From Phorcus lineatus (taxonomy: Eukaryota; Mollusca; Gastropoda; Trochida; Trochidae): DNA of 64,000 bases. The stretch spans positions 40,360,054 to 40,424,053 of the forward strand of contig OV121094.1 in assembly GCA_921293015.1 (NCBI GenBank). Reading direction: 5' to 3'. This document shows positions 1 through 64,000 of this stretch, piece after piece (positions within the stretch are counted from its first letter, which is position 1; each line of letters begins with the position of its first letter). The notes beneath the pieces are model-generated. The model was not told the DNA's origin, made no database searches, and saw nothing but the letters and a program-made list of their open reading frames with translations. The position numbers were made by a program, and so were the translations under genes.

Positions 1-238
1 CATACACTAATGATATTCACGTAAATACTTTTTATCGAGATTTGATATGAAATGGATATTTTTTAAAAAGCAGTTGAATCTTATTTGATTCAGTAGCGAT
101 GATAAGAAGTGATAGTGCGAACAGAGGTATGTATAACTGCCAATCCTAAAAAGAGTTTATCTAATATATTTGTGAAAAACAACAACATTAATTTAGGTTT
201 GCTTTTTCTTTATTCAATTATTATGTTTTACACTCAAT

Positions 239-294
239 CAGGTTTGAGTGCAATGCCATACTGAGTTTCAGCGTGGTACCACCCATGGTTCGCG
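239..294 (+). mobile_element. Fragment of SINE core domain
   Basis: About 55 bases closely match the central part of the full SINE at 44,331-44,646 read in its sense direction. The shared stretch includes TGAGTTTCAG and, a few bases on, ACCACCCATGGTTCGC. The tRNA-like head and the GTGA tail are missing, so only the core survives. It is either a truncated old insertion of the same family or another family sharing this core. Confidence 0.6.
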
Positions 295-1959
295 ACAAAG
301 TTGCTTATGATCAGAAATGTTTCTGAATGTTGGTGACAGCAACGATTAAGCATGGATAATTTGTTTTGCGAATCTAAATTCAATCTAAATAATAATCAAA
401 GAATGACTTAATATTAGTTCCTATCATTATCAGCTTTTGGAAATATATGCCTTAAAAAAATTCATTGTTTTCTAATTGTATTGCGATAAATTAAATTTAT
501 GGAAATAAGTAGAAAAAAGCTTAAAATAGATATTGCAAATTGCAGAACAACACAATGACAACACAATGGCAGACATATGTAACATCTTTTCACTTTCCAT
601 TGATAACCAAATTTCTTTTATTACATACTTTTGAACTGTTCAGGCGTTAATATATTTGACTCATCTTAGTAAGATAGTATGAGACGTATAAATGGAAATA
701 ATTAAAAACCTGACTGAACAATTCTAACTAATTATATATAATGTGAAAAAAATTAAAAATAATTGTGAATACTTATAAATCCACCATATAACCATAATGC
801 CCAGAGACCCACTAATGACAGAACATCAAATGATTAGATTGCTCTCTAAAAATTCCCCTTTTATACGGAATGGTTATTTATTTTTGCGTTTATACATTTA
901 CATTCTGATATTAGAAATTATAAGTTAATTGTTAATAAGAACACTTTAATTTGTGAAGTGGACCTACGTAATGCGTCTGAGTGTTCTATTGAATGATAAA
1001 CTTGATAAATCTTCTTCGCTTTGACGATAACTGATGCTGATTTGTAGGTACTCTTATACAATCCAAAATTTAGATCAGTATTTGTTTAACAAAGTAATAT
1101 TGGAGGAATGCCATTGAAATCCCACGTTTTAAATAGCCATAGTCTTGATAACTGAAGGAAATATTTATGTACCTTTAAAGGCATTGCAATCAATGTTTCA
1201 ATATTATTATAGTAATAGTTTCTGACAGAAAGTAATTAGAAAAATATAAACCTAATAGTAAAGTTATCTGTGCATCACAGGTTATTTTCATCAATTCAAC
1301 TTGTACACTTATGATATGTCGTTTGGCAATTGAAAGAACCGAATTGAAATGTCAACAGCAAAGTGGTGTGTCAATTAATACTTCGTTTCATACATTTCCC
1401 ATTTTTACATTTTATAATTAGAGTTGACCTGCCACCAAGACTACGTGAAAGTAGTCACTAACTTATATACAATTCTCGTTCCTACCGAATGTTAATTTGT
1501 AAGGGGCTATGAAATAGACTTCATTGAAACTGTGTGATGGGTTATTTATAAATCTGGAAACACGATGAATAGAGATATATTCTGACTAAAGAGCCCGCCG
1601 AACTGACTCAAATGTTAAGAAAGCTATTATCTATCGCTAGGTTTCTTCGTTTCTATAAATAAATACTTATATTGATATGATTTTCATTTCGTTCAGATTT
1701 GCCTCTGTGTATATGTATATGATTTTAAACAATTATGTCGACAGATAGAAAAATAAATATTTTTGTCCTTTTTATGATGTAAGTAATAAGATAAAGATAA
1801 TAATGATCAAAACATTACCCACCACCAAAACCACAAACTGCCAAGTACGTTATATAGATAAATAACGCTATTGACACTTTTAAAAGATCATAATTGCAAT
1901 GCCCGAAATAGTTTCGCCATGATATAGCTTTCAAATTATATTCTTCATATCTTGCTGTG

Positions 1960-2117
1960 CTATTTTTAGCCCTGCTAGACAGTCATTAGTTGTAACAAGT
2001 CGGAAATGAAAGTATGTCCTTAGATGTTGACATTTACTTTCCTTGATGCTGGGTTTTATTAAGCTTATCCAACAAGAGACCCATTTGCCAGGGAAAGGGA
2101 GAGTTTATGTTAATTAA
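1960..2117. other. Strongly conserved block, copy A
   Basis: This stretch is present in all three units. A 37-base run at 2,045-2,081 is identical to 24,560-24,596 and 48,597-48,633, well above the similarity of the surroundings. The next bases, ending in GAGAGTTTATGTTAATTAA, are also kept. Small length changes just before the run differ between copies (CCTTGATG, CCCTGATG, CCTGATG), so a single reading frame through it is not preserved. It could be a regulatory or RNA element, or a young repeat. No known family is recognised. Confidence 0.5.
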
Positions 2118-3414
2118 AGAAGAAGTTATTGGAAACCAAAAGCATGTGTAGAAACCTTATCAATGGATTTGCGTATGTGTATATTACCTTTTTAAAGAAA
2201 CATACATTCCTCTCAATTCGATGTTTTTTAGACAAGATTGCACTTAAACTGATTGACCAAACTAACGAAATGGCGCATAAGCTTTTTTATGGTTCTTTAA
2301 TATTTTTCGAAAGTAACAGTGACTGCTTAATATCATAATTAATCAACCACTTCAATTTCCCTTTTCATAATACGCAATAAAGGAAGGATTTCAGGGTTGT
2401 AAAGCAGTTGATATCAATTCTGATGCAATTTGATGTTTTTAACCTCTCAACTAAAAGATCAGCACATTGGGTAAAGGTTCAAAACAATAATTTCTTTCTT
2501 TAAAGATAAATTTCCAGCAGATATCTAGGATATGTAAGGATATGGAATCTTTGATTGGTGGTATGTCTGAGGCTACACAGTAGAGCTTGTTAGTATACAG
2601 GAATGGGTATGGTATGGTATGGCTGACGTTTGGCGACCTCCAGCATGTTGTGCGTTTTAGTGGCTTAGGGTAAGGTTAATACCAACTCTAGTCTATTTAA
2701 TATATGACAATCTACCTGGTTTATATCATGGCTTTCGCGAAAGATAACTTGCATTATTCTCGCATTTTAGATGTAGCATATATGACATTCTAAATAAGTC
2801 TAAAATATTTTAATATTGTAATGAAACATTGAATACATTGTCCATGAAGAAATATCATATATGATGATAAAATGTGAACCACCCAGTTTACATGATCAGT
2901 ACCAATGATTTAGCTCATCACTGGAGAGTGGAAACGCTAGTCATAAATTTGATACCAACTGACGTGCACTTTGTATATTAGAGAGCATTTGGTGCGAGTA
3001 ATCCTATTGAGATATTTGGTCTAGATCCTCATGCAATAAACCATGATGTAGGAATCAGCATCACATCAGTCAAATTACTTTTGCCAATACTCTAAATGTT
3101 ATGAAATGTTGAAATGGATCAAATCAATTGTCAATACTCTATAACCGTGTGATATTATGTACCCAATCAAATCCTTGGCATATTTGGGAAGTGAAAATAC
3201 TATTTCTACTTATTTTACTTAGATTTAAAAATTTTAAAAATGATTCACATACCATCAACATAACCGATAATTCTGTACATTCATTATAGTAAATCTCATA
3301 TTTTTTTTATTGATTTGTATAATGATCTCTCCACTTGATTATATATTTTTTATAACAAACATGATCTGAATATTTGTAAGTGTTGTGCAACCAGTTGAAT
3401 TTATTCAACGGTAA

Positions 3415-3422
3415 TGACGTCA
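3415..3422. promoter_or_regulatory. CRE-like palindrome TGACGTCA
   Basis: A perfect cAMP-response-element octamer. Others lie at 8573, 11825, 12228, 15331 (inside the transposon), 26157, 29451, 49649 and 62865. At this base composition fewer than one would be expected in 64 kb. No adjacent promoter is recognised, so function is unproven. Confidence 0.3.
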
Positions 3423-4643
3423 TAATGTTGTACTACTTTTGCAATCAGCTGATTTTGTGCAACGAAAGTGCATGCTGTTTCAAATTGTAAAAGTTGAATA
3501 TGATTGTCATGTTCTCAAATGAATATGTTTGTTTTTAAGAAATATGTATATAACTGAATTAAAGCACTATTATCTTTCCTTTTTTAATTTAGTCATGAAA
3601 GTCTTATCTCCCATTTGTTTAAACAATGCTTAGTTTGACAAAACAAAATCCGGCATGAAGGTTAAATGCTTACGTTGAGGAAGGCAATACATAATCACTC
3701 ATTAATCGCCATGACCGTGATACACATGTACATATTTCACAATATCAAGCTAAACTCTTGATAAATCCAGCATGGCTTTTTGTGTGACAATGGTCGTTCA
3801 GATCGTTAAGGTTGAATGCTTGGCTATCTCTGTCAATGTAAATTTTTAGAACGAGAGTGCCTGCTACGTCTTCGTGATTTGATAAATGTGGTATATTAGG
3901 TAAAAAGTAAAGAGAAATGAAATGAAAAACGGGTCTATAAAGGCCTATGTAGATGTGTAAAGCAGAATAATATTGTGCGATCTACTAAAGTCATGCATGT
4001 ATGTCCACTCATAACGTAACAATTTTATTGAAAAACTGAACTGAAATTGTGACCAAAAACTTTTGAAAACATGTTGCGTAAATGACATTCATCTTCTATC
4101 AAATGTATTATTGACAGTAGATGGATCGAAATCTTCGAGTCATTCCTCGAAAATTGAGAACGAGATTAGCATACAAAATCTACAACTGTACATGTTGTTC
4201 TTAGTTTTATAGTGTTTTAGTTTACATAAAAAAAATTCTGTTTTAGTTATTTCTGTTTAGTTTTTTGATATGTAATTGAGCTATTGTACCTAACAATACA
4301 GAGTGAAGTTATCTATGTAAATGTAGAGTTTTAAGTTACTTACTAATGTTATTCGAAAACCATCTACGAACACGAGAATTACTGCAGAATCTACAGAATT
4401 CCAAAATAATTCTGGAAGAACATATGAGCCAAAGTCATTCAAGCAATGAAAACAAGCAGCAACTAAAAGATTGGGTACTTACCATGTCAACAGCCCCAGT
4501 GCACAAACTGAAGCCCATTACATGCTACTTCCAGGTTTGTGAGGAAATTTTACAAATGTAAGCGTCTATTTTAAATTTCTGTCTGAGTTGCTAGAATTAA
4601 CCTTGTATTCAAGACAGACATCAGACACCTGCCTAATAAAAAT

Positions 4644-4738
4644 GTGAAATGTCGGAAATGGAAGCATATGAAAAGATTGTCGGTGAACTAACTAATGTTT
4701 TGCTGTTACATTTTACTCTGTGAACTCTTTCAGCCATT
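4644..4738. other. Near-identical 95-base block, copy A
   Basis: It matches 51,732-51,826 with only three differences counted by eye, while the flanks are much more diverged. No copy is visible in unit B. Both strands contain a short open frame: plus begins MSEMEAYEKIVGELTN, and minus contains SSPTIFSYASISDIS. Two of the three differences change the plus protein and all three change the minus one, so coding is not demonstrated. It could be an exon, a conserved noncoding element or a gene-converted tract. Confidence 0.4.
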
Positions 4739-6714
4739 ACTGTTTGTTCAATATAATTCAATAGCATCCTTTTGATAGATTTAGGTTAATTAAGAATTAT
4801 GATTACTTTGTAAAACTTTGTAAAACTTTTATTTGATAAAGTAATATTTTCAAGGTTGTTCCATTCAAAAGTTATACCCTACTTAATTCAATAATTAAAA
4901 ACCACATATTCTACCAAATTGAAACACATTTTAAAATGACATTTATAAAATAAGTTTTAAAAATAGAACCCTTTTCATATATATATATTCTTTCTTATTA
5001 AGTAATTATGACTCGTGTACTTATGAGGTGAAATATATATGATGCAATCCAATCACTGAAATACACTTGATTTTTTATAAATCCTTACAAAACTTCTGTC
5101 ATATAGACAATTTCAACAAAGAATACAACTGTAATCCTGTATAATTGTGGCGGAATAATTTTGTTACGTTACATGGACGATGCGCAAGGATATTAAAATG
5201 CAGATAGCTGGAGGTAGGTTTATTATCAAATCTGTTGTAGCAAACATCTTTTTAAAACTGAAATCATCTCCATATGTTTTAAGTTTCTAATCGAATGCAA
5301 GATAAATTGACAATAACCTTATACTTTGTTTGGTATTCTTTAGGAAATAATAGCCTTTGAAGGACCACAGTACATTACATAAGTTTCGGCCCCCCTCTAA
5401 GGAAATGAAATCTGTTTGGCTGTTCGATTAGAGGCCTTTGGTATTTCTTTTTAGCTGGGATTTTTTTCATGCTGGTGAGACTCAAAATATACGAACTGAG
5501 AGATTCAGCTAGCTGCTGCATAAAAATAACTACAAAGATAATATGTAAGCTTGAAGGATTGCACCAAATTGTTTGTAAAGCTGAAATTCAATGTTTATAT
5601 ATTAGAATAATGTGTTTTATTCAAATGAATAGTTAAATAAATGATTATTTTTTCTAAAAATAGTAAACTTATGCTGATATGATATTCGATAAGGGTCATG
5701 ATGAATCGATGGCTTTCATGTTTATATACACCAAAAAAGGAAATGAAATGCTTGTGTGCACACAATCTATATTCTATTTTAAGTCTTGCAAACAATTGTT
5801 CCCAAACTGTACTCTACCCTATTTTTTAAATGGTATAGTTGTTAATTACAATTAAAAAGGCATTCTGAAACGAGGGTTGCTAAAAAGGGGTCTTGCCAGA
5901 TGGCTTTGTCTTTGACAGTTCACTTTTCATATAGCAATTTAAGACCCGTTAAGATGAACTCATTCTGATGGCGTTCTGGAATCATCGCTGATTGGCCTGA
6001 GTTCAAAGGTCAACTGCCACCTCTTTTGATTTGTTTTCAGATCCGAAAATGAAGTAAAGCGCATGTGATAAGCTCTGCATTATTTTCATTGAGATTGATT
6101 AGAATTGTACAATTGCTTAGTTTTTCTCATATATTGTTGCACTATTTGACATTCTCCTGTACTGATGATTGTTCTGAAAATTTATTTGTTAATCAATTAG
6201 TTAAAGATTGTAGAATCAATCTCATTAATATCACATCTAACCTTACATTTTTTAGTTATTGTACGACTCCTTGGCACTTTCACCACCTTTTACTTCAGGC
6301 AATCCCCAGGAGATGTACTTGTACTTTCTAATGATAACCTATATATAATCCCGTCATTCAAATCTCCTACCATTTCATAATTGATGTTTGACGTGGCAAT
6401 ATCACTTGTAACCATCATTGCAATCAAATTGTACTAACACTAAAAGAAATCATTTATGCGATGTTTATTTGAAAGATAATATTAGTTTGGGTTTACTAAT
6501 AAACTCATCTGTATGCTTTTACGATTTGGCAATGTAAACTCTCAACAAAATTGTACGGAAGCAAGAGCGAAAATACATTATTATCATCTCAACAAATATT
6601 AATGCAGTACTTCTTCAATAAACCTATTCGATGGGGAGAAACTGAAAACCCCATCTCATTTGTGGCACTCAAAAGTGACCGACCATGTAAGTATTTATAC
6701 CAATTTCTTGATAG

Positions 6715-6800
6715 CAGAGACCCTGGTGGTAAACATGGTCACTTAGTGTATTTGTGTCAGAAGGTGCAAGTAAACTTATTGAAATACTTTCGGTCGACGT
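6715..6800 (+). pseudogene. Exon-like block L6, copy A (degraded)
   Basis: Third and most damaged copy of the block at 26,445-26,565 and 53,180-53,306. It keeps the acceptor-like TTTCTTGATAG and the start RDPGG, then loses about 12 bases and shifts frame. On the minus strand the adjoining sequence still reads RVSAIKKLV before a stop, as in the other copies. No product is assigned. Confidence 0.3.
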
Positions 6801-8774
6801 CTTGACATTTACCATAATTTTGAATTAGAGTGGTCACTCACTTTTTTAAGAATTTGATCAATACACTCTAATTCACAGTGAAAACTCAATATTTTAAAAG
6901 CACGTAATACTGTCCACCATGAAATGCATGATACAGCAATTTCAGAATATGAATATTTCTTAAATTATTAAAACTTAATTATGTCTCCAAACGTGAGATA
7001 CCTGAGATCTGGAAAGATAATAATCATTCAGTATGTAGGATACCTTAGTATGTTCCATCCTACATCAAATGTTGAACGCACAATGATATAAATCCTTATA
7101 AGTATCAATCTCGAAAAACATCTCATTACTCGCTTGTGAATACGATTCCTCTTATATATCAGTTGACTCCTTCTCTTAAAGAAGTCGGGCAGTTGATACA
7201 AACTCACCAAACCAACTTTGTATGACTCACAGATTTATGGAAAATGTGACATAAGATAAACAATAGAGTCATTCAGCCTATTGCTGAAACCTTCTAATCA
7301 AAGCAATATTTGAGGTTGAATGAATTATATTTTGCGATATTTGGCTTAATTAATTATATGACGTGACCTACCTATCATCAACACTTGCATAACTTGAGTA
7401 TCTATAAAGGGTCTATTTAAAGATAAAATAACACGGAAAATCTACCTTAATTTTCGAATTCTCTCTAGATGAAAATCTGAACCGCAGCAAATATGAATGG
7501 CTAACAAACAAAAGATCACATATACAATTCAATTATTCCAAGTGCACAAATTTATGCTCAATTTCATTATTTTATTTAGGGAAACTGTTTGGTTAGACCT
7601 AGTTTGGCCTATTATTACATTATAATTATATGTTTCAGTAATTAACAAGGTATCTAGTACCATCAGTATTATTAGTAGCTCACATTGTAAGAAAACGTGG
7701 TTAGTATACCCATGAGAACATCTCTAAAGCGTATTAGAGAGAAACATAATCCCTTCCCAACTTGTTATTCTTTGGAGATGAGTCATCCTCAAAGACTGAT
7801 CACTTAATGACTTTTCGTTCAATTGATTTTTCATATATTTGATACATAAATCAGTTTTGCCATTCAAATATCTAATTCAAAGAAATCATGACTACAAGTA
7901 TTGCAATCATAAATTTGGTATAAAGTTAGAAGGTTCATTTTGCGAAGCACTTTAATTTCCTTCTGTTTTCAATATAAGATATTATGCTTATCATAGCTGC
8001 AAAATTGCATGACGTGGTGGCGTCGCGTTAATAATGGAAAGGCAACACTGTTACAGTCAATTGAATACCGTTCCTGCTGTTAGGTGCAGCGAAAATGTCT
8101 GCAATATTAATATTTTTCAAATCTCAAAGAAGTGTCCCTTTTGCACTTCAGATGTCAAATAAAGTATCTATTTGATATAATATTAACAATATTTTATTGG
8201 ACAACTGTCAACTCATTGACTGACAGATATTCAAATCTACATGAATATGACTAAGATAAACTTAGGTAAACTTTAATATTATCATTGTCTACCTTATATA
8301 TTTTGTTCAGATTAAGTACATTTTGGATGACAATATTTTTTCATGGAGATAATATACCTGCAAGCATAAAAGTGACACAACGTAAGATTAACATATTTAT
8401 TTAATATTTGCAATTGCCTAATAGTAACAATATCATGTTTTCTATACAATCCAATGGTTTAGTCGCGTCTTTCATAACACGTTATATCCTTCACATCTGT
8501 TGAGTAAGAACAATGTAGTTGAAAAGTAAGAACCTAACATAACTAATGTGTTATGTATTTTAAAAGTGAGTGTGACGTCACATATTTAAGGAACGCTATG
8601 TACATTCTTAAGTTTTCGATATCCTTTTCATAAAGGAAGGAACTATTGACTGATATTTACCATAAACAATAACCAGCTTTATCTTGATTTCAAGAGTAAT
8701 CATGAAAGACCTGTGAAAACAATTATACTTTCTTAGCACGCCGCATATGCACCATAATTGAAGATGGAAGGTGA

Positions 8775-9193
8775 CAGCAACAGACGGTTAGAAGAATTCA
8801 AATATGCTCTACAACAATCGGCCTTCCCCCAGAGTATGATTGGCAATGGTATTGGAAAGGCAACGAAACACACCATTCTAGAATAGCGAAAACCAGAGAA
8901 AAAATAGAACAAAAACGTACAATAGCATTTGTAAGTACTAATCAAAACAATCCTAATATGTACCCTAAACTTAAGCCTTTTAACAGATGAAAACAGCTGA
9001 AAAGTATGCCAGAAAAAAACCCCCGTCATTGCAATCAAACGGCCATCAAATAACTAGCGCAAAATTTAGCACTAATAGCACTGAAGGTGAAGTCACAAAA
9101 TGCCAGGATGAGAGATATGGTACCTTACCTATCATTATTATATTGACGGCAAAAACCTTGAGAATCGGGAAACCTTTCAAGTTAAACACATAA
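8775..9193 (+). other. Possible two-exon coding remnant with 56-bp intron
   Basis: A frame is open from 8775 to the TGA at 8988-8990. At 8931 there is a consensus donor GTAAGTACTAAT and at 8977-8986 a consensus acceptor CTTTTAACAG, giving a 56-bp candidate intron in phase 0. Splicing would join EKIEQKRTIAF to MKTAEKYARKK and carry the frame on to 9193. The unspliced frame is also open almost to the acceptor, and other frames are open here too, so this may be coincidence. No copy was seen in units B or C and no family is recognised. Confidence 0.2.
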
Positions 9194-10089
9194 CGAATTG
9201 TAAATCTAAAAGTAGTTAATGCAATTCTCTGCCTTAAATTCAATCTTACCTACATAGGCCAAACGAGTCCTGGTTCACTGAGAACAAGCTAATGACCCAA
9301 ATTGCCGCCGTCAGAAGATAAGTAAACACACTGTGAAAAGAAACAACGGGAATTTTACTTCTCTCTAATTCAACAACGTTTATGCAAAGTCATAAAATAC
9401 AACTATAACTCTTGAAACAAAAGAAAAACTATAACCTCATACAAGTCTACATTTATACATGTAGATGGATAATTGAGATCTCGGACATTGGTTGCCAATC
9501 ACGTAATGATTCCCCTAAGCCTCCCTAATTGGGTATGACTCGAACGCAATGGAGTTATGGAGCATTGGCGAGTCTGCATGGTCTCAATTATCACTGAAGG
9601 ATAGGGGAGTGAAATAAGACAAGCATGTGCCAAAACATCACAATGGTAATCGCTTCCTTCTGTGAGCTAACAGTTCAGTGATGGACATTATTTGTTGATA
9701 GAATTTTCTTTTGTTTCAAGAGTTATAGTTGTATTTATATATGCAATTGATTTTATTATGTATGTAATTGTTACATATTATTTTTATTTTCGATGTCTAA
9801 TTTTAAAAAATATAAATGCAAAACTAAAACAAGTATTGTCGCATACAAACAACCTAAATGGAGTGGCATAATTCTCAACTTTGTTTTATCCTAATTTCAT
9901 AATAATGTATAAAGAATACTAAGAATGAAGGTATAATGACAAGACACATTAAAAAAAGTTATTTCAAGAAACAAGATAAACAAATACAAATCTAAACATA
10001 AAATAGATAAAATTCATCACACATAATATGTGTTAAATCAAATCTATTTAGCTGAGCATTGAGAACTGACATGTTTTAGATACCTTTGA

Positions 10090-10260
10090 GATTTCTTTTT
10101 GGTTGAGAATTCTGTTTTGATAATGATTACAGACGAAAAGAAATATTCACAAGAAAGGAAATGAGAGGATCAAATAGTTGCTGCATCAATTGGACTTCAA
10201 AGACAAAGTGTTAAGCTGGCGCTTTTGCATCCAAATTGATTGTAAAACTGTAATCTAAAA
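10090..10260. repeat. Extra copy of duplicated landmark
   Basis: This matches about 5,450-5,640, 25,500-25,690 and 52,500-52,690. Shared features include CAGACGAAAAGAAA-type sequence, GAAAGGAAATGAGAGGATCAA, AGTTGCTGCAT and TTAAGCTGG further on. As the second copy inside unit A, it suggests that unit A is composite. Confidence 0.6.
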
Positions 10261-10540
10261 ATATTTATGCGCTGTTTACATGATGTTTTTTTCGGACTGC
10301 TTGATGTTTCTCCAATGAATTACGTTTGCCCAGGAAAGCGTGTTTTATTCTCATTTCAAAGGATGCAGTAAGCCCATACACTACTGTTCTATGATTACAA
10401 TGTATACTGGAAAAACCTATTTGATTAATGATTATCTATTACTTCACTGACACACTGTTGAAAAAAAGGATAAATTTCCGATATCTCTTACTTATTCAAT
10501 CTAGACTAGCTGCAGTTTTCTTTCATCTCACAAATGGACA

Positions 10541-10565
10541 TATTATTATTATTATTATTATATAT

Positions 10566-10615
<50 letters not shown>

Positions 10616-10650
10616 ATAGTAATAGTAGTAGTAGTAGTAGTAGTAGTATT
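10541..10650. repeat. ATT and TAG trinucleotide microsatellites
   Basis: A run of ATT repeats is followed by about thirty TAG repeats interrupted by a few AATAG units. Reading it on the minus strand gives an artificial polyleucine frame. Confidence 0.95.
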
Positions 10651-13230
10651 TGATCCAATATATTGAAGGGAAAGTAGCACTTTTTGCAGATAAATAGAGT
10701 GATCTCATTAAACAAAAATAAGAAGCAGTTCTAAATTGTGCGTACCATATTCAGTTATTCTTCGCTGATCAATTTTTCAACCTCAAATGATTGAAAGATG
10801 GCAACACCAACATTGCAACGAGTGGTTTTGCTTGATATTTGATACTGATAATTCTTCAGATTACTGGGTTGAGTAATGGAGTATTGAGGTGTCTATTTAA
10901 GGATTTTTTTTATGTATATCTAAACTTAGCACGAAAAAACGTAGCACGTTTACATCGTCTTTGTTTTTCAATTAAAAAATATCTAAACTTCCAAAGAGAC
11001 AAGGAATCTTTATCCAATTCCAATCATCTGTATTTCTGAAATAGACTTTTAGGTAGCAAAAACTTCAACCCGAAATGTGTTTGAAAATACCTCGTTTTAA
11101 TGAAATAGATTACGTAAGCTTAAACGAACATGTATTGACTTAAATTGTTGCTCTTGCAATTGTTAACACTCGTTTTCATATTTCTTTTAGTGGGCTACCC
11201 TTTTTTCTTTTGTTTATTTACAAAGCATGCTACAGTGCTTGTCATAGCAGCTGGTCATATTTGGAATGTCGCATTTACAAAAACAACATCTTCTGGTGGA
11301 ACAATTTACTACTACTAACCCTCTTGATGCCTCATTCTGAGTAAAAGCCAATCCAGAATGTTAAATCGAAATAAAATCTACTAGTAACTATATGGAGTAA
11401 CAGACAAATGTTCAATGTATCTAATACTTAATTTGACATCTCTATAATGGCTTCTCATTCTCTTTGACTTAAAAGAAATGTTAGTATAAGTTCAAATATG
11501 GGAAAGACTATATATTCCGATTTTGGTTATTAGAAATTTAGACATATTCAATACCTGATCCATTTATGTTTTGCAAACACATCAACATTTCTTTTGTTGA
11601 AAGCATAAAGTCAATCTTGAACAAACCTACAGAGAGAAAACCATAAATGAATATCAAGAAAATTACCTCTTTTTTAACGATCAGATCCGACCCTTCATTT
11701 GCTGTTAAGAGAAGTGCCTAATATTGCAATATTTGAAAATAAACGGTCTTGATAATATTCTAAAGGCATAAGAAACATAATAACCTTGTCAATATTTCAA
11801 ACTACATCTCAGTTCCATTTGGAATGACGTCATAATTTCATGGTATGGTCATGTCGTCAGTTTTAAACATGGTTGGAGTTGTCATAAATACATGACGTCT
11901 TGAAAGTTCTATCTTTCTCTCTTGATGCTCTTTGTCTTAAAGATATTATCAATCATATGTGAGTATTTGATGGTTTCCCAGCAAAGGTGTTATGACATGA
12001 TAAATGCTTTTGTGTTCTACATTTGTACCATATTTGTACTATAGACTGTAGCCTTTAAGTATTGAACACAGTTATTATATGAGTCAGTAAACATGGTTGA
12101 GCTTCACTTCTCTTCTTTTTTTCGTTTCATTCATTTTTTCAACGTGCGAGCTAAAGAAGTGTCGATCTCTCTTATTAAAATTTGGAAATCCAAACAATGA
12201 AATAGAAACGCTAATCACTTTATTCATTGACGTCAACACATTTTGACAACCAAACAAACTGCAGGTTATATTTTGAAGAGATGTATAATTTAACACCATT
12301 ATGGAATTTATCCTATGAAAGGGTAAAGGAGAACGCACTATGGATACCAACTATGTAATTATGAGAAAGGTATCTTAAGGGATGGAATATAGAATAAACA
12401 TGTGGTGATTCATTCCATAAACGACATTTGTTATCTACTAGTATAATATATCTACAGAGACATCATTGGTGAAGCACTGTACGTTTTCTCTCCAAACGGA
12501 ATGAGTCCAGTCAGTTATACACAATAAAACTTGCCAATGGGCTTATTACAGTTGATCAATGTCAAATAATTTTTATCACTGTATCTGATTGCATGGGGTA
12601 TCACTTCCTGTTACCACACAGTTTCTGTTGTAGTCCTATGAAAGAACATCTACTCAGCTATATATATATGCTGCTTTATATTTACAACAGCAAATGATAC
12701 AATGGGAAATCTGGTGACATCAGCATAGTGTTGACTGTCAGAAATCTGATTTTCCGTTGTTATATTACTTGTACAAGTTGGCGTGTAATTAAATAGTTTG
12801 TCTGCCGGTAGAGCTTCTCTCTGGCTTTCAACGAGTAAAGGCCATGAAAAGAATACATTTACGATTAAAGAAAGTTTTAGACAAACAAAACAAATTGACT
12901 ATATATTTCCACCCCGATTTCGCAATACAGTAATCAAGCATATTGTGCTATGAAAATAGGAAATCCTTACTTTTCATGACTCCCTGTTAAACACATATCT
13001 TAGAAAACAAAAAAATGGTAATGGTTTGAAGTTTTTGCAGAGTTCACTATTGTCATTTTTAAAAGAAAATGCACTTAAGTCATATACGGTAATAATGGTT
13101 TAATTATAAGCACACACACATACAAATCATTTAAAAAAAGAATTGATCTATTCCACTTCTATTGAGTTCACCCAATTAGGCTATTTACAGTTGATAAAGC
13201 AATCGAATAAAAAAGAACTGTTTGATAAGC

Positions 13231-13391
13231 ATGAGTTATGATGTGTTCAATAGTATCGATAGTCGATTCAGATACAGGACTGACGCTCAGATAAAAATGA
13301 GGCCGGATGAATGAAAGCACTAAATAGGTATCGAATTCTTGTTTGGTCGATTTGTTTGGCCATGGTCTAGAGCTTGCAAGAAAAGAACGAA
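13231..13391 (+). pseudogene. Plus-strand exon-like block P1, copy A (frameshifted)
   Basis: The first part reads SYDVFNSIDSRFRY, matching SYNEFNRVDNRIRY at 59,557-59,748. A deletion then shifts the frame, and the end realigns in the original frame as VSNSCLVDLFGHGLELARK against VSNYCSVDLPGHGLEIARK. Amino-acid similarity on both sides of the lesion supports a decayed coding exon. No family is recognised. The minus strand is also open here (13,168-13,398), so strand is not fully settled. Confidence 0.4.
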
Positions 13392-14118
13392 GCATCATCG
13401 CGATTAGCCATAATATTATAAAGCTATATTTAATCTGATATTGTATTTATGTGTTGTACACTATAAACGAAACAATGAGATATAATCGAATGATTATTTC
13501 AAAGACAAGTGATTACTTATGGGCATTTATAACCACGTGAGCGTTGCTGTAATGTTACCTTTTGAAAAAAATCTGCAGTTTGGTTAATAAAGCTTTTCGA
13601 AATCATTATATAATATAATATTTTGAGACATCTTACTGTATTCATAAACACCTCTTAATGCCTTAGCCCATTGAAGTTACAGGTGTTGACTATTGATCAT
13701 AGGCACACCGAATATCATAATTTTGATCGAAATAAATTGTGGAAGGAGGAAAACAATTAGTTCAGAGAAAATAAATTATGGTATAAATGAAATGATATAT
13801 AACATTTGAAAAATCTTTTTCCATAATCATGTGCATGGGACTGCTTCATACAAATCTAGTTTTGAGTCTTTGAGAAATGTGTGGACATCTGTCCATAATT
13901 TACTTTTACTTTTTATAGTGTTCCATTGCATATGGATGATAGGACATGCAAAAGGCTTTAGCGCACTTATGTGCTTTTCGGTTTGGGTATCAACTAAAAT
14001 TCTATTTCCAATAGTAGAAAGATAGAAATTTGTGATTCACTACTCGAAAATAAGATAGGAAAATATATGCTGACCAAAAAAAGTTAAATCTAGAACTACA
14101 GTTCCTCAACTAAATCTA

Positions 14119-14144
14119 AACTGACAGGCAAAAGAAAGTGAACA
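14119..14144 (+). repeat. Left terminal inverted repeat of Tc1 element
   Basis: These 26 bases match the reverse complement of 15,622-15,647 with one difference (A versus G at position 6). TA at 14,117-14,118 precedes it. Confidence 0.95.
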
Positions 14145-14199
14145 ATTTTATTTTTATTTTGTAAAATATTTCGGGGAGTTAGATAATTTTAAGAAGGTG

Positions 14200-14207
14200 T
14201 ATATAAG
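14200..14207 (+). promoter_or_regulatory. TATA-like box of the transposase
   Basis: TATATAAG lies inside the transposon about 185 bases before the transposase start codon, in a suitable place for its internal promoter. No initiator was identified. Confidence 0.4.
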
Positions 14208-14392
14208 GGGGTCGGGAACTGAAAATGAAATTGAACGAACGCAACTCAGTTTCCAACGCGAAAAACACGTGCAGGTAGGAAGATGTGAAAAGCATGATCT
14301 TCGGGTCTCCAGAAAAATGCATGTGCGTAAAGTGGATAAAAATACAGTGAATCGGTAGTCAGTCATCACAGCTCAAAAAACACACCCGAGGT

Positions 14393-15398
14393 ATGCCACG
14401 ATTAACAGCAGCAGAGAGAGAAAGGGCAATAGGAATGCGACAAATTGGGGCCAGCAATACCCACATTGCAAGAACCTTCCGTTGTACCCGTGGAACGGTC
14501 ATCAGGCTAGTCCAACGTTTACAACAGACTGGTGGAACACAGGACAGACCGAATACAGGGAGACATAGGGTTACAACACCTCAAGAAGATGGCTACATGC
14601 GCAACCTTCATCTGCGCAACCGCTTCAGAACGGCAGCGGAAACGGCAACTACGGCATTGGGACGCCCTGTCAGTGAACGCACAGTCTTGAGAAGACTCCG
14701 TGACGCAGGTGTCAGACCTCAACGTCCCATGCGCTGAATGGCCTTGACCCGCGAACATCAATGAGCAATGTCAATGGGCAACAACTGTTCGGCGCTGGCA
14801 GGTCCGCGAATGGAACCGAGTGCTTTTTACAGACGAAAGCAGGTTTTCATTGTATAGGTGCGATGGCAGAGCAAGAGTTTACCGTCGAAGAGGAGAGCGT
14901 CTGGCCCCCAACTGTATTCAGGACGTCCATGCTTTCGGTGGAGGAGGTGTTATGGTTTGGGGAGGGATTTGTGGCAACCAGCGAACAAGATTAGTGTTCA
15001 TAAACGGAAATCTGAACGCCCAAACATATAGAGACACAATTCTTCAACCTGTAGTGGTGCCATTCATCCGAAATCAACGACAGGGAACCATACTGCAACA
15101 CGATAACGCCAGGCCACACACAAGACTGGTTCAAGATTTCCTGAACAACAACAATGTTCAAGTTCTTCCATGGCCAGCACGCTCTCCGGATCTTAACCCC
15201 ATCAAGCACCTTTTGGATTACCTTGATCGCCAGATTAGAAGACGTCCCCAACCACCAGCCAACCGTAATGAACTTGAAAACGCCCTGATTCAAGAGTGCA
15301 ACAGGATACCCCATGACGTAATCAGAAGGTTGACGTCATCAGTTAGACGACGTGCACAGGAATGCATTGACCGTCAAGGGGGTCATACTCACTATTGA
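14393..15398 (+). pseudogene. Tc1-family transposase pseudogene (DDE, IS630/Tc1/mariner)
   Basis: The 5' part (14,393-14,737) encodes an N-terminal helix-turn-helix region beginning MPRLTAAERERAIGM and containing ASNTHIARTF, with the second DNA-binding motif VSERTVLRRLRDAGVRP. An in-frame TGA follows at 14,735, a second TGA at 14,762, and the frame then shifts. From 14,775 the third frame carries the catalytic domain: VLFTDESRF (first Asp, 14,832), the glycine-rich GGGGVMVWGGI, QHDNARPH (second Asp, 15,102) and SPDLNPIKHL. In active relatives the last motif is NPIEHL, whose Glu is the third catalytic acid. Here it is Lys (15,204), and the Asp-to-Lys spacing is one residue shorter than the usual DD34E. 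The protein cannot be active. The frame ends at 15,398, close to the expected length of about 340 residues. Confidence 0.93.
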
Positions 15399-15561
15399 GT
15401 ACCATTGAGGGACACTAAAGTTGATATGACATTGTTACACTCACCGTTTTCCTGTATCTGTGGTACCCTACCTTCTTTTTCGGGTCATTATCCAATTTAT
15501 TGTTTAAGGTACTGCCAATTTTTTTATATTTTCCGTTGACGTATTCACTTGTTAATCTTAT

Positions 15562-15567
15562 AATAAA
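15562..15567 (+). terminator. Possible polyadenylation signal
   Basis: AATAAA lies about 165 bases after the transposase stop and inside the element, so it could serve the transposase transcript. Confidence 0.35.
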
Positions 15568-15621
15568 CCCATTTACTATATTTAAGTTAAAGTTTTAATT
15601 TTATCTGCCAATGAAATGAGG

Positions 15622-15647
15622 TGTTCACTTTCTTTTGCCTGCCAGTT
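15622..15647 (-). repeat. Right terminal inverted repeat of Tc1 element
   Basis: This is the inverted partner of 14,119-14,144, followed by TA at 15,648-15,649. Confidence 0.95.
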
Positions 15648-16516
15648 TAGTTATCAACCGATAGGGTTACTTTTCAATACATAAAGAAAATATCTCAGTT
15701 CAAAAAGTTGATTATGTTATTAAGTAATGATATCTGATAACCATCTATCAACTTCTTAAGGTTTCGTTAAATTATTTACACGAAAATGCTGAGTACTGTT
15801 ACCGATATTGTATCCTAAAATAATTTTTAGATTTGGTTTGGTAGTTAAATGGTAGTTTTGTTTCCTCTGTATCAACTAGTTCTAATGGTGCTAGATCTGA
15901 AGGGTAAAACTTCTAGAAAACGATTTGTTAAAACATTTACTTAATGCCAATGACACTCTCCTTTATCTACTATAAATGTGCTATTCTCATCACAGGCCGA
16001 CACTCATTAGGTTTAACAAGTCGGAAATACGAAATCCTTAAAAACTGTCCTTTACTTCCCCTGTTACTTATTTTTTCAAGCTTCCGAAATAATAGTTTCA
16101 GATAATGAAACTCAAATTAGATAAGATGCGCAGATATCTAATTGACGCAGAAGACGCAAATTCGGACAATTCTCAAAGAAAAAGCCATCCATTCGTCATT
16201 AAAAGTACTTTAACGTTATTGTTGTTGAGTTGGGGAAGGAGCAGTGTTTGTTATACGTGTACGTGTTCTATGTGTTGTCACATTTTAATTTGAACTGTTT
16301 CCATTGCTCTAAAACTATTGAAAATTTAATGTGAGAGGTAAGAAAGCGCCGTCAACATAGATTAAAGAGAAGTTAAAAGACCAAGGCTAACGAAAATAAC
16401 AACTACGAATTCGGCTAGAGGAGATAATGGAAATGTTGTAGAGAGCATGTCAAATATTTATTTCATAACTTATTAGTCTCTCTGATACTTCAACAATAAG
16501 GTCGAGTATGAATCTG

Positions 16517-16642
16517 GCCTGGATGTAAAGATAGTGTATAAGTGCCATTCCCTCGACACACTGGAAATAATGTGGGAGATGTAGCATGTAATTGCTTCAG
16601 TTTGTGCAGTGGGCAAATGTGATATAGAAGGTGCCGGGTCAT
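16517..16642 (-). pseudogene. Exon-like block M1, copy Y1
   Basis: The minus strand reads HKLKQLHATSPTLFPV followed by GNGTYTLSLHPG. At 41,367-41,492 the same frame reads HKLKRLYARSYTLFPV followed by GDGANTLSLHPG. A third, more decayed copy near 35,920-35,970 keeps KLKELHA, then a stop, then SPTL. Frame conservation over about 35 codons suggests an exon remnant. No splice sites are secure and no family is recognised. Confidence 0.4.
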
Positions 16643-17485
16643 TTAATCATTACTCATTCGAGTTATCGAATGGTTTTTCTCATCGTCACTAACAGACATC
16701 ATTATCTAAAAAATATTATATCATGTTTGGAATTGAATAATATCTGCACTCTCATTTGGTAATTGGTATATGTAGTAGTGTTCCATGGACAATTCGGTTA
16801 TGGAATTGTTCTAAAAAGAAAAATAACGAATGTTTGGCTCCTCAATGTATCAAGTTCTTTCATTTTTTACATTATTCCAATGGTTCTCAATTACATATCG
16901 GTGATGATGGCAAAACACATACCAATTTTCTCAATAACAAACAATCTGTACAGAGTAAATTTAGTGTGTAACTTATTTAAGGGACATTTTATAAGCTGGA
17001 TTGAGTTAGTATCTGCACGGAAACGTCGCATTTCGTGCAATAAAGAAGTTGACTATCCATAGAAACTTGCTCTCACTTAGTTGATAACGGTGTTAGTACC
17101 TACACCAAAACGTCGCATGTCGTGCAATATAGGAGTTGACTATCCATAAGTACGTGCTCATCTTAGTCTTATGTGTATAAAAATTTAAAAAATTGACGGG
17201 CTACTTCAACAATTTAAATAACATAATACGCTGTACTACACTATTTATCTCTACATTATTTGTATTTAATCTAAATATTCTTTATTATTCTATAAGATTA
17301 ATTTGTTCATGCAAGTTTTGATAACTGTTGAAAGTTCTAGTTGTCTAATGATAGTTTGTACAACCAATCACAACCTTCATGTCCTATTTTCCCTAACATT
17401 TAACTTCATTTAATCATAGCCTGATACCAATACCATTATATGTTCGCTGTTCATCAGAAAAATTTGATCTTGATAACAATGTCCT

Positions 17486-17707
17486 TTAATGAAGCCAAAG
17501 TGTATTAGGCAGAAAAACAAAGTGCAATTTCATTAGTGGATTACTAACACAAATAAATTCATTGTTCTTCTTATTAAGATTTTTAATTTGGCATAGGGGT
17601 TTGCTTGGAATTGTGATTGATGACATCACTTTAGAGTCAGTCTTGTGATGGGTTAAAAGCATTGCTACGCTGAAGATGTTTCTGCCTTTAGTTAATGTAA
17701 TTTGCAA
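17486..17707 (-). pseudogene. Exon-like block M2, copy Y1
   Basis: The minus frame is open for 73 codons. Its middle, MLLTHHKTDSKVMSSIT, matches MLLTHHKTDSEVLSSIT at 43,191-43,274. Several differences are silent or conservative (AAG/AAA, GTG/GTA, ATG/TTG), as expected for coding sequence. An acceptor-like CATCTTCAG lies just upstream of the conserved part. The Y2 copy stops soon after LN, while this one continues. Product unknown. Confidence 0.4.
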
Positions 17708-20700
17708 AAGGATACTCGATATGTCTAAATATAATTGGCATTGCTGGTCAAGGGAAGTGTTTCAAGGACGGATGTGTTGTGTTAATCCAAAAAGCCCAGA
17801 TGTTTATTGGTGACATTTATGGTATAAAATCTCAATATATTTCACAAATAAAAACGAATGAATTAGCAACTCAAAACCTCAGTTACGTTAAACTGAAAAT
17901 ATTAGTATTGACTGTATTCGACCTTTGTACTTTAATGATGAGACAAATAATGCAACTTGTTTTAAGAAAAATTAACCTTTTCACAAAAGAATGTCCATGA
18001 CAGTGAGTCTCCTTCAAGACATATACATTTAACACACGGTTTATGTATTTGGCTGTTATAAAGAATAAAACATCATTGAAAAGGAAATTAACATCGTGTT
18101 GCCAAAACATAGAAGTAGAGATCGAAGCAAAGATTTACATAAAGGAGATTACAAGAGAAAAAATCTTAAAAAAAGATTAAAATTACATTAGCAATGTCCC
18201 TGTGCAATCTTAGATGGAAGGAATGGTATAATTCAAGCAAAAAGGCAAGAATAAAGGGATTCTTAATCAAATCAGTTTTACCCTATTTCATTAAAACTTT
18301 GAAAAAATGGGAATTTTGTCAAGGCTGTCATAGCTTTGTAGTTGTTAGTTACACAAGTTCAAACAAAACTCAATTTTTTTTGTAGATAAATACTAAATAA
18401 ATACTTTTTGAATTTTTGTTAAATAAATGTTATAGAAGAATAACTTGTTATAACTGTTTAATATCTGATTCATGTGGGCTACTTGAAATCAAATGTATTA
18501 ACTTAATATCGCAGCCATGTGATATTTTGTTGATATTTCTGATTGAAATGGTGTAATAATCTAAATTACATTCTGCATCAGTTACTGGACCCTTCTCAAA
18601 AAGTAAGAATACAGATTATCGACCAAAACACGTTTTACTTATTATGATGTTGCTGAAATGTTTTGATTTAAAGTATACTTATTTATCTAACATAAAACAA
18701 TGAGGGTAAATATTTCCTCCACTTGTCCTTTCAATAAATTCACCTGATTGACACTTAAACGTAAGGTGGAATTGGCATCATGACAGTTGGAAATGGATAC
18801 CGAATCAAAAGTCATGAATAATTGCCAAAAACCTGTCAAAAGCCATGGATACATGATGAGGTGCTTCATCAATAATTTGACACGCAGTTGACAGTTGTTG
18901 TAAATGTCATATTGTGTGCAAAAACGAGTTTAACTTAAGGATGACTGATTTCAGGCTACCAATTAACTTGTTTATCTAATTTTGTTAAACGGTGATGGGT
19001 TTTAGATATGCATTTAAAGTTAATGGCACTGATATGAATAAATATTTGGAAAAACATACATTTCAAACATTAACCTATATTAACTTTAATTTATATTATA
19101 AGTGAAATGTACATGTATATAAAAGAATAGTCAGGGGTATGATATTCTACCTATTAATTTGACACGCCAATATATAAAAAATATGACTATGGCATTTATA
19201 ACTAAAATATTAACCAAACACATACTTACCATATGTAGCATAGCATATTGATTCCTGGTTATTTAGGAATTAAGACTTGACACCTGTTTTAAATGTCATC
19301 ACAAAAAGTTTTAGGCTATTGATTTACTGTCAGCGTGTTTGAAATTAAATATCAATGTCTATAGTATCAAAAACGTATTTAAAAATTGCAAGGCATAATG
19401 AATATTGACGAAAGGGTGAAGATTTTTCTGCAATCAATCACAGCTAGTTATTATTTTACAAGAGGAATCATACGCTTCGGTGATTGTTTATTTAACTGAT
19501 GTTAATTTTTAGGACAAAATGATGAAATGTTATTTGTAGATGTTAAAATTTTATATGTTGTTTTTCAGTATGGCTTTTGTCATCCTTTATTGTATTTATT
19601 TGAGGTATAAATGCATATTGTAAAATGGTTCTTTTATCATAATAAGGAACTTAGCTATCCATAAATCTTCTCATTATGTTTTTATTTGACGGGTTAATTA
19701 AAATAACACGATCAACACTTTCTTCATGTACAATTTATCAGTTGTGAAACTTTATCAATCATTATGATAGTATAGGAGATTGACTCTGTAAGTTTAGAAC
19801 TTAGTTGATTTTCTCAAAACAATAATGGAGATTGAAACGCTGAAAATCTATTATTAATTTGAATGTACTTCTATATTTTAGGAATACAGACGGTTTGAAG
19901 CAGGTTATAATTGTTGGGAGATGAAATAAAACCATATGTTAACACTTGATAATTCTTAAATGGTTTTATGTTTTCCATGAACATATAGCATATGACATTT
20001 TCAATATATTATCAATATATTTATGTGTTTTGAAAGCATGCTGCTTCAATTTGATCTGAAAAATAACGTATTATTCATATCACATTTTTTTTCAAGTTAA
20101 ATGTTTTTGATGGAAATTTGACATAAAATTTATATTTAAAAAGTTGGATAACATTTAGTAGCGATTATAGTAAGTGTTAGTGCAAACAGCGGTATGTATA
20201 ACTACTTATCCTTATACAGGGTAATGGCAGATAGTAATAACATGATAAAGAGTATATCTGATTGAATAATTGTTTTTCATCTTATAATTATAACTAAAAT
20301 AAATGACAGAATTGAGTATTATTGATGTACTGTGCATTCTTAATGGGTTTTTTTATGAAATGAGTCAAAATTGAAATTTTGTCATTAAGAACTCATTATC
20401 TGAAAGTCCAGTTTTAAGTTTCCAAGCATTTAATTGTATCTAGGTCGTGTTCGATATGATTTTTAGTTCTCAAAATGTTTGATATGATTTTATGTTCTTA
20501 ATTTATTTATAACTTCTATTTCAAATACATTTTGCGATTATGTTTTTACATGAGACAGAAACTATCTTACAAGAGATGATTGCGTCTTTATTCGCCACTA
20601 TTCTGATTTATCTTTGAACCCTGCTCAGGATGTTGAATTCATTTTCTATATGATTTTTAGTTTTCAAAATGGTTGAGCTTAATGGTTGAGTCTTTAAATT

Positions 20701-20714
20701 CCCTCATGTTTTCT

Positions 20715-21041
20715 CATCCTGCTACGTCAGCGTAATTGAATCCGCTAATCCAGCTTCTTCCATATACCCTAATATCCTTTAGGCCGAAAGCCTCGTATCG
20801 CTAGCTATCTAACCAGCCAATGAGACGACTCGCATCCAGCAAGAGCGGCACAACCCGGATGGAAAATTCCGTTAAGTTAAAAAGGAGAAGCTTCAAGACG
20901 ACATTCCATTGGCTTAAACAATATCAGGTGAGCACAGCCACGAATATCAAGCCGTGCGAGCCGTACGAGGGATTGGCCCGAAAGAGATCAAGGTAAATGG
21001 ATCGAGCTCGATCAGCGGAATCACGCTGAGGAAGCAGGATG
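20715..21041. mobile_element. MITE-like element with inverted ends
   Basis: The ends are inverted copies: CATCCTGCTACGTCAGCGTA on the left, CATCCTGCTTCCTCAGCGTG as reverse complement of the right end. The 9 bases outside each end, ATGTTTTCT and ACGTTTTCT, differ at one position and look like a target-site duplication. A 9-bp duplication would fit Mutator-like elements, though 8 bp (hAT-like) is also possible. The interior has much higher GC than the flanks. A 56-codon frame starts at 20,820 but matches nothing I recognise, so the element is probably non-autonomous. Confidence 0.65.
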
Positions 21042-22739
21042 ACGTTTTCTATGTCAAATATGATTATGCGACTCTACTTTTAAATCTGAATTATCGTTGA
21101 GTTGTTCTATTTCAAAGAACAGGAAGATTATGTCATGATAAACTTTCGATTATTCTTCAAAGAGTTGTACTTATACATCTGATCCCCAGTCATAAACAAA
21201 CCTCTTTTAAAACGACCAACAGAAGAATTACTCATTTAGACCTAATTTACCTTAGATTTTAAATTTTAGTAAAATTCTTTTCATTTACAAAAGCTCGGCA
21301 AGCCTCGGATATTTCTTACTATAATCAACCCGTGTGGATATATTTGATATCAGATGACCTTTCATGTGAGATTTTCTAAATATGTTACAATAAAATCCTC
21401 AAAATGGTAAGAATAAATTTTCACTGCGAGTATATTGTGAATAAGCCGAGGTAATGCCTGTTTTATTTGTAATTTTTCAGGTTTGCAATGATTGTAACAA
21501 TGACGGTGTTAAGCTGAACTCAAAATGTGCTTGATTAAAACTATAGAAATAAGCACAATATTCTGAGAAGAGAATTATTTGACAAACGTTCTATTTTGTT
21601 GCATTCTGTATAATAAAATTTCAATGATGAATTTGTATCATGATACAAATCTCTATTTAACTTCTTCTGAACAAAACACCTTCTCAGATTTATAATTGAT
21701 CTTAAATAATTCTAATGTTCTGTAATGTATAACAGTCTTTTTTATTAAATTAATGACAAGTATCTCAAATGTCTCAATTTATTCAATTCATCAATGCTAG
21801 ATTACAACAAAAATAAATATCATAGGTGTATTTGATTGGGGGTTTCGAGAGAAAATTCATAATATCATATCCCTATGCCTATTTAGACTTTTTGTAATTT
21901 GAAAGAGCATAAACCATAAATTTTCAGACTCTCAAAAGCATTAATAACAAGACTGATGATATGGTAATATTGTACTTCTCTTAACACCATAAACATGCAC
22001 CTGATAATGAATAAGTCTTGTGATATTCTTCTTTCAATACATTGTATGTGGTGGCAAATGATTACATGTACATTTATCATTTTATGTACAACAATCGATT
22101 CACATCAGTAGTGTCTTGTAGACATGTTGGAATGAAGGTTTAATCACTTGACGAGAAGATTCAATGATTAGAATGAAGAATTGTCGAGGGGACAATATGT
22201 TCATTAAACTACCAAACTGTTTTTGTCTTTCGTAGTTGTCAATGAAGATTAACAATGATTGTCCTTTTCAAAACGTGTAGAGTGTCTACTGTTAGGTTTG
22301 AAAAGAAACGGCTATTTCGTTTTCACAACCATCAATAAAACACTTACACACAATGAAAACACTTACAAAGACATAATACTGTTAAAAGTCCGAGCAATGC
22401 CACTGAAAACCCACTTATTATCCATATGGTTGATAATAAGCGAGTTAATATTTTCGATACGAGCAAATGTGCACATATCACTTTTGGCGTAGATGATTGG
22501 TTGAAATATGACCTTGACCTCTGTGAACGACACGAGGGACTACTTTCTCTATTCATAAATGTTTACTGCGTAGCCTAAACTTCATTCAAGTTTTCAATCA
22601 CGATGAGACGAGATTACAAGTCAGGAGTCATAACATAACAATAAACGCATTCTATATTCATGAATTGTCACTAAATAAAACAACTTTGTATACGTTATTT
22701 CCAACTTTCTTGCAAAATTTTAGTTGTAAAATATTCACA

Positions 22740-23560
22740 GGTTTATGTAGCAGCTAGCCGACAATGAGGCGACGTTGTCGTCTGTCAACTCACTTGTTGA
22801 AATAGACGGCAAAGCTTAAGGTAGGGTGATTGAAATAATTCAGCCACTTGGAAGTTTTAATGTGTTTGTGATTCGTAAGGCTGCATGTACAATCGAAAAA
22901 ATTACTCGTTATCGTTTTAGAGTTTCACTCAACATCACTATCGGATCGGGTGCCGCTGTGTAACGTCCCATCGACCTCTCATCACATGACGGATAAATTC
23001 CTTCGTAAACACTAACCTTTCGTCGTTGATGCCATATTCATTTCAAAGTTATTAAACATGTAAATCTAAAGCTGAATTTCAACTCTTTCTGTCATTTTTC
23101 TTCAGCTGAATAACTCATTCTAGCGATCTTGCTTGAACGTCGATCAACACGTTTAAAATGGCCGCGTCACTACTATGCTAACTTTTATCTTTCCACAGCG
23201 ATATCACAGTTTCGCTATTTGTGAAAGCAGTGTCGGTATATTACGTACTAAAAATAAATTAGTAGCAAACGGTCATATATTTCCGTTATTTACCCAGTAT
23301 GTTTCTCTCTATAGACGGAAGCTAGAGACTTAACTTTGCATTATTTCCTGTCACTAACCTCGCCGTAAAGTATCAGTGCGCAATGACCTATTTTCTACTT
23401 CCTGCGCTTCGTAAGCTAATTCATCGTTTTCGGGGCAGTTCTAACAAAACTTAAACTCGTTTCGCTCTCGCTCGGGTAATACAACTTTTGACACCCGTTT
23501 CGTTTATATCCACACTTGTTCGTGTAATAATCTCTATATCTTATTCTGCCTAATGCTGAA
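22740..23560. other. CpG-bearing island, probable repeat insertion
   Basis: This stretch has clearly more CpG and GC than its surroundings and no counterpart in units A or C at this place. It contains AAAATGGCCGCG at 23,155-23,166, near a YY1-type core, and near the right end CGTTTCGCTCTCGCTCGGGT plus ACCCGTTTCG. The latter pattern recurs in altered form at 26,330-26,385. A transposon fragment is more likely than a promoter. No long frame is present. Confidence 0.4.
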
Positions 23561-24479
23561 TATCTCAAGTTATTGTTTCAAAAACAAATATGTCCCTTTA
23601 GTATCAAGAATGTCACAAACGTTGCAACAATGGTAATGTAGTTAAAGTATCAATGGTACTAACTATAGTAATAATTTTCCTGATAGAAACTATATTGAAA
23701 AATATCAACGTAATAGTAGAGTACTCTATGTATCAAACAAGTAATATTTATCTTTTCATTTGATACACTTCAGGCACAAACGAGTCATTAACCAAAGTCG
23801 TATGGCAGTGAAGTGTAAGGTTATCAGCAATCCTGTATGACAGTAAGTTATTCGTTTAACACTTTTCCCTTTCTTACATTTCACATTTAGACTTGACAAT
23901 AGGTCCTCTTCCTCCAGTTGTGCCATGCGTTGAGAGTCTCAACCTACACATTTCAATATCTATTTAGCCTATTTATCAGCACTTTTTAAGGCTGTGCCTT
24001 ATTTATAAATCTGGAAACGCGATTAACTAGTTATATATTCTAACAAAAAAGCCAACGATTTCGTTAACTAACTCTGCTGGTGAGACTGCCAATATTTAAT
24101 GTGAACAATTGCAAGGCTCATTGTTTTAACAATTGAAGAAATGAAACTTATATTGATGTGATTTTCAGATCCTCAGTTTTGTCTATGTGTATCTGTATCT
24201 AAAAAAAGTCTTGACTGTGGAATGATAGAACAAGTTTGGGCTTTTTTCTATATTGTAAGAAAGAGAAAAGCCTCATCTGCCACCCGAAAACACACATTGC
24301 CAAGAGTGTAGATATAAGATCATGTCAAAAGAAAAAGACTTATTGAAATCCTTCCTAAATCGATATCTTCATAACCAGGCCTATGATACACGCTAATGCT
24401 AGTTTCAAAAGATCATAATTGTAACACATGCTACAGTTTTTCCATGATGTAAATTTCAAAGTATATTCTCCATCTGTTG

Positions 24480-24634
24480 CTGTGCTATGTTTATCCCTGC
24501 TAGACAGTCATTAGTCGGAAATGAAAGTATATCCTTAGATGTTGACATTTACTTTCCCTGATGCTGGGTTTTATTAAGCTTATCCAACAAGAGACCGATA
24601 AGACAAGGGTTAGGGAGAGTTTATGTTAATTAAA
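24480..24634. other. Strongly conserved block, copy B
   Basis: This is the unit B copy of the block at 1,960-2,117. The 37-base run lies at 24,560-24,596. It has a short deletion in the left part, where the TTGTAACAAG-like stretch before CGGAAATGAAAG is missing. Confidence 0.5.
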
Positions 24635-26044
24635 AAAGATTTTATTGGAAACCAATAATAAAAATGTATGGACATCTTATCAGGCTAGATGGGTTTTGTT
24701 TATGTGCAGATGAACTTTCCTAAAGAAACATACATACATCAAATTTATCCTTGTAAGAATTCCATATACTGATTTCATTTTAATAATCAAAACCATATCA
24801 TAATTGGCCTTATAGAATGGGACCATTTCTTTTTATAGTTTATAATCGATCATAAAGGCCTCAAGTCATTTCTAGTGAGGGAATCATATAAGATCAACAC
24901 TTTTTTAAATCAAACATATTGCAAGTTCAATATTCTTGCAGATTAGAACATTTCCAAAATTAAAGACATGCTAAATTCAACTACTTTTAAATAATCTTCA
25001 ATAAATGTTAAAGTCAACGTTAGGAGTAGATTATAAACTGTAAACTGTAACCAACATCAATGTTTATCGTTTTATAATTTTTCAAATTTCCCAATCACTT
25101 AGTTAATACTTGTGTGGTAGTTGTTGCTCTTGCTCATAGTCACTAGTACATTCAGGTAGGTTATTGAAGTGTTTATTTTCATGTATAGGACAGTATTGAA
25201 CAAACCATCAAACGACATAAAAGGTCTAGAATGCAGATAATTGTCATTGGGTTTGGATAACTGTAAAATCTGTTACAACAAACCTTTTTGAAAACAATGT
25301 TCAATGTAATTGAAACATATTTTTTAATCTTTAGCTTTTAAACTGTTATTTTACAAATATAAGATAACTTGGAAATACGTAAATATTTTTTTTTACCAAC
25401 AACAGAACTGCCAAAATAAAAGGATGAATATGTTCAAAGACGTTTGCATATTTTTGACACCCTCTTTTGGAATGAAATCGGTTTGTTCAGTTCGAATTGA
25501 AATATGTATTAGGCCTTTGATGTTTCTTTTTTTGCCGAGAATACTTTTTTGATACTGGTGACAGACAAAAAAAATCACAGGAAAGGAAATGAGGGGATGA
25601 AGTAGTTGCTGTATAAAAAGAACTTCAAAGATAATATGTAAGCTGGAGGGTTTGCACCAAATTGTTTATAAAACTGAAATTGAATATTGATGATTTGTTG
25701 GAATAATATGTTTTATTCAAATGTAAAACACGTTTCCAGTTGAAGAACATATTCCTTTTTTCAAGTGAATACGTAAGAAAGTTAAGCTCATTTTATATTT
25801 TTAAACTGGGTCATGTTTTTAATGTATTTTGTGTTTCTATATACCACTAAAAAGAGCAGGGTATATTCAGGTTTGGGTATACTCCCAAATGTAATATCTC
25901 CTATTTTTAAAAGATGTAGCAGTTCATCGAAATTAATAGTTGTGATCTATGATTGAATTTGATTTATGTAGAATTACATTTTACTTGAATTCACAAAGAG
26001 ATAATAACCCGTACCTCGCTGCAAAGAGAAACATATGTGATATT

Positions 26045-26410
26045 CAAATTTGACCAACCTAGTATGTGTATGCATATTTATCACCTACGAGAGCAATCAT
26101 ATTGGGGTTTATATTTTTCAAACGATGCCCCAGGGCAAACTATCACTTTTTCATTGTGACGTCAGGTCATAAAGAATGCTTTGATGCAACAGTTCGCCTA
26201 AGACGTTGCGTTTTAAATATGACAATGGCAGGGAAGGTTTCCTTTTATTTGCGACTTTGGTAATAATCTGAATAACATATTCGTGCCCATGAAATATTAT
26301 ATTCATGACACTCGTGCCAACATACCTGTATATACCTCGCTCCCGCTCGGGAAATACTAATATTTAGACACTCGTTTCGTTTACTTAGTATGTCATGGAC
26401 ACTCATATAA
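26045..26410. mobile_element. Dispersed repeat remnant
   Basis: The left part (about 26,073-26,165) is repeated in inverted orientation at about 29,450-29,535, sharing ACCTACGAG, GCAATCATAT, AAACGATGCC and TTTTTCATTGTGACGTCA. The right part shares CGCTCGGG, AATAC and ACACTCGTTTCGTTTA with the island ending at 23,560. This segment is absent from units A and C, so it looks like an inserted, decayed mobile element. Family not determined. Confidence 0.45.
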
Positions 26411-26444
26411 AACCGTTTATGTATTGGTACTGAATTTTTAATAG

Positions 26445-26565
26445 CAGAGACGCAAGTGGTAGTCATATACTAATTGATGGTCACTTTGTGTGCTTGAAGT
26501 CAGATGATGCAAGTAAACCTTCTGAAATACTTCCAGTTGACTTCTTCAGTGTGTTAAAATGTTGA
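26445..26565 (+). pseudogene. Exon-like block L6, copy B
   Basis: After an acceptor-like TTTTTAATAG the plus frame reads RDASGSHILIDGH, then LKSDDASKPSEILPVDF, and stops at 26,563. It matches the copy at 53,180. Similarity between copies begins close to the putative acceptor, as an exon boundary would look. The minus strand also keeps a short frame here (TTCVSAIKN), so strand is uncertain. Confidence 0.35.
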
Positions 26566-29439
26566 ATAATCGTTCAAATCTCTACATCTCCCAGTGATGA
26601 GTCACTGTTTTTTAAAGCATTTGCTACATTCCCCAATGATACCTCATGTTCTTCCTATTTCCTTGAGATCTGAGAAGACAATACTCATTCTGTATGTAGG
26701 TACCTTAACATACTCCCTCTTATTTCTTATATGGAATCTGGTTACACAAGGATGTAAATACTTATAGGTATCAATCACAAACTACGACTCACCCCTTGCT
26801 AGTGCAAATAATTACATGTAAACCATGTAGCAGTTTACGAAACTGTGGACCTAATTAGCTGAAACTGCTTTTCTTGCAATTGTTAATAAGTGTTTTCCGA
26901 TTCTTTTGACAACTGGTCATATGTAGAAGGTTGCATTTGCAAAAACATCTATTTTGGTGCGGCCTTTTGGAACTACTATTCCCTGTTAATGGTTCATTAT
27001 CTACCAATTTAGTATGTGCTTTCTACTCTAGAATTCCATTTGGGAATGCAATATCAACAAATTTAAATACAATATGACGGACAAATGTGTAATTTCACTA
27101 ATGCTAAATATGTCTCATTTCATTAAACACGTCATGCCTTAATGAATAGATATGGTAATTGACGACTCATATAGGTCTGTATGATTGTAACAAGCAATGT
27201 AACGGGTTAACACATGTCTGTTAAGTCGTCAGTTCTTAGTGTTTGTAAAACCCTAATAGTTTCAACAAATCCTTTCGAGAACATTGTTTTATCTGATATA
27301 ATGCAGAAACATCACTCATCGGATTCTTTTCATACTTTACACAAGTCCTTTACGATGCGTGCAGTGTAAAACGATAAGTGGTATTGTAAATCAACTACTT
27401 TTTTGGTACTTAGTCATCCCCTTCAGTCAGAACTATTCTTCTAATTTATTTTCTCCAAAATTTTGCACATTTATTCTGCCCTATTCGTAGGTATGATGTG
27501 CCAAATTACAAGAAATTTCAAGGTTTTGTATAATATTTTGAATTTTTATTTTATATAATTATTCATTTCCTGAAATAAGAATTTGTCAATCTGACTGCTG
27601 AAAACTATTCATCCAATGTTGCACCTATTTTCTGCCGTATAAAGAACGTTGCAGTGGTATAGGACAGGTGATGCTGTGCTTTCTGTCTTAGTTTGGGTCA
27701 GTTTCTGTGTTTCAGTCATTGCTGTTCAATGAAATTACAGACATTACCTAAACGTCCGGCAATTTAGTCAGGGATTTGACAAGGTCAGTGGAATTGGTGA
27801 GCCATGCTCTGCTTATGTAACGATTATATTGCCATTATATTACAATCGAATTTAATCATTAATCGATAAACATTTTCTTTTGTAATTAACAACAACAGGC
27901 TTCAAACTGCAATTTCCACCTCTGTAATGGCGTTACTGTGTTTAAAACAGTTCTAAACTTCCTACAAAATCTGAAAAAAAACCAGTTAAAATATTATTTA
28001 TTATATTATATTAATATTTGTATAGTATTTATCAGTTCAAATATGTTAAACTGTTTATTGCAATCATATTGAATTGAGATTTAGAATCTCTTGTTCCATT
28101 TCTATTTCTCAAATACATAAACATTGCTGTTGTTGACAACATATAGTGAAACTTGTACAAACCGAGAGAGTGAAAACCAATGAGAGTGAATAAATGTCAC
28201 AAAAATTGCCTTATTGATTAGGTTCGATCTTTCATTTGGTGTCAAATGAAGTGTTAAATATTGCAATATTTCACATTAAACTGTCTTGCTAATGTGCTAA
28301 AAGCATAAGAAACATGATTACCTTGTCAATTTTTATGATTTGCTAGAATGATTAAATGGTTTTTGCTTGAATGGGTTTACTTTATTACCTTTTTCATTTT
28401 TCAAATATGACGATTTTTTCTCTCTGTGACAATCAATAAATGCAGAAATGTTTTGATGACATTAAATTTCCCGAATGAGAATATGATAAACTTCAGCTGC
28501 CAACATTCTGCCAGTCATACTTGTCATTTAATTTGTTGTTTTAGAGGGAATGATGTTAACCCATAACTGACTTAGATTATTTCTAAGTTTAAATTGATAT
28601 GCCAGTTGTTTTAAAAGAACATTACTATTATCTTTTTCAGGGAAAATAGTCACTTGCGCTTCTATTGAGTTTTATTTTAGTTGCAAAATGATAATGGCAA
28701 TGTAGATATCTTGAACTCAATCTTGTTTTGATTTGGGCTTACGTTATTATTTCACAGCATGGTAACATGGTCAGTACTGTACGTCATGGTTGGAGTTGAT
28801 ATACATGTAAATCTTTGACATAATGAAAGTCAAGCCTTCCTCTGTCGATGCTGCCTTGCTTTTAACATATTTTAGTGCATAAATTACTCAGCAATCAATG
28901 GTTCAACTTTTATTTTCTATTTGCCTTTTCTTTCATGTTTCGTCAACGTGAGAACTAGAATAGTTCATCTTAAAATGTTCATCCGTGTCGTTCAACTTTT
29001 GAAAACCAGGTTATTCTTAGAAAAGGTGCATAACCTATCCTCCTTATAAAAACTCGCATTCCCAGAAACCAGAGTAAACAAAAAGCACTATGGACGGTAA
29101 AGTGGTATAACGCATTTATCATATCAGAATGCTGTCTTAAGGGTTGGAATATAGACCATATTTGCAGTTGATGTGAACAAATTCACACATTTGAGAATAA
29201 AGCTGTTGAGAAAATTTGGTTGAAACGAGATCTACTTAGATGTAGATCAGTATTGCATTATTGTATTATATAGAGGATTGTATATGTTTACGACACAGTT
29301 GCTTAATACTAGTATATAGAATAAAATATTATGTTTATTACCGAAGTCGAGAATCAAAAACTCCTCAAAATCAACATCAAAGCATGGACGTAGGCGCATT
29401 TGGAACACAATGTCATGGGATACTGTGACGTCTAAGCAT

Positions 29440-29540
29440 TGCTTTTGACGTGACGTCACAATGAAAAAGTCATATTTTGACCTAAGGCATCGTTTAAAAA
29501 ATATGAAGCCCTATATGATTGCCCTCGTAGGTAATAAAGC
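29440..29540 (-). mobile_element. Inverted copy of dispersed repeat
   Basis: Reverse-complement partner of 26,073-26,165, about 3.3 kb away. The minus strand reads MTSRQKQCLDVTV here, against VTSGHKECFDATV in the plus copy, so the repeat may once have been coding. Confidence 0.5.
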
Positions 29541-30107
29541 TATTTAGAAACCTCACTGTTGAGAGAATTTTAAAATGTTCACTAAATTGAATGAATCCAT
29601 TCAAAGAAAGATGAAGTATATAGAATACATTAAAATATTGATTATGACAGTTACTAATATTGGCTTCACAATTGCTTAATACATGAACACAGTAATTGCA
29701 AGAATCAAATAATTGAATGGGTAACCAGTGTCATAAAATAATCCGAACGACAAGGATTGGCCTGTCTAATGAATATTTTGTGAACAGACAAAAACGTAAT
29801 TTGGATAAACCTTTTCCGACCAGAAACAAGAGGTTATTGAGAGAATTCGAGGTATGTTCTCCATTTGAACTTTTGTCCAGAAAAAATAACAAAAAAACAA
29901 ACAAAATCCATACATGTATGTAATTAATGTCGTTATTATCCATGCATTGATAAATTAATCAAAAATTACTTGAAAACTAATAAGGTGCTGATCATTAAGT
30001 ATCATACATGTATTACTGTTAGGAATGAGCTTCCATGCAAAGTCCTATTTCCCATTTCGAAGTTAACATCTTTACATACTAGTATATTATGACTGCAACG
30101 TAAAAAT

Positions 30108-30240
30108 GGCTTTTAAAATATATTTGTGAATGGTCGTATTACAATTGATGATTGCCTGAAAGAAAATTGTAAATATATCGGCTTTTAAAATATATTTGTG
30201 AATGGTCGTATTACAATTGATGATTGCCTGAAAGAAAATT
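30108..30240 (+). repeat. Tandem duplication, 72-bp period
   Basis: Bases 30,108-30,168 are repeated exactly at 30,180-30,240, giving 61 identical bases separated by 11. Exact identity inside an otherwise diverged region indicates a recent local duplication. Confidence 0.95.
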
Positions 30241-32897
30241 CTATCAGTCAATTCGACTTCACTAGGTATTACTTTCTTGTATCAGACTTTTACATTGTTA
30301 TTGAGGAATCACCTACTCCGTTATGCTATATATGCAAATGATACAAAAGACAAACTGGCAACATCAATATAGTGTTGACAATTGCCACATTTTCATCAGA
30401 TTCAAATATTGAGAACCAATATTACTTGTAAAACGTGGCCTCTTACTTGCAGTCTGTAATGAAATAGTTTGCCTTCCGCTAGAGTTTCTGTCTTGCTTTT
30501 CAGCAGTAAATGTCATGAAAAGATAAATTTACGATTAAAACACCTTTTATATAAACACAGAATTGTTCTTCTAAAATGGGCAATACGGTGTTACGCTTAA
30601 TGTTCTCTGAAAATAGGAAATCTCTTTTATGTTAATTGTACCTAACTTTACATGACTTACTGGTATGACATATTGTATACACCAAGACTTTCTGCTCGCT
30701 ATTCACTTTGATATGACTGAAGATATGCTAATCTCACGTCGTGTAAGCAGTTGATGATACATTATGAATCTTAAACTTAAACGTTCTAACATAGTTTGGG
30801 CAATAAATAATACATGCAGAAATTCAATAAATCACATGTTTAATTATGATCTATGGATGTGTTGCAAGTAGATACGATTCGTTAGAGAAATTAGTCACAA
30901 AATGTACAATTATCAGTCAGGGGGAGTCAAAAATAATTTTGCTGTTGATAGGAGGACATGGTAAAGAAAGGATATGTTATATAAACATAAATAGTAGATA
31001 AATTATTATTTTCAGATAATGTAGTACCATTTATTTATGTATTATACACGCAGAGGAGGGATTATACCGACCCAGGCTTGATAATGTACTAATAAATTTT
31101 CAATAAAATTCTTACTTTTCGGTTTCGGTACAAGAAGGTGATTTCTATCAAATGAAAATACTTGAAAATGAAAATTAAAATAAAACTGTTTTATAATAAA
31201 TAAGCTTTATTTATATATTTCTAACCGAAGTGTTTCAATAGTTGAAGTGTGAAGAGTAGTAGTAAACAATCGTAAAATAACGTGTTTTTGATGTTTTTAT
31301 TTTTATCTGATATTTTGAATAACTTAAACGAATAGTAAGCAATCTCACTCACACTTACACTTACTTCTGTATTTCCTCTGTTCATTATTCTTCTACCATC
31401 TTGTTCTCATATGAATCGAGAATGTTTCTAAAAACAAATTCAACTGCTAATTATTCTGCCAGGTGATGTTTAAGTGCAATCATGAATAAGTGTTTTTGTT
31501 TTATATCAATTAGCATTACAATATTGTTCAAATGCATATGGATGAGATGTGCACAAAGCTGTAGCGCACTTTATTTGTTATTCTGTGTGGGTATCAACTC
31601 CTTCTGACAGGTTATTATACAGGCGACTGGTTCATTTCGTATGAGACGTTCTGGAATCACAAACAATTGATCATATGCATATTTTAGATATAGAAAAAAC
31701 TGTTTTCATAAGGTGATTATTGTGATATATTATAAAATGAAAATTTGCTACCTCGTTTGGGAGAGAATTATATACAGTTACTTTACAAAGAGAAAGAAGA
31801 ATTATAAAAGTTAGAATAGTATCATCATATTGTACAAATATTAATGTATCAACTCTCAACAATAGTTAATTTTATCAAAAATACAGGACAACTGTGTACC
31901 TATTGTAACTCAGCAAATGCATTCATAATGCATTCATAATTTAATCATGAAATGTTTTGAGTTTATTAGAGTTGCGTATTTGAGTTGGGTTTTTTATTCA
32001 AAGTTATGATTAAATGTTTATCTATTACTGCTGTCTGTGTGATGTCATTTCTTGTACACTGCCCAGATTTAGTATAACTGTCACAGTAGTATTTCATCTA
32101 GTTTAAGTGGCAAACAGCTACATACACATGGTATCAAAAGTTGGAAAGACAAATCTCTGCTTCTGCTCTTGAGTATTTGTAATGATTATTTTCTCTTTAT
32201 TCTAAGCATAGGCATTAGGGTGCATATTGGAAATTAGCCCTTGATGTACTTCAGAAGTGCTTGAACTGATGTTGACATTAATGGTCGTGCACTTTTATCT
32301 ATTTGAGATCAACTTGTTTTTGTGTCAAGCACAACAGCTGCCAAAGCAGTTTCTTTTATTTAGATTGCTTGATTACCATCGTCATTCATGATAAAATCCA
32401 TATCCATCAGATATCGACTTCATCACAAAGAGCACTGAGTAAATATTTATAAATCAGATGGTTTGAGGAGAGAAGAAAACTCATAATCAATGGTCATTTA
32501 ACATGTCATCTTATATTATGGTCAGATAATTGCACTGCAAGTTCGGGGTTAAACTAAGGATTTATTTTGAGAGTATCTACATGCACTTTGAAACTTATCT
32601 GAACAGTTACCTGTATGTTAATGCAATTACATTATTCTGTTATAATATAGGTGATTATAATGCCTGTAATATGTACTCGAATAAATCGAATCGAATCTTA
32701 CGATCAGAGGAAGTAATATGTTCTCCTACATTATCCATTTGCAGTTACCAATTGTATGGGCAATTCATAGTCACGATGAAGCAAATAATTTATAGATATA
32801 CACAATTTTAATGTTAAATAACAATTATTTATGCTTTACTTTAAAATGAAATCAAATTCTTCTGAGAAACGTTTGCCCTAATGATGACGTTCATATT

Positions 32898-33235
32898 TCA
32901 ATTATTACCTACTTTTTTCCAACCCGTATCTAATAGGAATGTTATATTGTAATAGAGTTGATACGAATCAATTAGCTTCCTGATTTTCAATTCCAAATCT
33001 AAACTTTTTTTGAGTCTCTGTCTGAGAAAGCCTTTGATAAAGATATTAAAGTAGAATGAAGAGATGTGACACTTTGATGATGAACAGCTTTTATAGGAAC
33101 CGTGTTTACAAAGTAAATATAATTCCAATTGATTTGTGGGGGCTTGGGTTTATTAACTCGATGGATCAATCGATGAAAAACTCTGCTTTAGGAATCTTGG
33201 GGACAGTCAAACCACTAAATTTGCTACATTGTTGA
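32898..33235 (-). pseudogene. Decayed exon, possible polycystin/REJ-like region, copy B
   Basis: Read on the minus strand, the fragments SGLTVPKIPKAE, RVNKPKPPQINWNYIYFV, QSVTSLHST and LELKIRKLIDSYQL match SGFTVHNIPTAE, RVNISKPPQINWNHIYFV, QSVISLPST and WELDIRKLTDSFQL at 63,541-63,897. They lie in different frames here because of an insertion of about 11 bases near 33,170 and a net 4-base loss near 33,015, plus stops. The spacing of the conserved pieces weakly recalls the beta region before the GPS site in polycystin-1/REJ proteins. That family call is inference from pattern only. Confidence 0.45.
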
Positions 33236-33245
33236 TGGTGAATCC

Positions 33246-33584
33246 TTAGTCATCAACCTTCTCCAAGTGTTGCTTACTAAGGAAATTATAAGTAGTAACT
33301 TGATTAATGTCATTTAATTTTGTCCAACTTACAGATTTTGAAATAATCAAACCAAGTACATTATTTAATATGGTTGCACCTGGTAATGTGCTGGAGACTT
33401 CATTGTGTGAACCTCTGTACACCCAGCGGTACAATTGGGTACCTGGTTTGAAAGTGAAAACAATGTGAGAGGTAACATTAAAAAGTGCCAAATTGGCAGC
33501 TAGGTTGCATATTCCGATGGAATTATTTGTGTTGTCATTTAGATTGATTGGTTTATTTACTGGGAGCACATCTACCGATCTCAC
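33246..33584 (-). pseudogene. Exon-like open frame upstream of the decayed exon
   Basis: A 112-codon minus-strand frame including NVTSHIVFTFKPGTQLYRW and ATILNNVLGLIISKS, of protein-like composition. Its end, FLSKQHLEKVDD, resembles HLSQENLEMVDE just past 63,900, so the frame seems to continue into the unit C copy. It lies directly 5' of the block at 32,898-33,235 on the minus strand and may belong to the same exon or gene. In polycystin-type GAIN regions a similar order of segments occurs. No signal peptide or membrane segment is visible. Confidence 0.35.
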
Positions 33585-34909
33585 ATACTTGTGTAATTTT
33601 AATTAATCAAATAAGATAGAGACCGTTTATGCCACTACAAAAAGACTGATGGATGGTTATTTTCAGGCAAAGATTAAGAGATAATAATGGGAATCAGAAG
33701 AACTTGTTAATTAGAGATACATGGAACGTGAACATCATCAAGCAAAAGATATTTCATTGTTTTGTTTAAGGTTGATCTAGAGAGATATTATGATAGTCGT
33801 TTCTCCAATTATATGTATCTATGTTTGCCTTCAGTTTGGAAATTATAATAAAAAACCCCATCTATTTCAAGGTTGTGTTGAACGAAATCAACTTGAGATA
33901 AACTCGTTCTTGTGCTAACAGCTTTAGGGCTACTTCAATTTAGATAGTTTTTATCGCTTTGCTATTGATGATATTGACATGTGGTTAAACCATCACTGAC
34001 TCACCTTTATCATTCGTCAGATTGCATACACATCAACATTCCGTGGCAGTAACATACTTGTAAATGATGAAACTAACCTAGTACTTTTTTATTACGATAA
34101 AGCAGATAGGATAATTTCCAAAAAACAAATTCAAACCTAATGTAGTTTTAAATCTAAAGTTTTGAATTTAGATAACTGTTTAAAAAATCTTCGCAGATAC
34201 AATGACTATATATTTCTCATCTATGTTATAATCTGTTGAAATATGTTGTTGGACCAACCAAAGAAAATACACATGATAAAACAAAGAATAACTGATTGTC
34301 CTTTCTAGTACTAAGCCTTGATAATGAATCATACACCGTTCAAATATTACAAAAGCTTACGTTTTCGTTATTTTGCTGCTTTGTTATTCCCCTGCACGCT
34401 TCTGTATATCCTCATGCAACATTGAACAATGAGTGCCTTGACATTATTTATTTTCATCAGGCTTTATTAGGTACCACGTTGAACTTTTCTCTGACAGTAC
34501 AGTTTTTGAGCTGCTGTGCTACAAATATGTCCCTGGAATTATTACAGTTGGATTAAATAATAACATTTGATACAATATAATTGTTTATTACACAGGTGTA
34601 CACTTTTCCGAGAGAGAAAGATGGAATAATACTAAGGTATCTCCATTTAAAAAATAATCACATAATAAATGTCTCATTCCGAAACAAAGATGTTCCAAAT
34701 GATACACGATGTGCTTTTTAACAATAAGGTCATTGCCTTCCATCATATTGGGCAGAAAACAATGTTAACGGAAGAACCCTTACTTGTAAATATTCTCATT
34801 ATGACAACATTTCAGACACTGCCCTAGGTTATTATCTAAACAATAACCACAATTTAAAAAATACAATGCATTCGAAGATAGAAATGCATTTAATAAAATC
34901 CAGTGTCAG

Positions 34910-34947
34910 CAGAACTTGTTACCATTTGCAAACATTTAGAAGTCTTA

Positions 34948-34999
<52 letters not shown>

Positions 35000-35035
35000 A
35001 CAGAACTTGTTACCATTTGCAAACATTTAGAAGTC

Positions 35036-35088
<53 letters not shown>

Positions 35089-35090
35089 AC
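34910..35090 (+). repeat. Two-unit minisatellite with TA arrays
   Basis: A 91-bp unit starting CAGAACTTGTTACCATTTGC and ending in a TA run and CATCAA occurs twice in tandem (34,910-35,000 and 35,001-35,090). The non-TA parts are nearly identical. It produces an artificial Ile-Tyr frame. Confidence 0.95.
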
Positions 35091-38000
35091 CATGTCAATG
35101 AAAGTACCTTCAAACTAACACAAAATGATTGCTAATAGAAAATATTGGAAACTCAAATATCAATTTCATTCAATAAGCCAATAAAAGTCGGAATTTGTTT
35201 TATCAACGCCATTTCATGTTAATGTCGTAAAGAAGCAACAAAGAGTGATCATACCTAATAGGTTGCTGGCTGTGACAAGTTTGTAGTGGACAAAGTAGAC
35301 TTTTCTGAGAACTGAGCTAGACCAGAAAACTAAGGGATATATAAACGGAACACCAAGTGAAATTTTGCACTCAGTAGACATAAATATCATAAAAGTGCTG
35401 TGTTTTAAAATCTCACATGCTTAGTCTCTTATGATAAAACAACAAACTTGAGAATTCACTGATGATCATTATTGCAGTTTATATGTGCACTACATGATAT
35501 TTTGTAATTCTGGATAACGCTTATCTGTAAATAATGCTTAAATGTCTGGTATCTATCTTCATCCATGAAACATAATGATGGACATCGACAATAGCTGATA
35601 GCACGTATTGTAACTAACATATTGAAGAAAACGATATTTTCACCAATGCAAGGCTTTATATACTAATTCAGCAAAATGTATTAGTATGACCATTAGTTGA
35701 ATGATGAAATCTGTTTCTTTATCATTCATTCATTCATTATCATAAACCTTTGGAAAGACACTACCATTATTTTGATATTTTGCATAGATACAGACAAATG
35801 GACAAAACCAATATGACAATATGACAGTCTTAATTTTATACACGTAACACGCCTCGAAAGGTATAGAAACAGGAAAAATTTGCAAGTTCTCCGAAAAATT
35901 GTGGTTTGGCAAACCGGACTTTAATGTAGGAGATCAAGCATGTAATTCCTTCAATTTTTGCATTCGATCAATGTGTTTAGAAAAACCTGTTCAAACGCGT
36001 ATTAACCATTTACAGTTATGGAGTAGTTTCTTTCATCCCCTAAAGTACATAGTTCAATATAACAACCCCTTATTATGCTTGACATGGAATTAGTCTTTCA
36101 ATCACATTTGCTATTTTGCCGAAACTTTCAATTTACAAGCAGGTCGATAAGCGGCAAAAGGACCATCTTAAGAAAATGCATAAAACCATGTCCCTTTTAC
36201 TTTATAATGTTTTCTTGTCAACTCATCTTTTTCATTGGCTTCATTTAGAACAGGCAAACGTTGTTGTTTGTTTGCAATCACACTTCCCAGTGGTATCATG
36301 GTAAATTACAATGGCTGCTATGGCCATTACATTGTATTCAAGCTAAATCAATTCAAACGACTTGCGTAACAAGAGCACGAATTATATGAATGAGACGTTA
36401 TATATGTAAGAATGTGAGTAATATATAAATAGGTATTTTGTTCGTCATGAAACATACAACCAAATAACTTCCTGATCGATTACTTTTTTGTTTAGATTAC
36501 ACTAAAAATCTATAATTGAATTCTAGGTTTAGTAGCTGGAGATCATAACGATGATAAGAATGGCAAACTAACAACTGAGAAAGATTAGAATAGACTATCG
36601 TTTTCGGTTTATGATAGAGTATTCCTACACCTATGATGCTATTTTTTTAATAAACATATTAGTGACACAGTGTTAAAACACTTGTGTACGAGGCTTCATT
36701 AGCTTAGTCAGCTGATTGTCGTTAATGCAATTTGAAGATAAAGAAGTATATGGCTTCACATGATATTGAGAGAATATTTTATCAGATTAATCAGTTTCCT
36801 CATGGTAATTTTATGTCAAATTGTGATATGTTCTCGAATCTAAATGAGGCGAAAATCGGGCGTATCAACAGTCGCAATGGAGAAAAAAAATAGGAATTCA
36901 CTTATATGAGCGGTTTTTATGTACACCTTTTAAAATGTGGAATTAAAGCTTATTTAATTGCCTCTTGTAACCTGACATACATTTACTGTATTCCTCAATC
37001 CGATCAAGTATGTACCTGTAAAAAAACTGCAAATTTTCATCCTAATTTTAATTAAATCCTTTGTACATACATTGCCAATTCTAATCATAATTTCCATTCA
37101 ATCTTCTGTTTCGGAATTTCAAAATGCATTTTTGTGTTCCTTTATTATAAGATTAGAGGAATACGTTTGATTATAGTTGAAAACTCCCTATCAATATATT
37201 CGTTGTAAAGACCAATTTGTATGACAATTTTGTGTGGGATAAAAAGGTTATAGAAATTGGTCAGTTATTTATCACAGCTTGCAAGCACAAAGCACAAGGT
37301 ATTATTCAATTACAGTTATGGTTAAAATGACAGTCTTCGTGTGTTTGAACTGTTTAGCAGTAGCCCTTAATTTGTTTTCTCAAAATAATATGAATTGAAC
37401 AACTGATTAACAAATTCTTACTGTTCAAACAATATTACTCTTATTGTAATATTCCAGGTTGAGTTAAGAAGAGGAATATTTCTGAAAAGGTTAGCGTTAT
37501 GTTAATCAACGTGAAACAACTTGTCTGTTTAACATTCAATATTACTTTGATATTGACAACATGCCTTTGAGTTAATACATAACAAAAAAACTATGGTGGC
37601 ATAAAATTGATTGTCGTATAAAATCTAGAGATCGGATGTGATATTCTAGATTGGGAGCAACTCGTGATTAATAACGATTGACACATAAAAGTAGGAACTA
37701 CGCTGTGTTGGACAGTATGCTACATCGTCATCATCACAGGTTCATTGGAGATGAATATAGAATCAATTCCCATGAATAACTGTCCTTAACCTGTCAAAAG
37801 ACATAACTGAATCGACACACTACTGTAGCATTTCATCAATGATTTGACACGCAGTGCACAAAGAGACAAGCCTTGCTGTTGGACTTATCAAACCTGATAG
37901 GACGGTTTTCATATTCTATCTTATCAACTTGTGTAAGAATTATGTTTATTTCGTTATCACATTACTGACGTTGATGTTAATGCTTACGTTAATCAAATGT

Positions 38001-39741
38001 CAAATCATATGACCTAATCATTATTATGTTATTTCTTGAATCTATTTATTCAAAAGAATAAGTAACTAGAATCATTTTTGGTCAGGTAATTAATATTTAT
38101 GACAAAATTGGAATTCACAAATATTATCTAATATTAAAATCTTAATCAATACATGGAATAAAAATTCAAAGGTGAATGTTCTAAAAGTGCTAATTTTAGA
38201 ATTCCAATACACTCACAGTACAATAATTTCAATCAACATTAAATGCTGGTACATGTAGAGGTGTTAAAGTTGAAAATTTGAAGTTATCTTTTAGAAATAA
38301 ATTTACTTGATCCAGCTAATATTTTGTCCTGAATAAATTTTGTTATCTCGAAAATAGAAAGTATTGACAACTTTCTAAAATATCATCAAACAATGTTACA
38401 GATCAATGTCAATGTTGATACTTTAGAATCTTTTTGCACAACTGCAGCAAATCGTTTAAGTCTCAATGACTGGTTTAGTTTAGGATGTAACGTTTCTATT
38501 CATATTTAATACTCCATGATTAAAGTAACACATAGCATGTTTCATGATATTATATGTGGCTTTAATAAGAGCAAACAGACCATATGTTCTGAGTTTTGTT
38601 AAAAACGCGTCCCATATCTCTAAAATGCCGAAATGATGATATTTACTTGTTTTCAATGATAAATGAAAAACTGTCATATTAACGTCAGGAGGACGAATTT
38701 CTGGGTCCAATTTGAATGTTTATCATTACTAAAAAATATTTGATCTATACGTTTGATATTTGTACAACCAACCTACTTTTGTAATTTAGTCTGCTGTAAA
38801 TAAGTTTCCAAAATTACGTTTGAGTCATTGGCGGACGTCATTGTCCGGTTCTGGTTCACAAATCAGGAGTTTACCTTAATTTCATAACGTTTCAGTGGCA
38901 GATATTTTCCTCATTTTTAAAAGTAAAACAATTTTAAAAATATGACACAAAAATTTCGGACTAATCACCATGAAAACAGACATAATGCAGGAAGGTGTTG
39001 TAGGATGGAATATTTGAAGTATCTCACATTACTTTAAATATTTAAAAACATTTTGCCTCAAGTTTATGAAATTAAAGTATAAAAGATATACAATGTTGTA
39101 TCAGTGATAAAACAATGAAATACGTTTTGGACATTATAAGGGTCATCCAGCTTAACATTGACAGGATATCAACCGAAAAGTCAATCTAAATGCAGTTACT
39201 ATACTTGGATAAGATATTTGAATTTTTATCCGAAATATTATTTCTACTATTTTCTTACATGAATTACATATATTCTTTTAAATGTCCACATATAAATTTC
39301 GTTGATTTCTTTATATAATATCCAAAAAAAGAAACGCATAGGTGATTGTGAGATTTTGTAATCTTATAAAAACGGTAAAAACAATACAACAATTTTATTT
39401 CCTTCCATAATATTATTGTTGTATGATTGTTAACAGATTCATTAAGTTTAAGGGTATAGTCTTACATTTGTGTTTCTTTAGTAAGCATTTGAAGGCATTG
39501 TCACAAAAACGTCTTATAAAAAATATGAAAGTAAAATTCACTGGAGAGTGAGCGTAAAAGAACTAGCTGTGAAAACCAAAGAAAGGCAATCATCGTTTTT
39601 TGCATAGAAAAGAGGTTATATTAGTGGCGAGAATGGCACTTCACTATAAGTAGGATTGAAAGCATCGAGTAAGAATTTGCCTTTCCCTGACAACTAAACG
39701 TTCATTAGAGTGCAATACTATGTATTTGGGGTCGGTTTCTG

Positions 39742-39897
39742 CTAACAAATTCCGCCCACAAGAGCTGCAGATGTGTCCTTCGAAGAGTTACCAATCAGAC
39801 CACGAATGTCTTCACCCAGGTTAAACACATACGTGAACATGTTGTAAAAAACGTAGTGACTTCGCAGCACATTCTTCTTTTGAGAAAAATATTCGAC
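39742..39897 (-). other. Short protein-like open frame
   Basis: The minus strand is open for 52 codons between stops and reads RSHYVFYNMFTYVFNLGED followed by NSSKDTSAALVGGIC. The composition, with a glycine-rich hydrophobic end, is more protein-like than other frames nearby. Some 70 bases 5' on the same strand, 39,965-40,033 reads SPQGGVKVITGRHLQNLN, which resembles the start of an IPT/TIG domain. No second copy was found, the splice sites are weak and no family is assigned. Confidence 0.2.
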
Positions 39898-41366
39898 TTA
39901 TAATTAGCTGATCAAAATCGATCTTCTGTAGAAGATATTCAACCAAAAAGGTCAGTTATCGCCCCTATTGTTAACATTATTTAAGTTTTGCAAATGACGG
40001 CCGGTTATGACTTTGACGCCACCCTGAGGACTAATAAAAAATTAAGACACATCAAAAGCAGCTGCAGATATGTAAGCATACACTATGTCTGTAGTCATGC
40101 GAATTCTCATCTTTTTACAATTAAAATCATATACTATTTTTGGTCTTAATCATAAGCAATAAATGTTTATAAAAAATGGCTTATTTGTTTCTTTTTATGG
40201 ATAGTATACTTCTATGATATTATAAAGTTATAAGGTTATCTTTATATTTTCACTTGTAATAATATTTCTCGATCAAATTATTAGGATCACAAATGGTAAT
40301 TAACAGACTTATTATAAAAATATGTACAAATCTATTTTTATTCACATTCATTTCGGAATAATAATTCACTTTAGAACTCGATTTTATGGTAGTCAACTTC
40401 TTTAATAACATATTTTGCGACGTTTCGGTATAGAGTTCATAATACTTCATATCCAATAACTTAACAAACATTGATATCCTGGTTACTTTTAAAGTAGGGA
40501 TAGGGATAACACTATTGAACAGCAGCTGACAATATGTTAAAAAACCCTTTAGCTTTGCATCAGGAGTATCCTTCAAACCGTGGTCAAACCGTGCTTAATT
40601 CGACAACCTTAAGTTTTTCAAACTTAAGCAAAAGCTTAGATGTGTCACTCATAAAGTTTGAAAGCTCTTGAATAATACTTTATGCCAAAATATAACATTT
40701 TAAGAAAGAAGAAAACTTAGAGGGTAGTTTTGGGTCATTCCTCCATCAACTACATCCGATTTCCAATATTCTAAGGACATTTATTTAACCTTAAAGTTCA
40801 CAATCAATGCACTTTATGAAAATAACACTCATATTTACTATATATGTGCTATGTGTATCACTGCCAGACACTCATTAATTTTGATAAGTAGGAATGAAAA
40901 CTCTATCACAAGAGGTTGGCATTCACAATCTCTCTTACTCCATTTTATTAGGTTTCCGAAATAATAGTTTTGGATATTGAAACTCGTATTTTACTGGAAT
41001 AAAATCTCATGTAAAGATATATCTTATTACCATAGATGACTTTTTAATATAAACAAAAAACAATCATATCCAATAAAACCCTTATCTAGAGTTCTTTTAA
41101 TATCTGTAAATGTAATATGTGTTATCATAATTTAAAATGTCATTGAAGTGCTTTAAACCTATTATAGATTTACTGTAATTGGTGAAACACGCCATTTAAT
41201 ATAGATTACTCTTAGATAACACTAAAGAAAACGAAATTCGCTTTAACGGATTCAGACAAATAAGACAAAATATATATATTTAAATGGTTTGTGGTTGCAG
41301 AGCACATTCATCACATATTCTTACAGCCTCTCTTATACTTCTACAAATACGTCGAGCATGAACCTA

Positions 41367-41492
41367 GCCTGGATGTAAAGACAGCGTGTTAGCACCATCC
41401 CCTTTAAACACTGGAAATAATGTGTAAGATCTAGCATATAATCGCTTCAATTTGTGCAGTAGGCCAGTATTATATATGAGGAGCCCGTTCAT
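41367..41492 (-). pseudogene. Exon-like block M1, copy Y2
   Basis: Minus-strand counterpart of 16,517-16,642, open over the conserved stretch HKLKRLYARSYTLFPV and GDGANTLSLHPG and followed at once by a TAG. A GT just after the stop could be the remains of a donor. Product unknown. Confidence 0.4.
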
Positions 41493-42189
41493 CCAATTAT
41501 CAACCATTCACCTTCATGAAGTAGCTGTTCCTATCCCAAGAACATAGTTCATTTTGTAGCAACTCTGACATAATTATTAGAATGGAATAAATTCAGCACT
41601 CTTAATTTGCTATTTGGTACATTCCACTGCAAGGGAAGTCGATAAAGTTCTAAGGGATTATTTCAATTAATATACAAAACGCTGTTCCCTTAATTTCTTT
41701 CTGTATTGAATTTCATCAAAACCAAGTTTATTCCATTGACGTTTTCATTTAAATGTTTGTCACTTTAAGATGTTGACTACACAGATTATGATATATTTCC
41801 TTCTCAAGTGTAAATAGTTTTCATTTGATGCAAATTTTACTCTTTTGCATTTTCACTCTCTGTATCCCTGTCATACGGATGTGCTCATTAACGTTAAATA
41901 CCGGGTGAAAACCTCTTTTTGTTTAATAATGGGCACGAATGCTTTATAAAGACTTGCCCCTAAACTGTCAAACATCTTGAGATGATGATTATCCTATTGG
42001 AATCCAATAGAAAAATCCACAAGAGAACGCTGAAATAATTTATATATCCCTTTGTCATTATAGCAGTCTTTTGATGAAAACATCTGGAAGTTAATTCAAA
42101 TTTCACTTTCATGGTTTTTTTATATTGAAGATGAAGATGAGATCAAATTTAAATCATCATACATAAAGATTAATGGAAAGGTTTTTAAC

Positions 42190-43010
42190 GGTTCATATTG
42201 TAAGTTACCATGTGATATATCTCCTTATCTGGACGGGGACCCTTATTTTACGCTTTAAATATGGCTGGAAAGGTTGGATCGGTCAAAATGGCGGCTGATC
42301 ATGTCAATGTTCTTCTTTCATTTATGAATTTACAGATAAGATTTTTATATCAGCGATACGCGTACGGAAATTACGGATAAATGAACTTGAATGATTTTAA
42401 CGAGTATTGCGGGGCTTTTTAAGTTTTGATTGTTTGGTCACGTGACCTCGTTTGTGTGTTCCACCTTTGAAACGGCGCTAAAATCGCCGAAGCTTTCTAA
42501 CTGTCATGGCGGACCGTCGTGAAAGGAGCGAGTGAGTTTGAAAGTGTCGGACGCACACGCGCAGAACATGGAGGCATCACAGCATCATGCTAAGATTGCT
42601 TGGACGTTTGATATTATTGAGGGTCGGCGATGACCTCGAATAACTATGTGTATAGATTTTTCTAGTTCACCACTCCAATATAAAGCTCCCTGAGGCCATA
42701 GGCAAATCATGTGTCAAGGTCATTTTCGCACGAACTTCTTATTTTTACCACAATTTACTTGTTCAAATCCTGAAATGACTTTATTTATTTTGGAAAATAT
42801 ACTATGCGCTTAAAGGTAGGGTTCAACAAACCAGCGTAGCGTAGCCTTTGTTTACCAAACAGTGGGACAAGGGAAATATCTCTTGGCAGTACGTCGTCTC
42901 TTGATACTAGGGTTGCGCGTGACCAAGTTTAACATAGCAAAATATACCTACGGTACGTGACCGCTTTTAGCCAATGAGTAGCCGATATTGCTGTGCATGT
43001 CGAGATAATA
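42190..43010 (+). promoter_or_regulatory. Candidate CpG-rich promoter with possible first exon
   Basis: An island of raised GC and CpG absent from Y1. It carries AAAATGGCGGC (42,285-42,295), a good YY1 site; GGTCACGTGACC (42,436-42,447), a perfect USF/MITF-type E-box palindrome; and a CCAAT at 42,971. At 42,506 ATGGCGGACC starts a short frame reading MADRRERS that runs straight into GTGAGT, a consensus donor at 42,532. A second short frame starts at 42,568 (21 codons). This combination fits a housekeeping-type promoter and first coding exon on the plus strand, but no downstream exon was identified. An inserted repeat remains possible. Confidence 0.35.
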
Positions 43011-43190
43011 ATTCCTTGCAATCGAAAACACATGTAAACACAATACCTATGTATTTTCACTGTTTGTTAATTTTTGTATCATTGGTAACAATGAGCCCTA
43101 TAGAAACTAGTATATCTTTGCAAAATAAATAAAGTGCATTTTCATTAGAGGATTACTAACATAAACATTCATTGTTGTCCTAGTTAAGAT

Positions 43191-43274
43191 ATTCAAATTT
43201 GCATGGTAGTTCGCTTGAATTTGTGATTGATGACAATACTTCAGAGTCAGTTTTGTGATGGGTTAAAAGCATTG
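43191..43274 (-). pseudogene. Exon-like block M2, copy Y2
   Basis: Minus-strand counterpart of the M2 block at 17,486-17,707, reading MLLTHHKTDSEVLSSIT and ending at a TAG after YLN. The acceptor-like AG of the Y1 copy is not kept here. Confidence 0.35.
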
Positions 43275-44330
43275 TAAGTATGATGTGCTGTCTGTATTTA
43301 ATGCCTTTTGCAGAGTGATACTAGATATGACTTCTAATTATAATTGACAACACTGATTGAGACAAGTGTTTCAAGGATGTTTTTGTTGTGTTTTTACAGT
43401 TGACAAATTAAGATGTGTTCTCACATTCAGAACAAACATTGATTGCATATTAACTTTGATTTTTATAATGACTTTCTGATTACCCATTCATTGGATGGTG
43501 ATGACCTTACTATCTTTCATTGTATCGTGTGATATACTTTAATGTGTTATGTGTCAGTTTAAATTTAAAAAATAAGAATTAAGTAAGTGCATGAAATTAC
43601 TACCCATCTTTCGTTTCGTTTACCCATCTTATATTTGTTTGGTTTGCAATAATGATTTTCTGACAATATGTAAAGTAAACTCATTAACGCAATAAAGTAA
43701 CAAATTATGATTATGAGTTAACTTTAACCTAGTAAATTCTATATTTACTGAATATTCACTGAACTTTCACTGAACAACATTTTGACAATGCTACTAGGTC
43801 AAAAAGTCTTTACAATATACAAGGGACAGCTTTATTTCATTTTCAATATTTCCTGTCTCTGTAAAAGAAGAAACATGAACACATTTACCATGTAAGAGTC
43901 GAGCAATTATACATATAAACGTCGAGTCTGCTTCATGTTTATTCATACTTTATAATCTGAACAATTATCTATATGTTAAATGCATCAATGACGTACTAAA
44001 TGAGTTATGGATATATTATCATGGATAGTGTTTTCTCCATTCACCTCATGTACTGATAAATGCTACGATAAGTGAAATGAGTGCCCTTTTGTAAAGGAAA
44101 ATAAACCTTCTAAACAAACAAAATATCATAGATAGTGGTTTTCTTTATTGTCTTCAGCAGCATATTTAGATTGGATCCTATTCAAAATGCATCAATCTTA
44201 AAGGAATTAACATCGCATTCCTTGAATGCAACTTGATCGAGGCACATATTAAGAATAGGAAAATAGGAATAGGTAAATACAGTTTATCAACCAAAACACA
44301 CTTTTTCCCGACAAGCTGTCAGCTTTTTTC

Positions 44331-44646
44331 AGTGAGTGAGTGAGTTGGGCTTTAACGCCGCTTTCAAGATTATTTCACTTATATCGCGGCTGCTAGTATT
44401 ATTGCAGGGGAAAAGCCCGCAACACAATTGTGGCTATGCATTGCGGTGAAACCTGCGAGCATCGGCTGGAATTAGCGAACCATGGGTGGTACTGCACTGA
44501 AACTCAGTGTAGCATTCCACCCAAACGTGACAGCGTGTAGAACAGTTCTCTACGGCAGACAAAGTTGCCGAGCCCCTGGCGGGATTCGAACCACGGACCT
44601 CTTGATCCGAAGCCGAACGCGCTAACCACTGCGCTATCCCGTCCCC
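44331..44646 (-). mobile_element. Full-length tRNA-derived SINE
   Basis: Read on the minus strand, a tRNA-like head beginning GGGGACGGGATAGCGCAGTG carries both RNA polymerase III boxes: A box TAGCGCAGTGG (44,626-44,636) and B box GGTTCGAATCC (44,582-44,592). A body of about 230 bases follows, and the element ends in CACTCACTCACT repeats. The flanks AGCTTTTTTC (44,321-44,330) and AGCTTTTTTTC (44,647-44,657) form a target-site duplication differing by one T. The anticodon stem is degraded, so the source tRNA is not assigned. The good duplication suggests a fairly recent insertion. Confidence 0.92.
44582..44592 (-). promoter_or_regulatory. SINE internal promoter, B box
   Basis: A perfect match to the GGTTCGANTCC consensus on the minus strand. 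With the A box at 44,626-44,636 it forms the internal type 2 pol III promoter. Confidence 0.85.
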
Positions 44647-47600
44647 AGCTTTTTTTCAATGTTTTGAACTAAAGCTAAATCTAAAAGAACGGGGGTTTAT
44701 GTATCTTCTATTATTTCCATCAATAAAACCATGCCATACAAGAGAAATGCTTTTTGATGAAGACGATTGACAGGTTAACGTAGAAACTAAGGGGTGAAAC
44801 TGTCATCATGACAGTTTCATTGGAAATAGATACCGAATCAAAACTCGGTGAATAATTGCTCAAATTCTGTCATAAGCCATAACATGATAAACTGATGTAG
44901 TTCTTCATCAATAACTTGACACGCAAATCAAAAAGAGACAGTTGTTGCTCACCAGCATAGTGTGCCCGATCCCAATGATCTTGTCTCTTCTCAGGGAATG
45001 CACATTGTACATGGAAAGATAAACCATGCGTGAAGCATCGAATTCAATATCAACGAAACGTACATGTAACCGTTCTCATATTCTTAAATATTCTTATGTT
45101 TTTTCATCTTAAATGACTTAATTAACAGAATAGATTAACACTTTCGCTATGTACTATTAGTCAGCTATGAAACTTTATCAATAACTGTGATTATACATGA
45201 GATTGATGCTGTTACTTGCTATCAGAGTTTAGAATTGTCAGCTGATATACTACATACTATACTGATATACTAGAGTACTACAGATTGAAATGGTGAAATA
45301 GATTATTCAATGGAAGGTCTGTCATATTGTATGAAAGGAGACATTTCAAAATAGGCTCGAATTGTTGAGAAATTGAATAAAACCATATGTCATCAACAAA
45401 CTCTTTGATGATTCCTAAATGGTTTTAGGTTTTCCATAAATATTGTTCACATGAACTTTTCAAAATATTTGATATATTTTGGAAGCAGCTTGCTATTAAT
45501 TCATTGATTCTTGTATTTGGTGTCATCAAATGATGTTTATGATTTGTTTAATGTCCATTTCGATTCTTCAATCTAAAACAAGTTTTGATCCATTTAAATA
45601 CTCCTTATGGAGCTTTGAGATGAAATGGATATCTAAAAAATACAGTTGAATAACTTTTGATTCAATAGTAAAGACAGGAAGTGTTAGTGCGATCAGAGGT
45701 AGGCATGACTACCTATCTTAAATAGACCGTAATGGCAGATAAAAATAAAGTTTACAAAGAGTCTTCATCAGTTGTAAAAGTCAAGTTTGTAATGATTGTA
45801 GAAAGGTGTAGAGCTGAACTCAAAGTGTGCTTGTCCGTGTTCATTTGCTTGTAAATTATTTCATTTATCAAAGAACATACGATATAGGAAAATGGGATTT
45901 TGACACATGTTAACTAATCGTGAACCTGACGTGACCTTTTATCTCTTTTCTAAAACGTTGATAGCACTGAACTGATCATTGTCATATTTTCTGTCACTGG
46001 TGTTAGGATCATAGGCATTCCTTACTTAAACGTATTAACAAATTGTACTCACCCCACACTTAGAACTGTTTAGGCGTTCCATCTATTTACACTATCGAAA
46101 GAATTCCCTGACGTTCTGTAGATATTATGATATGTAAATAAGAGATAACTAACAAACTCACAGGACACCCGTGTTAACATGACTATTCTGACAAACGTCT
46201 AACAAAAATAGTTTTTAAGTTAGAAAAACAAGACTAAAAAATTAAAAAATCATGATGATTAGTAGCATCAAAATAACTATACCATAAAATAAAATAGCAA
46301 TGAACAGATTTGTCTCTTAAAACTCTCACTTTATCTAGGCCATTGGTTTTTTGCTAGGAACTAAGTCAAAATAACAGTAGTCAGTGACTTCAATACAGTT
46401 CTATTTTTACATGAGAATTTATTAATAAAATCGATGATAAGTGCACTGCAATTTGTGAATGGGCCAACATAATGCCCCTGAGTGTTCTATCTCGATTTAA
46501 CTTGGCATGTTCATCATTACAGTGTCATAGGAAGTAACCCTTTCATGTATCTTCTGCTGAGAAAATCATGTTCTCTGGTATGAACATTTGTGAAATTGGA
46601 AAAAAAATCCAACACAATACCCAGTGTCAATACGTTACATTTTAAAACGAAAAGAGTTTCCAGCCAAATGATATACATGATATTTGTGATTCAAACTTTT
46701 GAAATGTTTTTCAAAATATTTTGCTATTTTGTTGGGTAACATAGAAATAAGCAACAACTGATACTTAGAATTGGAATTATTTGAAAGACGCCCTACGTAG
46801 TTTGATATTGTATTAACTTAAACGATGAATTTGCATCACTATCAACATATACATTTATCTTGTTCATATCAACAATCACGATGCTGATTTGTATGTAAGC
46901 TTAAATAATCCGTAATTAGTGTGAAACTTATAGAATTATCGAAATAATGACATCAGACTCAAACAAATTACTTAAAAAAATTCATCGATCAATACTAGGT
47001 TACCACAACAATACATAGCATTTGTGTATTTGAATAAAGGATAGAAGAGTTAATCGAAAATATTTTATCTATGAGGTAAGTAACATATAAATGTAATTTC
47101 AGTGAGCATAAAAGAATCTATATTATCAAAAGCATTACAGTTAAGGTATTGGGATAGTGTTATGTTACAGTCTTATGATATGGTAATAACTCACTTCCTT
47201 TTAAACCATAGATCTCTACCTGATAATGACAAAGCCATATGACAGCCTTCTTTCATTTCTTTGTAAATAACAATTTTAGCCGATTTTCTTCTCTAGATGA
47301 AGATACCATGTACATTTATTGTCAAAGGTACGTTTATCAATTTAGCACTTACAACAATATACCCACATCTATTCTATCTTTGATACATTTTGGCACTCTG
47401 CCATTAATGATGAAAGGTTTTACGAAAAAGTTCATGATGGGTTTAAAGTATTATCGAGGGGACAATTAGTTCAATAAACATTAAAGCAATTAAGTTAGCA
47501 GCTGGACTTTGAAATCACATGTAATCACGATTTTATTAATTCGAAGTTTGTATAGTGTTTGATGTTACATTTGAAAAAATGAAAACAGTAACAAAAACAT

Positions 47601-48508
47601 CACACTATTTTACATCAAAAGATCTGAGCATTGAAACGAAAATCCCATTCTTTACTAATTCTGTAAATTCTCTTCAGTAACAGTTGTGTCAAGAATATCA
47701 CAAACGTTGAAACAATGGTAACGCAATCAATATATCAATATCTCTACCTACCTATCACTACTTATTTTCTTACAGAAGGTATACCGAATGATATAAACGT
47801 ATTTGTAAGAAAATAAATGCATCAAAGGTAATATTCGTATTTTCAGCTTATACACTTCTGACAGACTGACACAAACAATTATTTAACCAAAGTAATTTGG
47901 CAGGGAAAGAAGTGGAATGAAATATCAACAACAACGCAGTGTGACAGTTCATCCTCGTTCACACATTTCCATTTCTTACATTTCACATTTAGACTTGACA
48001 CGCTGAAGGAACAATAAGTCCCCTGCCACCCAGACGAAGTGCTGGTTCGGATAAGCTCCAATGTGTGCTATTGAGTTGGATCATTCATTGAGAGGCTTAA
48101 CCTACTCATTTCTATTCCAATATAACTTATATAGCAGTATATAAGGCTGTGATTTGTTTCTATATTTTGAAAACCGAATAAATAGGTATATTTTCTTACA
48201 AAAGATTAGTCTAAGTGTATTTAAGTTTTTATTTTAAAACAGTTAAAATAGTCGAAAGATAAAGAAAAATGTAATTATTTCCTTTATAAAGTGTATATAG
48301 ATAATAAAGACCAACCGAACGCTTACGACCATAAAACACACATTGCCAAGTTTGTGAATATAAGACCATGTCAAATTAAAAGACTTTTCGAAATTGTTCT
48401 TAAATCTATATCTATCATACACACTAATGCTAGTTTTAAAAGATCATAATTGCAATATCCGTAACAATTTTGCCATGATGTAGATTTCAGATTATATTAT
48501 CCATCTCT

Positions 48509-48670
48509 TGTGCTATTTTTACCCTTGATAGACAGTCATTAGTTGTAAAAGGTCGGAAATGAAAGTATATCCTTAGATGTTGACATTAACTTTCCTGATG
48601 CTGGGTTTTATTAAGCTTATCCAACAAGAGACCCATATGACCAGAGTTAGGGAGAGTTTATGTTAATTAA
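48509..48670. other. Strongly conserved block, copy C
   Basis: This is the unit C copy of the block at 1,960-2,117, with the 37-base identical run at 48,597-48,633. Confidence 0.5.
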
Positions 48671-51600
48671 ATAATGTTATTTGAAACCAATAGCATGTAT
48701 GGAAATCTTATCAGCATTTATGGCCTTTTGTGTGTGGATCACCTTTCTTACAGACATATACATACCTCAAGGTTATCATTTAATGAATCCCATATGTTGA
48801 TTTCAAAAATATTATAACACTTATGAAAAACTTGTCCTTACGTAAGTTGAAAATATGTTCAGTGTTTTACATTTATAGTCCAGTCTTAAGTATTAACTAT
48901 CGACACTTTCACATCGACAATACAATTTCCAATTGCCATTGAAGGGCATTTAGAAGTTTTTTTATTTGAGCACAGCAATCTTGTATTGATAATAATCTTG
49001 GCGAATCTGACATAATGCTTACAGTTTAGATATGTGAAATAACGAAATGGGACAAATATATACAATAACACAGAAAACATTATATATTATTGAAAACAAT
49101 TAGGAAGATTGAATAAAAAAGAGTATTATTCAGTGGCGATTCGCAATGTAACTAAATTTTATATTTACCTTAGAAGTAAAATAAACTAAGGCGTGCATGC
49201 TTTATCAAAATGCAAATGTATAACGGAGGTTTGGTATACAATAAGGTTTTGTATTACATATAAGCTAAAAATGGAAAACATATGTGCTTTACAGTTACGA
49301 AGGTGCAATGTTAAATTTTCCTTTATGAAAATGTTGATATTATGATTTTTTCAACGCTTATCAACGTCCTATCGTGTTTAAAGTCATTGAATTGGATGGT
49401 GTTGTTGATGGTAAAAGGTTAAATGTCTTGTTATGTAAAAAGGTCTTGGCACTAGATAAGTTGATCAAGTCACCATGTTATTGTAGTTTGCCTCTTGTCC
49501 CATATCTGACATTCATAAAAAGGTTTATTATGAAAATTGTGTTATACTAATAAATAGAATTCATCATCCAAAACTTGCCTTTGTAGTAGATAATGATGTG
49601 TGAGAGAAATGCTCTACCAATGCTTTTTTATCACTGGTGACAATGCTCTGACGTCATAAGGTTGTTGACATGACAATGTTTTGATGTCATAATGATGATG
49701 ATGTTATATGATTTCATTTTATATCAAAACAAGCTTCTGATACTTTTTTTTCATTGATCAACTCGTGTTGGTATAAACAATATCAGAAAACACTTGAGAA
49801 TCTCTATTCTATCATTCAAATGTCGATGGTTATCATATTTACTTCTTAAGTATCCCTTAATACAAAATACAGTTTGCTATAAGTCTAGTTCAACTTGTGT
49901 CTTTCATCATATCACTTGAATGTTTCATGTTACTAAAATCCTTTATGGCACTTTATTAGAGAAATTACAGCAATTGATGATAACTGAGAAAACATATTAA
50001 ATAGGGTATTGATGTCTGCTTATAAGGTATCAAGGGTAAGCAAAACGCGGATATCGATTTTAGAAAGTAGAGGAAGACTCTATGCAATTATAATCTCTAC
50101 TTTTTAAGCTTGAAGTAATCATTTTTTTTTTAAATGAAGCTGTCAGATCGTATGTACGCAAAAGGGAATATTGTGAACGTGAAACATGATCCACATAATA
50201 ACATATTAATCATTTGAAGGATTCATGCATATTCATGTGGAGCATGATAAATTTCAAAACGACCAAGAGATTGTTGATAAAAACGAACACAAATAAAAAT
50301 AATTTGAAAGCCACTTTTTTACTATTGTAAAGAGATAGCGTTTTAGGTTTTGGATGTGATACTTAATGTGTTGTTAGTCTTTATAAGTACATTTTTGCTT
50401 TTTAAACATAGTATGACGAGTAAGAATCATGATCATCAATGATCAATCATCATCAAATTGGCTTGTCTTTGACGTCGTGATCAAATGACTTGATAATGAA
50501 ATTATGTTCATCATTGTAGATGGAATGTTAAGGAATCATAGTGCTTAAGTGTCTTTTTCAAGTTCTTTTGAAAATGGACAATTTGTTTATTTAGCTGTGC
50601 TAGGAAATTTTGAACACATTGCACCCCTTTGATGTCCTTTGAGATGAGAAATACTGATTTTTTATCAAATTATCCAGATGAGCGATATCACCTACAGTTG
50701 GGCATAGATCAAATCGTTGAATAACGAAGTAAACGTCAATAATGTATCCATAGAAAAAGTGATTGAAAACTAAATCATGCGAACAAAAACGAACAAATAC
50801 AGGACAATTGAAATTCGAGTGTCTATATTCAATGAACATATTTTTCAAATAAAGTCGTCTTGGAAATTAATACATAAATTTGCAAATCCCATTTACACTA
50901 TTATGAAAGGCTAAATTACAAATTTGTTCTCATTCCTTCAATATAGTTCTGGTTCGAAAAGTTAATGAAAATATGTCTCTTTATATAGTCATTGACTAAC
51001 ATGCTTTGAAAATGCATTTCGTAATCATTAAGATTTGGCACCAATTGTTATTAATGAATCTAATAAGTAATTAATATGATAACCATTTATTTATAATCAA
51101 GAAATACAACCTGCATGCTACGGAGGGAAATTCATAAAATGATATGAAGTCATTTGTATCAATTAATACATTGACTTGTCAAATTATCCATTAAATGAAT
51201 TGCAATTATTACAATAATAATCAAGATAAATGAATTCAAGAAAAATACGCTGATCACAAGAAGCATAAAAATATAATCTTCAACTAAAGTTCATCATTTT
51301 GTGGAAACTTCAACAGATCAAGTTTTCAGCATCGTGATAAAAATGCAGTTCTGAATTGCATGTTGAATGACAAATCAGAAAGAAAATATCTTAGTATTGT
51401 AAATTGATTAAGTTATTTACTAATTTCCGATAACTATATATAAACTTTGCAGTCAGAATTGCAAATCTACCGAATTCAGAAACCCGCCCTCTTTCGATTG
51501 ACTTTTCAATATAACAAATAAATGAAAAAAAGATTTGTTATTATTAGTAAGGCTTACTTACGCCTTTACCACGTCAACATCCCAATGGACAAACTGAAGC

Positions 51601-51731
51601 CTATAACATGCTGCATTTCCGGGATTGTTAGGTGATTGTTCAATAGTTAGCGTCTATTTTCATTTTCTGTCTGAGTTACTAAGATTAACCTTGTTTTGGT
51701 GACATACATCAGACAATTTGCTGAACACATT

Positions 51732-51826
51732 GTGAAATGTCGGAAATGGAAGCATATGAAAAGATTGTCGGTGAACTAACTAATGATTTGCTCTTACATT
51801 TTACTCTGTGAACTCTTGCAGCCATT
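51732..51826. other. Near-identical 95-base block, copy C
   Basis: Partner of 4,644-4,738, with three differences by eye. Looser similarity extends about 180 bases to the left, back to about 51,550. Confidence 0.4.
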
Positions 51827-52889
51827 TCTGTTAGATTATCGTATTTCTATAGCAAACATTTGGTTGATTTTGGTTAAGGGGAAATTCCAGTTAATTGTTA
51901 TTACTTTATTTAATTATTATTTAAGTTTAATTTATGTTGTAAGGTTATTAAGTACATAATTCAAACGATATATAACATAAGCAAGAATTGCACACAAACT
52001 AACGAGCACGTTATGGAAATGAAAAACCTTATTCAGAAAAAATAAGGTCAGAACTGTTATCAGATTCGTCTTAACCGCTGTAAATCAACAAGACATATTC
52101 TCTAAAATAGAAATGGGAAATGCCTTTTTAAAAATTTGACTTAAAATATAACTTATTATTATATTATTATAGAACCTATTTCATTTGTTAGTACTGTAAA
52201 GAAAATTCAATCAATAGTTTACATTAATGCTTACAACGTTATTATCGAATAGAACATTTCAACATAACATAGAACAAGACGGTGATATTTTGCTAGTTTA
52301 TCAAATGATGGTTATTATTCCAAACAATGAGGGAGTCAAGGAAGATGCAACTTGTCAACTACAGAAATTCCACAAACAATTTGGTATCATTTAAGGATTA
52401 ACAGCCTTTACACTGGCCAAAGTACATTTTCGACCCCCTCTTACGGAATGAAATCTGTTTGGCTGTTCAATTAGAATTTGCGTGTCTATGAGGCCTTTGA
52501 TATTTTTTTCACTGAAAATCCTTTTTTGATGCTGGTGAGGGACAGACGATATTCGCTGGAAAGGAAATTAGAGGATCAAGTAGTTGATGTATCAAAGAAA
52601 CGCCAAAGTTACTATGTAAGCTGGAAGGATTGTAACAAATTGTTTGTGAAGCTGAAATTAAATGTTGACGATTTATTTGAATAATATGTTTCTTTCAAAT
52701 GAATTACATATTTTTCGTTAAAGAACATATTGTGTATTTAGGTAAAAGTCAATGTATTTTATGTCCTTATACTTTTAGAAGAGAGTACGGAGTATTTGAT
52801 TTTGGGAATACGTTACTAGGAATCCGTGTGAGAATATGAAATATACATACATATATATATTTTCGAAGACAGTTGCTCGTAGTATTCTC

Positions 52890-53201
52890 TCAAATGTGAT
52901 ATCCACTTGTTATAATGGTAACGAGATTATTGCAATGAATTGCTTGAAAACATCTCGATTGGGTCATGGAGTCATTTTTTCCACCTTCCACTTTCAATAA
53001 ATTCTTACAACCAAAACTTGCTGAAATATCAAAAGATGCCGAAGCCTTTCGAGCCTCATTGCTTATTGCCTTGAGTGCAAAGATCATCTGACACAACCTC
53101 TGTGGAGTAGGATTTACATCAGGAATGTAGCGAGGCATTTGTGATAAATTCTGGCATGTGTCAACGAGATTCTTCATAGCAGAGACCCTGGTGGTAGTCA
53201 T
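52890..53201 (-). other. Minus-strand open frame adjoining block L6
   Basis: A 103-codon frame containing MKNLVDTCQNLSQMPRY and ALKAISNEARKASASFD, helical and protein-like in composition. Its first codons (RVSAMKNLV) have counterparts in units A (RVSAIKKLV) and B (CVSAIKNSV), where four of five informative codons differ mainly at the third base. Only this copy extends further. It could be a helical GAIN-like exon, or chance. It overlaps the plus-strand block L6, so both cannot be right in full. Confidence 0.3.
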
Positions 53202-53306
53202 ATACTAATCGATGGTCACTCTGTGTATTTGAAGTCAGAAGGTGCAAGTAACCCTAATGAAATACTTCCAGTCGACTTCTTGACATGTACCGTGATTACT
53301 TACTGA
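53180..53306 (+). pseudogene. Exon-like block L6, copy C (best preserved)
   Basis: After TTCTTCATAG the plus frame reads RDPGGSHILIDGHSVYLKS, then EGASNPNEILPVDFL, and ends at the TGA of 53,304. The composition is protein-like and the frame is shared with unit B. It could be a terminal coding exon. Family unknown. Confidence 0.4.
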
Positions 53307-55448
53307 CGTATCAATATGATGAAATGTTGATAAATCTGTTCAAAACATCACAACTCATAGTGAACATTCAATATCTTAAAACCAGTTCCTACATCCCATC
53401 ATACTGTCACAGCATACGGTTCCGACCTCTGTCGAATTGAATTACATTTCCAAATGTTAGATCCGTTTTGAACAAGGAAGAAATACCTATGCTGTATGCA
53501 GAGTACCTCAATATATTCTATCTTTATCAAATATGTAACGGGATTGCAGAAGGATATAAATCCTTATAAGTAGCAATCACGAACTATATCTTATCACTAG
53601 CTTGTAAAAACCATTGCTCGTAAACTATGTATCAGTTGACCTCTTCTGTTAAGAATATAGGGCAGTTGGTACAAACAAACCTTGCCAACTCGGTATGAAT
53701 CATAAGTCTAAGGAAAATATAAAATCTGGTCATTAATGAAGGCGCGTTAAATTGCCCTCCTTTTTGTAAACACCTTTTACTCAAAAGCAGAATTTATCAT
53801 AAGGTGTAAACATCAAAATTTAAGTTAAGTTACTAAGTGGAGAATAATCTTTTCTGAAGCTTGAGACTTTTAAATCCTTTTCTTTTTCCAAACAGCATTA
53901 CACATTACTCGTAGTTCATTAAGATATCATTTTTACTAAAATAAAAAATAAAGCTACCAAAGCTATCAGTATATCGAATATGATATGTCACTTCTAAAAG
54001 AAATGCAGACAATCCGGCTCTATTTTGGTTTTGCCAATTATTAGATATATCTTTATCCATTTAAGGAATTTACATGGTATGCAGTAACTGCAGTATTTAT
54101 TTTATTTAGCTTACAAAGAACACTTTCGCGTTACTTTCGACTTTGCTTCAATTTCATGACTTCCAGCCAATCTATTGTCAAGCCTAAAGCTTTTTAAAAA
54201 CATCTTTCATGTGTAATAGAAAGTGAAATTTTATCACTTCCAAATACGTTATTCTTTGGAGATGAGTCACAGTCAAAGACTTAACACATATTGTCTTTTG
54301 TTCAAATTATGTTTCATGTATTTGAGACTTAAGTCAGTTTGACCTATTGAAAATCGAATTCTAAGAAATCACGACTCTCAGACTATTTGCATACGTTTAT
54401 TATGTGAAGCAATTTGAGATATTATGTTTATTATCACTATGAACTTAACAGAGATGGTTACTTTATATTTATTACTACTTGTGTAACTAAAAGGTACTTT
54501 TACAATCAACTTGACTTCATATTCAATGTTAGGCAGGGACATTATGAGACAAACTCTTTAACAGAAATACACCTACAAAATGATATCATCTTTATGCAAT
54601 GTTTTTAAATTTCATATCATTTTATCACTTTTATTTTGGCATGAAAAGGCTTAACAAAAGTTATTTACTCAAATCCAAAAAAGAAAACATATACCATTAT
54701 TAGTTTAGTAATCATGAGACACTAGAAGTTTCGGAAAATGTTTTCATTTTTCAAATCTCAAATATTTATTTGATAATGTCGTTTAGCCATTTCAGATTGT
54801 TGAAAGGATGAATTTAACTTCCTTTAAAAATTTCCATTTAATACAGATTTACGTGTAAAATATTTAGCAAGGTTCCTTTGTACTTTAATGAAGATATGAT
54901 GATCCAAAACCTTCAAAAGATAATCCCACTCATGTATTAGGACTCAAATATTAAGTTGACATATTTCTTCCGAAATATCAAATAAATCTTAAGACACTCC
55001 TTGTACTTTTATTTATTGTTCTCACTTGTTGCAAATATTCATTAGATGATTCAATAAATGCCTCACAGTCTAGCATGTGGAGAGGAATCATTTAATAAAG
55101 TTGTCAGAGAGGACCAGCCCTAGGAACAGCCTTTTAACGAACACTCAATATTCTGTTAATAGGAAGAAGTTCATTTCCAATTCCCATTTGCAAATTGCAA
55201 TAACCACAGACGAACACGGGTGTCATCAATACAATTATATTGTTGTCTTCTTGACAGTGCTTTTAAGATGTCATGGCGATATTCATCTGTATCAATATCT
55301 GTATTAAACGTGTACCTCAGCCTTCATTGAATTCCTATTAAATGAAGCCAATTAAATGCTGTGTTTAAGGAATGCCATGTTTGTCTGTAGGTCTGGAAAA
55401 TCCGTTCTGTTACAACTCTAAACAATTTACACGATAATTACATATTGT

Positions 55449-55451
<3 letters not shown>

Positions 55452-55490
<39 letters not shown>
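55452..55490. repeat. AT dinucleotide microsatellite
   Basis: About twenty AT repeats with no interruption. Confidence 0.95.
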
Positions 55491-55494
<4 letters not shown>

Positions 55495-58400
55495 AACGCT
55501 ATATCATTAGCAACACAATGTATAAGTTGCCCTGATGATCACCATGTTGTGAAACCGGTTGGTAGTGAACTTATATGAAGACCAATCTTCAGTTTGTTAT
55601 TTTTAAAGAATATTTGATACATAAACCATGAACATTTAAGTTTTACATCTATTTATGTCACGTATATATGTATGTGACAACATGATTTAGATGAACTCTT
55701 TAGCAACTGACTCCCGAGAATCTTGATTCCTAATATGTCTCCGCTTAAAAGACAGTTCGTTTCTGCGTTACTGCAGCTTATAACTGAGTAACTAATTGTT
55801 AGAACAAGCTTGACAGGTCACCAGTAAGAGCCGTAGTCGTGCCTTTTGTACAAAATTTGCATAATTCTACATATGTCCACAGATTTTCCGTTACATGACC
55901 ATCTTGTTCATAATTCGAACACAATTTGTTTGCATTTAAAGCAAAGTGACACATTTAAGCAAAAAGAATGTAAAGATGGATGTTTTTGTTCTTCAGTCTT
56001 TAATGTGCAGAATTTCCCTATTTATCCCTGAAACCTTTTTTTGCATGTTAATCACAAACTAATTTTGAAGAATGTTAAAAGAACTTCAGCATGCTCTGAT
56101 GTATTGTCCCTTTTGTATGATCTGTAACTGGTTTGTGTATTCTAGACTATACATAATACTCAAGTCAACATTGAAATATACCTGGGCTAGGTTAAACCTC
56201 TATGGTTACTTTTTTAAAAACATGACTGAAGTCATGACGCAACCAGGAAGTCATATCTCCTCAAAGATATATATTTGTTAGCTTCATCAATAGTTTTCCT
56301 TAATACAAATTCTGTATCTGAGGCTTCCGTGACCAACATTGAAAGCTCTTGTTTATGTACGTAAATATCTTTTCTAATCTGTATATCTTTAAAATTTGAA
56401 AGAGTTAGTGAATTATAAATCTTTTTCATTTTAAACATAAAATGCTCATTTTTTAAACTTATGTCCTAATTTTTCACATTTCATAGAGATCATTCAATGA
56501 GCAACCTTCCTGCTTACTTCTCAGTTTTAAAGTTGTTAGGATATACTATTTCTAAACTGTTTTAACAGTTTTAGTCACTTCATTCATAACATCCCGTCGT
56601 CTTCATAATCAATGTCTCATTGCATTCAATGTGTCATGACTTTTAATGAAGAAATGTGATAAGTGCCGACTTTATGATAATATCAAGTAAGTCTATGAGT
56701 ATGAATTCTTATTCTTTGTAAACCCTAAATTCAATGTTATTGAGCTTTCTCTCTTATTTTGTTTCAATTTCTGTAATTAAAACATTGTTATTCAATAAAA
56801 ATAAAATTGATTTGTCAAAACAGATTAGAGACAAGTTTCAAGTTATGGTAAGTTTCCAGGAAATCATTTGGTCAGGGATTATGACAAAGTCAGTGGTAGT
56901 GGTGAGGCACACTCAATTTTCTGCTTCTCTAAAGATTTTATTACCATCAAATTCAATCAAGAATCTGTCAACACCTTCCTCTGCAATAAGCAACAACAGG
57001 CAATGGCCACCACTTCTCCATCTGTTTGATTTCTGAAAAATGTTTTGCTTAACAGTTAAAGTTTTAGTTGGTTTACGTTCAAATATGTTAAAATATGTTT
57101 TCTGATGATTTTACAAATTATTTTTGACACAACCAATATCTGTTCCATTTATGTAGTGCCAACACATAAACATTGCTTTTGTGAAGCTTGTACAAACCGG
57201 TAGGGAGAAAACCATAAATGAATGTCACGAAAATGTCTCTTATTTTTGGATTGGTCAGATTCGATCCTTCATTTACTGTTAAGTGAAGTGTTCACTATTG
57301 CAATATTTCAAAATAAACGGTCTTGATAATGTGTTAAAAGCATAAGAAATATGATTACCTTGTCAGTTTTTATGATTTGCTAGCACGGTTAAATGGTCTT
57401 TGCTTGAATGGATTTACATTATTAACTTTTTCATTTTTCAAATATCACGGTTCGTTTCTCTGTACCGCAATCAATATTTTAGAGGTGCTTTTGTTGATGT
57501 CAAGTCTCAAGAATGAGAACATGATACACTTTACACTTCAACATACACAGTCACAAAAGTTTAATATACAGAAGTTACTTTCATGTTAAATTGTTCTTGC
57601 AGAAGGCACAGGCATGAACGTTACTTACTTTTATTTTTTTCTTATTAGAAATAAAGTGCATGTTGTTTTAGTTAGAGGTTTCATCATAATTTTCAGCAAA
57701 TTCCCAATTAAATTATTAGAAACATTTTTTTCGGTTCTCAGCAATCTGTGCCCTAGCGTTAAAACATTAAGACAACCAACAAACTGAATCTTATAGTTTG
57801 AAAGTGTACTTATATATACATATATTGAAAGTACGTATCGCCGTCATGAAACTCAATGGTAAAATGGTATAACGCATAAATCATAAAAGAATGCCATCTT
57901 TAATTTAGGGATTAAATAAATACCATATTTTTAGATGATGTTAACGTTTCACACATTTTAGAATAAAGCTGTAGAGATTCATCCCAGTAAACGAGAGCTA
58001 GTAAGATTTTGATTAAAGTATTATTATCTATCGAAACATCAGCATATTTATTGAAAAGAATTGGTTTGGTACAAGTTATCCAACCTAGTGAAACCCTCTC
58101 TTAAGCACTGAACCCAAGAAGATGAAGTATTTAGAATACATGAATATGTTGATAAATTAAACCTAACAATGAATGACATTGGCTTAACACTTGCTGAATA
58201 ATTTAACTCAATAATGAATGTGGTTCAAAAAATCAATCCGATAAACACAGTTATTTATTGTGGTAAATATGCAAACTAAATAACCTTTTTTTTGAAAACT
58301 TTAACCAGTCAAACATAGATTTAAAAGGCATGCACTGCACTTTCAATATTAAAAAAAGCATTTTTATTTCATATATGTCATTACAACCATGCATTGGCAG

Positions 58401-59096
58401 ATTTTAAAAAACTCTAAATTTGAAAAACTAATAACATGCTGATCAATACAGGTATCATATACAATATATCATATGTATGGTCGTGTTAGGAAAGAGCTTC
58501 CATGAAAAACAAAAATCCATTCGACAGAGTGTCCTTAAAATTCTTCATTGAACTTACGTCTTTTAGTATATATGTGTAGTACGTGTTTAACAAACCAACA
58601 TTCATCTTGCAAATAACTGCTATTTAGTTCTATATGTGCTGATAATTTTTCTGTTTTAGTGTCCAGTAAAAATAATCTTAGACAGACATTGAAAATTACA
58701 CCAATAAATCACATTAAATCAATATGATCATGCACGATTTTCCTCCTATATGAGAATCCATCATATCTAAACCATACAAGTACAGGCAAATTTATTGGCG
58801 GAGGCGTATGTATGTACTGATATATATGAGCGGTAGATCGTAAATCAAGGTGTTAGAATTATATCTGACCCAACTCATTACCTACATTAGGAATATCACC
58901 TTCTCCCCTCAGACCGCCGCTACAAAGTTCCAAAATTGAAGACTAAGAGAGCCCGTTCACCTTTCATTCCAATCACAATATCTCTATTAAACAAATGTGA
59001 AAATAATTGATCCATGTACTGATATAAAAATCTCATGTGATCGTATAAATGTTTTCAAGCTCTGTTGATGTAAAACAAATTCCTGGAAAGGCAATA

Positions 59097-59098
<2 letters not shown>

Positions 59099-59135
<37 letters not shown>
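59099..59135. repeat. ATT trinucleotide microsatellite
   Basis: About twelve ATT repeats, giving an artificial polytyrosine frame on the plus strand. Confidence 0.95.
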
Positions 59136-59556
59136 CTACTATTTAACTATTTTTCCAATGGTCCTTTTATTTTTGATTTGTTATACTGCCTGAAAGAAAA
59201 TTGTATCAGTGTATCCGATTGCGTTATATATCACTTTCTGGTACAAGACTTTTACTTCGGTATAAAGGAAACATGTACTCATTTATTATATATATCATAT
59301 ATGCTATATGCAAATGATACAGTAGACAAACTGGCAACATCAAAATAGTGTTGACAGTCAGAAATCAGATTGTCCGTCGTTCTGATTCAATTATTGAGAA
59401 CCAATATTACATCTGGAAATTGGCATCTAATTTTCAGTCTGTAATAAAATAGTTTCTCTTCCGGAAAAGTCTCTTGCTTTCCAGGAGTAAATGTCATGAA
59501 AAGATCAACAGTTTGTAAATTGAATAAATTACCCGATCAACCCTTGAAGAAAATCG

Positions 59557-59748
59557 TTGATAAGCCTGAGTTATAATGAGTTCAATAGAGTCGATAATCG
59601 AATCAGATATGGGCTAGGGAAACACTCAGGAAAATATGTACTACAAGGCCTGTTATTCGATATACGAATGAATGGAAACACTAAATACGTATCGAATTAT
59701 TGTTCGGTTGATTTGCCTGGCCATGGTCTAGAGATTGCAAGGAAATAA
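59557..59748 (+). pseudogene. Plus-strand exon-like block P1, copy C (open)
   Basis: An open frame of 63 codons reading SYNEFNRVDNRIRYGLGKH, LLFDIRMNGNTKYVSNYCS and VDLPGHGLEIARK. It matches the frameshifted copy at 13,231-13,391 and, more distantly, LTFHIRINGNKKSLSSSC at 61,881-62,062. Three copies sharing positions such as IRxNGNxK, a Cys and the closing AR make an exon remnant likely. No family is recognised and no splice site is secure. Confidence 0.45.
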
Positions 59749-61880
59749 CAAACTAACAACGAGATTGGCTACAATATCATAGAATCATGTTTAATATAAT
59801 TAGTGTAATATCATGTTGTGAACTATTAACGCAACATTGAGGTATGATCGAGTGATCAATGACGAATTCAAAAACATAATCTTATTTATGTGCATATGGT
59901 TTTTTCTTTTGGAAAACTGCAGTTCCGGTTAATCAAACCTCTCAAAACCCGCATGACGTATTATTATGTTAGACATCTTAGGGGATTTGCTTTTTTAATC
60001 TTCTAATTTTTTAAAGTCTTTTTTAATGGCATATCATGTAGATGTCACACGTTTTGACTATTAATCATTGGCACGTACAGAACATCCTAATTTTGAATTG
60101 AAAATATCATGATTTTGATATTGAAAGTAAAAAAAAACCTTGGAAGAGTTAGTTGAAAGAAAGTAGATTTTGACAGCTGGCTGCACTGTCCTAGTGGGAT
60201 CAGATATTGACGATAACCAATCTCATTTATGAACGCAATCTCCTTTAGATCTGAATGAATATCATGAATATCTATTGGCCGTTTGTTAAAAAAAACACAC
60301 AAACCAAAAACAAGTTCTAGCATAATGCATTATGTTTGCACTGAGAGCTAAAGGAACCTTACCCTTTATTTCAACGGTATTTATTTGGTATATGACTTTG
60401 CTATTACATATCATATAAAATTTCGACATGTTGCATACGTGTATAACATCTTCAAGCATTGTGACCTTGTGTTTTTTGTCTTCTGATACCTAACTAACAT
60501 AGTCTGGGCAATAATTGATATATCACTTTTGACTATTTGCGGAGACCCGATAGCCTTTTGTTAAATACACTGTTGTAAGAAAACGAGTGTAACCATTTGC
60601 AAAGCAACCGTTATTAGTCAATTACGAGAGTTGCTAAATGATCAAACTATCTTATTTATCGTATTTCAGTTATGCATGTCAAATTACCTAAGTCATTTGA
60701 AGATATTCGAACTCAAATTGTCACATGAAGTTTTCACTTGATATGTGATGGCTTTCTACAGCTACTGGTATTCGGGTTATGTAAAGACATGTTTGACCTT
60801 TCACTATTTTATGTCAAATCGCGAAACTCGCGAAATCATGACACGAAATGAGACCGTACAACATTGCCTTCTAAAATATATAGTTTAAGTTTCCTCTAAA
60901 TGTCCCACACAGACTATCATCTGAAAAACTGAGGACCTTTGAAATAATACAAAATATACCTCAGCAGGCGAGTTCCGCTACAACCTAGGGTCTTTCTGAA
61001 AGAAAAAAAATCGCATTTCACATTGACGGGTATCAAAATTTTGGCCTTAACACATTCAAATTACTAATCTTCTTGCAAGAAATAAAATACATGTAACTTA
61101 AAGTAACAAAAAGTATTTTCAATGTTTCCTATCATCGGATACTCATTTTTCCAAACTTTCATCTTTTATTTCCTCTGTCCATTCTTATTTTTCCATCCTT
61201 TTTTTCATAAAGGAATAAAATAATTTTGAAAAAAATTGGTTCAACTGCTTACTCCTCTCATGTGTGATTTGAGGCTGCAAGCATCATTTTATCTACTTGC
61301 TTTATTTTATTGAGCAGAAAAAATATTGTTTCATTGCATATGGATGAGATGTGCAAAAAGCCGTAGCGCACTTTATTTATTATTCTGTTTGGGTATCAAC
61401 TCTTACTTCTGACAGGGCATTATACAGGCGACTGGCTTATTTAGTGGGAGACATTCCGGACTCACAAACAATTGATGGTATGCGTATTTTGAATATCGAA
61501 AACATTAATTAAAAAGTAATGATAATGCGAAATTTGAAATGAAAAGTGTATTTTTCATCTTGTTCTTTAGAATTACTTTGTGGAATTATATATGATTTCA
61601 AATATACGAATTTCTGGATTGTTGTCGGTTAAGTTTAGACATTTCGCATATTTCTAATATGTTTGTAATAAGGTAGTTTATATTTTTCTGCGTGCATAAC
61701 ATCTGTAACTTGTACGTCATTAACAATTAAACTAATTATTTTGTCCATGATTCTTTGCAAAACCGAGTCAAAACTAGTACATTCATGAACAATATATATA
61801 AGAATAATTATTATCAGAATAGATTGGTATTCTTAATTGATAAATCAATCAAGGAAGTGATTGGAAAACTATGAAAAGCC

Positions 61881-62062
61881 TGAGTAAATATAGTGTCGAT
61901 AATCGAAGAACATAAATGGCTTTGGAGTAAGACTACGGAGAACATTAACTACAGAGGCTAACATTTCATATACGTATAAATGGAAACAAAAAATCATTAT
62001 CGAGTTCTTGTGTGATTGTGCCGCATAATCATTGTCTGAATGCTGCGAGGCAAATACATAGC
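61881..62062 (+). pseudogene. Plus-strand exon-like block P1, third copy (decayed)
   Basis: About 2.3 kb downstream of the P1 copy at 59,557. The frame starts VDNRR, has several stops, then reads LTFHIRINGNKKSLSSSC and HCLNAARQIH in register with that copy. It is a tandem, older duplicate. Confidence 0.4.
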
Positions 62063-63350
62063 TAAACAACATAAGTTATAGTACACGAGAATAATATATT
62101 TAGAATAGCATCATTATCTTGTACAAATGTTAAATTAACAAATGATGGGCAACTGTGTGACTATTGTAACTCAGCAAGTGCAATTATAATTTAATTCTGA
62201 AATGAGTTCCATGGTCGCGTATTTTAGTTGTTTTTTATTCAAAGTTTTGATTTAATTTTTATCTAATACTTTTATGTATGGTGTCATTTCTTGTTCACTG
62301 CGCAGACTTAGTATAACAGTCACAAGAGTATTTTAACTAGTCTAAGTCGCAAAAACCTATATTCATATGATATAAAAAAAGTTGTAGTGACAAACCAAAT
62401 CTGTGCTTTTTCTATTGAATTATCGGTCATGATTAATATTTGAAAATTAGCCCTTGGTGTATTTCAGAAGTGTTTGGACTGGTATTGACATTAAACGTTG
62501 TGAACTTGAATCTGTTTGAGACATCTGCACTGCCTAAAAAGGTTATTTTTTACATTTATTTGATTACCATCAACATTAATGAAATCCATATCCATAAGAT
62601 ATCGACTTGAACCTGAAGAGCACTGACTAAATATTCATAAACCAGTTGGTTTGAGGAGAGAAAAAACTCATAATCAATGGTGATATGACATACGATCACA
62701 TAATTGCACTGCAAGCTCGGGGTTAAGCGAAGGGTTTATTTCGAGAATATTTTAATGTACTTTGACATTAACCTAAAGAGTGAACTGTCTGTATATGCAA
62801 ATGCATGACCCTGCTATGATATTAATGATTATGATACCTGTAAAAAATAATGATGCAATCGAACTGACGTCAGGCCCAAGATATACATTGTTTTGAAAAT
62901 ATTTGGCAATGTGAATAGTTTTAGTTATTTCCTAAATATCAGCAGATTTCTTTTTGAAAAGACATATCTAGACATATTTTTTATATATTTTTTAAATACC
63001 TGCATTTGCTGATGTTAATTCAAAACGTCTCACTCCTTATATAAAACATTCAGCAATCTTTTATTTTCAGTGAAGATCAAAGAACATTTCCACCCATTTT
63101 CAGCAACTGTAAACACTCTTCCCATTTACATGAATACATGATCTCCTTTATTTCACTAAAATTCCATTCATAGTACCTTGTAAATCTTTTGATTTATAGA
63201 TGAGATGCATATATATTCATTCTCTATATGTATAAGTTATTCAAGAGAATCTTCACGTAATAATAAAGCAATACTTTTGTTCAAGATTAGCCGATTTCTA
63301 GTTGTCATATGCAAATAGTATTTACGGTATAAAAAAACAATATATTTTCG

Positions 63351-63385
63351 CATCATCATCATCATCATCATCATCATCACCATCA
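63351..63385. repeat. CAT trinucleotide microsatellite
   Basis: About eleven CAT repeats with one CAC interruption. Confidence 0.95.
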
Positions 63386-63540
63386 GAAAATCAGATAAAG
63401 CAATCACGAAAGCGTTACAATTTTACCTCTTGATTGCTTTAATTTTTTTTTTAATACATAGTCATATAAAGCAAACAGTATATCATTCTTTAATCAACAA
63501 TTGATTATGTTTGACATTAAACATAAATCGATTTTTTTCA

Positions 63541-63897
63541 AACAAGAAACATGGTATTTGATATTACCGATAAGTACCTGTCCTTTCTACCCCGTTCTAA
63601 TAGGTATACTATATTGAAAAAGAGCTGAAATGAATCAGTCAGCTTCCTGATATCCAATTCCCAATCTATACATTTGTTATGAGGCTTTGTCTTAGAAAGC
63701 CATCGACAAACATGAATTACAGTAGAAGGAAGAGATATTACGCTTTGAAGATGAAAAACTCTCAAAGGATCTGTGTGTACAAAGTAAATATGATTCCAAT
63801 TGATTTGTGGTGGCTTGGATATATTAACTCGTAAAACCAACTCTGCTGTTGGAATGTTATGGACGGTGAAACCACTAAATTTGCTATTGGAGGGTTT
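63541..63897 (-). pseudogene. Exon-like block, possible polycystin/REJ-like region, copy C
   Basis: The minus strand is open for 119 codons between stops. It contains SGFTVHNIPTAELVLRVN, KPPQINWNHIYFVHTDPLRV, QSVISLPSTVIHV and CIDWELDIRKLTDSFQL. All four parts match the frameshifted copy at 32,898-33,235 across substitutions and indels, so the open frame is probably the ancestral one. An AG that could be an acceptor lies at the 5' edge. The order of a proline-rich strand, an SLPS turn and a later DW dipeptide weakly resembles the pre-GPS part of polycystin-1-like proteins. No neighbouring exon is visible before the window end. Confidence 0.45.
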
Positions 63898-64000
63898 TCA
63901 TCAACCATTTCAAGGTTCTCTTGGCTAAGGTGACTTTAGGTAGTAGCTGGAGCAAGGTAAACGTAACTTTGTACAGGGAATTGGAAATAAAGTTTGAAAT

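Follow-up and report, generated by a model that had tools for sequence, protein, structure and literature searches.

Ancient tandem duplication of gene-poor, non-coding DNA in Phorcus lineatus, with putative short constrained elements

Introduction

Why should a long array of similar blocks persist in DNA where no gene is recognised? The question is raised by 64,000 nucleotides of contig OV121094.1 of the gastropod Phorcus lineatus, the whole stretch analysed here and referred to as the window. The original prediction described it as an ancient three-fold tandem segmental duplication with an interleaved second repeat type, and proposed either a decayed gene cluster or an array kept for another reason. 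We examined its structure, its distribution in the genome, its coding and RNA content and the way in which its copies have diverged. Coordinates are those of the window, with negative values upstream.

Results

The window holds copies of a single repeating unit

Self-BLAST and chaining resolved three collinear copies in the same orientation (A, B and C) within the window. At E<=1e-10, self-BLAST of the window returned 58 non-self pairs; among pairs at least 3 kb apart, 48 were direct and 7 inverted, with TA-microsatellite matches in both classes. Twenty dinucleotide shuffles gave 0 direct and 0 inverted matches at this threshold, and 20 more gave none at E<=1e-3. After chaining, direct matches formed 24 blocks for A-B, 24 for A-C and 28 for B-C, the chaining threshold being permissive (E<=10) and several chained blocks weak. 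The collinear direct chains, together with the empty shuffles, thus bear out an ancient three-fold tandem segmental duplication. Offsets were 15.7-26.0 kb for A-B, 45.4-47.4 kb for A-C and 24.0-30.7 kb for B-C, a wider spread than the 20-24 and 44-48 kb anticipated.

The Y sequences had been taken for a separate, interleaved repeat, a view that we reject: a further Y copy lies outside the window, immediately before A (-3.1 to -0.2 kb). Y and X together thus form the repeating unit (Y+X), and position 1 of the window falls inside a unit. The three units in and just beside the window are roughly 19 kb, roughly 25 kb and no less than 24 kb long.

1-15,938, + strand: unit 1, window part (X copy A), from collinear BLAST chains; its Y copy precedes the window, the unit starting at about -3.1 kb
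15,939-40,810, + strand: unit 2, Y copy (15,939-20,022) followed by X copy B
40,811-64,000, + strand: unit 3, window part, Y copy (40,811-45,479) followed by X copy C
15,939-20,022, + strand: Y copy 1 (blocks b14-b18), BLAST chains
40,811-45,479, + strand: Y copy 2 (blocks b14-b18), BLAST chains; split by a dispersed repeat at 44,332-44,646

X copy B starts near 20,086 and reaches 33,616 or beyond, and the tail of its unit, to 40.8 kb, carries single extra copies of Y blocks at 35,911-36,118 and 37,719-37,877. X copy C begins at about 45,583, and its homology to B continues past the window to about 65.0 kb. The blocks had been said to account for most of the window; they do span it from end to end, but cover about a quarter of its bases (25%, 23% and 29% in the three successive 20-kb bins up to 60 kb, counting direct paralogous matches to any part of the 284 kb read). 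Blocks within the X copies were located as follows.

1,865-2,212: block b3, copy A, holding the most constrained island
24,287-24,777: block b3, copy B (BLAST chains; genome query)
48,333-48,805: block b3, copy C (BLAST chains)
4,479-4,789: block b4, copy A (self-BLAST)
51,566-51,877: block b4, copy C (self-BLAST)
5,329-5,630: block b5, copy A, with a further copy at 10,032-10,292
25,450-25,753: block b5, copy B (BLAST chains)
52,380-52,731: block b5, copy C (BLAST chains)
11,480-11,797: block b8, copy A (BLAST chains)
28,030-28,493: block b8, copy B (BLAST chains)
57,067-57,531: block b8, copy C (BLAST chains)
13,222-13,494: block b10, copy A (self-BLAST)
31,370-31,697: block b11, copy B (BLAST chains)
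31,886-33,226: blocks b12+b13, copy B (BLAST chains; genome query)
62,147-63,886: blocks b12+b13, copy C (BLAST chains)

The two b4 copies are 82% identical, including an identical run of 55 bp, and no b4 copy was seen in B. Relatives of b10 occur at 59,557-59,856 and 61,869-62,062, and outside the window at 84.0 and 100.1 kb; those of b11 occur at 13,915-13,995 and 61,167-61,502, and outside it at 71.5 and 92.7 kb.

The array belongs to a larger duplicated region, and three queried blocks are confined to this locus

Related arrays are scattered beyond the window from about -98 to +120 kb, with almost nothing at +121 to +184 kb. Upstream, the Y copies reach -19.9 kb; X blocks are found again at 65.0, 72.1 and 75.8 kb, and the window is flanked on both sides by further tandem arrays, some elements being common, in diverged form, to several arrays. 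Direct paralogous matches at least 3 kb apart occupied 43,188 of 205,000 bases between -98 and +107 kb, against 516 of 63,000 in the +121 to +184 kb control, which belongs to the same locus; known transposon, satellite and microsatellite stretches had been masked by hand. One bin inside the array region, from -40 to -20 kb, was also poor in matches (3.9%).

Genome-wide, b3 (queried with copy B) was found in three places, all in the window, b4 in two and b12+b13 in four. All of these lie at 40.36-40.43 Mb of C29 (b12+b13 at 40.39-40.43 Mb), which indicates that these blocks are not dispersed elements; the restriction to the locus rests on these three queries, since a dispersed repeat swamped the Y query. 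Head-to-tail order and the presence of transposon fragments would fit a long-period satellite or a dead large mobile element. This origin is nevertheless very improbable, given the confinement of b3, b4 and b12+b13, the variable length and content of the units, and the finding of no element protein but a single transposase in the units.

Coding signatures are at chance level

The paralogous blocks carried no coding signature, and alignments with a synonymous excess were about as numerous as expected by chance: in two overlapping sets, 5 of 71 alignments (3.6 expected) and 3 of 93 (4.7 expected) reached P<=0.05. Gap lengths showed no bias towards triplets, 68 of 366 and 85 of 514 being divisible by three. 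A Pfam scan of 42 of the 46 window ORFs of at least 75 aa recovered a frameshifted transposase as the sole protein, besides three sub-threshold hits (E 0.02-0.04). Six-frame matches between units, considered as possible protein-coding exons, fell in several frames and on both strands, as plain DNA similarity does, and the clearest synonymous excess (33,526-33,616 versus 64,932-65,023) contained in-frame stop codons in both copies; both candidates were discarded.

In the flanks, 21 ORFs of at least 110 aa were found by a scan of 264 kb that ran as far as 164 kb and would miss short exons. Of the 11 that were compared with Pfam, one was a GPCR and one a reverse-transcriptase remnant; the remaining nine gave no hit. 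Among the 150 of 354 homeobox candidates that were scored, none was listed within 1 Mb, and the usual kind of CNE target was thus not found.

The suggestion of a decayed gene cluster is not supported, given the chance-level synonymous excess, the lack of a preference for triplet gaps and the lack of any Pfam domain but the transposase in the ORFs scanned. A broader version, in which a decayed or very fast-evolving cluster of small-exon genes left blocks that are introns or flanks of unrecognised genes, draws on the 19-25 kb tandem units with diverged spacers, which are typical of gene families, and on the blindness of the ORF scans to short exons; secreted-peptide genes, moreover, can have diverging exons. 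We consider it improbable in view of the same near-chance coding tests, gap lengths and Pfam results.

Divergence is uneven and concentrates conservation in short islands

Over the five unit pairs, matches were 77.5-79.2% identical and covered 15%, 22%, 25%, 35% and 21% of the shorter unit, the longest match per pair measuring 386-801 bp. Simulations with a uniform rate at 0.79 identity gave coverage of 92-98% and longest matches of 3.3-5.3 kb, and the one setting among them that also matched the gap rate gave 95% coverage. The two uniform settings that brought coverage into the observed range (26% and 33%) had match identities of 0.717 and 0.744.

Over three-way columns the copies are 70-76% identical. 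In b3, A, B and C agree in 77 of the 80 ungapped columns of one island, above the trimmed null maximum of 73. Three-way dispersion per 30 columns reached 24.2, where the null did not exceed 11.9 in 2000 runs; with padded ends trimmed it was 13.8 against 12.7 (5000 runs). In four of the five unit pairs, pooled pairwise dispersion lay above the null (P 0.012, <0.001, <0.001 and 0.003); the upstream pair showed no excess even when pooled (P 0.56). When each match was given its own mean, within-match dispersion was weak or absent (P 0.37, 0.05, 0.11, 0.94 and 0.015). Among the seven families tested for short conserved cores, the clearest were E5, with P<0.0005 over six copies that lie outside the window, and E4 (P=0.0005), followed by E7 (P=0.02) and E6 (P=0.05), while E1, E2 and E3 had no significant core (P 0.18, 0.66 and 0.08). 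The islands thus change more slowly than their surroundings between paralogues, with mixed results for within-match dispersion and family cores. Between the blocks, 12 of 25 gaps of similar length (a count taken from rounded figures) scored more than 3 s.d. above shuffles, which marks these spacers, at least, as faster-changing sequence that the copies inherited in common; the other 13 had no clear residual similarity.

A functionless tandem duplication decaying in a gene desert, its uneven divergence due to regional differences in mutation and indel rate, many indels and perhaps gene conversion, is possible, if somewhat doubtful. It agrees with the lack of any recognised gene or of an Rfam family at gathering score, with within-match mismatch dispersion mostly near the null under per-match means, and with the 13 gaps devoid of clear similarity. 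It accounts poorly for the 80-column island and the three-way dispersion, which beat uniform and within-block nulls, and for the 35-column cores of E5 and E4, which are more alike than their flanks; 35 columns are short for gene conversion tracts. Some support accrues, from the uneven divergence and the short near-invariant cores, to the idea of an array kept for another reason, the function itself being one that we infer.

RNA structure and shared motifs

Another reading is a cluster of tandemly multiplied non-coding RNA genes, whether lncRNA exons or unknown microRNA hairpins. Only b3 was strong among the families (consensus folding energy -27.2), and its copy B folds into a hairpin with z -4.8, none of 200 shuffles being as good. 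The fold is weak in copy A (z -1.2; 22 of 200 shuffles as good) and copy C (z -2.1; 8 of 200), the conserved stretch takes in much of the loop and extends past the hairpin, and Y relatives of b3 lack the 3' arm by eye. Nothing in the window matched Rfam at gathering score, and the 1141 hairpins that passed the same loose filter over 284 kb make that scan uninformative; folding scores of gappy family alignments were unreliable, with absurd z values where shuffled energies barely vary. Such RNA genes are thus an unlikely explanation. Nor does b3 show what a microRNA cluster would be expected to have in each copy, a stable hairpin whose arms are invariant and whose loop is free to vary.

The motif GTCGGAAATGRAAGYATAT, common to b3 and b4, is over-represented in the window (5 occurrences versus 0.13 expected) and found there only in copies of these two blocks. 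Another candidate, TTGACATTT, recurs in several element families but also in the non-array flank, and was set aside as a shared motif; enriched 9-mers were mostly common in that flank too.

Discussion

That the window holds an old tandem duplication of gene-poor, non-coding DNA is, to us, highly probable. The fuller reading, a tandem duplication of gene-desert DNA in which some short elements are constrained, has about an even chance of being right. The odds are likewise roughly balanced that the slow-changing islands are short cis-regulatory, enhancer-like elements under purifying selection, a constraint that would be read from the paralogues only. Gene conversion could also raise local identity.

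A gene-poor segment has been copied head to tail into three Y+X units, and neighbouring segments have likewise been copied in tandem inside a larger region, from about -98 to +120 kb. Under the reading of constrained elements, unequal crossing-over between copies may have lengthened the array, and the spacers would have been eroded by insertions, deletions and point changes. Purifying selection would hold the islands as short non-coding elements, most likely candidate enhancers to which transcription factors would bind and which would control a gene lying beyond the region read. More tentatively, repeated tandem duplications might have built a gene-free regulatory domain of at least 200 kb, in which selection keeps the cores and spacers turn over.

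A gene-less constrained tandem array, if real, would offer replicate copies of elements at one locus; such copies, if constrained, would show at which positions a regulatory element is held fixed and at which it may vary, and would let the growth of regulatory domains be studied. Were it neutral decay, the array would still be a clean case of a long-lived non-coding tandem duplication.

Among known systems, eukaryotic tandem segmental duplications resemble the array, whose 19-25 kb copies likewise lie head to tail at a single locus, collinear and in the same orientation. Annotated examples are typically less diverged; the copies here are 70-76% identical, no gene is recognised inside, and several distinct adjoining arrays share diverged elements. 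Segmental duplications are usually annotated at >90% identity over >1 kb; with about 78% identity in matches and a longest match of 801 bp, the array falls below this threshold and is an old, degenerate segmental duplication at most.

Vertebrate dCNEs are similar in being paralogous non-coding elements with slow-changing cores and diverged spacers. They are described near paralogous genes, many having been single copies before whole-genome duplication, in the relevant passages of PMC2781166, whereas the copies here are in tandem at one locus, with no gene copy recognised. Segmental duplication followed by CNE loss is modelled in PMC4008492, the main text of which does not use the word 'tandem' and which cites Derti et al. 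for the depletion of ultraconserved elements in segmental duplications. A gene-free tandem CNE array was not found in the literature within the scope of our search, outside which most subscription journals lie. Enhancer clusters and redundant (shadow) enhancers are a further parallel, in that several related elements sharing one regulatory domain, as proposed here, would act in a like manner. If the constrained reading is correct, a regulatory landscape would have grown by tandem duplication without gene duplication, in contrast to the duplicated non-coding elements found in print, which, in the passages of PMC2781166 that treat them, adjoin duplicated genes.

Three tandem copies within a larger duplicated region

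Self-BLAST of the window, which spans C29:40,360,054-40,424,053 in an assembly of 957.8 Mb and 74 contigs, returned 58 non-self pairs at E<=1e-10, and these align as three collinear copies (the X copies A, B and C, one per unit). Matches at least 3 kb apart comprised 48 direct and 7 inverted ones, with TA-microsatellite matches in both classes, versus none in 20 dinucleotide shuffles of the window; thus, the three-fold duplication put forward in the original prediction is real. Its boundaries had to be redrawn, since a copy of Y (the block set b14-b18) also lies immediately upstream of A, at -3.1 to -0.2 kb in window coordinates, with others at -5.1 and -19.9 kb, so that the repeating unit is Y+X. 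When 0-60 kb was divided into three bins of 20 kb, each was 23-29% covered by matches.

When self-comparison was extended 100 kb beyond the upstream end of the window and 120 kb beyond its downstream end, other segments in the flanks were also found to be tandemly duplicated, and profile searches with 37 block alignments (E<=0.01) linked the arrays, related block b3 to b14 and located a six-copy element at 86.6 to 120.5 kb.

Units, Y copies, flank tandem pairs and block relatives (window coordinates)
-3.1 to 15.9 kb: unit 1
15.9 to 40.8 kb: unit 2
40.8 kb to at least 65.0 kb: unit 3
15,939-20,022: Y copy
40,811-45,479: Y copy
About -98 to -80 kb and -77 to -62 kb: flank tandem pair, offset about 18 kb
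-79 to -77.6 kb and -45 to -41.8 kb: flank tandem pair
81.5-87 kb and 98.8-105 kb: flank tandem pair, offset 16-18 kb
84.0 and 100.1 kb: b10 relatives, profile search
71.5 and 92.7 kb: b11 relatives, profile search
72.1 and 75.8 kb: b13 relatives, profile search

After manual masking of transposon, satellite and microsatellite stretches, direct paralogous matches occupied 43,188 of 205,000 bases between -98 and +107 kb, a stretch with one poor bin (3.9% at -40 to -20 kb). Between 121 and 184 kb they occupied 516 of 63,000 bases. Whole-genome searches placed b3 at 3, b4 at 2 and b12+b13 at 4 genomic places, all within this locus; these three queries are locus-specific. The Y query was dominated by a repeat at 44,332-44,646, and the known Y copies were absent among the matches listed. 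This repeat is dispersed, with at least 39 other places at 93-96% identity (40 scored of 4679 first-look candidates).

Smaller repeats were also seen: a 68-bp direct repeat at 17,005-17,159 (87 bp apart, 84% identical), with an inverted relative near -49.1 kb; a short element forming an inverted pair at 26,076-26,218 and 29,398-29,538 (80%), with another copy at 107.6 kb; an 89-bp unit in 2.1 copies (96% match) around a TA microsatellite at 34,906-35,090; and, upstream of the window at -13.1 to -11.4 kb and again at -6.9 to -6.3 kb, two blocks of a tandem repeat with a period of about 145 bp.

Uneven divergence of the copies

The copies are old and unevenly diverged. Over 2280 three-way ungapped columns, identity was 70% for A-B, 71% for A-C and 76% for B-C, values lowered by padded alignment ends, with B and C slightly closer to each other than either to A. 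In five unit pairs, BLAST matches had 77.5-79.2% identity and reached at most 801 bp in length, and their coverage of the shorter unit was 15%, 22%, 25%, 35% and 21%. Uniform-rate simulations at 0.79 identity (three replicates per setting) gave coverage of 92-98% and longest matches of 3.3-5.3 kb, or 95% coverage when the gap rate was matched too. In the two uniform settings where coverage fell inside that observed range (26% and 33%), match identities were 0.717 and 0.744. Set against these simulations, the observed high identity and low coverage indicate that rates differ along the unit.

None of 2000 null runs reached the three-way dispersion seen in seven blocks, and in b3 a window of 80 columns had 77 that were identical; after trimming of the padded ends, dispersion was 13.8 versus a null maximum of 12.7, and the best 80-column window was 77 versus a null maximum of 73 (5000 runs). 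Among seven element families, a 35-column core rose above column permutation in E5 (P<0.0005), E4 (0.0005), E7 (0.02) and E6 (0.05), and not in E1, E2 and E3. Of the five unit pairs, all except the upstream one had pooled pairwise dispersion above null; with each match held to its own mean, only one of the five gave P<0.05. Among the 25 gaps between blocks that are alike in length, 12 still show similarity exceeding shuffles by over 3 s.d., and 13 do not.

Coding and RNA-gene content

GC content was 28-42% per 2-kb bin, mostly about 31%, and a single ORF in the window reaches 150 aa from a usual start; it is part of a frameshifted transposase.

14,351-15,398, + strand: transposase, split by a frameshift (Pfam domains)

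Its DDE_3 domain lies in 14,748-15,395 (E 2.2e-14) and weak helix-turn-helix matches, below cut-offs, in 14,351-14,734; we read it as Tc1/mariner-type. Downstream, on the - strand near 140.5-141.6 kb, there is a diverged relative.

The paralogous blocks gave no sign of coding. Synonymous excess at P<=0.05 was seen in 5 of 71 window alignments (3.6 expected) and 3 of 93 flank alignments (4.7 expected), two overlapping sets in which 68 of 366 and 85 of 514 gap lengths were divisible by three. The best coding candidate was rejected for stops within its frame. A Pfam scan of 42 of the 46 stop-to-stop window ORFs of at least 75 aa (of the other four, three overlap the transposase and the last lies within a TA repeat) found no domain except transposase, at a scale that short exons would escape; H_lectin (E 0.019), Baculo_p24 (0.032) and AIPR (0.039) fell below cut-offs and were taken as chance. 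The window had no Rfam match at gathering score, and no tRNA was found in it. A microRNA reading of b3 is weak, since copy B (z -4.8) is the only one with a strong hairpin, C giving -2.1 and A -1.2.

Among 11 of 21 flank ORFs of at least 110 aa scanned with Pfam, which short exons would likewise escape, the sole gene recognised was a GPCR at 161,093-162,232 (+ strand), a single open frame of Srw-type 7TM (Srw/rhodopsin type, E 2.3e-40). A reverse-transcriptase remnant, presumably Penelope-like from its appearance, lies at -48.9 to -47.6 kb (- strand; RVT_1 E 2.4e-5, below cut-off).

A genome search for homeodomains (150 of 354 candidates scored) listed no match within 1 Mb of the locus, the nearest of those listed being at C29:41,801,741, on the contig that carries the window. 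Elsewhere in the assembly, at least 10 homeodomain matches on one strand span about 1 Mb at spacings of 65-158 kb (C17:21,009,457-21,987,645), which we read as an unusually long Hox-like cluster; a tandem array, either of a homeobox gene or of a repeat, accounts for 21 of the 150 scored matches, all on one strand, many of them about 2.8 kb apart and equal in score (C11:13,422,931-13,527,257); and a single 1820-aa open frame holds four (C16:29,348,660-29,351,041).

Proposed origin and comparison with known systems

The array has the structure expected after several rounds of unequal exchange, or of tandem duplication by a replication-based route. Its uneven decay would be best explained by selection keeping short stretches while the spacers turned over. 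Because no coding or convincing RNA signature was found, we hypothesize that the kept stretches are most likely cis-regulatory elements, which would act on some gene.

Vertebrate duplicated CNEs are described beside paralogous genes (PMC2781166), and CNEs have been modelled under segmental duplication with subsequent loss (PMC4008492). A partial literature survey yielded no report of a gene-free tandem array, and we class this locus as tandem segmental duplication, a new example that is old and extends unusually far.
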